Positions 1 through 64,000 of a stretch of 64,000 nucleotides of DNA are shown in pieces. Both the position numbers and the translations under genes were made by a program. Each line of letters opens with the position of its first letter. The first letter of the stretch is position 1. Source of the DNA: Ascidia mentula (lineage: Eukaryota > Chordata > Ascidiacea > Phlebobranchia > Ascidiidae); the NCBI GenBank assembly GCA_947561715.1, contig OX387200.1:10666501-10730500 (forward strand), given 5' to 3'. The notes beneath the pieces are model-generated. The model did not search any database, was not told the origin of the DNA, and saw only the letters and a list, made by a program, of their open reading frames with translations.

Positions 1-24
1 CCTTAACCACTCGGCCACGACAAC
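1..24 (-). tRNA. tRNA-Ser(AGA), partial (cut by window start)
   Basis: These 24 bp are the 5' end of a tRNA-Ser identical to the complete copies; the rest lies before base 1. Confidence 0.9.
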
Positions 25-93
25 CGACGATCGTTCGCCATTAAAACCATGCTTCGACACTTTGTTTGTGACACGGAAATTGTACCAAAAAGA

Positions 94-175
94 CGTTGTC
101 GGCAGGATTCGAACCTGCGCGGGCAGAGCCCAACAGATTTCTAGTCTGTCGCCTTAACCACTCGGCCACGACAAC
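94..175 (-). tRNA. tRNA-Ser(AGA), array copy 1
   Basis: The 82-nt minus-strand sequence folds as a class II tRNA. It has a 7-bp acceptor stem (GTTGTCG with CGACAAC) and discriminator G. The anticodon stem is ACAGA/TCTGT with loop CTAGAAA, so the anticodon is AGA, decoding serine UCU and, by inosine, UCC and UCA. The long variable arm has stem GGGC/GCCC, and the T loop is TTCGAAT. A-box and B-box promoters are intact and a T5 terminator follows. Confidence 0.97.
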
Positions 176-244
176 CGACGATCGTTCGCCATTAGAACCA
201 TGCTTCGACACTTTGTTTGTGACACGGAAATTGTACCAAAAAGA

Positions 245-326
245 CGTTGTCGGCAGGATTCGAACCTGCGCGGGCAGAGCCCAACAGATTTCTAGTCTGT
301 CGCCTTAACCACTCGGCCACGACAAC
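245..326 (-). tRNA. tRNA-Ser(AGA), array copy 2
   Basis: This copy has the same sequence as copy 1, with all stems and both internal promoter boxes intact. Confidence 0.97.
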
Positions 327-395
327 CGACGATCGTTCGCCATTAAAACCATGCTTCGACAGTTTGTTTGTGACTCGGAAATTGTACCAAAAAGA

Positions 396-477
396 CGTTG
401 TCGGCAGGATTCGAACCTGCGCGGGCAGAGCCCAACAGATTTCTAGTCTGTCGCCTTAACCACTCGGCCACGACAAC
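396..477 (-). tRNA. tRNA-Ser(AGA), array copy 3
   Basis: This copy has the same sequence as copy 1. Confidence 0.97.
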
Positions 478-546
478 CGACGATCGTTCGCCATTAAAAC
501 CATGCTTCGACACTTTGTTTGTGACTCGGAAATTGAACCAAAAAGA

Positions 547-628
547 CGTTGTCGGCAGGATTCGAACCTGCGCGGGCAGAGCCCAACAGATTTCTAGTCT
601 GTCGCCTTAACCACTCGGCCACGATAAC
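547..628 (-). tRNA. tRNA-Ser(AGA), array copy 4, acceptor mismatch
   Basis: Intact except that the 5' acceptor strand reads GTTATCG against an unchanged 3' strand. This puts an A.C mismatch at the fourth acceptor pair. It may be transcribed but fold or mature poorly. Confidence 0.9.
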
Positions 629-697
629 CGACGATCGTTCGCCATTAAAACCATGCTTCGACACTTTGTTTGTGACTCGGAAATTGTACCAAAAAGA

Positions 698-779
698 CGT
701 TGTCGGCAGGATTCGAACCTGCGCGGGCATAGCCCAACAGATTTCTAGTCTGTCGCCTTAACCACTCGGCCACGACAAC
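698..779 (-). tRNA. tRNA-Ser(AGA), array copy 5
   Basis: First copy with the AT form of the variable-arm loop (plus strand CATAGCCC instead of CAGAGCCC). The change is in the loop and all stems are intact. Confidence 0.96.
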
Positions 780-848
780 CGACGATCGTTCGCCATTAAA
801 ACCATGCTTCGACACTTTGTTTGTGACTCGGAAATTGTACCAAAAAGA

Positions 849-930
849 CGTTGTCGGCAGGATTCGAACCTGCGCGGGCATAGCCCAACAGATTTCTAGT
901 CTGTCGCCTTAACCACTCGGCCACGACAAC
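849..930 (-). tRNA. tRNA-Ser(AGA), array copy 6
   Basis: This copy is the AT loop form and all stems are intact. Confidence 0.96.
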
Positions 931-999
931 CGACGATCGTTCGCCATTAAAACCATGCTTGGACACTTTGTTTGTGACTCGGAAATTGTACCAAAACGA

Positions 1000-1081
1000 C
1001 GTTGTCGGCAGGATTCGAACCTGCGCGGGCATAGCCCAACAGATTTCTAGTCTGTCGCCTTAACCACTCGGCCACGATAAC
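1000..1081 (-). tRNA. tRNA-Ser(AGA), array copy 7, acceptor mismatch
   Basis: AT loop form, with the same A.C mismatch at acceptor pair 4 as copy 4. The neighbouring spacer has G instead of C at 961. Confidence 0.9.
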
Positions 1082-1150
1082 CGACGATCGTTCGCCATTA
1101 AAACCATGCTTCGACACTTTGTTTGTGACTCGGAAATTGTACCAAAAAGA

Positions 1151-1232
1151 CGTTGTCGGCAGGATTCGAACCTGCGCGGGCATAGCCCAACAGATTTCTA
1201 GTCTGTCGCCTTAACCACTCGGCCACGACAAC
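1151..1232 (-). tRNA. tRNA-Ser(AGA), array copy 8
   Basis: This copy is the AT loop form and all stems are intact. Confidence 0.96.
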
Positions 1233-1301
1233 CGACGATCGTTCGCCATTAAAACCATGCTTGGACACTTTGTTTGTGACTCGGAAATTGTACCAAAAAG
1301 A

Positions 1302-1383
1302 CGTTGTCGGCAGGATTCGAACCTGCGCGGGCATAGCCCAACAGATTTCTAGTCTGTCGCCTTAACCACTCGGCCACGATAAC
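1302..1383 (-). tRNA. tRNA-Ser(AGA), array copy 9, acceptor mismatch
   Basis: AT loop form with the acceptor A.C mismatch and the same spacer G variant as copy 7. Copies 6+7 and 8+9 therefore form a 302-bp duplicated pair. Confidence 0.9.
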
Positions 1384-1452
1384 CGACGATCGTTCGCCAT
1401 TAAAACCATGCTTCGACACTTTGTTTGTGACTCGGAAATTGTACCAAAAAGA

Positions 1453-1534
1453 CGTTGTCGGCAGGATTCGAACCTGCGCGGGCATAGCCCAACAGATTTC
1501 TAGTCTGTCGCCTTAACCACTCGGCCACGACAAC
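1453..1534 (-). tRNA. tRNA-Ser(AGA), array copy 10
   Basis: This copy is the AT loop form and all stems are intact. Confidence 0.96.
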
Positions 1535-1603
1535 CGACGATCGTTCGCCATTAAAATCATGCTTCGACACTTTGTTTGTGACTCGGAAATTGTACCAAAA
1601 AGA

Positions 1604-1685
1604 CGTTGTCGGCAGGTTTCGAACCTGCGGGGGCAGAGCCCAACAGATTTCTAGTCTGTCGCCTTAACCACTCGGCCACGACAAC
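1604..1685 (-). tRNA. tRNA-Ser(AGA), array copy 11, two substitutions near the T arm
   Basis: The T loop reads TTCGAAA instead of TTCGAAT, which also alters the last part of the B box. One base between the variable arm and the T stem is changed from G to C. The anticodon arm is unchanged. Function is uncertain. Confidence 0.85.
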
Positions 1686-1754
1686 CGACGATCGTTCGCC
1701 ATTAGAACCATGCTTCGACACTTTGTTTGTGACACAGAAATTGCACCAAAAAGG

Positions 1755-1836
1755 CGTTGTCGGCAGGATTCGAACCTGCGCGGGCAGAGCCCAACAGATT
1801 TCTAGTCTGTCGCCTTAACCACTCGGCCACGACAAC
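1755..1836 (-). tRNA. tRNA-Ser(AGA), array copy 12
   Basis: This is the AG loop form with intact stems. The flanking spacer carries CACAG and GCACC variants shared with the next unit. Confidence 0.97.
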
Positions 1837-1905
1837 CGACGATCGTTCGCCATTAAAACCATGCTTCGACACTTTGTTTGTGACACAGAAATTGCACCAA
1901 AAAGA

Positions 1906-1987
1906 CGTTGTCGGCAGGATTCGAACCTGCGCGGGCAGAGCCCAACAGATTTCTAGTCTGTCGCCTTAACCACTCGGCCACGACAAC
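1906..1987 (-). tRNA. tRNA-Ser(AGA), array copy 13
   Basis: This copy is identical in sequence to copy 1. Confidence 0.97.
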
Positions 1988-2056
1988 CGACGATCGTTCG
2001 CCATTAAAACCATGCTTCGACACTTTGTTTGTGACTCGGAAATTGTACCAAAAAGA

Positions 2057-2138
2057 CGTTGTCGGCAGGATTCGAACCTGCGCGGGCAGAGCCCAACAGA
2101 TTTCTAGTCTGTCGCCTTAACCACTCGGCCACGACAAC
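2057..2138 (-). tRNA. tRNA-Ser(AGA), array copy 14
   Basis: This copy is identical in sequence to copy 1. Confidence 0.97.
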
Positions 2139-2207
2139 CGACGATCGTTCGCCATTAAAACCATGCTTCGACACTTTGTTTGTGACTCGGAAATTGTACC
2201 AAAAAGA

Positions 2208-2289
2208 CGTTATCGGCAGGATTCGAACCTGCGCGGGCAGAGCCCAACAGATTTCTAGTCTGTCGCCTTAACCACTCGGCCACGACAAC
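2208..2289 (-). tRNA. tRNA-Ser(AGA), array copy 15, last complete copy
   Basis: The 3' acceptor strand has a C-to-T change that turns pair 4 into a G.U wobble, which should be tolerated. The other parts are intact. Confidence 0.94.
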
Positions 2290-2358
2290 CGACGATCGTT
2301 GGCCATTAAAACCATGCTTCGACACTTTGTTTGTGACACAGAAATTGTACCAAAAAGA

Positions 2359-2399
2359 CGTTGTCGGCATGATTCGAACCTGCGCTGGCATGGCCCAAC
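2359..2399 (-). pseudogene. Broken tRNA-Ser copy at the array edge
   Basis: The unit begins in register (151 bp after copy 15) but keeps only the 3' third of the tRNA, with three substitutions. After CCCAACA it runs directly into spacer-like sequence (CTTTGTTTGT). The anticodon arm and A box are lost. A further diverged spacer fragment (CCATTAAAACCATG) follows at about 2427. It looks like a deletion product at the decaying end of the array. Confidence 0.85.
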
Positions 2400-2487
2400 A
2401 CTTTGTTTGTAAGGCGAAAATATTTCCATTAAAACCATGTTTTTTTGTGTTGTTTAAATTTAACGTGTCGTGAAAAACTCTTTTTAG

Positions 2488-2734
2488 ATTCTATTATCAC
2501 ATGTTTGGTGCCGACGTTGATACATTGAATATGTACATGGAACACTCACATGGTGAAGTTGTGAAGATTTGGTCCTTGATTGGTATGCAGGCTAACAAAT
2601 GGTTGATGGCTTCTTACACACTCAACTCGCTTTCTCCGACCAAATTATGGTTGGAAGGTGTTGTGGGATCAGGTATAGCCGGTGATATTTCTGTCGACGA
2701 TGTTACTTTGGATTTTGGTCCGTGTCCTGCAGAT
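2488..2734 (+). CDS. MAM 1 (C-terminal half only)
   Basis: One exon begins after the acceptor CTTTTTAG. It encodes the strand [16 protein letters not shown], then W..IGMQANKW, and ends GDISVDDV...GPCPAD before donor GTAAGC. The N-terminal half of the domain must come from exons upstream of the window or of the tRNA array. Here the third and later strands share one exon, whereas most copies split them. Confidence 0.9.
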
Positions 2735-5700
2735 GTAAGCATAGTTGTTTATCTGTGTTTTTTATTGTTATCTTTTATCGCAGTTAAGTCTCTTGTGATC
2801 TTACAAAATTAACTTTTTAAACTTAATTTCTTCAGTTTGTCGTGTCTGTCTCTGATCTATGACTATATGCTTGCTTGTGCACTGCTTTTATAAGAGACTG
2901 ACTGTTAAACAACTTTATTGGCACGAGCTTTCGCGAGATTGATCTCGCTTCATCAGGTGCAGCAAATGACGTGTCAAATAAAATGCGGCAACAGCGCTAA
3001 AAACAAGGAAGAAAAAAGAAAAAACGCACGAAGAGGTGATAATTGTTGGTCACTGAGTGCCCGTGGCATCTTGGTGCGTATAATGGCTCATAAAGCCCCA
3101 GTCTCTATTGAGACCGTGGTTGATAGAGTCAAATTTTTGGATGAGGCGTTGTTCTGTCGTCTCTCTCGCTAGTCTCGTTCTTCTTATAACCTTCTGTAGC
3201 ACCATGACCCTCAAGTCTTCAACACTGTGGTCAGGCTCGTTGAAATGAGCACCTACCGGTTTCTCGTAGTTGTTGTGCCGAATATCATTTTTGTGACCGT
3301 TCATTCTCTGTCTCAGTGTTTGTCCGGTTTGTCCGATATACAAAGCTCGTGGACAGCGCGCACACGTCAAAGCGTAAATGACGTTCGTTGACCTGCAGGA
3401 AAATGTTCCCTGTGGTGAGAAATGTTGCCCATGCTTTGTCATGAGCTGATTAGATCGGTTAATGTGGTGGCACAATGCGCATCTCGCACCTCCACATGGG
3501 TATGTCCCAAAGTTTTTCTTGGTAGTAGTCTCCGTGTGGGTTAGCATTGTTTTCAGGTTTGGTGGTTGGCGATAAGCGCCAACCGGTAGCTGCGGGAACA
3601 CTGCACAAAGTCGGCTGTCACCATGCAAGATGGGCTGTAGGTCTTTTGCGATTTTTTTCAGTCGTCCCATCGGTTTGTTGTATGTGACGACGATGGGGAT
3701 TCGTGTGTTTTTTTGCTAACACGCTGGTTCTCTTGAATAAGCCGGTCTCGTCGGACGGTCGTCGCTCTTGCCATCTCCTTGTCTACCATGCTGGATCGGT
3801 AGTCATTCCCTATAAACCTGTTACGCAGTTCGCGCAACTGTGCGTTGCAGTCATCGCGACGGGATCTTTTTAAACTTGTAATTGTGGGATCTCGTTCCCA
3901 CACATTCACGCACGGATTTGTTTGCTCTTGAATGTAATTTTGATCATTTTTTTCCACTTATACTGCGGTTGTTTTTTCTCTTTTGTACCATGTTTCTTTT
4001 TCCTAAAATTTGCCATATTTATTGGATAGAATTTTGCAGAGTGTAATTCGTGTCTATAAAACAAAACTATAATAACTATAAAAACTTTGGATGCAATATA
4101 TAAGGATGATCAAAGTCTTTGTGGTTCGTCGTTATGACATATTGTTGGAGATATTGCGTCAATGGTTCGTGAGGGAACCACTACCTTAGTGAATATCTCT
4201 TGCCGAATATTTTGTTTTGTCAGAAAATTAATACATCAATTGCCGCATTCTTAGGCAACCTGCAACTTTGAAGCCAGCTTATGTCAATGGGATCAAGCTA
4301 AGGATGACGTGTTTGATTGGACATTCGGACACAACGGTACATCATCTGATGGCACAGGTCCAGCATTGGATCACACTTACTTCACTGAAACGGGTCAATA
4401 TCTCCACATCGAAGCTTCTAGGTAAGCAATATTATTGATGAGGTTTCACCAATATCACGTTTTGTTTTTCTGTTTAGTCCCCGTGTTGCTGGAGACAAAG
4501 CTCGCTTGATGAGTTCTAAATACGAAGCGGGAGGTCGTTATTGCTTCGAATTTTTCTACCACATGTTTGGTTCTTCGATCGGCACTTTGAACATTTACGT
4601 GAAACCTCTCGCCCAATCACTCTCACCCTCGCAGATAGTTTGGGTTGAAAGTGGTAACCAGGGAGATCTGTGGAGATACGGTTACACCACAGTGACCGAC
4701 AACGCTGAATTCCAGGTGGGTTTGTTGAATGGTTCCTTTCGATAAGAAATGAAACTCACTGTGTTACCGAGGAAATTTCTTGAGATGCGTGGGTCTGAAA
4801 ACGAAGGTCATTTATCACTGATTGGATACACGTGCATAAAAAATAATTCACGTGTTTGAATCAAAAGTGTTTCTTTTGAAATGGTAATTTGCAGATTGTT
4901 GTGGAAGGAATTGTTGGGTCGAGCTTCTCAGGCGATATTGCCATCGACGATTTAAAAACTGTTGCAGGAGAATGTCCTCCACCAGGAATGTGTGACTTTG
5001 AACGAAGCTTTTGTAGCTGGACGAATGTTTTTTCTCCAGGTACTTAGTTTTTTTTCTTTTATTCCGGCTTTGCTTGAATTCCAGTCAGACATACACTACA
5101 TGTTGATTACATTTAATTCCATTTCCATATATGACATTTTAAACAGATTATCTCGCATCATACTTTGTGTATTTAATATTGAAAGGAGATTGATGAAAAT
5201 TGGGTTGGTTATTTGTAGAATTGGATGAACTCAATTGGCAGCGAAATGCTGGATCAACTCCAAGCTACACAACCGGACCATTAGTGGATCACACAACAGG
5301 AACAGATACCGGATTTTACATATTTGTTGGTATGGCAACCAAAAGTCAGCAAACCAACATTGGATTGGTCAGATTTTACTTTTTATACCAAGCAAGAGTT
5401 TTTGTGATGACAAATGAATTGTGTAAAAGTAGGTGTTGGCATCGCTTTAAACTACACGATCATTTCAGTTACCACAACTTTGTATCCAGTCATATTATTA
5501 TTGGCCATATGGTGGTTGAAAGATGTTTGCACAATTGAAGTACTAAAGCATATTTATCGCACTGCCCACACTGCGGCTTTGAGCCAATTATCAGCAAGGA
5601 TCCATTTTTTCTTGCAACGTACATATTGCCTGGAGCGCGAAACGATTTTCTGTGCTGTTTGTATCTTTGCCAACCATCAAGCAGACACAAAAATAAGCAC

Positions 5701-8700
5701 AAAAGCTGGAACAACGTGCAGATTGTGCGGTTTCGAATAAGTAAGTTCACAATTTAATACGGGCTACATAATTGTTCAGAAACATCGAGCGCAAACAGTG
5801 GAGATAGAGCATGGCTTGTTAGCTCGTCATACGAAGCCACAACCTTACTTGATAGTGGTGGAAGATGCCTTGTCTTCTGGTACCATATGTTTGGTCCGGA
5901 CGTGGGAACCCTTAACGTGTACACAGCTGTTGATTTGACGGTACCAACAATTTACATATTTTTGCGTTAACACAGAGATACTGATATTTTTTTTGTCAAA
6001 AAGGGTTCAATATCAACTGGAGATGCGGTTTGGTCGAAGTCAGGAGACCAGGGAGATTACTGGTTGTCCGCTTATGTGAACGTCACTTCCGCCCAACGTT
6101 TCTTCATTGTTTTGGAAGCAGTGCGCGGGAACGGATTCGCAGGTCTTGTATTTAATATCAACTGTAGTAGAGCAAGCAGTATCTGCATTTAGTATGATGA
6201 CAAACCTTAACAGTGCTGACGAAGTCAGAGACATCTTACCTTTTTGACCGTCTTAGTGATAGGCTCTTGATCACCCAATCAACTTATTTTACTTCCGTTA
6301 CTTTCTCTCCAGGGGATATATCTCTTGATGACGTAGACGTATTTGACGTTCCGTGCGTTCCACAAACCCCACCTACTTTACCCCCAATCGACCCCCCAAC
6401 ACCCCCACCTTCACCGTGGGATTGCGACTTTGAGTTGGATTGGTGCGGTTGGAGCAACGAAGCTGATCTGAGGTTGAACTGGACAAGGCAACAGGGTGCA
6501 ACACCTCATGCTGCAACAGGACCAACCACCGACCACACGACCTTGACACCGGATGTAAGTCAGGGTATTTGAAAATCTCTGTCGCAAGTGCAAGTGTTTT
6601 GGCGTGAAAGTTTTTTTTTATTAGAGTTGTTTTTTTGTTTTCTAAAATTTCTATCTGTAACGAATGCACAAAAATACCTGTGTCATGAAAAAAAAAAAAA
6701 TAATGACCGACTCAATATAAATCAGATTTGTAGAAATCAAAACGCTTTTTAGAATCGTTGTATTTGTTGATAACACAAACTTTGTATTTACAAGAAATAA
6801 TTGGTTTTCGTTTATTGTAACGTCAGGGTTATTATGTGTTTGTCGACGTGGATTATGCGAACGAAGGAGATCACAAAAATGACCCTGGGCGACTCCACAG
6901 TCCAACCATTACATCAACGGGTGAAGATGGAATGTGTTTATCATTCTGGTATCATATGTATGGCGACCATGTGAATCAACTCAATATATACGAGATACAA
7001 CGTGATTATCAAACCACAGCAATCTGGTCGCGAACTGGAAGTCAAGGACAAAAGTGGAATTACGGACAGGTATCATTAATATATCGTTATATCGAGCCGA
7101 CTCTGGCCCCAGAATGCCCTAAACCGTTTTCTGTCGTTTTCGGAGCTGAGTTGTTTGGAGATATGACCGAAATATTTTTGTGTTGCGCAACTTGTTTAAA
7201 ACTTTCTTCTTTTCATTGTACAGACTCACATTTCACGTTTCGGGGATTACACAGTGATGTTTGAAGCACTTCGAGGTGATGGATTCAAGGGTGATATTGC
7301 ACTTGATGACATCAGATTCTTCACCGGCGCCTGTCCCTCCACGGCAATATGTGATTTTGAGGAAAAATCTATCTGTGGATTCCAACACGACCCCACGGCG
7401 GATTTTGACTGGAGGTGGCATCAGGGAAACACTACCACTGCTAACTCTGGTATACATTCACAAAAAAAACATATATGTAAATAAATTTAATACATCGATT
7501 TGTGTCAGCTTAGTTTTAGTTTCTTTTTTGTACAGGTAATAGCTTTCTTAATATGCTTCAAAACTTACCTTCTGTGCATGAGTTCGTGACTGAAGCGAAA
7601 TCATCTACCTGTCTAACTTGTGTATATTTGCTGCTAGTTTGAAACTAGGCATGTATCGACTTTATAACGAATAAAAAAATTAACAATAAGGAAACGAATG
7701 GACATTTTATGTTTTTTTTTACAAATTCAACATATGTGCGAACAGGCCCCTCAATTGATCACACCACACAGACAAGCAATGGACATTACATGTATACTGA
7801 AGCTAGTGAAAGCGGACTGGTCGAGGGTTCTAAAGGAAGACTCATAAGCTCGATGCACCAAGCCACCGATGGAAAATGCGTTGTATTTTGGTATATCATG
7901 TTTTTTTTATTTTACTGTAATTGTATTTTTTTGCGATTTGGTATTATTTAGATAAACCATGCCCAAACAAATTGTCTAATTGATTATTTGATTAAAAATT
8001 ATCTCAATATTTAAAATAGACCAACTTGAACAACAACTTTTTTCCACATTGTAATGCGTCGGGTTTTTTATTTCCAAAACCATTGAAAACTTTACCCAGT
8101 TTTGCGGTATATCAAGAATATAACTGTTGTATTCTGTATTTGTGAGAGGAAAGGCGTCTGCAAATATTCTGATAATTCGTTTTGTTCGCATTAAACTCAA
8201 TTTTCACAAAAAACAAAAATTTTCTTTAGTTAGCCATTCTATTTTTTTGTAAATTTAGTAAAACACTGGAACCGAACAATGTTAGTGAATTCTTAGTTGA
8301 ATGTTCATTAATGATTTATTTCCGCCAGGTATCACATGTACGGAAAAGCTATCGGGACATTAAATGTTTGGAGCGCCCAGGATGGTGTGATTAGTTCAGT
8401 TCCACACTGGTCCTTGTCAGGAAATCATGATGACCTGTGGCGCAGGGCATCTTTCCAATACGAATCATTTGTTCAATACCAGGTGCTTACAACATGTTTT
8501 TGCTTTTATTTAGGAAATATGTTGAGACATTTTATGTCGTTTTCTGTGGATAAAAAATTCCAAAACCCTTGTTGTGATTATATTTCTTGAAATCCGTTTT
8601 TCGTAGATAATATTTGAAGGCGTGCGTGGGTTTAACGTGGCAGGGGACATTTCAATTGATGACGTGGAATTGAGAGATGAAACTTGTGAACTTCCCGGTA

Positions 8701-11700
8701 GGAAAACGAAATCCACTAAAATGTAGTTGAAAATTCAAACATAAACAACTGCAACATTTTCAGGAACTTGCGACTTTAATTTCGACTCGTGTGGTTGGGT
8801 GAATGCTGCTGATGACGATTTTGATTGGACGATAATTCGCGGTCCGACGGGAACCGAAAATACAGGGCCCGACGCCGATGTTTCTGGAAATGGTTTGTTA
8901 AAGAATCTGTCAAAATATTGTATTGTCGAAATTAGTGCTAGTTTTGTCTGATTATTTACAGGTCAATACATGTACACTGAAACATCCGACCCGAGGATTC
9001 AGGGAGAATCAGCTCGTCTTATATCGGAAATATTTGTTAAATCTGCTTTAAGTCCGAATGACAACTCACACTGCTTCACGTTCTGGTAAACTATTATGCA
9101 GTTTATAACTAATCGCCATAAATCAAAATCAAAAGCTTAAAATCTTTTGTGATTCAGGTTGTATTGTTTTGTTCGTATTTGTTTTTTTGGGGGGCGTAAC
9201 TAAACAGTAAATAAGCTCATTGCAATTCCTGGGGAAATTGTGTATTTTGTGGTTTTACATTAGGTATCACATGAGAGGAAACGGTATTGGCACATTAAAT
9301 ATTTACATGATGTATGGGGAATACCCTGGAGTTCGAAAAGATTTATGGAGCAAAAGTGGAGCGCAAGGATCATCATGGTTGTACGATCAGGTTAGTGGGC
9401 TAACATGTTTTATAGACATTTGGGTAAAAAAACATTCATGGAATTTTATTTTTATTCCAGTTGGAAATTGTTACTTCTGACTACTTTTACGTTGTCGTAG
9501 AAGGAATAGTTGGTCCGGGTGTGGGGGGTGATATAGCGATTGACAACTTACTCGTCTGGAGAGGTATATAATTTAAAAACGGTGTAGTTACTTCGTTGTT
9601 CATTGTACCATGTTATTGTTCAGGAACTTGTGCGTCCATCGAACCTCCAACACAAGTTTTGTGCGGTTCTTCCGACGTCACAATCAGCAGCGCGCAAGTC
9701 TGTGACTTTACAAAAGGTATTTTTCCCTTGAACAATCTCAAGAAATTGTGCTCTGAGGATTTTGTAATGAATTGGCATGGGTATATACCGAAAAAGGTAC
9801 ATAAGTTTTCCTCAAGGCTCGCTTGGTTCCTGCTATTAGCCAGTAATGAAGATGTCTTTATTTAAAAGCCATAGAGTAGATATATGGTCATCCGTTTCCG
9901 TACAAAGACACGTCCGTTTACTTTTGCCGCTTAAACACTCACTGACAACATGCCCCAAGCAAATCAAGGAACATGGAAACTGTAGGCGAGCACAAATGTT
10001 ACGGAAAAAGTAAATAAGAAGTTTCTTTTACAGTTTGGGGTTTATTGCTAATTTTCCAACAGACATTTTCAAGAATTATATTTCAAAAACTGCTATTTAA
10101 ATTATTTTCATCCACTCGGATTTAAATCTACGTTTGTGGCGGAGTGTGACGCAGCAGATACGTTGCCTTCTTTCTTACGTTCTCTCGCTTTGTGTTATAT
10201 GTTCCTGGTTTGCGTTGGCTTTTACAAGACACGCTCGTAGAATACAGAGCAACTCTTCGCATTAAAACAAAACTAGGAATGTAACAAATGTTCGATTAGG
10301 TTTTTACATTTCTTAGAAAATATTGAATTTATAATTTTAATCAATATTTGCATCCATGTGTTTTCTGCATTCAATGTACAGGGTATACAAATTTAAATGT
10401 TCGTCACAATCAAACTAAGTTTTGGTTCGGCCGATTAAAGTACAGCTCATTTTCCTTCATCACTAAACAAAACTTGCAGACTGTCCGAACAATTGGGACG
10501 AGGCGACCTGCGGGGAATGTAATTTCGAAAGTGGAACATGCGGATGGCAGGATGTTTCATCAAGCACTTATGCTTGGGTGAGGGACAGAGATGGAACTTC
10601 CGGTATTGGAACAGGGCCTTCATACGACCACACACTACAAACAGCAGAAGGTTAGTATAGCATGGCACACAATACATTGTGGGAGTTGCAATTACGGTAA
10701 TATTTTTTATGCATTTTCGGGACCTTGCAGGTTATTATATGGCGGTAGAAGCAGCATCTGGTGTTGACAGAGTGGAAGCAATCATGATTACACCTAGGTT
10801 AACACAATCAAGCGCCAGTTGCCAGGTAAATGTTTTAATGCAAAAATGAGCAACTTAATAGGAACTACCGGAATTAGTTTCGTTTCTATTGCTTAAACGT
10901 TCGTGTTAACAAGCATTGTTGCTTTTTAGCTTGTGTTCTACTACCACATGTATGGACGTGGTTTTACTGAAACTCTGGACAACCGAAATCCCGGCGAACT
11001 TCGGCTTGTGATGAGATTGTCAACCCGGAATTTCGTGATTTGGCAACACAGCAAAGATGAGGGGGATCAGTGGATCCAAGCGAACGTTTATATCGGTTGG
11101 ATATTTTGTGTTCCCATGCGCCGTTTAAATATGTTTACTTTTGATATTTTTGCAAGAAAATGTCAACTTAGTAAAAGGGTATTTCTTTACCATTGAACTT
11201 AGTATGTCTCGCAATAACTTAATCCAAAATTGGTATATTCTGTTTAGGAAGAGTTGACGAACCATTTGTTCTCTCCTTCCAAGCAACGAGAAGTTTTAGT
11301 GGGGTTGGTGATCTTGCTATCGATGATGTAACATTTGTGCAGTGCGCATTGGGAAACGTCACAGCGCAGTGTTCTGGTCTGGAATACCGGTATGTTTTCT
11401 TCAAATTTTTTTTTTTTTTTGTGTTAAAAAAATATTTTTATTTTTTTCAGGTGTGATCGGGGTTCTTGTGTCAGTAGCGATGCGACTTGTGACCTCACAG
11501 ACGACTGCGGTGACGGCAGTGATGAGAGATGTAGTTCAATCACTTCATGCGATTTCGAGGCAGACTTTTGCACAGGTAACCAGGTGTTGTTACTTACCAC
11601 CACATCTTTCTTCCGTATCCATTTCTTTCAATGTATTTTGTGCAAACGGACAAGCAAATCGCCAAGTTTTATAGGGCGAAGAGATAAGTACGTTTATTGC

Positions 11701-14700
11701 ACTGTGCAGGTTACAGCACCGGACTTGGAAGCATAGACTGGGAATGGCGATCAGCTGACACACCTCACACTGTTGGAACTGGTCCATCACGTGACCACAC
11801 AACTAACACTGATGCAGGGTAGTTTGCTAATAATAAAACTTTTACCTCGGCTACTCAGTGTATGTACTTGCTTTCTTCTTTGTAGACATTACATTTATAT
11901 GAACGCCGCCCGTCCAAGTGTGGAAGGGGATACTGCTGTGTTTGCTTTCCCAACTATTAAAGGAACTGGTGGTGGGGGTTTGTGTCAAATGACTTTCTAC
12001 TACCACATGTTCGGTAGACACGTGGGCGAGCTTAACATTTACAAAAGAACAGAGGTATGCGTAATTCTTTTGTTTGCATAAACCTTTCAGATATTATTAT
12101 ATAAATGAACGATTCAGGTGAAACGGTTTTGTAAATGGCTCTATATAAGTAAGTAATTGTATTTTATTCTGTAACATCACAAAAGTAATGCATTTTTTTT
12201 ACTTACGAACTTAAAATCGACAAGCGGTCGTTTGTTTCAATGCACAAAGTAAGCAATAAAATATTGGATTAAGGACGGCGGACCATGGACATTACTCTGG
12301 TACAGAAGACAAGCTCTTGACTACGATTATTTTGCCAAACAAACAATCACTCCAGCCGACAACAATAACTTCCAAGTAAGTTAACTCAATGTAATTGCAA
12401 CATTTCCACATTTACTTATTCTTTGCTCTTATAAGATTCTGATTGAGGGAGTGGTTGGAGACGGACACCAGGGTGATATTGCTATCGACGACGTGGTGTT
12501 TACTCAAGAATGTACTTTTATTGACACTCCTCTACCTCCCGGAACAACACCCGCTCCAACTGCTTCACCTTGTCATAACTTCGGGGAAGTACCGTGCGAC
12601 GACAGAACAACCTGTATCGATTCCACGAAGGTTTCAATAAAACATTTCACCTAATTTCTGTGTTGTGATTTTTATAGTTTAAGCAATCCAAACTGACAAA
12701 TAAGTCGTATGTCAAACGAAAAACAATCATTGCCCTTTACTTTAAAATGCCTGTATGATGTCAAATCCAACAAAACAACCAGTCTTGTTCTGACACGTCA
12801 TTTTTTAACAAACCTAGGGCATGAGGAATAACAGGAAATAAATATTTTTTTTCAATTTTTTTTTAAGTTTTTGAAAACTTAAACTGTAACTACAAGTCAC
12901 GCAGCATTGAAATATATCAGTTTGAATCACCAAATGTATTTTCTGTCAGGTTTGTGATTACATCAACGACTGTCCAAGTGGAGCAGGGGATGAGAATATG
13001 TGTGGAGCTTGTGACTTTGAATCAAACAAATGCGGTTGGACTGATACCAGTTCGGGCTCCTGGGCTTGGAACAGGGAAACAGTGAGAGCTGTGAATGACC
13101 CAGGTGGTCCGAGCGGTGACGTCACAAGTGGGAGTCCGACAGGTAAATTGTGGTTTTGGTTGGTGAGTGGCTTTAGGGAAGATTCTAATTAGATCCATTC
13201 TCCAATAATAAGGATACATCATGCATATCGATCGCACGCAGTCGTCGTTCCTTGCTAACGCCACTATGGAAACAGTTGCCATGGGACCCAGTGGAATAGC
13301 TTGTAGAATGAACTTCGGCCTCTACCTCGGCGGAACTGGTTGGTGTTAACTGACTTGTAAAACCTTCAGGTAAACGATAAAATAAATCTGCAGGAGACGC
13401 TGGTGCTGTATTTGTACGAGTCTATCCAGACGCAAATGATGATAGCAAACACAAAGATGTGTGGTACGCACAAGGTTCGCAAGGTAGGGACTGGAGTTTC
13501 AAGTCGGCGCCAATTGGATTACGACCAGCCGGATACAAAGTTAGTAAATTACTAAATAAACTTTTACCTATTTTTGATTTTATTACCTGTTTACTGACTT
13601 AGTGAATTGAATTGGTTTAGATCATGTTTATTGGCCTTCCATCAATTTTGGCTGTTGGGACAACCGGTATTTCGCTCGATGATGTTTGGTTCGAAAACTG
13701 TGATCCAGCGTTTGTACCAGAAAATGTGAACCAACTAACTTGCAACTTCGAAACTGACACATGTGGATGGTATCAGGATCAACATGAGGATGATATGGAC
13801 TGGTTGTATGGAGAAGGCTCTTCATCTCAGATCATCACAAACAACGGTCCAGGTACAAAAATATAGTTGACTAGTTTAGATTTAAGGCGAACTTACTGAG
13901 TCATGAACTTAGTAGAACGCAGTTTATGTTATGCATGATTAGTACCTGAAGCACTAGTTCACTGTTGTTTATTGTTGTCGATTATGAAGATTTCGACCAC
14001 ACGCTGGGTGAGGGTGGAGGTGGACATTACATGTACATCGACGCATCTCGTAACTTGCAAGCCGACTCCACTGCTCGTCTCATTACATACCCGCAACCAC
14101 CATCATCAGATCCAGATAAATATGTAAGTTACTCAAAATGGTTTCGTTAATATGCCTTCTTGACGCCCACTGGAAACACATCACGATTATTTAATTTGGA
14201 AACATTTGTAGGTTTGCATCGAATGGTATTACCATATGTTCGGTCCCAGCATCGGCACTCTGAATTTGATCAGAATCAATTTGGACAAGGACAATTCGTA
14301 CTGGAGGTTATGGACGCGAACTGGATCACAGGGAAACAGGTTTGTTTTTTCCTCCAATTCGCCGAAACAAATTTCGCAGCGGCGAACAAAAATTTCATCA
14401 AAAATTTAAGGTGGAACTACGGGTATTACCGACATAGTGCAACGATGAATTACACGTTAATATTTGAAGCAACACGTGGTGGATATGATGGAGATATTGC
14501 GATTGATGATATTAAAATAACTGAAGGAGATTGTCCACTGAAAGACCGCGAGTGCAATTTTGAAGCCAATAATTGTCACTTCACAGAGGTCAGTTGGTTG
14601 GAAATGTTTGAAAACCTTTTAAACGTTTTAATAAAAACATTTTAAACTATAGACTTACGCGAATGTAGTTGTTACTCGTCCCCTAAACATAATAATGCCA

Positions 14701-17700
14701 AATAATTACGTATCAATTATGAGCACACTAGTATGTGAACAAGATTATACATTACAGGAGGCAAATGATGACATCAACTGGACTTTATTTAAAGCCCAAG
14801 CACCCAACTATCCTGATACAGGTCCAGCATTTGATCACACATTACAAACTAAAGAGGGAAGATATTATATGGCTCAATTGTATGGGGAAGAAGTTGGTCA
14901 TACAGGAAGAACTTTCACTCAAGGCCAGGACGGAACTTCCTCGCCTCAGTGCGCTACATTCTGGTGAGAATTTTATGTTAATGTAGGTTTGCTTCGAATT
15001 GTTGAGAAAAAAAAAAACTTACTTCAATGAGAAGAAAGCATTTGTAATTTCTCTTAAACACTGTCAAGATATTTAAATTATGGGAACTTAATAGTGAGTA
15101 ATTTCCTTTAGGTATTACATGAATGGGGAGGGCATGGGGACTCTCAACCTTTACACGCAACCTAACAAAGATTTTCCTAACGCTCAACTTCTGTGGACAC
15201 GAACTGGAAACGCTGGACCAATGTGGCGACTTGCTAAAGTCACTTTACCTCCTTCCCAAGCAAATTTCCAGGTGTTTTTTTTGCGTTGAAAAGGGGTTTC
15301 TTTGCAACTTTAAAATTGCGTTAACTTATCTCTTCTGCGGTTGTGCTACTGATAAAAATAAGACTTCATACCTTTTTTGCATTTTAATTTGCAACCAACA
15401 AACTTTACATCCTAGGTTGTGTTTGAAGCCGTAAGGGGAAATACCCGGAACAGCGATATAGCAATTGATGACTTGTTTATTTACGACGGCGATTGTCCAC
15501 CACCAGGTGCGTCTGCATTTTATAGGGTTTTTGAGTCCACCTAAACAATTATCGACTTATATAGGGGCTAGTTACAAATAAACAACAGATCACACAACAC
15601 AATTGATCATTTATTATGATACAGGAACTTGTGATTTCGAAACGGACAAGTGCGGTTGGAACAATTACATCGGAGATGAAGATGGAATGGATTGGATTTG
15701 GTCTTCAGGAGCAACACCAAGCCGTTACACAGGTCCTTCTCAAGACCACACAACACAAACACCCTACGGTAAGAATTCGTCCCACTTTCACCTCCCAAAA
15801 CCACACTACATACAATGGCCGTTGCGGTGTTTTGCAGCTGATTACAAATAGTAGTTTAATGGAATTATTTGCATGGCAGGACACTACGTATACATTGAGT
15901 CAACTGGAATTACAACAAGACCGTTGTCTGCTTGGCTAACAAGCGAGCTGTATCCCGCAACCGATGCTGCTTGCTTCAGATGGTGGTACCACATGAACGG
16001 AGCTACGATTGGAGTTCTGAGCATATATGCACTTGTGAGTTGACTGGAATAAAACCTTTTGTACATATATCCAGTAAGATTGTTGTGTAAAATTGAAGAA
16101 TTCACCCACAAAAAATAAATTATTCGGTGACTGCTGGTGTCGCCTGGGCTGCCTGGATAAAGTTTTTAACCTCAAGGAATTCCAGCACAGCAATTTTTGA
16201 TTTTACAACTTTTATGAGAGCGACCACGTCTTCATCGGCTCGATGACTGTTTTCGATATTTTCTCCCGTGTAACGCCGCAGGAGGTTGCTGAGCGAGAAA
16301 GAAGTTTTTTCCGTGGGGTTTTCCAGTTTTGCCAGACGGCGAAAGGCAGCAAGGGTGTCTGTGCACGTATACTTTCGCCATATTGAACTTTCTGGTAGTT
16401 CAGCAGTTCTGAGGTCTGAACGAAGAATTCGGAAATCACAAGATTTTCCGTTGTGTGCAATCAAACACACGTTGTTTCCTTGACGTTTTAAAAACGCTTC
16501 AATCATCGGAGTTAGGTTGGAAAATGGAAGTTTTTTACTTCTTCGTATGAGATCTCTGGTAAGTTGAGTAAGTTCAACCACTTTCCAAAAGATCTCCTTC
16601 TTGGGGTCGACAACCAGCACAAGCTTGTCACATCTCAGTATTTCTTCAATCGAGTTTCCGCGCAAGGAATTTTCGGCAACAGCATACATGCACAACTCAG
16701 TTGTACATTGTGGTTTATATCCTGCTGAGTGTTCCAAATCTACAAACACGAACACACGTTCATTGTTCGATCTGATCAGCAGTGAACTTTCGCCATTGGT
16801 GCTTCGTAAGTTGTTTTGAACACTCACGTCCCTGAAGTCAGATACAAATTTCGAGAACATCATTTTTAAGGTCGTAAAGTTTTTCTCATCAGGATCATGG
16901 TTAGCAATGGTCGGAGTTTCGTGCAGATCAGCAGTCACATCCCACCAAGTGAAATTACTTTCAGCTGTAAGAAAGTGCCTAAACCAATCCCAGTTACTTC
17001 TATCGGCCACAAATGTTATCGGTTGGGCCTGAAGCCTCAAAAACAGGTTGACCAACTCTCTATCTTCCATGCAGAATTGGCTGCTTTTCTTGATCAGACT
17101 TAACCTGTCAATAATACGGTCATCTCCGTCCAGGCATGCCACTGCATGAATAGCCAATAAACTAATATGTTTTGTAGTACAGTTAATTAGTACATAACTT
17201 CCTGCAAAGTCTTCCATTGCAAAAAAGCCTTTGATATTCCTGCCTTCCCAGTTCGTATTTCGCGCCAAGTGATCTTGTTTGTCTCGTCTGGCTGAGTGTA
17301 AAGGATGCGTGGGCGTATTGAAAAAGGGGAACTTCATTAAACTTTCTTCTGTGCTTGTTCAGTACATTACGTAACTTTGTTGACAGGACGTTAACGTGGA
17401 AGTAACCGAGGTACCTGATGGGGCTCAACTATTGTGGCGCCAAGGTGGAGATCATGGAGATGTTTGGCTGCTTGGGGAGGCCGACGTGTTTTCCAAAACT
17501 CGGGAATGGAGGTATTGCAATAAATATGATTTTGAACTGCGGACATGTTCTGTCTGTGTAAAGGTGACACGTCACGTAACGTTCGGTACCTCTTCTGCGG
17601 TTTCATTTGTCATATCATGCAAATTGTTCAAAACGTGCCACCATTAACTTACACGATACTATATCCAACAATATATAGGCCAAATTGCAACAGAACGGGA

Positions 17701-20700
17701 AATGAATCCCAGAATCAATTCTCAAGCATCGATACTATATTTCCTTTTTGAACGCAGATTGGTTATCGAAGCTACGAAATCAACTTCGGTAGATTTTGGT
17801 GACATTGCATTAGACGATTTTGCGCTCGTATTGCACCAGACATGCGGCGGAGACAACGTAACTACCCCTGCCCCTGTTTATACAACGACGCCCACCCAGG
17901 TAAGCTAATGACCGATTGATTTGTTTTTCTGTTTTAAACACACTTACGTCGTGTATCGTGCGTACAGGCGCCGAGTCAATGGGATTGCGATTTTGAGAAT
18001 TCATCGTCGTGTTTGTGGAAATTTAATACGAACCCAACCTACGCGGCTACTTGGACGGTCAACCAGGGGTCAACTCTTACCGATAATACTGGTCCACCAG
18101 CAGATCACACATTAGCAAACTTCCAGGGAAGTTATATATATCTTGAAGCCGACGATTTCCAACAAAATGACAGAGCAAGGCAAGTTTGTTTTGTTTTTCT
18201 TCTTTCGGGGACGATATTTATTGTTTTTCGTTTTCCAACGTTTCGGGGATTCTTTTGTGAAATTTAAATTTCGCGCTTTTTTTATCAACAGAATCGAAAC
18301 AAGCACAACCGTAACCGTTCCCTCATCCGGAAGATGTTTGTCATTCTACTTCTACATGTATGGGGAAAACACGGGAACGATAAGTGCTTACGTCACACCT
18401 GCCGGAAGCAGTGAAGGCGAACCGTCATGGACGCGAGCTGGTTCAAAAACTGATAGGTCAGAAATACAGCACCCTCTGTCGTAGTAAATTTTAATAAAAC
18501 AACCATATATCAAGTTATTTTTTTTATAACTTTCTTCTGAATATGTTTGTGTAGGTGGCACCAGGGAACTTATTTCATCGAAACTCCCGGAGATTATTCC
18601 GTTGCATTTGTGGCGGAAAGGGGTGACGGAATTTACGGAGACACATCTCTTGACGATATAAGTCTGAAGGTACAAAACAGTAAAGCTCCATGCCCAATAA
18701 CACGTGACCAAATACGACTTTGTAGGTTGGAGATTGCCAGAAAGACTACGATGAATGTGATTTTGAAACGGATGACATTTGTGGATATGTTCATGACGAA
18801 CTTGTGGCTGACAAGTTTATATGGAAGAAAGGTCCGTCCGCTGCTTCAAACACTGGTCCACAGATCGGAGATCACACAACGGGAACTTCGAATGGACATT
18901 ACATGACCACAAGTAAAGCTACCAGTAGTATATTGGATGCAAGCAAGTTTTTGTTAACTAACTAACTAACGCATACCTTACTTGCTAAAGTAATATTGCG
19001 TTCCGACTTACAAATTTGTTTTGTGTATTTGTACATTTTGCGATTGTGTAATTGATTTTAAATATTGATAATGTTTTGTACAGAGGCGTCCAATGCAGCT
19101 CAGGGCGATGTAGCTCGTATGGAAAGTCCTGTTAGACCAGCCACCATGGGAGAATGTGTATCCTTCTGGTTTACACTTTATGGCTCAAACACCTTATATG
19201 GATCACTCAATATTTACGCAAAGACTGAAACAGGTTTTGGCTTGCCGCTGTGGAATGTCTCAGACATGGTTAGTAAATGATTCGTTATTTTAGATGTCTG
19301 ACGTTAATGTTTTCGCAATAACATAAAAATTCTATGTTTGTGGAAATCGAATTATGTAATAAGTCGTATCAGTCTTGTGACACCAAGCTCCACGCTTTTG
19401 ATATTTGCACAATAAAACAATATTTGCGCCTGATAAAGCGAGGGGGACTCGCAAAAGCTCGTGTTTTGAGAAAAATCATCCTTTTCGTAATAGTGACATC
19501 AGAAAATGAAGTTTAGTGTTAAAAACAAGTCTCTAGTGGAAGCGTTTTGTCCGTGCTTATCACCTGCGTTTGCTTTACTTTTGTTTGTTGCGGTTACGTC
19601 ATTTTAGGTTGGACCGAACTGGCGTCGCAGTATGGTAACTATCAACAGCATTCTGGATTACCAAGTTGTGTTCGAAGCTGTGAGGGGGGCTTATGGTAAC
19701 GGCGATAAAGCTATCGACGATGTAAGAATTAAACCTGGTGCTTGCCAACCTCTTGCCGCGTGCGACTTTGAAGATGGACTGTGTGGATATGCTCAAGTAA
19801 AATTAACTGAAATAAATTTGTTTAGAATAAATTTGGTAAATAGAAAAGCGTTAAACCGTCTTTCCAAAAATAATAATGTTATTCGTATTCAAACCCAAAT
19901 TTCACTTTTGGTTTCTATAATACATTTGGTAAACGATAAATAAAGCAGTTGTAAGTTGTAACTTTGTGCAACAACTGACCTGATCCCGTTTACGTGAAGT
20001 TATTGGATGATCAACTCGATTGGGTGCGAGTTTCCAGCGAAACGGATGGAGATCACACTACAGGAATCGGACACTATCTTGCCCTTGTTACAGATGGACA
20101 ACAAACAGGAACCAAAGCGAGGTATATTTAACGAAATTTACGCCCATGTTTTACCCAATGCAAAGTGAGCAATTGGTTAAACGTGACAAGTCTAAGGGTA
20201 ATCGCATTTACGATCCACAGAGAGCTGCATAGTGATTTCGTTAATATTTTTCGGACAACAATTTTCTTGTCTTTTTCAACAGAATTTTGTCTGAGCTTTT
20301 TCCCGAAAGTTACACGAGCAAGCAAACAGATCACTGCTTAACATTCTGGTATCGCACAACACGTTTCGCCAATTCTCTGAAGGTTTACGAAAACAACGGT
20401 CACTTGGGAGATCTCAATGTATGGACTGCAGATACTTCTGATTGTAAGTGGCCGCATATTTTTGCCACAAATGTTATATGTTTGTTTTGCTTGTTAATTA
20501 ATTCTGGGAATCATTTCACATTCTGTTGCAACTAGTCCTGACGATTTCCACCTTATGTTGATTTGAAGACACTGAGAATGCTTTTCACAAAAGCGAAAAA
20601 TATTTGTCTTACATACCTAACATATTTTAGCCTGAAATCAACGTTTCTGTGATTGTGTTATGCTCAACTACAACTACTATTTTAAAACTATGCACCTACC

Positions 20701-23700
20701 TTAACCTAGAAATACGCTGAATAAATATCAATCGACATACAATGCTGTCATTAGAACCGGGTTGTATAAACCGTCGGAAAACGTAAACGAAAAACTTACG
20801 AGGAACTCACAAATTTCTATGTATTGAAGCTGTAAGCTAAAAAAAATCATCAAGTTTAAGCAGAAGACAATCCAACTTCATTTTAATCAGATTCTGTTTC
20901 TTGACGACGATGTTACTTCACTAAACTTCCAGTAACCACCAATTAAGTAATTAGTGATTTTTTTAAGCAAAAAGTGATTACCAGGACTGACCTGGGTTAT
21001 TGCACAATTATAATTTCGCCTATCTCTATTCTAAAAACAACATATACAAAAAAAGGGCAAACAGTAGGATTGAAATCAAACGCACACACCTAGGCTTGCA
21101 CATACTTAACATATAGACTACATTCCTGCACAAATAAATAAAAACTGAAATAGATCAGCAGTCAACGATGTTAACGAATAAATCTGTTGCGTCAGCAGTT
21201 TGTTCTGAGGGTAAAATTAACATTAACAGGCACCAGCACACCAGCGGCATATATTCTCTGAATTAGTATCTTGGATGATTGTGTAATAATCTAGGTCGGT
21301 CCTAGCAATCACTTTTAGCAATAAGTTTTGTGCCCGATCCCCAGACCAATAAATGTTTTCAGTGGGAGATCTGCGCAACATATAAACATTTCTATTTGAT
21401 TTTAGCTAATGGTTGGCAAATTGCTGAAGTTAACATCAACGCAGCTGCCTCCTTCAGCATAATATTCGAGGCTGAAGTTACCAGTAGTAGTGGTGGAACA
21501 ATCTCAATCGATGACATCTACACACAACCTGGCGTGTACGTATCATAATGTTGTTAGGTATGCAAAGTTTCATTAAAAAAAACCTGCGATTGATATTGTC
21601 ATACAGATGCGACCCTGCAACTGCAATACCTCCATTCACGTGTGTCAATGACACTTCAACAGTAATAATTGGAAGCCAAACATGTGACTTTGTGGCACAT
21701 TGCACTGATGGAAGCGACGAGGCGCAGTGTGGAGCTTGTGGTTTCGAAGATGACGGCGTTTGTGGATGGTACGACGCCAGCGCTGGACAATACCAATGGG
21801 TCCTTTTGCAAGGTAATTTTTGTTAAAGTTTGGTTATTTGAATTTCTGTGAAGCAGTCTTTTACCAACAATTAACAAACAGTTAAAAAAGGTAAGATTGT
21901 AATAAAACTGGTCTGCAGGCAATCAAGCGAATGGTGATGGTCCAGATAACGACCACACTGAACAAACCGGTTTTGGTCACTACTTCGCTGTCGAGTCTTA
22001 CACCGGGACACAAAACACACCCGCCAGACTCACCAGCGCCTTCATGCGACAAGCTTCTGCATCGTGTGAAGTCAGGTAAACGAAGTTCAAGCATTGTTTA
22101 GAAATGCATGGCTGCTGTTACCCGGAGTGACAACAAGTCGTTTTTTAGATTTTTCTTCCACATGCGGGACAAAAACGTGGGGTGGAATTGCCCAGGGTTG
22201 GCCCCAAACCTTAACTGTGATGACGGAATATGTCAGGGTGAAGCAATGGGATGCTGTTTCGATGCACGTGATCTGGCGTGCTACCCATGTTGGGCTCCTT
22301 GCGCCCCAACACGTAAGTTGTCTTGTTTATAAACTAATCCATTCAAAAATGTAATGCTTAATGATCGTAAAACAGTTTGCACAATTAACTGTTGCTTGTA
22401 TGTATTTTAACTTATAGCCCAAAATTTCTAAAACTATCAACCTTTTTAAAACATTTTTTTTTCAAAATTAGAAAGATCACTTTGTCAAAGCTTTTCTAAT
22501 TTTGAAAAATTTTGTGAGACAGCGAAAGATAACTTTTTCATTGCAAAGCAATTTTTTCATTATGAAGTGTTAGTGTGGAACAATACTTGTAGAGTGAAAT
22601 GTTTAGGATCGGCACTGGGGCCATTTGATAAGAAGAAGGTGGTTGTGGATCCTATAACACGTGGTTCAACTCAATACGCAAACCATGAAGTCGCAGAATT
22701 GTCACTTTACATTCGACAAAACCACCGTGAAACTGGTTTGTGGAGATTGCAAGAACAAGATTTTGGAGAAGGCTGGAATTACCAAGCAGTAAAACTCGGA
22801 CGTATTAACGGAGACTTTGAACTCCTATTCTATGCAACACGGTACGCGGCTTATTAAACTCCTTTGCACTTCTTACTTTAAAAAAAAAACATGTACAGGC
22901 ATAATTGTTCTAGCATGTTAATTTATCTGAAGGAAAGACTGATAGTAAGTATTTGCAAAAAGTATACTATTTAGTAAAAAGTTTTCCGTCTGCTGTAGAA
23001 ACTTTGAGGTGGAAGGCAGTGTAGCGATCGACGACATTACGTTTGTGGATTGTGGATTGGATCAATCCAACCCACCCGTATGCGATACTTACGACGTGCG
23101 ATGTGATCGTGGAAACTGTGTTCCCACTTGGAAGGTTAGAGATTTGTTTTTTGAGATTACATGTGTACGCTGAAAAAAGAACGGTGAAATGCTCGGAGAA
23201 TCCGATAGCCGTGTATCAAATATTTATAATCGTTGAGAATATTCAACTGTATGTATCTCCTACATTTTTTTGGTTCTAATTAAAGTCCCACCTTGCAGAT
23301 GTGCGACTTCACTGATGATTGCGGTGACGGGAGCGAGGAAACTAATTGTGACACTTACACGAGATGTAATTTTGAAGACAACGACATCTGCATGTTCGTT
23401 AACGAGAGAGTAAGCCACTAAAATTTATGTCCAAAATTCATATGAACCGTTACAAGATAAATTTTAATTGTAGTACTACGACGACATCAACTGGACCGTG
23501 CAGCGTGCTGACGTCACGAATAGTTTGACCACTGGGGAATCGACACCAACTCGTGACCACACGACCAATACAGACGCTGGTTACTACTTAACAGTCCTTA
23601 CAAAGAGACCGAACTTTAAGGGTGAATTTAAAACTAAGTTTATTTTTTAACAAATGTTTGAAACTAAGTGTTTCTGATTACCGTCAGTAGGTCTAATTTT

Positions 23701-26700
23701 TAAAATGTAAAATGGATTTCGCCTACATACACAAATTTGTGTACAGGTAGCTTCGAGTGCTTTATTGCATTTTATTTGCAGAAACTGATGATACCTTTGT
23801 AGGCGAAATCGATTTTTCGTATTTCAAAAATATACCGACTGACGGTAATCAGAAACACTTGGTTTATGCGCTACAACTGCTGTCGCTGGTTTTAAGACCG
23901 TGCTACATCAGGGGCTATATTCTGTCCACTTTAGAGATTAGATTTTATTTTTTAACTTGTTTTTTTTGTAACAACGCCAACATTTAACATCAGGTGAACG
24001 CGCATGGCTTTCTAGTCCGGTGTTCGAACCAACAACTGGAACTTCTCGATGCAACTTTTTCTTTTACGTCCACATGACGACACAGAACGAAGGCGGAGGG
24101 CTTTTCGTGTATTACAGAACAGAGGATCGGGGTCCTTTGACTCTTCTTTGGGAAAGATCGGATGAAACCAACGACTACTTTGCCAGGTATCTTCAACAAG
24201 ACAATTTAATGTTCAGCAAACCTTAATGCGTATAATTCACAAATTCCAAAGCATTTATTATTTAAATTGTCACCCTTACAAACTGCTTCTCATTTTCGTA
24301 TACTTTAACTCGAAACTACTTAAGTGAAAGAAAAATGAAACGTTTGCTTGTTGTGCAGATACGGAATTGACTTGAACGACAGGTTTGGTCAGCGTTGGCA
24401 GTTGGTTATAGAAGCAGTGGTTGGTGGTCAAGAATACGGTGACATCACAATCGACGATCTCGTGTTCCGTGACCAGTGTGTTGTGTCTGATGACCAAACA
24501 CTTCCGATTGGAACGACCCCACCCACAACTCCCAGTCCTTGTAGTGGAGATGAGTTCGTCTGTGACGACAGAACCTGCATTCCTTACTCAAACTTGTAAG
24601 CTGTCACCTCAATATTATTTACTGATTGTTCCACTGTTGTCAGTTTATCATCAGAAAACTTTATCAGATGCAAAGTGCATTGCTGTGCGTTTTTTCTTGG
24701 TTACGCCAGTGAAGTCAAAAAAGTGTTATCTCGTTTTTTCAAGCTGTGACTTCAAAGAAGATTGTGGCGATGGTTCAGACGAGCTGCGTTGCGGAAAATG
24801 CGATTTCGAAACAACGACATGCGGGTGGACAGATATAAGCTCAGGACATTTCGTGTGGAACAGGGAGGATGCAACCATAGTAACCGATCCAAACGGACCA
24901 AAGACAGATGGAAGCTTAAACCCAGACGGCTAGTATGACGCATAAGTTGTAATATGTAAAAGCAATAAATAACCACTCCAGCAAAATCTAACTGGTTGAG
25001 AATGTGATATAAACACATTTGAGTCTTAATCTATTCCGCTTGGTTTAGTTTCATGCACGCGGATGAAACTCAGAGTACGTTTTTGGCACAAGCAGAACTA
25101 ATGAGTCCACCATACGGAGAGACAGGTCTTGCGTGTACAATGAGGTTTATGTATTACCAAGGTGGAAGCGATCATTCAGGCATAACTATGGTGCAGGTGC
25201 GAAATATTTTTAATAAACTTTCTCTTCACATACTGCATGTTTACTGAAAATAAACTCCAATGTAAAATTTTGATAGTTTTTGTTATAATTCATCTTGCCA
25301 CTTTTTTAATAGGTTGGTGAATTTCGACCTGACGCTCAACGCGATTTCCAAATTTCCTGGATCCGAATTTCCAATCAACCCAATCAGTGGCTGCAAGGAG
25401 TTGCTCCAATCGGTGATTATATTTTCTGATAAAACTTAAGAATTTGTGCAATGTGGAAACATGAACAAGGGATTATGTCAGGTGATCGCGACGCTGGTTT
25501 TCATGTGAAGATTGTTGGCATGCCTTGCTTCCGTGGTTTCGATTGCAATGATTTGGCGGTTGATGATGTCAGTTTTGAGTACTGCCATCCTGGCGATATC
25601 CCCCCGTTTTATAACCAGGTGAGCAGAAAAAAAAAACAGTTTGTCGCAAGTCATCACATAGTTTTCCTAGATTTATTTTGCATTAGGCAAATAGTGTTGT
25701 GATTGAGTGCAAAAAGGGCCACTGTTTTAAACTAGTCTTAATCAGTACAGTTTTGGTGACTTACAACGACCTTGCTAGCTAAATAGCCAACAAAATGTCC
25801 AAAAAATATATTTTACACGTTTAACGTTTGGTTGCAGGTGGATTGCGATTTCGAGGATGGATCGTGTGGTTGGTTCAACTACCAACATGACGATTTCGAC
25901 TGGAAACGAAAGTATGGAACTGACGACACACTTAACACCGGACCTCGATACGATCACACACTCGGTAGTAATTTGTGGTAATTCGTCAAGGTTTGGGATT
26001 TTATGCAAGTTTCTTATTTCAAGGTGAGGGACAGTTGGGTTACTACATGTTTATTAATGCTGAAAGTCGACTGGAAGCAGATGCCATGGCAACACTTATC
26101 ACTATGAACCAAACAGCTATGCCGTCTGATGGAAAGTGCATCACATTTTGGTACGATCTTCTGATGTTTTGTCCATAAGTCAAATTTTCCACATGAAAAC
26201 ACATTCTCGTGTCCGTATCTGACATCACCTGGCCTCAAGGTTTATGACAAACAAAAGTGGTCTACAATCTCAGACGAGCGTTGACTGTTGTTTTATCTGG
26301 TCATGTAAAATCCCGCGCACCTGTTCCAAAAATGTTAAATCCTGTTTTCCATGTAAAGGTACCACATGTTCGGACCGAGTATTGGAACACTTCGTCTTTC
26401 CATCATTAAACATGGCAAGGAAGGTATAGAGGGAAACTGGAGAGTTATTTGGCAAAGAACGGGAATGCAAGGAAACAGGTGGGTCAAAAATGACGAATAT
26501 TGAATACAGTGCTATGTATAACATGTGCATTTAAATCATAGGTGGGAATTTGGGCAAATTCGCCAATGGTCATCCTCTTACATCTGGCAGCTAAAATTCG
26601 ACGCAACAAGAAAGGGTTATGATGGTGACATTGCAATTGACGACATTAAACTGACTAAAGGTTAATATTTGCTCAAGATTTTATGAAGAAGCACAATAAA

Positions 26701-29700
26701 CCTTTTAAATCGGTATAATAAATGCAGCATCTGAATTCGAGACGATTTTTGTGTTAAATTCTTAAGAGAAACTTTTTTTCTGTTTTGAATTGCTTTCGAA
26801 CATTTTTAAAAGTGGCTCGTGGTTTTCCTTCTAATTCGTCATGTTGTTTAAATATTCGTTTTCTTCCAGGAGATTGCGTACAACCCGAAAATGAGTGCTC
26901 GTTTGAGGGGCAAACGAAATGCATGTGGAGTAATGACGATAATGTGGATTACTCCTGGTCGGTGATATCAGCTCAAGATGCAGGAAGTCATCGTCCAAAA
27001 ACCGACCACACAACTCAATCTCCTGCTGGCTCGTATTTGTTTAATGACGCATACAACCATCCAGAACCTGGTACATCACGTCGCGCCCATTATTGACTTT
27101 GTTGAAAAAATATTTGAGACTGAAGGAATTTTATGTGCATAATTGAAACATAGACATTCCAAAGTTCGAAACCACACGGTCGTGCCCAAAAGCATTTAAA
27201 CCTTGTATTTGCATTTACACGGAACGCATGACTCAAGAACCATTGTGGTTTTAGCGGTAACCATCCTATTTGTTTTCCTGTGTTTATTATATTTAAATAA
27301 TGTAATTTGTGCAGAATGTAATTAATTGATTACAGAACACGAATATCTATCACAAGCTAAACAACCTGTTTATTTATTTATTTATTTATTTTTTATATGT
27401 CAGGTGGTATTGCCCGTCTCATAACTCACATCCTACCCGAAACTGAAGCGGATTGCGTACAGTTCTGGTATTACATGTATGGAGAAGGAGAAAACGAACC
27501 TGGAACGCTGAACATTTACATGATGCTCGATAATTCGTATCAACAGATCCTCCTCATGAGGAAACAAGGCAATCAGGTTCGATGTTGACATGGTGGTCGA
27601 ATTTAAGAAAAATAAACTGTTTAAACTTTATCACCTGTATTATTATCTTCATCAAGACATTTAATGATTAAACTTTCATTAATCGTTCACTGATGTGAGC
27701 GTCCTGCTGTTAACTGACGAAATCTTTTGTAATGTTTCCTGTAAGAACAGCATTTGGAGAAAGCATAAACTGACATAGGTATTTTACACTTACCCAGGGA
27801 GACAGATGGGAATTTGGTCGCGTCACCGCTTCATCCACTACCCCTTATTCTATTGCCATCGAGAGTGTTCAAAGTTATAAGTCGGATCCTTACTCCATCG
27901 CCATTGATGACGTAAAGATCATTCCTGGAGCTTGTCCTCCAAAGGGACATTGTACATTTGAAGAAGATTTGTGTGGATGGCACAACAGTGTCGATGAAGG
28001 TGAATAATAATTTGTTTCCGAAGCTTGGTTTAGGATTAGGTTGTTTTCGAGAAGTTTCTAATCGTCGTTAAAGGCGGTTTGTTTTTATGGAAAAAATGCA
28101 TTTCCTAAATTCCTTCTTTTTTTCTGATTTATTTTTGTGTGCAATTAATATAGGTGACGATTTTGATTGGATATGGAGTAGTGGTGCAACACCAAGTGCT
28201 TACACTGGTCCAACGGTCGATCACACACTCGGTACCGATGAAGGTCATTATTTGTATATTGAATCAACCTCACTCAATCTCGGTGGCGAAAAAGCTTGGC
28301 TGACATCAGAAAAGTGAGCAGGAATCAAATTTACCTTTTGTGTTTGTTCTTTCTGTTCAATGGGCTTGCACTTGTTTTCTCACCAATCTACAGATTTGAT
28401 TCAACGCCTGGTAACTGCGTACGATTCTATTACCACATGAGAGGTGCATCGACCGGCACTCTTAACATATACGTGTTGTCCGACTACGGCATGAACCTGG
28501 TTTGGAGTAAGTTTATTTTTATACATAACATGTGAGCATTCGACACAAACTTATTTTACCTTCAGCCAAGACTGGCGACCAAGGCGACCAATGGAATGGT
28601 GATAAAGTGGATGTCGTGATGCCAATTCCTTTCCGAATGGTTTTTGAAGTAGTAAAGGGCACAGTGGCGGATGCATCAGATATTGCAATCGACGATGTCT
28701 TCATTGATGAAGGGTCGAATTGTAAAGGTAAAATAGATTTTTTAAGCATTAGATAGATACAAAGAGCTCATTGAAATTTAACTCATATGACTGAATATTT
28801 TGTCCTGTAATGAAAATGTCTTTCTTGAATCACTCATTATGAAATAGTCTTGTTTGAACATGTTACCAACAAGATTTCTAACTACCCGGTTAAAATTTTG
28901 TGGCTAAATTCATTATCAATACCACGTGTATTATGCAGGAGACGTACTAACGACCGCACCAGCCCCAACCACAATCGCCCCACCGTTGTACAGTCTTAAA
29001 CCTGACAACTGTACGTTTGAAACAAATACATGTGGTTGGGTGAATGAAAATGAAGATATATGGAGTCAAGTACATGGATCTCTGGACCCGGGCTCCCTGT
29101 ACGATCACACTACCGGTGTTGAGGGTAAAGTGAATTTGAGATTGAAAACTTCGCGAGTAATTCACTAAAAAACTTGTATGGGTTTGTAGGTGTTTATCAC
29201 GTTAAGTTGGAGTCGGCTGGATACGATGACGGAAATTATTGCATCATGGAAGTAAACGGTGTTAGTTACACGCCTGTTGACTACTCACGTGGCCACAACA
29301 TCCTCGTCATCGACATCGTCACGCAAAGCATAATCACCGCTACTTTTGACACATGGGCCGGGCCAGAAGCTGTAAGTTTATAAGTTTATTCCTTTTTTTA
29401 AAAGTAAACAATTAACTATGTTTGTATGTGATGATTTATTGATAAATAACCCAAGTCTTGTCTCTTAAGCGGCGGAAATGCGTTTAGGTTTTAACAGGAA
29501 TGTGTTTGTGCAGGTAAAAGACATGATCCAATTTTTGGACGAGCAAGTAAAATACGAATCTATTATTGCCATCACGATTCGAGATGCTGCGAACGGAGCA
29601 AACTTTGATGATGAAGATGTTGCTTTCATGGAAACGCTCGGCGCCGGGAGTGGAGATTGTCCAGCGCGATTAAGTAATTCAAATTTTCATCTATAACTAA

Positions 29701-32700
29701 CAAACATGTGTTTATAACGTTGTCTGCAAACAGATGGCCGTGATTCGTTTGCGATGCTCACGCAGAAAGTGAGGAACACAAACTATCTTCCCTACTGGTT
29801 TGCTTGCGAGTACAAACCCCAATTGTCTGGGCCGGCAGCAGTCAACCAGGCTGCGGAAGCAGGTTAAAAAGTTTCTTCTCATGAAGTTTCTACAAAATTG
29901 TGCCCTGTATAATATAAACGTGAAATGTTTTTCTAAAAAAAACAGGATATTATATGAGCGCCGATGTAACGAAAGCTGCAGACCAATCAACATCGAGATT
30001 AATGACAAGTAGAGCTTACCCTCCGACAGCAGCTGAGGGAATTTGCTGGACTTTCCACTATCACTTGTTTGGACCTGACATCGGTGACTTCAGTGCAAAT
30101 ATCATATCTCAAACATACGGAGAAATTGAGGTAATCTAACATAAAACAGTGCTTTTTTTTCTCTTTTTCTTTAAAATATAATAGTTTGGTGAAGTATTTC
30201 AATTCATTTGTAAAGACCGCATTTAAATTAAGTCAAATCAAACCATTTGTGGAGAGCTGCAGACAGGGTGTGTACACGCACTGTTTCGGCCTGTAAGGTC
30301 TCATCAGTGCAGCAGTTGACAGTGGCACTGTGCTAGCTTTTAAACTAACGGGCACACTAATTTCCACTTTGTGGTACCTTTCGGTCAACATCGATCCACA
30401 CTCTGTCTGCAGCTCTCCAATATTATGGCTTTTTTGCACACAAATCATTTGAATTTTGCACAAAAAATTACTACGTGAATGAACAATACAGACAAGAAAT
30501 AAAATGACATGGAAACCGATAAAACCGTGTAGGTTTTCGAGTCAGGCGCCCATTGCATAGAGAATGCTAGCAGAATTCATGAACATACGGTGTGTGCAGA
30601 ACCAAATTTAACGTGAATAAAAACGTGGCAGATGCGTGAATACCTTTAATCAAAATTCAATTCCACATCAAATAGTTGTGGTCCCGGAGCGATGGAACTG
30701 AGGATATTTGGATTCCTGTACATCTCTACGTTTCAAGTCCTGCCTCAGGATTTTTCCTTTCCTTTAACGCAATCCGCGGCTCGAGTTGGGATGGTGACGT
30801 GTCCATTGATGACGTATTCTTTCGTGACGGATATTGTCCTGAGAGAAGTGGTGCATGTGATTTTGAACAAGATCTATGTAACTGGGCAAATGATTGGAAC
30901 GCGGATTTTCTGTGGAAACGACTGAACTCAGGTTTGTAGTCAAAAAAGCCCGAATGTGAAAGAGTTATCTTAAAATTATGATGTTAGTAAGATTATTTTA
31001 CTTAATATCTGAATGTGTTTATAGGAAGTACAGAGAGTGGCAGTGGGCCACCTAACGATCACACGACCAACCAACAAGGATATTACGTATCTGCAAATCA
31101 CAACGACGGATCAGTCGGTGAAAAGGCCCGTCTCATGTCGGAAGTTTATCTTTCTGGAGAACCTGTGTCCTGCTCGTTTCCCTTTGAATATGAGGTATAA
31201 TTGGAAATGTTCTTATTGTGTGAGGAAAGGTGAACTACAAACATTCCTTTAGCGGTAATGTTTTTTTTAAACTTTTTATTTTCACGGATTTATTTCATTT
31301 TCTATATTTTCCTGGATTTCTTTTCTCTTGAAAACTTTTGCCTAAATTATCAGGAGAATCGTAAATTCAAGTCGAAACTTACGTGAACACTGCTTCTTAT
31401 TTACAGGGTAAAACGTACTACGAATGTACAACAGACGGCCGTGATTTCGCATGGTGTTCCACCACGCCAGTGTACAGTGGCCAATACCTCAACTGCGACG
31501 AGCAAGGCGGCACGTGGATTTTCACCACCGGTGGAACTGGCAACGGACAAAAATGCGTTTTCCCTTTTTCGTACGGAGGAGAGATTTATCATGCGTGCAT
31601 AATGATCGACCACAACGTGCCCTGGTGCTCAACCACTGACGTATACCAGGGATACTGGGGAGAATGTTTAGGTTTGTAACGTTTGTTAGATTGTTTTGGT
31701 CACTTTACATTGTTGCGAATAGTTAAAGACAATTTAAACAAGAAACTTTTTTTCACAAATAACTTTAACTAAAACTCTGTTTGGTATTTCCATACAGGGG
31801 CAAACTGTTTGACTTTCTGGTATCACCATTATTACAACCCCGCCGTATTCCGCGTTATCCAAAGTTTGGGAAATGGTACACGTAACTATCAGGAAGTAGA
31901 AATGTTTTCACGATCATCGGATCAGGGAAATTACTGGAGATTTGGTTACGCCGAAATGATGCCCAGTTCCCTCCCTTGGCAGGCGGTCTTCGAAGCGGAA
32001 ATTCTTGGTAAGTTTACTCATCTACCAAATTTTGGGCAAACTAACCGTAGGTCATCACTACCTTTTCTCAAAAAAAATTACAACCAAACTTACTAAAAAC
32101 ACTAACAGTTGGTAGATGAGTAAACTGGCAATGTTGTTTTTAGACAATGCGTTTGGTGATCTTGCCATTGATGACGTCAGATTGTTGAACGAGCGTTGTC
32201 CTTTACCTGGTCACTGTGATTTTGAATTGGGAATGTGTGGATATATTAACTCACCAAGCGGAAATTTGGATAGTTTGGATTGGGTGAGAGACAAGGGAGC
32301 GAACTCTGCTGGAAATGTTGGACCCGCATTCGATCACACACTTGGTAATACCTTGTTAATTAAAAGTTAATTTTACATTTGTTTTTCTTTACTATTGAAT
32401 TCTTCTTTCAGAAAATCCGGAAGGTTATTCTGTGTTTGTGAGCATGAGTTCAGGTTCTGCTGGGTCGAAGGCAAGACTTTTTTCGGATAGTTTTGAAGTC
32501 ACGGATAATGCAGAAAGGTTAGCAACCATTGAAGACATTTTGGTATTCGGCGTGACGAAACAAAAATAGTTTAACTTGTTGTTGAGTGGTTGATTACTTA
32601 CCTTTCCACACATGCACATGTGAAAGACGCAACATTGTCGTATTTGCAGATGTATAATATTCTGGTATCACATGTACGGGTCTGAAGTCGGAACTCTTAA

Positions 32701-35700
32701 CATTTACGTGGCGACGTCATCGGACCAATCGCCTACCACCAGTGTGTGGACAACTTCTAATTCCCAAGGAAATCTGTGGATGCAGAAACAACTCACAGTC
32801 ACTCAAGCGGAAAACTTTTGGGTGGTGTTTGAAGGTAATTGGTTAAACTAGCAAACTATGTTTTCTATGATTGTGGCATTTTTAAGGATTTTACTAATAA
32901 CGAATGTGTCGGTTTAGTATGTTATCTTTGTTTCACTAATTTGTAATATGCTTAACTGACAAATAACAACATCGTTGCACATTTATGGGTAAACATGATT
33001 TCATTTTAGCCGTCGTCGGTACTCCAGGCAATGGCTGGATTGCCATTGATGACGTTGAAGTTTATGTGAATGGTTGTCCGACCAGTGGACCACCGACCAC
33101 CACTCTACCACCCCTTACTCACCCAGACCACAAACCAACCAAGGGCGATTGTGACTTTGAAAATGGGTATAGACTTGACGTAAACCCTGTCACTTGTGCC
33201 CATCTGAAATTTGTCTTTTGAATAGATTCTGTTACTACGTTCGTCCGCCTGATGATCCAATGGAGTGGTTACGAGCGCAAGGAGATACCGGGTCACGATC
33301 TACGGGACCTAATGTTGATCACACTACTGGAAGTACCACAGGTTACTTTGCTCACATCGATCCCTCGGGACAAACAGAGGGAGATTTTGCCAGGTTGATC
33401 AGCAGTGAACAAACATTAGGTGATTGTAAAAGTAATGCGTGTGATTGGTTGAAAATGTATGTTAAGTTAAAAACCAGACATGTTAATGCAGTTATTGTTT
33501 GGCGCTAGTAACAAGTTGATAGGCGTGACAAGCCTGACCGCTATTGCGCAACCCACGTTTGTAATAATTTTTGTGTGGTCATATTTGTAAGTTAAGATAG
33601 CGGCCCGCGGGTTTCTCTTTTGGTTGCACAAGGATTGCAAAAATATCATGTCAAAAAAGAAAGAAATTTATGTTACTAGTAATGAAATTAACAAAATCAA
33701 AACAGGCAATCGCAGTTGTAATTTGAGCATTTCAAAAATCAGAAACATTAGAGAACGAAATACGGCAAACCAACTCTCCCACTAAAAACAATGATTTCCG
33801 CGGCCATTCTCCAAAAAGCAACATCAATTATAGCCCAACATGGCATTTCGGTAAGACACCACCGATTTACAAAATATTTTTTTGTATCGACAGACTCGGG
33901 TGGTTTATGCGTTGAATTCTGGTATTTTATGTACGGACGAGATGTGGCGAATCTAAACATTTACTGGATGTCGGGGGGTGGCGCTAGACAAGAACTTGTT
34001 TGGAGTAGAAACGGAACACATGGACCACAGTGGAGATATGGACAGGTTCCTAAATTGCTGCTGCTAGCATTTACTTTAACTGTGTCCGATTGACAAACAC
34101 AGGTTAAATGCAGTGGTTTTAACTGCTCCGCATTCCAAAATAACTTTTCGATTTTTACACGCCTTGTTTGCTATAATTTCAACTTTTTCTATTTTAATTA
34201 GTAAAGATACAAAGTACTTACGTAATACATTGAGGATCCCCGCGCCCCTATAAGAACACAAGCACTCCTGGTTAAGAATCCCTGGTTTCATGGGTCAGTG
34301 GACCGACGTTTTCAAAAGATGAATATTTTTCCAGGTACACATATCCCAACAACTCACTTTACAAATAGTCATCGAAGCGACAGTTGGACCGGCTTGGGCT
34401 GGCGATATTGCCATTGACGACCTTAAGGTAAAAACCCTTAACCAACAAACTGACCATGTTATTAAAACTTATTACTGGGGTGTGTGCACTCTTTATCAGA
34501 AAATAATCATAGTCATTCTGTTCAGTTTGATTTCATCGATTGTCCGGCTACCCCTGATTGTGGTTTTGAGAATGGAGTTGACGGAATTTGTGGTTTTACA
34601 CAAGACTTCCAAGACGACTTTGACTGGTTAAGAGGCAGTGGCACGATTAATGGAGACACGTCAGGTATCAACAAACACCCATATGTATAGACTTTATCGT
34701 TGAACATATTTGTAGCAGCAAAAAATTGATCCTTCGGTTACTAGAAATACTAGGAAATAGGAAATTCTAGTACACATTAGATTGCATCTGAAATATATAT
34801 ATTCATATATACTCTTTATAAATTAGATGTAAGTTGCAGTTTGTACGTCTTCGCGTTGCTATATACAAAAAGCAATAAATGTATGATGGTTGGGTAAACA
34901 GGTTTGAGTTACGATCACACATACGGAACATCATACGGTCACTACATGTACATGCCCGCTGGTTTGCCGACCGGACAGAAAGCTCGTCTCTTATCGAAGA
35001 TGTATCCTGCTACTGATGGACATTGCATGACATTCTACTATCACAGCTACATGGCCGGAATAGGTGATGTTACGAAAAAAATGTTTCTTGGTGTTAGATT
35101 GAGAATGAAATCAATGTCATATATGTGCAAAAAAGCCATAATATCGGGGAGTTGCAGACAGGGTGTATACACACACTGTTTCGACCTGTAAGGTCTCATC
35201 AAAGTAATTCGACAAAATTTTTACATGTGAACTTTTCTTAAAGGAACTTTAAATGTTTACTACATGGAGGAAAACGATTACCCGTCACTTTTATGGAGCA
35301 TCAGCGAACACATGAACAACCACTGGCGACCCATGCAAGTCTCAATAACCACAACCAAACAATTCCAGGTTTGGAAATGAAAAATTTTATGTATTGAAGT
35401 GTTGAATGACATACAACGTCGGATGTTACCTGATACACTTTTTTATCTGTAGATAATTTTCGAGGCGATCGCAGGAACTGCAACAGAAGGTGATTTAGCG
35501 ATAGATGATGTTCTCATGTTGCCTGGTATGTGCCCTCCGCTCGGTTCGTGTACATTCGAGGATGGATATTGCACTTGGGAAAACTCTGAAAACTCGGACG
35601 ATTTTGATTGGATGCGAAGTGCTGGAGAGTCGATGACAGCTGATACCGGACCTACGACCGACCACACATTAGGAACCAATTACGGTAAGCTAAAAGATTT

Positions 35701-38700
35701 CTCTTTGACTGGTGAAGCCTTGTGAATGTGTGTAACGTGGCTAAGTTAAATATTTGCAGGTGTTTATCTCTTGATGGACGCGTCAACCCCTCAAGTACAA
35801 GGTGATGAAGCCAGACTCTTCTCCGTTCGTTTTGACAATTCCCAACCACGATGTTTGCAATTTTTCTATTACATGAAGGTAATATTTATTTCATAATCAG
35901 CAATGTAATACATATCTAAACAGTAACATTTAAAGTTTTTACATCAATTAACCTTCACTCTAGTTCTATGTAAGGTAATGATGTCCAACATGAAATTTTC
36001 AGTCGAAAACCCCTGAAGGCATCGGGACTTTGCAAGTGGTTCAATATTGGGATTCAGATTACAATTATATGTTGTGGGAAGATCACTTCTCGTACGGTGA
36101 TGTGTGGATTGAAGCTATGGTGGATTTACCTAACAACGTTACGCAAGATGACAGTTACGTTGTCCAGTTCCGGTCATTTGTTGGATCAAGTGCATACGGT
36201 ACATAATAATTAATACCTTTCTATTGACTTAGATTTTTTGTTTGATATAACTTTAGCACTCATGTTTATGCTAAAGTCTGTACATGGTATACCAATAATA
36301 TTTTTTTGTTTATACAGGTGACGTGGCAATCGATGACATCAACATTCTTGACGGATATTGCAAATACGTTCCGACCCGTCCACCAGAGTGCGCCCTGCAG
36401 TGCGATCCAGAGAATCCTGACACATCTGTTTGTATTCCAACGGCTGCTGTGTGCGATTTTAACATTGACTGTCCAAACGGCGGAATTGACGAACAAAATT
36501 GCGGGTATGCAAAGTTCCCAACCTGAATATTCTGCGTTCAACAAGATTTTATCAATATCTGATACCTTTGTGTTAAGGCAAGATTGTACGTTTGATGATG
36601 TGGAGTGTAGATGGATGGATGAAAGTGTCGGCTCGTTTCGATGGGGACAAAGCAATGGAGCAACACCAGATGATAACACAGGTGAGGGGAAAAACATGAA
36701 ACCCACATCGATTGAACACCTCAGTATCTAACATCGTATTGACATAAAAACCCTTATCTGTGTAGGACCAAGCGGTGATCACACAACTGGAAGTGGTAAC
36801 TACATGTACGTTGACGCCAGTACTGGAAGTTCGGGAAACCAAGCGTTCCTCGTCGGACCAGAAATGCAAGCTAGTGGTCCCTATTGTGAAATGACTCTCT
36901 TTTATCACATGTATGGGGAACATATCGGAACATTGCAAGTAAGCTCCCATTATAATGTATTTGTCTTTGTATCGCTCTTGTGAAATGTTTAGATGGACCG
37001 TTTTAAACAGGCTTCAAAATTTTGTTTCAGGCAAGCAAACGTATCGGGAGCGAAGACAACTTCGTGTGGTCACGTGTTGGAAATCAGGCAAATGATTGGT
37101 ATCAGGGCAGGGTCAGACTAGGACGAAACTTACGACCTTTTACGATGGTTCTTGCTGCGTCGAGAAGCTTCGATGTCCTCGGTATAGACAGTTGTACTGT
37201 GTGGTTGTTTAGACGAACACTACAATAAATAAATTCCGGACACTTTGTCGGATGCATCGCTGTAGTATTACGAGTTTAAATATTGTTTACGGATGAATAT
37301 TGTCAGGTGATATTGCGGTGGATGACATCAAGTTTGAAAACTGTGAACTTCCTCCGATTGAAACTTGCGCTAACGACGAATTCGAGTGTGACAGAGGATC
37401 TTGTGTCGATCAGTCAAGATTGTGTGACTACACTGATGACTGTGGTGATAACACAGACGAAATCAGTAAGATCATAAACTGCTAACTTTACCTGTCTATT
37501 TTACTATTCCGTCTCAAAAAAAGGTTTGTATTTTGTCCCATAAATTTGTGTTTTGTATATTTTGTTTAAATTGCATGTACATTTTTCAGGTTACGTGGTT
37601 TACCAGAAACTTATTAAATTTAAATTTATTTGTGTAGGTTGTGATTCGTACGTTGGTCGGTGTGACTTTGAACAAGGAGGTTGGTGTGATTGGTCGCAGT
37701 CGGCATACGATGATTTCGATTGGACCTTGTCCAGTGGCTTCCGATGCCGACCAGAAACAGGACCGTGTGTTGATCACACAAGATACACCAAGGACGGACA
37801 TTATCTCTTCATCGATTCAGCAAGACAACAGTCTGGTAAAGTTTTTATCGTCCATTACGCTCACATACACTAAAGTTGGAATGTCGAACCCATGTTATTA
37901 TATGGGGCAAATGCGAAGATAGCCTTTTCAGTATATTTCTCCGTTCGACTAGAAATAACAATTTGAATCGGTAACCGGGATATTAAGCGATGACAATCGT
38001 ACTCCTCGAGTATCATAAATAACGCAATGGTTAAAATTATTAGAGTGTATTGCGAAAAGCAGTAGGTTTTTCAATAACTGCATATTTGAAACCCTTGCTT
38101 TAAAGTTACAAAATGTATGTAAAAAAACTTTTAATTTATCAGCTAGAGGAAGAAGCGATAATTATATCAGCAACAAGGAAAAAGTTGTGATTACTGATAA
38201 CTAAATCATCACTTCAAAACTAGTACACCAAATTAAACACACCTTAAACTCATACACCAAATTGATGTGTTTACAGTTTTAGTAATCAGCTTTTTATCAA
38301 TGTAGAAGATTTAGCGCAACTGTACAGCCCAACGTTGATGGCGTACAACCAAGCTGAAGCAGATTCTTGTTCTCTGCGACTCCATTATCACATGTGGGGT
38401 GAAAATATTCGAAGGTTGTCGGTTCACAGTAGAACGCAAGACGGCGGACCCTTGAATGAGAGAATTTGGACAATAAGCGGTCAACAAGGAAGTTTCTGGG
38501 AAAGAGTTGAGGTCCCTCTTCAAGCCATACCAAACGTGCCCTTCCAGGTGTGAATAATATATAATTGTTAAAATTTCATGCTAATGGTGATGACACAACA
38601 ATATTGATTATGCCCAAATGCAAATATTACCACATAAATATTTTCTTTGCTTTGTTTTTACGTCATTTGCTTCGTTCTATTAAGGAAAGTTGACTGTTTG

Positions 38701-41700
38701 GTTTGTCGACACGTCACATATGCGTGTCCAAAACCAACAACGTTTTGTGCTTTAATTTCCCTGATCACTGTCGTTTAAGATAATTCATAATTAGCCCAGT
38801 GTCACAACAATATATTCGAACCAGGTCATAATCGAAGCGATGGCCCCGAACAGCGAATTTGGTGACATTGCAATCGACGACTTGAGTTTCAGTCCTGGTT
38901 GTAGTTTGTACGGAGGTAACTTGCCACCCGGTACCACTGTTCCAACAACCACACAATCTCCCTGCCCCAGCCAACAGTTCCACTGCGGATACGGAACTTG
39001 TGTCAATGTGGATAAATACTGTGACGGTATATAATATATCTTGGCATTCATAATAAATGCGTAGCTTACTTTGACGCGTTCCAACTTGCCAAGATTTCGT
39101 TTTTGATGAATGATGTCTTTCGTTGTACAGGATCAATAGACTGTTTGAATGGTCTTGATGAGTCGACTTGTGGAGATTGCGACTTTGAAGACGACACATG
39201 TGGATGGTTTGATGATAGTTCAGGAGCTTACAACTGGGATAGAATACAAGGAGTAGGAACGTCTGACGTCACGATTGGTCCATCTGCAGATCACACAACG
39301 GGACTTTCTACCGGTATATGAAAAATCTTCTGTTAATAGTTTAAAGCATTGTTGCGTTTCATAATTTTGAGATTTTTTGTTTAACGTTCACTTTAGGTTG
39401 GTACATGTTTGTCGACCCGTCCAGTGGTGACTTCATGAACTACGCTCACTTCATCAGCCCAATCCTTCCCAAATCGGCTGCATCCTGTTCCATTAACTTT
39501 TGGTATTATCTTTACTCATCGAGCTCTTCTCCTTTCGATGCAAACATTGGTGTAATCCTCAATAACCAAGACGGATCTTCGGTAAAAAATAACCTGGAAT
39601 AAAACAACTTTGGATGAAAAATATGTTTTTAACAACTTTTTTCGATTCAGCTTATTTGGTCCAAAGCAACAAATCAAGGCAACAATTGGGTTAAAGCAGA
39701 CATTCCACTTGGTGTCCAGGAACACGGTCATAATATCGTCATTCAATCATACCACGGAAGCAATGGAGGTGAATGAAATCATGACACTATTAAAATTCGT
39801 GGAGTTACAACAACTTAGTTTTACCGTGTAGTGACTGAACGTTTTTCTAAAAGAAATGCTGACTGTCGAAATGGTGTTTTAATACTTTATAGAACATCTA
39901 AAATCATTACAAAACTGCCTTCTCTAGAAGGTGTTTCTGTAAGGTCTTTGCGCTTTGCTGATGGAATGCGTAGCACAGAATAAGAAAAATTGTTTCATAA
40001 TCGCTGTTTATCTTCGGCAGCAAACGTTGCTCTTGACGACATCTTTTTCATCAACTGCCGTCAGTCGCCAGGCACACAGTGCGGTTTTGAAGACTTCCAA
40101 TGTTCGAGCGGATCCTGCATCCCTAAAGAAAATCAGTGTGACTTTGTTGACAACTGCGGTGACAACAGCGACGAAATCGGTTGCCCAACATATCAGTGCG
40201 TATATTCACCCCACTTCCACGATCTATTTTAAAAATTATTCTAATTCCCGTCACACAACTGTATATTATCACAGGGCATGTGACTTCAACACCGATACGT
40301 GCTACTGGACAACAGATCCTACAACTACCCTCACATTACAACGTGGAGTTCTGTCCGACCCATCAGCGCCATCTAGCGACCACAACAACAACATTGGTGG
40401 TTCTTATCTATACGTCAAAGCAAGCTCGCAAAACACAAAATTGAAGGTTTGTTCACAACAAATAGTAATTATGAAAGGTTACACAAAGTTTCTACTTGTG
40501 TAGACGCGACTGCTGGGTCCCGTTATCAGCCCTGTGGATGGAAATGCATGCGAAGTTCGAATTTATCGCAATATCAACGGCATCAACGTCGGTCAGATCG
40601 ATGTGTCTTTGTTGACAGCTGTAAGTAGAAGCCTTCACCTGATATGACAAAAATTGCCACATGGTTTTTGTACATGAGTAATTAGAAGCATATGCTTTCC
40701 AGACGGGAGGAGTTGTATTGGTTACTTCACTTGCTGACGTCAACAATGATCAGTTGTGGCATTTGTCGAGCGTTAATGTTGGTTCCAAACAATACTTTCA
40801 AGTAGGTTTATTTACCTTCAAATTGAACTCTTTGATGAAGTATTAGAATCACCAAACAGTCTTCTTTTATTTAACTTCAGCGGTCAATATTTCAGGGCAT
40901 TGATATTCTTGATGTGCAACAATTTATTATTTGCTGCTTAGGTTGTGATGGATGTTGTCAGAGGAAGTGGAACAACTGGAGCAATCTCATTAGATGACGT
41001 CAGTTTTTCACCGAGTTGTGTGGTGAACCCAGATCTAGTCCTGCCATGTCCAGTCGGAACATTACCTTGCGATAACGGTTTTTGTATCGGAGCAGAAAAT
41101 TTCTGCAACTTTATTGTAAGTGGCTGACTGAACGTTAAAGTTATTGCAAAAAGTCTCGAAATGTTTCACGCCATGCAATACATAATATTTTCGTAATACA
41201 TTATGCACAATATGCCGATAGTTAAAGTTCATTGCGCCTGACTTACAGCCTGAATGTACGGATGCATCAGACGAGGCGGCATGTCCTATTACTTGTACCT
41301 TCGAGAATGGGTATTGCGGTTGGCTGAACGATGATAGCAACGTTTTGAGATGGACCTTGCAACAGGGAGTTAGCAGTTCGCCTGTTGGAATAGGAGGACC
41401 ACCAACTGATCAAACAACCGGAACATCGCAAGGTTTTACAAACTAGTTTCATCAATTAAATCTGAGTTGTTGTATTGGAAATTCGCGATTGTAGTGTTTA
41501 AAATATTCTGCTTACAATTCCAGGCACGTTTGCAGTGGTCACATCTACCGGGCAAATTGGTCAGACCAGCAGATTTCTGAGTGCGCAGTACACACAAGCC
41601 GGTCTGACTTGTACTTTCAGGTATAATTTTAATGTAAACAATTGCTATGACATGTTTCCTTCCTATATCCTAGTGAAATTAAATTAACTGTTGTACCCCG

Positions 41701-44700
41701 CAGTTTTTATTACTACATTTCCGGAACATTTGCGGGATTTTCTGTTGCCACGATGACGAGCACTGGTGAGGAGCGCGAACTGTGGCAACCTCCCAACAAT
41801 AATTTACAAAATCAGTGGTTAAATGCAATCGTCAGTTTGCCGACTTGTTTGAAAAACTTTAAGGTAAAAAATAAATATTGCGAAAAACGTTTGCAGTCAA
41901 ATATTTCTGATTGAATTCTAGGTGGTGTTCCGAGTTGACGTAACAAGCAGCGACCCAGGTTCAATTGCAGTTGACGATTTAAGTTTCAACAACTGTGAAT
42001 ATCCTGATGTGATCCAACCAGAAACTTGCGACGTCTACTCTAAACAGTGAGGCTTATACTTAGAAATATATTCTCCAACTAATCCCTGTTGTGTTAAAAT
42101 CTGGTAGTACATGTTTAAAAGAGGATTGCTTATGTTAGGTGTGGGAGTGGTCATTGCGTAGCAAGTGATCTTTGGTGCGACTTCAACTACGACTGTTGTG
42201 ATGAAAGTGACGAAAATGCGTTTGAATGTGCAAGCTACGCAAGATGCAACTTTGAAAGAGATTATTGCGAATGGTCGAAAGCCGCTCCTCAAAGTAAGGC
42301 AGTAGCAAAATTTTGTAAAAGTTTCAGTAAAAGTTTCAGTACATTGTAGTTTAGTTTAATAAAATGATGGGTAAACATGTTATCAAATGAACTAAAATAA
42401 TTGTAAAACAGAAAGTGAAGCAAAATGTTATACATTGTAATAGTGGCATCCCCACCTGATTGGAAGATTGGAATAACTCCATCAAACGAACCATCTTTTG
42501 ATCACACGACTGGTACAAGTAGTGGGCAATACGCTTATTTGGATGGTACGGTGATGACAGGTGGTGTTGCTGCAGAACTGCTGAGCTTCGTCCATTCTCC
42601 CGATTCACAGAATTGTTACATAAGGTGAGCTGGTTTACTTTGACAAAATGGACGTTTTTCGTTGCGATACTGTTTATGTTACGATGTTTACACAGTTTGT
42701 CAAATTTAGATTTTACTCGTACGTGTATGGGAGTGGGAGTACATTGAAAGTGGTTGTGGTGAGCGACTCTGGGGAAGATGTTAAGAAAACGATCAGTGCA
42801 GACACTTCCTCGCAGTGGAATCGTAACAGCGTGTTGGTAACCCCGGTTGCCAGTACTTTCCAGGTATGTTTACGACCGCTTCGAAGGCGTCGCATATTTC
42901 TACTTGCACGTATATTTAGGTTGTCGTAGAAGGAATGTTGAGTACCACTTTACCTGCTGTCATAGCGATCGATGATATTTCATTCAGCGAAGGTAATTGA
43001 TGTTTACTGAATGGTCAATCTTTTTCCAGTAGAAATAAGAAATTTTTTTTGTCAGGTTGTATTAAATCGCCTGACGGTGGAGGGGTAATCCCTGGAGGTA
43101 GCACTATAGCACCACCCTACGTGTGTGACGTTACTAGCTACTACTGCGACAACGATCCTTCGGGAATATGTATCGACCCCAAAAAAGAGTGCGACTTTAA
43201 CCAAGACTGTCCCAGCAATGATGACGAAAGGAACTGCCGTAAGTGCGACTATATTTTTGCGTTAAAAACTTGAGTCTCTTATTATAGAAACGACAATTAT
43301 GCTGAAATTCTAACACTAAACGAAATCGTGTCTGTTGTATTTTTATAAATAGCTATCAGCTGTAACTTCGAGGGAACACCGTCCATTGACGGCAGCATGT
43401 GTGGATGGTCCGAAGATATTGTGAGCTTACTTGACAGTTTTAACTGGGTTGCTTCAAAAGCAAATTCCGCCACTCCACCGTAAGAACTTAAATATTTGTT
43501 TTAATTGCCGATAAATTTTGAAAATATTGTTTAGATACGGTCCACCAATAGACGCCACCCTGGGTTCTTCAAATGGTGGATATGAGTACATACTAAAGAC
43601 AGGTTTCCAAAACCAACAACTCGCCACACTTGCAAGTCCGTTCTTTCAACAAGCTTTCTCCACTTGCAAGGTTGGCAAAGTTGCCAAATACTAAGTTATA
43701 TACCACCGTAAATACAGTGCCGTGTGATCCCTTAAATTTGTATTATCTCATAGATCACATTTTCGTATTATCAAAGCGGGATTTCAGTTGGGCAGTTAGA
43801 CGTCATCTTGATGACAGAAAACGAGGAAACCCTGATGGTACGGATCGCTGATGATCAGGGAAGTGAATGGAAGAGTTTGACCCTGGATGTTGGAAGACGC
43901 AATTCACAGTTTCAGGTTAAATTTTTAAATTTTGGCAACAAGTATTTAAATGATGCTGTTATTTTTGGTAAAATTCTTCAAACTACTTTGTTTAAACGGA
44001 TACAAATATTTATCAGATCTTTTTCGTGAAACAAGACGAAGGTCAGTATGACGGACAGACGGCAATAGATGAAATTGTTCTGGACCAATGCAGCACTCCG
44101 ACGCCCCAGCAAAGCTGTACTGGTGATAACGTTTACCTTTGCCCAACGACAAGAGCTTGTTTATCAAAACATGATGTTATTTGTGATGGAGTCGATGATT
44201 GTGGGGATTACGGGGATGAAGCAAATTGCCGTGAGAATATTTTCGCGATTTGTCGTGTTGTTAATTATCCCACGTTAAAATTAATTTTTTTGTGGTATTT
44301 GGTGATTATGCGACGTTTGTTTGCAGAAAACTCACTTCTTACCACGTTGGAATCGGGCTGGGGAGGTTGGTCGAATGAAAACAAATTCGACGATTTCGAA
44401 TGGTCATTAAATCAGGGCCAGACAGAAACAGTTGGAACAGGTGTGACATAAAACGATAAAAACAATAAAGTTGGATGTTACAAATTACCAGTGTTCACTA
44501 TTTTGCACTACAGCAGCCAATTATCAGTGACAGGAAATGATAAAATTTGAAAGAAGACCACACGCAAATCACATAATTGTAAAAAATTTTACTCTATTTA
44601 TCAAATGTTACATAGGACCATACCGAGATCACACGGCGGGAACAAAATACGGTTGGTATGCTTACGCCTCTTCGTCAACACCTCAACAAGTAGGGGACAG

Positions 44701-47700
44701 GGCGTGGTTGAACAGTCCCATCATTGACGTCACTACAGGCAGTTGCGAGGTTGGATTTAGTTTGCATTAAACAAAATTTTTTCTTTAACTTATACTTATC
44801 CAAACCTTTTAACATAGATTCGATTGTGGTATCTGATGTACGGGATCGACGTATATCGGTTAAGTGTTTACATGAAGACAGCTGTAAACGGTGGTTTCAC
44901 ACACCTAAAGGACTTTTCGGGTTCAAGTATGTTATGGAGAAGAGCTTCCATTCCAATTACGTCATTCCAACCATTCCAGGTAACACAAAACTTGTCGTGT
45001 GGTCTGTGATCGCCAACCGTAAATAAAAAACATCAAGAACGTTTGAACTTTCATCAAATGAACGTTTATTTTTCTCCGTATGTTTAGATTGTCATTGAAG
45101 CTGTAGTTGGAAGCGGAAAATACGGTGACATCGCTGTCGACGACTTGTCGTTTTCATTCGAGTGTTCCGCATACAATGGTAAATACATTGCACAGTATTT
45201 TCTACATAACTAGTCAAAGTTAGGAACATTATTAACTGATTTGCTCATAATTCTGAGAATAAAGGGACTGGCCCATACAATGTCATGTATCATGTACGAA
45301 AAACGTTTCGGCAAGAACTTATGCCATCATCAGTTTAATTGACGCGGTTGGTGTAGCTCCAGGATTATATGAAGCTGACCAGACTGACGTCACAGATAAG
45401 ACTCGTACGGGTGGTGACGTCATATTGTTTTCGGCCACATACCACTAGAGGCGAAAAGTGCGCAGTAAGCGACGCAAAACGCAATACACAATAAACGGCA
45501 TAAAACACAAAAAAAACATATTAAACATTGAAAAGTAATAGTGGTAAAAATTTGAACAAACAGTATGGGCCAATCTCTTTATTCTCAGAATTATGGTCAA
45601 AGTCGATATCAAACAAAATTTGTACGATTCTGTTGAATTTCCCCTGTCGCTGTATACCAAAATTTTGTCACTCATAAAAATATATTTCTTAAAAGGAATT
45701 CTCCCGACTCTTCCCGTGGATCAACCTCCATCCAAACCTCTTCCTCCCGGGACTTGTGATGAAAATCTCGAGTTCGAATGTCGCCAAACATCTGTGTGTA
45801 TTCTCGTCACCCAACTCTGCGACTTCCGCTCTGATTGTTCTGACGGATCGGATGAATCCAGTTGCGGTAAGTAAACAATCTACAATTACAGATTAGTAAC
45901 GAATATATGGCGGTGGATTTGTGTTTAGTGCCGACATCGTGCGACTTCGAGTCTGGTTTGTGTCTCTGGCAAACTTCACCACCTCTTTCCCCTGGCGAAA
46001 GGTAACAAGTATTTATTTTACTGAAAACCAACCCTGGTATTTGTCTCCCTAACATTCCCGGATTAATTGTATATTACAGCGACACGTTTACTTGGATGCG
46101 CGGCAAGCCAGCAGGATCAAGTTCATCTGGTAGACCTCCTCAAGGTCACACGTCGTCCTCACAGACTGAATACTACTTATACGCTCACAGCTTTGGAGTT
46201 ACAAGCGGACAATCAACCCAAGTAATTCAGAAAAATATACTTCTTCACAAACGTCCAGACAGCACTTACCAACATTAAAAAAATCGTATTTATTCATTTA
46301 CGTCTGTTGTGTTTTTAGTTTTATTCGACCAACATTGCAAAATCTGGCCCGCAATGCACTTTACGGTTTTTCTACTGGATGGGAAGTTCGGATACGGACT
46401 CGGTGGGTTCACTGTATGTGTTTGCTCTTCCTACCGACAACAACAACCTTATGGACGATTATATCGAACTGTGGTCGAGAAATGGTTACCAAGGAGGTGG
46501 ATGGATTGAAGGAAGGGCATTTGTCGGCTACAGGACTAACTTTCAGGTGCGAAAACTCATGAAAATCTGTATGTATTAAAAAGAAGTACAAAAAAATCAT
46601 TTAAAATCTTGGTTGTTTTCGACACAGTTGGTGATTGAAGCAAGAAGACAAGACTCGCAATACATTGACGTCACAATTGACGATCTACTCTTCATGGATT
46701 GCGCACCACCAACTTCTGGGGGATGTCCCCAGCCAAGCTTCACCTGTCTTGATGGGGTAAGGCTTTAATTGCAAGGTTTTGGTTTGTAACATTTTACTAC
46801 AAACATGTTTTGCGTTGTTTTTGTAGGCTTGCATTGACCGAAGTTTAATGTGCGATTTTTCTGACAATTGTGGAGATGGAAGTGATGAAGCTCAAGCAAT
46901 TTGTTACAACAAACTACCAAGGTTTTTACTTGTTCCAACTATTGTCAAGTTTTATGTGATTTAAACTAAACATTTTATTTATTTATCTATATGCATACGA
47001 ACATTGACTTTTCCAAAGAGTTGTAACCCATGAATTTCAATGTTTTAATGGCAGATGCGATTTTGAGCATGATCTGTGCGACTTTGAGCGACAAAGCGCC
47101 GACATGCAGTGGCAGCTTGCACAACCCGGTTCAATCACTGACGGAAGTACTTTACCGACTCAAGATCACACGCTACAACGAGCTGATGGTCATTTCATGT
47201 TTGCTGATCCGATGACTTCCAATGATCCTTCCTATAATGGAAGAGCTTGGCTTGGATCTCCTGGTTAGCAATTAGTTGTTGTTTTTACTCATCACAGTTT
47301 TTCGCATATTTTATTGTGTAGGTCTTTTCATGGTGCCATCATCTGGCTGCAAAGTCCGGTTTTATTACAATATTTGGTCAAACACGGACGTATTATCTGT
47401 GTATGTACGAACTGACTGGCTAAGTGACACCAACGTTGGATTTAATTTAATGTACTCAACCGCCCAAGACCCATCTTTTAATCCCGGACAATTCTGGCAA
47501 AGAGCTGAGGTTTCATTAACTTCTACTAAAGAATTTCAAGGTGGGAATATGGTTTGTTTTTCATGTTTAATTTCAACATGGTATCTCTTTGTCACAATGA
47601 TAACTTTTTCATGAAACATATAAGATCTTCAATGTTATAAGACCGAAAATAAAAAGTGACATCACATACTTCCTTCTTCTTCCAACATAATTTTGTTTTT

Positions 47701-50700
47701 GTTGGAAAGCAGTAAGAAACAAGAAATACAATTTTATTGTCATTTCAGTCGTTTTTGAGGCCACCCACACAAGCGGTGGATACACGTCATCAGTAGCCAT
47801 CGATGACATCAGTTTTAATGACGAATGTCTTTATAACTCTGCTGGAGTTCATGGCGACTTACCCCCAACCACCGTCCCACCATCAAGCTGCAGCCCTGGA
47901 TTCTCCGCTTGTGCAAACACCAACTGTTATGATGAAACTCAACGCTGCGACTTCATTGATGCATGTGGAGACGCATTCCAATCGAATCCACCAACTGACG
48001 AAGCCACATGCGGTAAGACTTCGCATTGTTGGTTAACAAATCTTCAACAACTTCGTTAATTTTTGTTGGTATTTATTTAATTTCTAGGCATAACTTCCCA
48101 TAATTTTACACATGAACTGCTCCACGCACAGATTGGTTATTTGCTGTCCAATAATTTCTAACTATTATTGCAGGTTCGTCCTGTACTTTTGACACGACAT
48201 CATGCGGATGGAAAAACTCACCATCAGCAACATATAACTTTGACTGGTCACGTGCAAACGGACAGTCTGGATCAGGTGCAGATCATTCTACTGGGTGAGT
48301 TGATTTTTCACGGATATCATTTAAATACCAATAACTTAGGATACTTACAAGCGTTACTTTTTAGATCGAATTCTGGATATTACATGAAGGTAAAAACCGG
48401 ACCAGCGTCGTCGGTTGGCGCTAAAGCGCACTTGATAACCGATATTTACAAACGTTCGGCATCTACCTGCGCCATACGATTTTTCTACAAGATGACTTCC
48501 ACAGGATCGGTAAGAGTCTATTTTGTTTTTGCAAGTATGTTTTTTTACAAAAAGTAAAAACCACCATTAAACTCAAAGGAAAACCATTCGTGCAGAACAC
48601 AATTCCTGTAAATAAAAACAAACGTTTCTATCATTATAAATTATGATGTCTCTTTTTATTGCCTTTCGATTTAATTTGAAGGGGAATTGAACCATATTTC
48701 CGTCACATAATAACTCGGTATTTTGAATTTGCAGAGTATGGACATCGGATCACTTGTGTTGTTGAAGAAAACCACTTCTGCTGTTACTCTTCTCAACATC
48801 CCTGGTGCGCAAGGCAGTAGTTGGATCGACACTCGGGTTCCAATTGGAGCTGAAAGGTAAAAAGCAAACGTCAAATTCATTGGTTGTCAACAACTCTCAG
48901 TTTGCTGCATTCAGTTAATATTTTGCGCAGATCATTTGAAGTTGTATTTGAAGTGAACAACGGGCCGCAAAGCGGTTACGTCCTTATTGATGACGTTACT
49001 TTTGAAAATTGTGAAGATATACCATCACAGTCGTGCGGGGCTGAAATGTTTACGTGTACCAATGGGAAATGTTTGTTTCTTGATGAGGTAACAAACTCAA
49101 TGCCAATAGTTTTGCTCAAACTAAAAACAAGACGGATAGGTTGTTCTGTTTGATTTGAGGCATTCTGCAGTACTTTATGTCTTTTCGCCAAATATATAAA
49201 CAGGAAATAAACTATGCCGTTTTCGTTCATAACATTATGTATGTAGGTTTGTAACATGAACGATGATTGTCGGGACGGGGATGGAAGCGATGAAACATCT
49301 TGTACGTTGGAAAATGGTGATTGTACGTTTGATGAACAAACTTGGGACGATGGATGCGGGTTTGTACAGAACCAGGATGATGATGCAGACTGGGTGTTGT
49401 CCGATGGAAGTGGTAAGATTATAAACCATGATATCGACGTAGGCGTATCAGATCCAACCTTTTTCTTTAATCAACTACCAAAAATGAGGATATAATTTAT
49501 ATTGCTTTAATTCGTATTAGCGATAACAAAAACGTTGTTAAACGCTATAATTTAAATAAATCAAACATTCGGTGAGTGTGTTGCTGTTTGACGCTGTTTT
49601 GCGGTGTTTGCAGATTTGAACTTTAACAATCCGTCAATTAGCGGACCGAGTTCTGATCACACTCCCAACACACAGCAGGGAAAATATGCCGCAGTCAACG
49701 TTCAAACCTTGCGTATTGGAGATGTGGCAAAATTTACAACTGGTCCATCCACATTTCCTCTGAGTATTGACGTTTGCACTCTACGGTTTTGGTATTCCAT
49801 TTCAGGTAAAGTAAACATTCGCTTTTACTTTACATGTTGACAATTTCGTGGTACATAAAAAAGGATGACATGGTATGTTCATTACAGGAACTCCTGAATC
49901 AACTATACTCAGGGTGTACATAATTTCGTCGACTGGTGCGCGTCACCTTGTTACCGCTTTGTACGGACAATCCTACACAGGGGGAGCTTGGCAATACGCT
50001 TCAGTTCCCCTTAGTAACACCGACCGATTCAGGGTGCAGTTCCAAGCTGAGGCAGGTAGTAAGTCGCCGCAAGGAGGCGTCATAGCTGTGGATGACGTCA
50101 CTTTTACCCAAGCTTGTCGGGAAGGTATAGGATATTTATATTTAATTTTCACTACAAATACATTGTAACTTTTACGTGTTATGGTTGTTTTAAGCTCATT
50201 CACCCACTCCTGCGCCAGTAGTGTGCGACGGAAATCAGTTTTCGTGTATTAACAATGAAAAATCAGAATGTATGCCAAACTCTTGGAAGTGTGATGGATA
50301 TGCCGATTGTACAGATGGGACTGACGAATTGGGATGTATTCCTGTAACTATCCCTGGAACTACACCCAGTCAGAACACTGGACAGTGTGACGACAACCAG
50401 GTTTATAATAGTAACTCTTGAAAATACAACACAGCAGCATGGAACCAGGTTTAGAATACATGGTTGTTTATTCGGTTCCATTAATCCATTCAAAAACTGA
50501 AGAACTGTTGTCGTAAACTTATTTAGGGAAAATGGTGATAAAGTTTATTGGGATGTAAATATCTATTACTGTAAGGAGATGATTGTGTTTAGTTCCGATG
50601 TTCGGATGATATTTGTATTGCTGGATTATTGGTGTGTGATGGTGTTGATGATTGCGCGAGCGGAGATGACGAGAATTCCTGTCCAGATGTGACTTGCGGA

Positions 50701-51943
50701 AGCGGAGAGTTCTTTTGCCTTGACAACAGCGGAGCGTGTTACGGATCTATAATGTTGTGCGACGAATACGTTGGTTGTCAAGCTTTCCAGGTGAGATGTG
50801 AACACACGGCTACATTCATACTAGTGTTAGTGTATTGAGTTTGTACACTTTGTGAAAAACAAATACTTCTCCCTTTGTAGTCAAGATGTATTTTCACAGC
50901 ATATGACCCTATTTTAATTTACAGGCTGATGAAAGCCTGTGCGATGGTTGCCCAATAAACTACTGTAAGAACAATGGTAAATGTTCTCTTTCGGCGAACG
51001 GGGGTCCAACATGTGAATGTGCATCTGGTTTTGTTGGTCAAAGATGTACCAAGAAAAAAGAAGTGACCACCTCGAAACCTCCAGCAGGACTCGATAAAGG
51101 TTGGTTCCCTGTCCTTGATTCATGCAACTAATGTCTCTGTAGAATCTTTAGATAACTTCATTTTGGTTTTGTATCAACCTATTTTAACTTGTATTTCTAG
51201 GAGCAATCGTGGGAATCGTGTTTGGTACAATTATTGGCGTCATCATCATCGTGGCCATCGCCTATACTGTCATGAAGAAACAAGGGTAATATATCGTCCA
51301 ACATAACAATGAAAATGTTTTCCTAACCAGCAACACTTCTTTGGAGTGACACAAGTGAAACTTCAACGTCAATTTCAAATATTACTATTACAACTTTGTG
51401 TCAACGCTTCTAGTTTTAGAAAACATGTTTAGCTTTTTTAAGCATCATCAGTTCTTTTTCAAATAGAAAAAGCTTGATAAAGCGAAACATAATGTTTTCT
51501 GAAACTAGAAGCGTTGACACAAAGTTGTAATAGCAATATTTGAAATCGTCCAACATAAGTAGTTTACCATATTTTTGACGATTCTACTATACGCTTTGCG
51601 TTATGAAAATATATTAATGAACAAGGAATATGAACAGTGTTTTGCAATTTATAACAGACTAAAGGGAAGGCCTGGTATGGGTCTCGCTCGATCGTACGAC
51701 AATCCAATGTTCGATACTCCTTACGGTTCGTCAAGTTTTGGAAAGTCATCAGGTGCACAGCAAGCCACAGAGATGAAAGTATCAAAAATGAGTCGGGAAA
51801 ACAGCGCTGAAGCTGGATTTTCCAACCCCGGCTTCTCGGACGGAGAAAATCTGCAAACTTTCGGAGAAGCGGCGCCAATATACGCCACTTTGGGCAAAGG
51901 ACCATCACGTCAACGCCGTGCGAGCAGTGATACGAGTGCATAG
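2488..51943 (+). CDS. Giant MAM/LDL-receptor-class-A transmembrane protein (3' part of gene, about 149 exons)
   Basis: One multi-exon gene spans almost the whole window. The exons were joined by reading GT-AG sites with consistent phase. They give about 39 MAM domains (the first partial), 21 LDLa modules, one ILEI domain, two FN2 modules, one EGF module, a transmembrane helix and a cytoplasmic tail, about 7,000-7,500 residues. Each MAM usually uses four or five exons: the C.FE..CGW start up to DHT; the GHYMYIEAS strand; the FWYHMYG..GTLNIY strand; a W..G.QG..W strand; and the FEA.RG..GDIAIDD strand. MAM domains are extracellular adhesion folds, and LDLa modules bind calcium and ligands. The nearest known architecture is MALRD1/Diet1, but that protein is far smaller and I do not claim orthology. 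The first exon begins after an acceptor in mid-domain, so the 5' end is outside the window. The following entries give the blocks. Confidence 0.93.
2900..3965 (-). mobile_element. Penelope-like retroelement fragment with GIY-YIG endonuclease
   Basis: The minus strand encodes a GIY-YIG nuclease of the Penelope type. Signature pieces are [27 protein letters not shown] and the upstream Cys/His cluster [11 protein letters not shown]. This domain cuts target DNA during Penelope retrotransposition. Only the 3', endonuclease-bearing part is seen and no reverse-transcriptase motifs are present, so it is a fossil fragment. A hammerhead-like motif lies at its downstream end (2921-2960), as known for the pseudo-LTRs of this family. 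The boundaries are approximate. Confidence 0.85.
2921..2960 (-). ncRNA. Hammerhead ribozyme-like motif of the Penelope element
   Basis: The minus strand has CTGATGA (2950-2956), then a 6-8 bp stem II (GCGAGAT/ATCTCGC, 2933-2948), then GAAA (2929-2932). A one-pair stem III and a C at the cleavage position follow. Stem I is GCAC/GTGC (2957-2960 with 2921-2924). One unpaired A (2949) between the core and stem II departs from the canonical form. Penelope-like elements are known to carry minimal type I hammerheads. Confidence 0.7.
4255..6330 (+). CDS. MAM 2 and MAM 3
   Basis: Exons are 4255-4421, 4478-4715, 4895-5039, 5219-5329, 5780-5940, 6004-6142 and the start of 6313-6554. MAM 2 begins [12 protein letters not shown] and ends GDIAIDDL...GECP; MAM 3 begins [11 protein letters not shown] in the same exon. 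The DHT motif (LDHT, VDHTTG) and [16 protein letters not shown] mark the fold. There is no linker between the domains: the last strand and the next domain start share an exon, a pattern repeated through most of the gene. The exon after the donor at 5940 begins after AAAAAG, an atypical acceptor tract. Confidence 0.9.
6313..9563 (+). CDS. MAM 4, MAM 5 and MAM 6
   Basis: Exons are 6313-6554, 6827-7069, 7224-7449, 7746-7890, 8329-8482, 8607-8697, 8764-8892, 8962-9085, 9264-9390 and 9461-9563. The domain starts are [24 protein letters not shown] and [12 protein letters not shown] Pro/Thr-rich linker ([19 protein letters not shown], about 6360-6415) precedes MAM 4. Splice junctions inside the conserved FW|YHM motif use phase 2 (TG|G), a recurring boundary in this gene. 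Confidence 0.92.
9624..13730 (+). CDS. LDLa 1 - MAM 7 - LDLa 2 - MAM 8 - LDLa 3 - MAM 9
   Basis: Exons are 9624-9716, 10480-10650, 10731-10825, 10930-11095, 11248-11389, 11451-11575, 11710-11818, 11886-12054, 12274-12375, 12436-12630, 12950-13142, 13213-13338, 13394-13539 and the start of 13621-13852. Each LDLa module is split by an intron between its third and fourth cysteine region. LDLa 2 is canonical ([15 protein letters not shown]). LDLa 1 lacks cysteine 3 and the DGSDE signature ([10 protein letters not shown]). A Thr/Pro linker ([13 protein letters not shown]) precedes LDLa 3. MAM 7 and MAM 9 share an opening of the type CGW.D.SS..(A)W. Confidence 0.9.
9717..10479 (+). other. Intron inside LDLa 1, no recognisable content
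   Basis: This 763-bp intron splits LDLa 1 between CDFTK and DCPNN. I see no gene, RNA or repeat in it. Confidence 0.7.
13621..17899 (+). CDS. MAM 10, MAM 11 and MAM 12 (MAM 12 hosts the nested exonuclease gene)
   Basis: Exons are 13621-13852, 13990-14123, 14212-14339, 14411-14588, 14758-14963, 15112-15271, 15416-15506, 15625-15768, 15880-16034, 17387-17511 and 17758-17899. Domain starts are [22 protein letters not shown] and [11 protein letters not shown]. The introns 16035-17386 and 17512-17757 lie inside MAM 12; the first contains an antisense exonuclease gene. MAM 12 ends GDIALDDF, followed by a Thr/Pro linker ([13 protein letters not shown]). Confidence 0.9.
16120..17337 (-). CDS. TREX-like DEDDh 3'-5' exonuclease, single exon, nested in an intron
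   Basis: A 405-residue uninterrupted frame on the minus strand lies wholly within the intron between two MAM 12 exons. The C-terminal half has the three exonuclease motifs of the TREX/DnaQ family: [11 protein letters not shown] (D200, E202), [15 protein letters not shown] (H295, N296, D301) and SHRADEDV (H365, D370). [12 protein letters not shown] and [12 protein letters not shown] lie between them, as in TREX1/2. All four catalytic acids and the histidine are present, so activity is plausible. Residues 1-190 match no domain I can name; pieces such as [11 protein letters not shown] and [16 protein letters not shown] hint at a second, decayed exonuclease fold. The lack of introns in a gene-dense, intron-rich region suggests a retrocopy or a mobile origin. 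The first Met is taken as the start. Confidence 0.85.
   Translation of the reverse strand: MKFPFFNTPTHPLHSARRDKQDHLARNTNWEGRNIKGFFAMEDFAGSYVLINCTTKHISLLAIHAVACLDGDDRIIDRLSLIKKSSQFCMEDRELVNLFLRLQAQPITFVADRSNWDWFRHFLTAESNFTWWDVTADLHETPTIANHDPDEKNFTTLKMMFSKFVSDFRDVSVQNNLRSTNGESSLLIRSNNERVFVFVDLEHSAGYKPQCTTELCMYAVAENSLRGNSIEEILRCDKLVLVVDPKKEIFWKVVELTQLTRDLIRRSKKLPFSNLTPMIEAFLKRQGNNVCLIAHNGKSCDFRILRSDLRTAELPESSIWRKYTCTDTLAAFRRLAKLENPTEKTSFSLSNLLRRYTGENIENSHRADEDVVALIKVVKSKIAVLEFLEVKNFIQAAQATPAVTE
17968..21535 (+). CDS. MAM 13, MAM 14 and MAM 15
   Basis: Exons are 17968-18179, 18292-18456, 18555-18669, 18726-18912, 19084-19268, 19608-19796, 20000-20121, 20283-20443 and 21406-21535. Domain starts are [25 protein letters not shown] and [12 protein letters not shown]. 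The intron after 18179 has a GC donor (AG|GCAAGT) instead of GT; no GT donor gives an open frame into the next exon. MAM 15 lacks the usual TGP..DHT spacing (it reads [15 protein letters not shown]) and its third strand is short. Confidence 0.87.
20444..21405 (+). other. Long intron in MAM 15, no recognisable content
   Basis: The intron is 962 bp, AT-rich and splits the MAM after DTSD. I found no gene, inverted repeat or RNA in it. Confidence 0.7.
21607..25618 (+). CDS. LDLa 4 - MAM 16 - LDLa 5 - MAM 17 - LDLa 6 - MAM 18
   Basis: Exons are 21607-21812, 21919-22075, 22149-22312, 22607-22841, 22999-23134, 23299-23409, 23474-23621, 23994-24186, 24359-24595, 24744-24932, 25049-25196, 25313-25412 and 25482-25618. 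LDLa 5 ([17 protein letters not shown]) and LDLa 6 ([16 protein letters not shown]) keep the calcium-binding acids. LDLa 4 lacks cysteine 3, like LDLa 1. A Thr/Pro linker ([13 protein letters not shown]) precedes LDLa 6. MAM 16 is interrupted by a Cys-rich insert (separate entry). The exon ending at 24932 uses donor GGCTA|GTATGA and rejoins as GYFMHAD. Confidence 0.88.
22175..22680 (+). CDS. Cys-rich insertion inside MAM 16
   Basis: After the MAM strand [12 protein letters not shown], the exon 22149-22312 runs into a segment with eight cysteines (pieces [17 protein letters not shown] and CYPCWAPC). The next exon (22607-22841) starts with about 20 non-MAM residues before the fold resumes at ELSLYIRQN...[14 protein letters not shown]. 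The CCFD piece recalls trefoil domains, but the cysteine spacing does not match that pattern, so I leave the type open. The splice phase is consistent on both sides. Confidence 0.6.
23666..23860. repeat. Foldback element with inverted arms and a hammerhead-like motif
   Basis: The outer 23 bp (23666-23688) are a perfect inverted copy of 23838-23860. Similarity continues inwards with gaps for about 65 bp (GGATTTCGCCTACA against TGTAGGCGAAATC). The right arm carries a hammerhead-like motif (separate entry). The element sits in the intron between the MAM 17 exons ending at 23621 and starting at 23994. Its outer limits are not certain. Confidence 0.75.
23781..23825 (+). ncRNA. Hammerhead ribozyme-like motif in foldback element
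   Basis: The plus strand shows GAAA (stem I), CTGATGA (23785-23791), a short stem II (CCT/AGG), GAAA (23805-23808), a stem III of ATCG/CGT type, an A at the cleavage position, and TTTC closing stem I. Stem II has unpaired bases next to the core, so activity is uncertain. Confidence 0.5.
25838..28727 (+). CDS. MAM 19, MAM 20 and MAM 21
   Basis: Exons are 25838-25964, 26024-26150, 26359-26478, 26542-26660, 26870-27070, 27404-27576, 27798-27999, 28154-28313, 28394-28506 and 28566-28727. Domain starts are [23 protein letters not shown] and [11 protein letters not shown]. No LDLa lies between them. MAM 20 has an unusual [22 protein letters not shown] strand in which the usual FEA.RG is replaced. 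A short TTTA microsatellite (about 27368-27393) lies just before the acceptor at 27403. Confidence 0.9.
28939..30820 (+). CDS. MAM 22 with an ILEI/PANDER (FAM3-like) domain inserted in it
   Basis: Exons are 28939-29124, 29190-29371, 29514-29673, 29734-29862, 29946-30130 and the start of 30676-30931. The MAM opens with [11 protein letters not shown] and reaches YDHTTGVEG. Two exons (29190-29371 and 29514-29673) then encode an ILEI fold: [57 protein letters not shown] and [13 protein letters not shown]. These match the FAM3/POMGNT1/CEMIP type of domain. The MAM resumes after a 50-residue linker at [14 protein letters not shown] and ends [11 protein letters not shown] Thr/Pro linker ([12 protein letters not shown]) precedes the MAM. 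ILEI domains bind glycans or act as secreted factors in known proteins; the role here is not known. Confidence 0.88.
30251..30440. repeat. Hammerhead-bearing foldback repeat
   Basis: The left arm (30251-30272) is repeated inverted at 30397-30419 with one mismatch, enclosing a hammerhead on the minus strand. The right arm continues into a 21-bp tail (30420-30440) whose inverse also starts the copy at 35124. The element sits in the intron 30131-30675 between MAM 22 exons. Confidence 0.8.
30256..30313 (-). ncRNA. Hammerhead ribozyme, near-complete
   Basis: On the minus strand all parts are present. Stem I is GCTGCA/TGCAGC (30308-30313 with 30256-30261). The core is CTGATGA (30301-30307). Stem II is GACCT-TAC-AGGCC with one A.C mismatch. 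GAAA follows, then stem III ACAG/CTGT with a GT-rich loop, and C17 (30262) at the cleavage site. This is a type I arrangement (open at stem I). Confidence 0.78.
30676..32200 (+). CDS. MAM 23 with two fibronectin type II modules inserted
   Basis: Exons are 30676-30931, 31025-31194, 31407-31671, 31798-32007 and the start of 32144-32344. MAM 23 opens [11 protein letters not shown] and reaches [16 protein letters not shown]. Then come FN2 1 ([27 protein letters not shown]) and FN2 2 ([27 protein letters not shown]), joined by a Gly/Thr linker. The MAM resumes at [14 protein letters not shown] and ends GDLAIDDV. Each FN2 has the four cysteines and the WCST motif of the collagen/gelatin-binding family. 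FN2 1 starts at 31171 and FN2 2 ends at 31667. An intron splits FN2 1 after CSFPFEYE. Confidence 0.92.
32008..32143 (+). other. Short intron built around an 18-bp perfect inverted repeat
   Basis: The arms at 32011-32028 and 32109-32126 are perfectly complementary and separated by 80 nt. The left arm starts at intron position +4 and so includes part of the GTAAGT donor. The right arm ends 17 nt before the acceptor. A hairpin would bring both splice sites together and partly cover the donor. It may be a remnant foldback element. Confidence 0.85.
32144..36330 (+). CDS. MAM 24, MAM 25, MAM 26 and MAM 27
   Basis: Exons are 32144-32344, 32412-32517, 32650-32834, 33010-33166, 33226-33419, 33894-34045, 34335-34427, 34526-34664, 34902-35063, 35244-35368, 35453-35684, 35760-35878, 36003-36198 and the start of 36318-36504. 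Domain starts are [36 protein letters not shown] and [14 protein letters not shown] 25 follows a Thr/Pro linker ([14 protein letters not shown]) and has an intron inside its opening motif (ENG|FCYY). No LDLa separates these domains. Confidence 0.88.
35124..35202. repeat. Single-arm copy of the hammerhead repeat
   Basis: The first 21 bp (TGTGCAAAAAAGCCATAATAT) match the inverse of 30420-30440, and the following bases match the 30.25-kb arm through the hammerhead core, where similarity stops. No inverted partner is seen. It lies in the intron 35064-35243. Confidence 0.8.
35152..35202 (-). ncRNA. Hammerhead ribozyme-like motif, stem I incomplete
   Basis: On the minus strand stem II is a perfect 5-bp GACCT/AGGTC with loop TAC. 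GAAA, stem III ACAG/CTGT and C17 are present. The core reads TTGATGA instead of CTGATGA, and the 5' strand of stem I is missing because the repeat ends there. It is probably inactive. Confidence 0.65.
36318..40195 (+). CDS. LDLa 7 - MAM 28 - LDLa 8 - MAM 29 - LDLa 9 - MAM 30 - LDLa 10
   Basis: Exons are 36318-36504, 36578-36681, 36766-36938, 37030-37181, 37307-37465, 37638-37835, 38306-38547, 38825-39026, 39131-39313, 39397-39581, 39651-39768 and 40021-40195. From here to the end an LDLa follows every MAM. Domain starts are [24 protein letters not shown] and [11 protein letters not shown]. LDLa 8 ([16 protein letters not shown]) and LDLa 10 ([16 protein letters not shown]) keep the acidic calcium site. 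A Thr/Pro linker ([14 protein letters not shown]) precedes LDLa 9. MAM 28 has a short fourth strand ([11 protein letters not shown]). The intron 37836-38305 shows nothing recognisable. Confidence 0.9.
40275..43238 (+). CDS. MAM 31 - LDLa 11 - MAM 32 - LDLa 12 - MAM 33 - LDLa 13
   Basis: Exons are 40275-40446, 40504-40620, 40703-40801, 40942-41115, 41249-41432, 41524-41620, 41704-41863, 41922-42046, 42139-42293, 42444-42624, 42710-42863, 42920-42992 and 43056-43238. Domain starts are [22 protein letters not shown] and [11 protein letters not shown]. These MAMs are more diverged than the earlier ones: the FWYHMYG strand reads [22 protein letters not shown] and [10 protein letters not shown]. 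LDLa 12 has an extra cysteine (YDCCDESDE). LDLa 13 is a standard module ([16 protein letters not shown]). Confidence 0.88.
43353..45866 (+). CDS. MAM 34 - LDLa 14 - MAM 35 - LDLa 15
   Basis: Exons are 43353-43479, 43535-43670, 43754-43915, 44017-44230, 44327-44440, 44616-44749, 44818-44979, 45088-45178 and 45696-45866. MAM 34 opens [17 protein letters not shown] with an insertion between its first two cysteines. MAM 35 has lost both opening cysteines: it reads [19 protein letters not shown] where other copies have CDFE..CGW. Its later strands ([17 protein letters not shown]) are normal. LDLa 15 follows a Pro-rich linker ([13 protein letters not shown]). Confidence 0.87.
45241..45600. repeat. 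Terminal-inverted-repeat element (360 bp) with a hammerhead-like motif
   Basis: The ends 45246-45278 and 45563-45595 are inverted copies matching at 31 of 33 positions, and similarity extends weakly to 45241 and 45600. The left arm contains, on the minus strand, CTGATGA (45327-45333), a GGC/GCC stem II, GAAA, and a perfect stem III ACG-TTTTT-CGT. No matching stem I is evident. The element lies in the intron 45179-45695. I find no clear target duplication. Confidence 0.8.
45929..50124 (+). CDS. MAM 36 - LDLa 16 - MAM 37 - LDLa 17 - MAM 38 - LDLa 18 - MAM 39
   Basis: Exons are 45929-46001, 46080-46221, 46319-46546, 46628-46756, 46827-46921, 47055-47263, 47322-47540, 47749-48012, 48174-48294, 48365-48509, 48735-48856, 48931-49087, 49247-49412, 49614-49805 and 49888-50124. 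Domain starts are [33 protein letters not shown] and [15 protein letters not shown]. LDLa 17 has a long final loop ([16 protein letters not shown]). In MAM 39 the last two strands are fused in one exon (49888-50124), where other copies are split after an F-Q codon; an intron has been lost here. Confidence 0.89.
50195..50960 (+). CDS. LDLa 19, LDLa 20 and LDLa 21 (tandem, membrane-proximal)
   Basis: Exons are 50195-50400, 50593-50790 and the start of 50925-51099. This is the only place where LDLa modules are adjacent with no MAM between. LDLa 19 ([16 protein letters not shown]) and LDLa 20 ([16 protein letters not shown]) keep the calcium ligands. LDLa 21 ([17 protein letters not shown]) has lost the SDE signature and probably binds no calcium. 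A Thr/Pro linker ([13 protein letters not shown]) separates the first two. Confidence 0.9.
50925..51943 (+). CDS. EGF module, transmembrane helix and cytoplasmic tail (C-terminus)
   Basis: Exons are 50925-51099, 51201-51285 and 51658-51943. The EGF module has six cysteines ([12 protein letters not shown] to [12 protein letters not shown]). The transmembrane helix is [20 protein letters not shown], followed by the stop-transfer sequence MKKQG. The tail of about 95 residues carries YDNPMF and SNPGF (NPxF endocytic type) and IYATL (YxxL type). It is rich in Ser and ends RRASSDTSA. The topology is type I. The stop is TAG at 51941-51943. The tail suggests adaptor binding and endocytosis, an inference from motif classes only. 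Confidence 0.92.
51307..51544. mobile_element. Foldback insertion with 14-bp target duplication
   Basis: An identical 14-bp sequence, ATCGTCCAACATAA, lies at 51293-51306 and 51545-51558 and flanks 238 bp of inserted sequence. Inside, 51372-51426 and 51492-51546 are inverted repeats matching at 53 of 55 positions (the second runs two bases into the direct repeat). The loop region carries a decayed hammerhead-like core on the minus strand (CTGATGA at 51445-51451, TAAAC instead of GAAAC). The insertion is eight bases downstream of the donor at 51286, in the intron between the transmembrane and tail exons. Confidence 0.82.
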
Positions 51944-52050
51944 ATGTTTGTTACTTTTGATTTGTCTTTTATTTGTTTTTGTTTTAAATTTGGAGCATTG
52001 TATGTTGGATTCGTGCAATATTTTCTAACCGTTTAATTTCATCATTGTGC

Positions 52051-52056
52051 AATAAA
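52051..52056 (+). promoter_or_regulatory. Probable polyadenylation signal of the MAM gene
   Basis: A canonical AATAAA lies 108 bp after the stop codon at 51943, in an AT-rich 3' UTR. Confidence 0.7.
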
Positions 52057-53910
52057 CCGGATAAATAATTAAATGAGCTAAGTAGGAACGCATTATACAT
52101 GATAACAATGATAAGCGTAGGGTTGCATTTCCTAGTCGTGAGCAAAGCCTTATTTCATTTGCATTTCAGTCAAAACACGCTTCCTTTATTAAACTTTTGT
52201 CACCGAACTATACGGTTTTGCCTGCCTGACAGAAAATTTGTTAAAAACAAACTAAATTAATAGTTATTTAAAATATACATGAAAGCTAAATTCAAACTGA
52301 ACAAAGATATTCGTGCGCTCGAGAATTTGTACCTGCTTATCACTCTCTGCCATAACTAGACAACAAAAAGAAAGAATATAGACGTTAAAATGAATCATAG
52401 AGAAAAATGTATTTTTGGAATTGTAGTAGGGAGGTGGTGACATGATATGAAGCAAAGTATTGGTGTGTTAAAAGAGTATGATGTTCGGCACCACGAGGTT
52501 ATGAATTTACATAACATCTATCACAATTTTTTGGGGGGGAAATTAATCTACATTGGTCCTACAAGGAAAGTATTTTTTTTTTATCAAAGAAGCGATTTAC
52601 AAAATAGTGTGAACAATAAGAGGTTGACTAATAAACATTTGGTGACAAGTTCTGGGTTTGGTGGACCTACTCCAAAGCAAATTTTGTTAGTATCTTTGAA
52701 CTTCGAAGACAGTTTCATAATCACATTAACTGCTATGTGGCCATTGTATTATATTTGTGCCCGTATGACGTTTTGGCAGATAGCTTTAGCGAAAAATAGG
52801 CAGCGGAATAGGCCTTGGGAAAATAGCATTACAGCGAGTCACGTGATCTACCGTAAAAAACGCCTTGTATATTTGCATTTTGAAAACAGTTTATTACATT
52901 GTTAATTCGACCATAAATGCTCATAAACCATAAGCCAGATAACTGTTTATTCGTTATCTGCGTGCCTAGTGACAATTTGGCAACATCAACTGAACACGTC
53001 ACTGATAGCAATGTGCAGTCAAGCATAAGAAAATTGCAGCTGATGGGTGGCGCCATCTACCATAAATGAACAGAAAAATTGCCGCTTGCCACCTGATGAC
53101 AATGCTGCTTTTTTTTTACTTACGGTTGATTCCCAGGAGTTGCCAGGAAAAGTCTATGCCTGGCAACTTTAAACTCGACCAAACATAAGGCGCACAAATT
53201 TTCAAGTTATCTTTAAAGTTTAGAAGACAAATTGAAAATGCTGTCCAACATTCCGTGATGTAATTTGGGTCTGATGGGTTCAGGGTAAAGGTTTTTTTTC
53301 AACATTTTTGTTGTGTGCTGCTGTTTTGCTTCTTATGCCTTCATTGTAGCATCAATGAGGAATATTGGAATATTTGATATGATGCTGATAGTTCTATACA
53401 TAGTTTTCAATCTGAGATGCTCGTTGGACATTTGCAAATCAGTGGCATAGTGCAGAAACGTTGATTTTCAATGGTTAAAAAGAACTACCAATGATGATAA
53501 ATGTCCCTGTCATACTATAGTTTGTCTGAGGTAGTCCTTCTAAACCTTTATTGATTGGGCAATATCACAATAACTCAAAATATCTTTCAACTTTTTCAAA
53601 AACAAACTTGAAATGAAATTGGGACTATTGGTTGCAAAACATCACATGAAGTGAATTGTATGATAATTTTATCATCAGCAAGAAGTGCAATTAAATGAAA
53701 AGCTACACTTTTTCATCCATCTTTACTTCACCTATTAATTACACACACTGATCAAACTATTGTGGATATCCATTGTATTTGACATTGTATTACCCCCAAA
53801 AAAGTAAATATGTATTTTTTGGAAGGGTCAAATTGTCTTAAAAAAGTAAACTTGATTTTCTGTTTAAATAACAGCAAGCTTTTATTTGTTGTGTTTCTAC
53901 TGTTCCTCAA
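52057..53910. other. Intergenic region between the MAM gene and RNF25
   Basis: This 1.85-kb stretch is AT-rich. It has an open frame of 152 codons (52447-52905) without recognisable domains. I see no tRNA, clear repeat or promoter motif. It presumably includes the RNF25 promoter. Confidence 0.6.
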
Positions 53911-55680
53911 ATGGATGATGGGGATATTAAGGAAAGGTTTGTTATAGTGCTATTCTTACTGCCAGGCATTGTAAATTTCGAAGGACTGTTCTTCTGGCAT
54001 TAGGTTATGAGATTTTCATTGCACTACCATCCATCGAGACTTCTTCAACCCTTTAAATGGTAGACAAAATGTCTTGTTCAAAAAAAATCTCATAACTTAA
54101 TACCAGAAGAATAGTTCCTTTTAAGGTTTGTTACGTTCAGATCACTGAATTAATTTAGACTAAGTTTAACTTTTTGCAGCATCCATGATGAAGTTATGGT
54201 GCTTGAATCAATTTTTGAGGAAATTGAAGTGACCAAATGTAAAAGGTGATTATAGTGATGGATGAATTATATTTGCATCCTTACATAATTTCTATTTTTA
54301 GTGGGTTCATCTCACAGGTTGGAATCACCGTATTTCCTGCAACTGCTAATAACACTGATGAACAACATGTAAAACTTCAGTTGCAATTTAACATTCCTGA
54401 ACAGGTTTAGTGATGTTACACAAACCAAACTGTTACTTGGTATTTAAATGTGGGTGTTTCAGTATCCCTCTGTCCCAGTAAATGTGGAGTTTCTTACCTC
54501 ACGTGGTTTGTCAGATGTTCATTTAGCAAAACTGAAAGAACTTTTACATCAACATATTGAAGAAAGGCCAGATGAACATATTCTTTTTTCCCTCATTGAA
54601 ATTGCTAAGGATTGCCTTACTCAAAATAATGTACCTGCCTCTCCTTGTCCAATATGCCTTTTCTCATTTAAGGTACAAGATTTGTTTTTAAATGAATAAA
54701 CTGTAGTCCCCCTTATTAAAGTAATCTAAAAATGTTTGCAGAAGTTTGATGTCTTCCTCAAAACAGACTGTTTTCATCACATGCATTCACACTGTATGTG
54801 GCAATACATAGCACACTATGTTGAACAAAAAAAGCAAGAAGTAAATGAGGCAAAGAGAAATGTGAAGCACACACAAACAAATGTTCAAGTTAATAAGGTT
54901 CCATGTCCTGTGTGCAGAGCTATGATTAACTTTGACTTTGAAACACTTAAATCTTCCCCTGAGCCACTTAACGAGGTTGGTAAAAATGTTTGCAAACGTA
55001 ATCCTAATGTTTACAGATTATTCAGTTATTGCTTCATTTTTAGTTAGAGCCAATCGACCGCCAGAAAATGAAACAGAAGATGGAATCAATGAATAAAATT
55101 TATGAAAAACAAAAGTTGTTTGGTGGTTTAATTGATCAGGAGGCAGAGAAAAACAAACATTTACTGTCATCGGTGAGTGACCTATTATCTGTTATGCCAC
55201 TGCTCCGGGAGTGATTTAATGTGTTGTTGGTAGATTGAACAGGCATATGCTGCTTCTTTGGATTCACAAAATTCTGGGTCCCAACCTCGTTCCTCCCAAC
55301 TACCATCTGTACCTCATCAGCCACAAGCTCATGAAGCGCCATCTTCTTCTAACTCTTTAAGACAGGAATACAAAGGTCCTCCTACTTTCAGCAAAGAAAA
55401 ACTTGGCAGGTTGAAGCATCATTATCCAAAAAACTCGACGCATCAAAAACGATTTTTTGGAAAAGCCGATTCAAACACTCGAAGTAAAAATACTTTTAGC
55501 CCCAAAACGCGCCAGGAAGATAAGGCCATGGACCACAACTCACCGGCCCCTAGGGACAATTCCTCTAAACAGAGTGTTAATTCACACTTTCGTCCTGTTG
55601 CAACCAAACATGGATCGTATCCACGAACACATAGGAAAGCTTTTCATTCAGAAGTGAAGCCGCCACCTGGTTTTAACTGA
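53911..55680 (+). CDS. RNF25: RNF25-like E3 ubiquitin ligase (RWD and RING), seven exons
   Basis: Exons 53911-53936, 54180-54245, 54302-54404, 54463-54672, 54742-54975, 55044-55172 and 55234-55680 join in frame to 404 residues (human RNF25 has 459). The N-terminal RWD domain starts IHDEVMVLESIFEEIEVTK and includes the family motif SRGLSD. A RING finger follows: SPCPICLFSF, DCFHHMHSHCMWQYI and KVPCPVCRAMI, with a helical insert rich in Lys and Gln between the two halves, as in RNF25. The segment LFGGLIDQEAEKNKHLLS and the low-complexity C-terminus ending KPPPGFN also fit. RNF25 works with UBE2D/E enzymes in NF-kB signalling and in ubiquitination at stalled ribosomes. The start Met opens a short MDDGDIKES exon. 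Confidence 0.93.
53981..54120. repeat. Foldback (MITE-like) element in RNF25 intron 1
   Basis: The 36-bp arm at 53981-54016 is inverted at 54084-54120 with three substitutions and one indel. The 140-bp element fills most of the 243-bp first intron. It has no coding capacity and no clear target duplication, and I see no hammerhead core in it. Confidence 0.78.
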
Positions 55681-58600
55681 GTTGATTTGTTTTGTCCTTT
55701 TTCAAGTGCTTGTGACGAATCAGTGTTGACTAATATTTATTTTTTGTAAAACCGTGGCACTGTCTGGAATACCGTGTTTTGAAAACGGAAGATATGTGCG
55801 TTATGCAATTTTTCTAGGTTCTTTATTTTGCGGCGAGACAATGTTTGTGGTTTGCGATGTTCGTGAAACGAGTCTTATTTTCGTTAAAATCTTGCTACCT
55901 ACTTTTTTTGCTTGGTTCGACTGTAAGGTGAAAATTCGGTTAAGCCAGACTTGAAAGCCGGAAGAAATGGTTCGGTATTTTGTATTTCTCAAATTGGCGG
56001 AATAAGTTTGTCAATATGATTTAAAATACGTTTTGCTAATGTAATTTGACAACATTGTGTGGACAGGAAGTGGATGAGACTACCCCGCACTTGACGAGGG
56101 AACTTTGTCCAAAAGATTTAGCACATCCGCTTGCTTTCGCTAGAGAGTCGCAACTAAATGCTCGTAACCGACAAGAGCCGGTTCTTGTAAGTTTGTATCA
56201 TAATACAGTTTTTCTTGCGAGCCAAATTGTCAAACCACATTATAAACAGGATATTAATCGATATGTACGAAATTCCGTATTTTGGAATGACTTCATATAT
56301 TAAAATATTGGGATCTAAAAGTAGACCGCAGATGCCGGCCAAGCGATAGATTTTATTGGAATAAGACTCTTTTTACATCATTTTATTGTTGTGTTTACTA
56401 TGAAGGAACTGATGATTTTTACAGGGCGAAATGTATATTCCTAACAACGGCCACAGCCAGGCTGATATAAGCTAGTGCATATTATCCTTTTTTCTGGTGT
56501 TTTTCATGACGAGGTAACGTACAAATCAAATCACAGAAAAGGTTTTAAAGAAACATTGATCTTCAAATAATAGTTTTTGATCTGTTCAATTAAACCAGTG
56601 CATGAACGTTTCGCTGTAGTTTAAAATCAAGCAGTTTGTGAACTTTTGGTTTTTGGGCAAGAGTTGGGTTAAATTAAACCGCGAAGATACAAACTTCAGC
56701 TGCATGTGAAGCGAACTGCATTTCACGGGAGGCTGATAGACATTTTTCAGAAATGTCATCCAAGTTATCGATGTCAAGGCGTGGCTGCACCGACATAAGT
56801 CCGCCCAGATTACAAACCACGGCTTTGGAGACGAAGTCCCTGAAAGTAAACTAGTTTTCTTTGAAAGTTTACACGTTTACACAGAGAGCGCAAGCACAAG
56901 CAGGCTCTTAATATGGTCGGTATTGACCGCAGCTCACCCATGACCGCTTGAGTTGTTCGGATCAATCGGTTCGTCAAATTAGCAGCTTTTAGGCAATGTG
57001 GCCCATATTCACTGTTTACCTAGCCCTTTCAATCCGCGCAGCCTTTTGAACAATCAGTAACTCCGTTTCCCCCATTACCGATGTTTACAGCTGTCCATCG
57101 ACGTTCCTCGACTTCCCGTTAATGTGGCATGTTTGCAGTGTTGCGTAACGCAAACATTGCGTCACAACCAAACTTTCATTCTTTGCATTAGACCACAACA
57201 CTTACTTGTTTGTGATGCTGTGAATCAAAGCTTTTTCTTTTTGTATTCTGATGGTTTTAACCAACTTATTAAACAAGACGTGGTCACGTGTTTAGCGGGT
57301 TTCATTACGTCAATGCCTTCAGAAAAGGAATTATTGTTTTAACAACACAACATTTAAAGAATACTTTTAAAAATAAGCGTCACAAAGTTAGAAAAACTAA
57401 AATTTCCGAGAAAATGAGGATAGATAACAATGCAATTTTTAAACACCATGTTCATATTCCCACGGTCGACGGAAGATTAACGTAACATCACCTGTTTCGT
57501 GGGGTCACCGATGTCTTTAGTGTTGCCCTTTCTCTTCAAACTTAAAAAGTTACATTCAAGTTCGGTGACCTTGACCAAACATAACTTCACGTGGGTGAGT
57601 TTCCCAACGAGGACAAAAACTTGTCATGAGGTCATATTCTGGTGGAAACGACAAACCCTGTCGGAGAACAAGGTGTCGATTGTTTGTTTACGCCTATTTT
57701 TGCCGCGCGGTCATTCAGGATTTGGCTTTCTAACAGGACGGCGGACAATTGCATACGTTGATTCGGCGTCAGCAGAGCATGAAACAATGGTTTCCCGTTT
57801 TCGTCGCATGAAAATGCAAAAAAACGACGATTGTGCACCATGAATGTTTGTCATGCATGAGAGCTCGCCACTTCAAATTCTAAAATAAAGCTTACAACTG
57901 TTTTAGAGCAAATATCTGCTTCTTTTACAGCATGTTTAAATAAACTGGTTCACTTTATATGGTGTGGTAAAACTAAAATTACGGTCATAACCGGATCAAA
58001 GTACCAAACAACAATTTATTGACTAAGATATTGTTTCTAATCGCTTTATTTGTGTACCGCGTGATGATCTTAACACCTTACATGGTAAACAGTAAAAATC
58101 CAACGTATTCATACAACGTAAGTAATTAACACGCCATAAAAAAACCTTTGCAATACACCGACACACAAGCAATTATTATATGCAGGTGTTGGAGAAGTGA
58201 CATTTATTCAATACCGCGTGACACGATTTTTGTATTAAGTCAGATTGTAAAAACACTCGAATAATTTAATATAAATAATTTTTGCTAGCTGGGGTTTTGC
58301 GCACAAGTACATGCAATGACCTTCTGTCTTTCGTTTATGTTTTATTTTCTCGCTGGCCTATATGCGCAAATAAAGGTTTGGTTACGTTGTGTTGTTAAAA
58401 AGAATGCACATGTGTTCCGGATTATATTCATTCGCTGTGTACACAAAACAAATGAACCAAAGTAGTTTTGTGATGATGTACAAGAATTGGGTGTGTCATA
58501 CGGAGTCAACAAACAATTCGGAAAAGTACGTGGCATCGTCCAGTTCAGAACACCTGTTGCCATTCATCAGCTTGCTATTGAAGTTTTTTTGGGGCGAAAA

Positions 58601-60100
58601 ATTGTTGAAATTTAATGCCAAATACCTGCGCTAATTTCTCTCAGTGACGCAACAACAGAAAGCCCCAATGTAAACAGGCAATACTTTTAGTTTTTACGCA
58701 CAGGTTAAGCGAAACCGTGACCCTTGTCACCTACTTGTGCGTCGCATTCTGTTTGGGAAACATTATCTTGGTACAGAGGAATCCTCTCAAGGTAGAATCG
58801 TGTGATGAAGGTTCGACACTTCAAGGCCTTGTTTAAATGCGACAAGTGTTTTGAACTCTTGCGTTGTCGTTTCAGCGAAAAGAATCACTTTGCGCCACTG
58901 TGGACGCAGGTGACATTTGTCCTGCGACTAACACGATCCATTAACACGAAACGAAGGTTTTGATAATAGGTAGGTTTTTTCGTTAAGCAGTACCGGCTTT
59001 ATCGCTGTGCTAATTCGTTTCATGTCTTATTGTTTTTTTACTGAATTTAACAATTATACTAAAATGAATATGTGTAGCTTTTGTGTAAAGCTTCACTTCT
59101 AATAAATGGAGGTGTTTAAAAATACAAGAATTCGGCATTTATGAAACAATGGCAAAAAACTAAATACAAAAAAAAGTTTTCCGTTCACCCAACGATTTAC
59201 GCTGATTTTTTTTGCGAAGAAAAATCTGACCAGTTATTACAAACGCCGTTTTTAGTAAAATGCAATACAACGACATACTGCCATGCTGGTTTGCTCCACT
59301 TGCGTACACCTGCGAATGCTTTAATGAGGAGAAAGGGGTATTTCGCGTTATCAGAAGTTTTAAACGATGAGCTTTACTTCATAAAATTGGTATTTCTTTT
59401 GAATCGACCACCGTCCTGTGAAAATCCCTGTTGGTATTTTTAGATCTCATGTAAGTTGTTGGTGACATGCCTCGCCCTAGATCGATACCATCAATCATTT
59501 TGACCGAACTAGGCTCTTAATTTGGGCAAGAAGAAACTACAATTTAGCAGATTTCTGTTTTGAATCCTAGACAGCAGGCAAAGTCTTCAATGTTGTTTTG
59601 AGCCAAACTGGCCACAGCCGGATAAACAAAATTTTACCGATGTAGATCGTTTCCAATGCAGGATACAATGTTATCGTCGTTGTCAATGTCCCAAGAATAA
59701 AAAGCTGCTATATTCGCACACACGCCCGTGAGCATTGAAGACCGCTGTCAAAATGATGATCAATTGCCCTTCTCTGCCTGTTTATTTGCCGAAAATAAGA
59801 GTGGACAACCTTTGTCCGCTGCCGAATGTTTTTAAATCGCTACGCAATGCTCAGTGTTACGTTTGAGTCAACTTCCGCGGTAGTGGATAGCAGCTATTCG
59901 CACGCTACCACGACAGGGCATTGAATATTGTAATCGTTCGTTGCGACAGGCGAAGCAGACGATCAGATAAGAACGATTCCCGACACAGCCGCAAAAAAAA
60001 ACTTCCAGCTACTTTTATTGAGTCGGGAGCGGGTTGATTGATTGCACTTCTCCACGCGATTGCCCGCATACGAGTCGCTTTTTTGCATTCTGGTGACTTG
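55681..60100. other. Region downstream of RNF25 without a supported gene
   Basis: I read both strands and found only short frames without domain signatures, including 114 codons at 57499-57843. There is no tRNA or rRNA and no clear AATAAA close to the RNF25 stop. The 3' UTR of RNF25 must lie in its first part. Confidence 0.55.
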
Positions 60101-60105
60101 TGGTC

Positions 60106-60141
60106 ATGGCGGCCACCCCGACCTTAGAGGGTGTAGGTCCG
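60106..60141 (+). other. Possible first coding exon of an unknown gene
   Basis: An ATG in a locally GC-rich stretch reads MAATPTLEGV and reaches a weak GT donor (GTAG|GTCCGA). The stretch before it (about 59870-60105) is richer in G+C than its surroundings, as at some promoters. No downstream exon could be tied to it with confidence. Confidence 0.2.
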
Positions 60142-60362
60142 AATGTAAATAACATTTTTATGTTAGAATAGACAACATGCGTATCTATTTACTAAGGAGT
60201 TATGTGAATTCATGCTTAATAACGCGGTAATATTCTCCCACGATAGCTATCTTGAAGTGACACATTTAAACACGAATGGAAATGCAGAAGAGATTACAAC
60301 AGACAAAGCGTAAGTAAGCACTTAATCCTCTCGTATTTACTGAGGCGAGAAACAATGGACGA

Positions 60363-60486
60363 TGACGTCACTAGAGCATCACAGTTGGAATTATACAATC
60401 CTAGTTGTCTCTTTATCGGCATCCCTTTCGGGAATAGTCACACAATACAACAACCGGCAAGTTTACGACGCATCGATGTGACGTCA
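60363..60486. promoter_or_regulatory. Two perfect CRE palindromes
   Basis: TGACGTCA occurs at 60363-60370 and 60479-60486, with partial sites (GACGTC, ACGTCA) at about 60510 and 60633. This is the consensus site of CREB/ATF factors. It may mark a regulatory region, but the same octamer also occurs in MAM coding sequence (Asp-Asp-Val codons) and in the 45.3-kb element. Confidence 0.35.
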
Positions 60487-60787
60487 TATTTCCGGCTATG
60501 TCCGCTTTTGACGTCGGCTACAGTTTTGACGATTTTCCAGCAAATGTTATGACGATTATTGTCGTACTCAAACGTGGGAATCCCGCCAACAAAATTTTGA
60601 CTGTTGCAGACATCCGAATTTCCTATTTTACGTCATGCTATATTTGTTTTGGCTCCCACACAAACCGAAATAAAACCCCTTCCGTGAGTAATGACAAAAA
60701 AATTCGCGGTGTTGATAAAAGTGGATCGAATTCAACCGAGGAACATAAAAATAGCATAAAAGTTTTACAAACTTATGGCGTGTCTAG

Positions 60788-61024
60788 ACTGCACAAAATC
60801 ACCGCACAAACACTGCCGCAAATCCTGTCGTTAGCAACGTCGACGCGTTCGCCGCGCTAAATTTCATTGTATCGCCACAAAATGCTTCCGATCTGTTGAC
60901 AAAGGCTTTCGGATTGCGGCCGATTGAAGACATGTGGGCATCACCAATGGCAAGGGAACGTGGATCGTTTAGAGGAATGTCCGTTATCGACACAAATGAA
61001 TGGCTTGCTACATTAGTCGTCTAA
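60788..61024 (+). other. Coding-looking segment of unknown identity
   Basis: An open stretch of 78 codons ends in TAA at 61022-61024. It reads with protein-like composition (AFAALNFIVSPQNASDLL, FGLRPIEDMWASPMARERG, VIDTNEWLATLVV) but has no early Met and a stop codon just before it. It could be a terminal exon, a gene remnant or chance. I recognise no family. Confidence 0.25.
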
Positions 61025-64000
61025 GTAAACACTGTTATTGTGTGTCATAACTTCATGACGTAATCGCGTGCCTCCTGCCATGGAAACAGTCGATTCTGCT
61101 GTGACTCCGAGGCAATGTGTTGGAATCTGTTGGATCGACATCCGAATTTTGAGGTTCCGTCGTAAATCTACCCCATACCGAGGCATTGACAAAAAGTTTG
61201 CCGAGGTGAAAAAGACAAGATCTTGACCACTTTTGGTTGCGTAAACAATAAGAAATACAATTTCGTGCCACCAGGAAACCGTTTTATAAATTAACCGATT
61301 ATTTCCATCGATAAAATCTTACAGGTAGTAAAAACGTTCAAGAAGTCGTTTACGTCCGCCAAAAAAACCGCAAATTTGAATCAGTGGTTAGACAACTTTG
61401 CGACGATTGATTGTGCCGCATCAATTTCAAGCTTCTGTTTAATCAGTATTGAGAATTAAAAGCTGTAAGTTTCATCTGGAAAGCGATATAATTTCCGATT
61501 GTCGCGTAATAACTACGAACGTAACTTCAAAGGCGGCACTAATTTCAAAAAAGGCGTACCACTTTTTCGGTGGGCCCATAAATTCAATAAATATTGGCGA
61601 AATTCAGACGTCATCACTACCTCACAAGCATGTAATTTACTTTGATGGAATGTCAAATTTGTCATGATCAAAATTCGCCCTGTAGAGAATAATGAAAATT
61701 CACTGCAAAATATTCCTCTCAAATTAAAGTATCATGAATATGTCACCTGGTTGTATGACGTAATACTGACGTGCAACACCGTCAGTCTGGTAGACAGATT
61801 GGAAACCTAAATAGAATTCGGGCATTAGGACGGAACAGAATAGTGCCAACCCCCAGCATGTAAACAGGTGTATATTACACTGAGGTGGCCTCTAGACACA
61901 CGCCCACCCACTCTCTGATAAAACGCCCTCCGATTATAATGTATAGTGCGCGAGAACCGAAAATCGCGAAGCAAACGGAATTCTCCGCGACTGACACGCG
62001 ACTACCTGTACAACGTCAATAAAATCACGTTCAGGACAAAGTAATCGTCGGCTAATGATATGCCCTGTCAAAAACGGAGGTGTCAGTCGGTTTCCATCGT
62101 GATTCGCCGTTTTTTTTGTTTTATGTAATCACTGTCTTTCCCTAATCCTATGATGCCTCATTGCGCTTTGATCGCGCAAATTGCCAAAGACTTAAATATG
62201 CGTCAAACTTGCCCAGTGGCTCAGGGACATGTTCAGCTCGAATTTATTAGGGCCTGCTGAGTCTCGAATCGTCCAATTAACGCTTCTGTGTACATGTTGA
62301 ACATAACTCTGAATTAAGTTCACTCAAGCTGGCGGTGCTGGGTGACGGCAGGAAACATGAGGGTTCTCTTGCGTCATTGTCCGACATTAAGTGACTGTAA
62401 TTCGCAAAGCCCAAACGGCGGTTCGCTCTTTAAAGTTTCCGTTGTAAGTTTCGTGAAAGTAGGAGTTTCTGGAAGCGAGCAACAATACGTAAGCTCCACA
62501 AGCACTAAGTTTTAACTTTTGCAAAATCAGATAATCTAATGAGCACAGTAAATTAATTGCTATATTTTTGTCAACTTGTCAGTTTTGCGAAAACAAACAT
62601 GCGGTAAAAACCAAGTCGACGCTAGAAAAACAATAACATGGTTGTAAATGAAAGTCAGTTTTTTCTGTCTGTAATTTTGGAATACACCCAAACTTATAGT
62701 AAACCACAAATTGCTTTATCTGCCACCATTTAATTGTCTTTAATCTCCAAGTAAATCTCCAAAATCGGCAACTTCAATTGTTCATCCATTTTGGCTTGGA
62801 TTTTCTCTGGCCGACATTTTCGTATTTGTTGATTGCTTACTAGTGCGGCGCAAAGTTATAATACGATCAAATTTTGGGCAGTGAAAATTGACCCTTTGTT
62901 TTCAACCGCCACTTACCGAACAATGGTCGTAATATCATTTCCCGCAATCATGTAGGAAAGTTTATGTAAGGCACGCGATTTCAGGTTGGTTTTGGCCGTT
63001 TACTGCTGGGCCCAGCTGTTAAGAAAATTACATGGGACATTGGAATTTTGTGCGAATTTGATGAACGATGACGTGACAAATGCGTGGTGTATTGGTTTCG
63101 TCGCCCACTGTTGTCACGCACAGATTTCCGAAATACTTTTCCTTGTTGCGTTCACGTGACTACTGGAAATAATATTTTTTCGCACGACAGCAGCCGATTT
63201 CATATAAGAGTAAATTCCATAGAATAAGTAAATAACATGATCGCTTTTTAATGCCAAAACTTTTCCAAAGCTTTACCTAAATGTGAAAAACACTAAGCCT
63301 TAATCTGTCACAGCACAACCGCTCACGAAGTCAAACCATTGTTATTTGTTTTATTCTGATTATATGATCTGTGGAAAATGTATCAGGTGTCTCCACAACG
63401 TGGACAGCGAGGAGTCGGGAGCAAACAATAATGTCGAGAGCATCGAAAGCGATCCCAAAACGTCCGCTCAGCTGTTGTTCGCAAAACTAATCACCTTGTT
63501 AATTCCAATCGCCCAGAACGAGGTCTTATGTTTGGAGCTATTCAATAGCGCCTGTCTAATCACCATCGACGGGCCAAAGTAGCAGTCGCAAACATGTTTA
63601 GCACCCAGGTTTGCGCCGAGGTCTGTTCTTTACATGTCCAAATATCGTGTTTAAGGCTTGGTGGGGGAGCCGGGTCGCCCAGCAAAAAACAGAAAGGGTG
63701 AATTTAAATGTTAGAATGAACTATCAAGGAAGCAGGCGCAACCCCTCTTCGTCTCGTGTCCGAGGCCGAGAACATTCGTTCTCACGCTGTTGAAGAGAGT
63801 GTGGTATAGGGTTATGAATAAAGTCCGTGAGCACTTCGTGTCGCAGCACTTGGCGAGAAACTTGAAGCTCAATAGTCACATACAGATTTGTGTGGAGCAA
63901 GTGTGTTTTAGATGAAAATTTGTTTGATCGAAGAAAATTTTGTCACATTTTTGTAACGAATTTTCTGTTGGCAGATTTAGACCGCAGGATTAGGCTTTGC
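61025..64000. other. Right end of window without a supported gene
   Basis: Two short overlapping open stretches follow a possible acceptor (TCTTACAG) at about 61324, and a 78-codon frame lies at 63346-63582. None has a known domain. I see no RNA genes or repeats. Confidence 0.5.

What the first reader, a model, noticed from the sequence alone, without database searches (positions are those of the whole stretch)
23666..51558. A set of hammerhead-bearing foldback repeats in introns of one gene
Repeats at 23.7, 30.3, 35.1, 45.3 and 51.4 kb, plus the Penelope end at 2.9 kb, share a CTGATGA - short hairpin - GAAA signature. Four of the five small ones have inverted arms with the motif towards the inner side. 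The 30.3-kb copy has every helix of a hammerhead. They look like inverted pseudo-LTR dimers of non-autonomous Penelope-type elements, and I know of no named family with this form. All lie in introns of the same pre-mRNA, where self-cleavage, if it occurs, would compete with splicing. The motifs on the minus strand would act only in antisense RNA; the 23.8-kb one is in the sense strand.
Basis: partly seen in the sequence, partly recalled or inferred. Interest (0 to 1): 0.8.

Follow-up and report, generated by a model that had tools for sequence, protein, structure and literature searches.

The report
Hammerhead retroelements inserted head to head
Small inverted repeats in the introns of a sea-squirt gene are scars left by Penelope-type jumping genes and by a tiny ribozyme-carrying passenger element, whose insertion marks suggest that Penelope enzymes also move the passenger.

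Summary
The repeats are real, but they are not one family, and the foldback is not an inherited form. The 23.7- and 45.3-kb repeats (B, C) are cut-down ends of Penelope-like elements (PLEs); 51.4 kb (D) probably is; 2.9 kb (E) is a PLE piece with a GIY-YIG endonuclease. The 30.3- and 35.1-kb repeats (A) differ: a 281-291-bp non-coding unit with a full type I hammerhead consensus, 763 genomic hammerhead matches and tandem arrays, like animal retrozymes. Copies of all five families share an insertion mark: two arms head to head, tails outward, one short and one long tail, usually with 8-14-bp target duplications. Over 92 distinct sites: 41 close head-to-head pairs, 0 tail-to-tail; 36 of 41 have one short and one long tail; arm heads differ by 20 nt or more in 39 of 41. 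So each foldback is made anew, best explained by priming on both strands. This gives the published idea that PLEs mobilise animal retrozymes a specific genomic mark. Competition with splicing is not supported: four of five small motifs are antisense, and the sense one is mutated and buried in a hairpin.

The parts
2825..3865 (-). 5'-truncated PLE copy, family E, single orientation; target duplication CTTTTTAAACTT at 2813-2824 and 3866-3877
   Evidence: 53 matches from 40 scored candidates in the genome; ends and duplication read
3053..3715 (-). Open frame, 221 aa, with GIY-YIG endonuclease domain of the PLE
   Evidence: Pfam PF01541 E 3.9e-6
2929..2956 (-). Minimal PLE-type hammerhead core with stem II; stem I GCAC/GTGC
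   Evidence: not found by Rfam
23652..23943 (.). Family B foldback: short-tail arm 23652-23727 (-), long-tail arm 23736-23943 (+); target duplication TTTATTTTTTAAC at 23639-23651 and 23944-23956
23785..23808 (+). Hammerhead core of family B; first stem II pair lost (GCCT to ACCT); the only small motif in the sense strand
   Evidence: not found by Rfam
30250..30440 (.). Family A (retrozyme-like) foldback: short-tail arm 30250-30397 (-), long-tail arm 30397-30440 (+); target duplication CAAACCATTTG / CAAATCATTTG (10 of 11) at 30239-30249 and 30441-30451
30256..30313 (-). Type I hammerhead, all three helices, one A.C mismatch in stem II
35119..35201 (-). Family A single arm, cut inside the hammerhead core (C of CTGATGA absent); no target duplication seen
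45221..45595 (.). Family C foldback: long-tail arm 45220-45540 (-), short-tail arm 45559-45595 (+); target duplication GTCAAAGT (8 bp) at 45213-45220 and 45596-45603
45306..45333 (-). Hammerhead-like core of family C: core and stem II intact, stem I weak
   Evidence: not found by Rfam
51307..51544 (.). Family D foldback: long-tail arm to 51464 (-), short-tail arm from 51472 (+); target duplication ATCGTCCAACATAA at 51293-51306 and 51545-51558
51428..51451 (-). Family D hammerhead core with GAAA changed to TAAA in this copy

Best explanation
The foldbacks are insertion products of Penelope-like retroelements. The PLE enzyme (reverse transcriptase plus GIY-YIG endonuclease) makes a staggered cut and primes DNA synthesis on both cut strands, starting at one of two tail sites 3' of the hammerhead. 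The two cDNAs run towards the RNA's 5' end, stop at unrelated points and are joined head to head, leaving target duplications, mostly 8-14 bp. Families B, C and E are truncated ends of endonuclease-coding PLEs; D probably is. Family A is a non-coding retrozyme-like unit with a complete type I hammerhead consensus; its RNA, multimeric or circular, is copied in trans by PLE machinery, which is why its tandem copies and foldbacks carry the same marks. Shown: anatomy, orientation rule, tail asymmetry, target duplications, tandem arrays, endonuclease linkage for E and, more weakly, B and C. Inferred: dual-strand priming, trans-mobilisation of A, circular template, ribozyme activity.
For: 41 head-to-head (arms within 150 bp), 0 tail-to-tail among 92 distinct sites from 103 loci. 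In lists not chosen for foldbacks: GIY-YIG neighbours within 6 kb 17 head-to-head to 0, 121 matches; family E neighbours within 3 kb 15 to 0, 53 matches. 36 of 41 foldbacks have one short and one long tail, binomial p 8e-7; 36 of 40 without L100, whose left end was cut by the stretch fetched. Best exact flank match of 9 bp or more in 39 of 103 loci and 25 of 41 foldbacks, against 0.7% of 547 mismatched flank pairs; of 8 bp or more 50 of 103 against 5.7%. Heads differ by 20 nt or more in 39 of 41. B and C: flank upstream of the arm is shared by ever fewer copies, with endonuclease similarity in one B locus (L044, E 4e-8) and weakly (E 0.01-0.14) in 9 of 30 C loci. A: sharing stops at the unit's start; of 12 arms reaching it, 8 (5 of 9 distinct insertions) continue into another unit's tail; 97 tail-to-head junctions, 0 in the reversed control; at C70 8 units (-) face 5 units (+), innermost ones partial, short tail at one outer end and long at the other. 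In vitro, an Anolis PLE cuts and extends both strands from two internal start sites (PMC11167929).
Against: A, B and C loci were best matches to window foldbacks, and D and E loci were partly picked as foldbacks, so foldback frequency is not estimated. Duplicate sites were merged by me by eye. Short/long cut-offs were set after seeing the data; ends are good to about 5 nt. 8 of 41 foldbacks have no flank match of 8 bp or more. No PLE sharing family A's tail or pLTR was identified; one A locus (L012) has an endonuclease pair about 1 kb away, not shared with its duplicates. One junction is shared by L004 and L006. 4 of 9 distinct A insertions reaching the unit start show no second tail. The Anolis study saw no start-site difference between strands and no need for hammerhead cleavage in vitro. 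Rfam detects the motif in 5 of 8 A loci given, below gathering score, and in none of 5 B and 7 C loci. No RNA data.
Confidence: 0.8

Rival explanations
1. Family A is not a retrozyme but solo or deleted pLTRs of a PLE whose coding copies carry the same pLTR.
For: Same insertion marks as PLEs. PLEs form tandem arrays too: endonuclease matches at 2870-bp spacing, two (-) facing three (+), at C67:6134028-6146659. A frame is open across the whole unit in the A consensus.
Against: None of 121 listed endonuclease matches (150 of 382 candidates scored) lies within 6 kb of the A tandem junctions. Sharing stops sharply at the unit start in A, unlike B and C. Up to 8 units in a row at 291-bp spacing, with no room for a coding part. 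The frame is broken in the array subfamily. A copy with coding sequence could still be among the many A copies whose flanks were not read.
Confidence: 0.2
2. Foldbacks arise by snap-back self-priming of one cDNA, as suggested for Adineta PLEs (PMC3846280).
For: Head-to-head form is as published for PLEs. Two D copies have nearly equal arms (offsets 1 and 9 nt).
Against: Snap-back should give matched arm ends and the same tail twice; here heads differ by 20 nt or more in 39 of 41 and tails differ in 36 of 41.
Confidence: 0.12
3. The repeats are DNA transposons (MITE or Foldback type) that move as a unit.
For: Inverted ends and target duplications.
Against: Junctions are distinct in 40 of 41, 48 of 92 sites show no close second arm, and B and C show 5'-truncation ladders.
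Confidence: 0.02
4. The intronic hammerheads act in the host pre-mRNA and compete with splicing.
For: One motif (23.8 kb) is in the sense strand; conserved intronic hammerheads are published for other animals (PMC6155905 passages).
Against: Four of five small motifs are antisense. The sense copy has lost a stem II pair and its element folds into a -110 kcal/mol hairpin that pairs the motif's 3' part. They look like scattered insertions.
Confidence: 0.03

Closest known systems
Penelope-like elements with inverted pLTRs (Adineta vaga Pen families, PMC3846280; Anolis PAc, PMC11167929)
   Same: GIY-YIG endonuclease, pLTR, optional tail on one of two inverted pLTRs, head-to-head order, short target duplications (8, 9 and 10 bp quoted in PMC3846280); hammerhead at the pLTR in PAc
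   Different: Most copies studied here are short with no coding part; tail asymmetry and unmatched heads are counted over many sites; host is a tunicate by length inference
Metazoan non-LTR retrozymes (Cervera and de la Pena 2020, PMC7229834, passages)
   Same: Family A: type I hammerhead, no conserved frame, 281-291-bp unit, GC 48%, tandem copies, longer target duplications
   Different: Head-to-head inverted insertions are not described there (the word inverted occurs 0 times in that text); RNA circles not shown here
Minimal hammerheads of PLEs (Cervera and de la Pena 2014, as cited in PMC6155905 and PMC7761336; original not held)
   Same: Families B, D, E: core, stem II and a short stem I; helix III absent or doubtful
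   Different: Four of the five families here carry one extra base between CTGATGA and stem II; how common that is in published motifs was not checked
LINE-1 twin priming (recalled)
   Same: Two priming events give an inverted piece
   Different: LINE-1 keeps one tail; here both ends carry the same tail region

Membership tests
Penelope-like element (families B, C, D, E) | GIY-YIG endonuclease in the same element | tested here: met
   Met for E: Pfam 3.9e-6. B: one of 30 loci, E 4e-8. C: 9 of 30 loci, weak, upstream of the arm on its strand. Not tested for D
Penelope-like element (families B, C, D, E) | Telomerase-like reverse transcriptase | not tested
   No reverse-transcriptase search was run; endonuclease-bearing frames up to 892 aa exist in the genome
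Penelope-like element (families B, C, D, E) | Hammerhead at the pLTR | tested here: inconclusive
   Core and 4 of 4 stem II pairs in each family consensus, with differing pair types; stem I 4, 2, 4, 4 pairs in B, C, D, E. Minimum-energy folds show stems I and II for D and E, not a clear hammerhead for B and C; Rfam silent. Activity untested
Penelope-like element (families B, C, D, E) | Head-to-head inverted repeats, optional tail on one side, short target duplication | tested here: met
Metazoan retrozyme (family A) | Complete type I hammerhead | tested here: met
   By structure: consensus minimum-energy fold is the three-helix form, z only -1.3. By Rfam not at threshold: best Hammerhead_3 33.8 bits, gathering 48.5; Hammerhead_1 finds nothing above cut-off in the genome
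Metazoan retrozyme (family A) | Short tandem units, GC under 50%, non-coding | tested here: met
   291-bp period, GC 0.478-0.484 in two units, no conserved frame
Metazoan retrozyme (family A) | Expressed as small linear and circular RNA that self-cleaves | not testable with these tools
   No RNA data held
MITE or Foldback DNA transposon | Same terminal and internal structure copied as a unit | tested here: not met
   40 of 41 junctions distinct

The most novel reading that the evidence does not exclude
Animal retrozymes are passengers of Penelope-like elements: PLE reverse transcriptase runs round circular hammerhead RNA from both sides of a staggered cut, starting at different tail sites on the two strands, so that one insertion can leave two tandem arrays facing each other (8 units against 5 at C70:2551.2-2554.9 kb). 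The short/long tail asymmetry would be a general mark of two coupled, non-equivalent priming events in one PLE dimer.
Probability: 0.5. Interest if true: 0.75.

Novelty: new variant of a known kind. Interest (0 to 1): 0.6.

Why it matters
How animal retrozymes move is open; published work names PLEs as likely helpers from co-occurrence, tandem form and shared ribozyme type (PMC7229834, PMC7761336 passages). A shared insertion mark is more specific and can be checked in any genome with both elements. The tail asymmetry and unmatched heads also bear on how PLEs insert, where self-priming and dual priming are competing ideas.

Tried and rejected
One shared foldback family: rejected by sequence and by distinct junctions.

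Endless reading frame in the A unit (291 = 3 x 97): the A consensus has a frame open across its 287-nt unit, but the array subfamily has stops in all three sense frames; dropped.

Rfam Hammerhead_1 as a genome counter: 7 weak matches, none above cut-off; a pattern search was used instead.

Finding A's partner PLE by neighbourhood: no listed endonuclease match within 6 kb of A tandem junctions (79 places standing for 96 of 97 junctions; the one left out is 554 kb from the nearest). The pair in L012, about 1 kb from an A copy, is not shared with the related loci L009 and L017.

Arm length against tail type: judged from the table, confounded by query choice in A; no claim made.

First C consensus mixed orientations and was redone.

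Literature: nine searches. In those on hammerheads, PLEs and retrozymes I saw no title or abstract start on head-to-head retrozyme insertions; only listings were seen for most. Read: PMC11167929 parts 1-2 of 4; PMC3846280 passages and Discussion; PMC7229834, PMC7761336, PMC6155905 and PMC11109543 passages. The two key PLE-hammerhead papers (PMC4209133, PMC5785218) are not held, so novelty is judged without them.

Full report
What was checked. The window is G000:C67:10666501-10730500 of a 195.8-Mb, 79-contig genome. The held total is smaller than the printed 196,975,169 bp in 95 scaffolds, and C70 and C73 are 1 and 5 kb shorter than the printed N50 and N90 lengths, so a different version may be held. 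The naming is inference from lengths. Of 10 + strand frames scanned, 6 match MAM or LDLa, 4 above the curated cut-off.

The motifs. CTGATGA-N(8-30)-GAAA occurs 7 times, 1.3 expected; 4 keep a stem II with at most one mismatch, against 0.04 in controls. The 35.1-kb copy lacks the first C and the 51.4-kb copy has TAAA for GAAA. The 30.3-kb motif scores 29.6 bits with Rfam Hammerhead_3 (E 0.029). Of 20 loci given to Rfam, 5 of 8 A loci score as Hammerhead_3 (24.9-33.8 bits, gathering 48.5) and none of 5 B and 7 C loci; in the window Rfam is silent at the other five motifs. Consensus motifs of five families keep 4 of 4 stem II pairs with differing base pairs at three of the four, and 7, 4, 2, 4 and 4 stem I pairs in A to E (D and E strings read by eye).

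Five families. Genome searches gave first-look candidates of 1740 (A, 30.3 kb), 220 (B, 23.7), 709 (C, 45.3), 266 (D, 51.4) and 379 (E, 2.9); 40 were scored in each, so counts are lower bounds. The 53-nt A hammerhead occurs 763 times with up to 3 mismatches and 0 times in the reversed control; the part of the list shown holds exact matches only.

Anatomy. I analysed 103 loci: 30 each of A, B and C as returned, 8 of D and 5 of E picked from coordinates, partly because they looked like foldbacks. After merging duplicated sites (grouped by eye) there are 92: 41 head-to-head foldbacks with arms within 150 bp, 0 tail-to-tail, 3 same-direction tandems, 48 single arms. Some of the 48 have a second arm further off; those in family C are head-to-head too. 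Because the queries were themselves foldbacks I also counted neighbours in lists not chosen that way: 17 head-to-head to 0 for 121 endonuclease matches and 15 to 0 for 53 family E matches.

Tails. In each family arms end at a short or a long tail site. 36 of 41 foldbacks have one of each; the exceptions are A 3 (long/long), C 1 (short/short) and E 1 (long/long, L100, whose left end was cut by the stretch fetched). Cut-offs were set on these data. The best exact flank match reached 9 bp in 39 of 103 loci, 25 of 41 foldbacks and 7 of 48 single arms, against 0.7% of 547 mismatched flank pairs; 8 bp in 50 of 103 and 33 of 41, against 5.7%. In the window the duplications are 12-14 bp for B, D and E, 8 bp for C and 10 of 11 for A at 30.3 kb; none was seen at 35.1 kb.

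Made anew. 40 of 41 foldbacks have their own pair of head positions; L004 and L006 share one. Heads differ by 20 nt or more in 39 of 41. A snap-back of one cDNA should give matched heads and one kind of tail, so two separately primed cDNAs fit better. The Anolis PLE protein cuts and extends both strands and starts inside its RNA at two adjacent sites in vitro (PMC11167929, parts 1-2 of 4). That study saw no strand difference in start site, which the genomic asymmetry does not obviously match. The tail on one of two inverted pLTRs and the head-to-head order are already described for Adineta (PMC3846280), where self-priming was preferred.

Which are PLEs. E codes a GIY-YIG endonuclease. In B and C the sequence upstream of the arm is shared by fewer and fewer copies, over up to about 1 kb in C, as expected of 5' truncation, and endonuclease similarity lies there in one B locus (E 4e-8) and, weakly, in 9 of 30 C loci. 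D was not tested. Uninterrupted endonuclease-bearing frames up to 892 aa exist, some in a tandem array of two units facing three. No reverse-transcriptase search was run.

Family A is different. Sharing stops at the start of a 281-291-bp unit. Of 12 arms that reach that start, 8 continue into another unit's tail (0 of 200 shuffles score as well) and 4 do not; merging duplicated loci, 5 of 9 insertions do. There are 97 tail-to-head junctions. At C70 eight units on the minus strand face five on the plus strand, innermost ones partial, with a short tail at one outer end and a long tail at the other (only the ends and centre were read). GC is 48% in two units. These are traits of animal retrozymes as described in PMC7229834 (passages), whose authors propose PLEs as helpers. 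The shared insertion mark is the new link offered here; that PLE enzymes act on A is inferred, and no partner PLE was identified.

Effect on the host gene. The A consensus has three helices in its minimum-energy fold (-19.8 kcal/mol, z -1.3, 22 of 200 shuffles as low, another centroid), so folding energy alone is weak evidence. The whole 30.3-kb element on the hammerhead strand and the 23.7-kb element on the sense strand fold into long hairpins instead (z -7.0 and -11.1). With four of five small motifs antisense and the sense one mutated, a role in splicing is unlikely. Hairpin formation in the pre-mRNA is possible and untested.

Verdict. Real, largely explained, a new variant of known kinds: PLE insertion scars plus a new retrozyme-like family with PLE-type insertion marks.

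Noticed in passing
window 94-2289: Fifteen near-identical tRNA genes in tandem on the minus strand, 151-bp unit; the long variable arm suggests tRNA-Ser (recalled, not tested).
   Followed up: no
window 53985-54115: Another small foldback, 40-nt arms 85% complementary, 51 nt apart; no hammerhead motif seen, not examined.
   Followed up: no
window 23312 and 37433: CTGATGA...GAAA matches that by eye look like LDLa-type coding sequence, i.e. look-alikes of the ribozyme core.
   Followed up: partly
window 56409-56431: Another CTGATGA...GAAA match, not assigned to any family.
   Followed up: no
G000:C67:6134028-6146659: Five endonuclease matches, 2870-bp spacing within each strand, two on the minus strand facing three on the plus strand, in open frames of 559-892 aa: a tandem PLE array in the same head-to-head order.
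   Followed up: partly
L004 and L006: Two different sites share the same foldback junction, with a different target duplication each; a foldback may have been re-copied.
   Followed up: partly
L025 1142-1246 and L062 2367-2521: Long hairpins scoring weakly as microRNA precursors in Rfam, probably other inverted repeats.
   Followed up: no
L010, L018, L019, L020 (contig C69): One family A insertion sits in several duplicated copies of a longer segment along C69, in both orientations.
   Followed up: no
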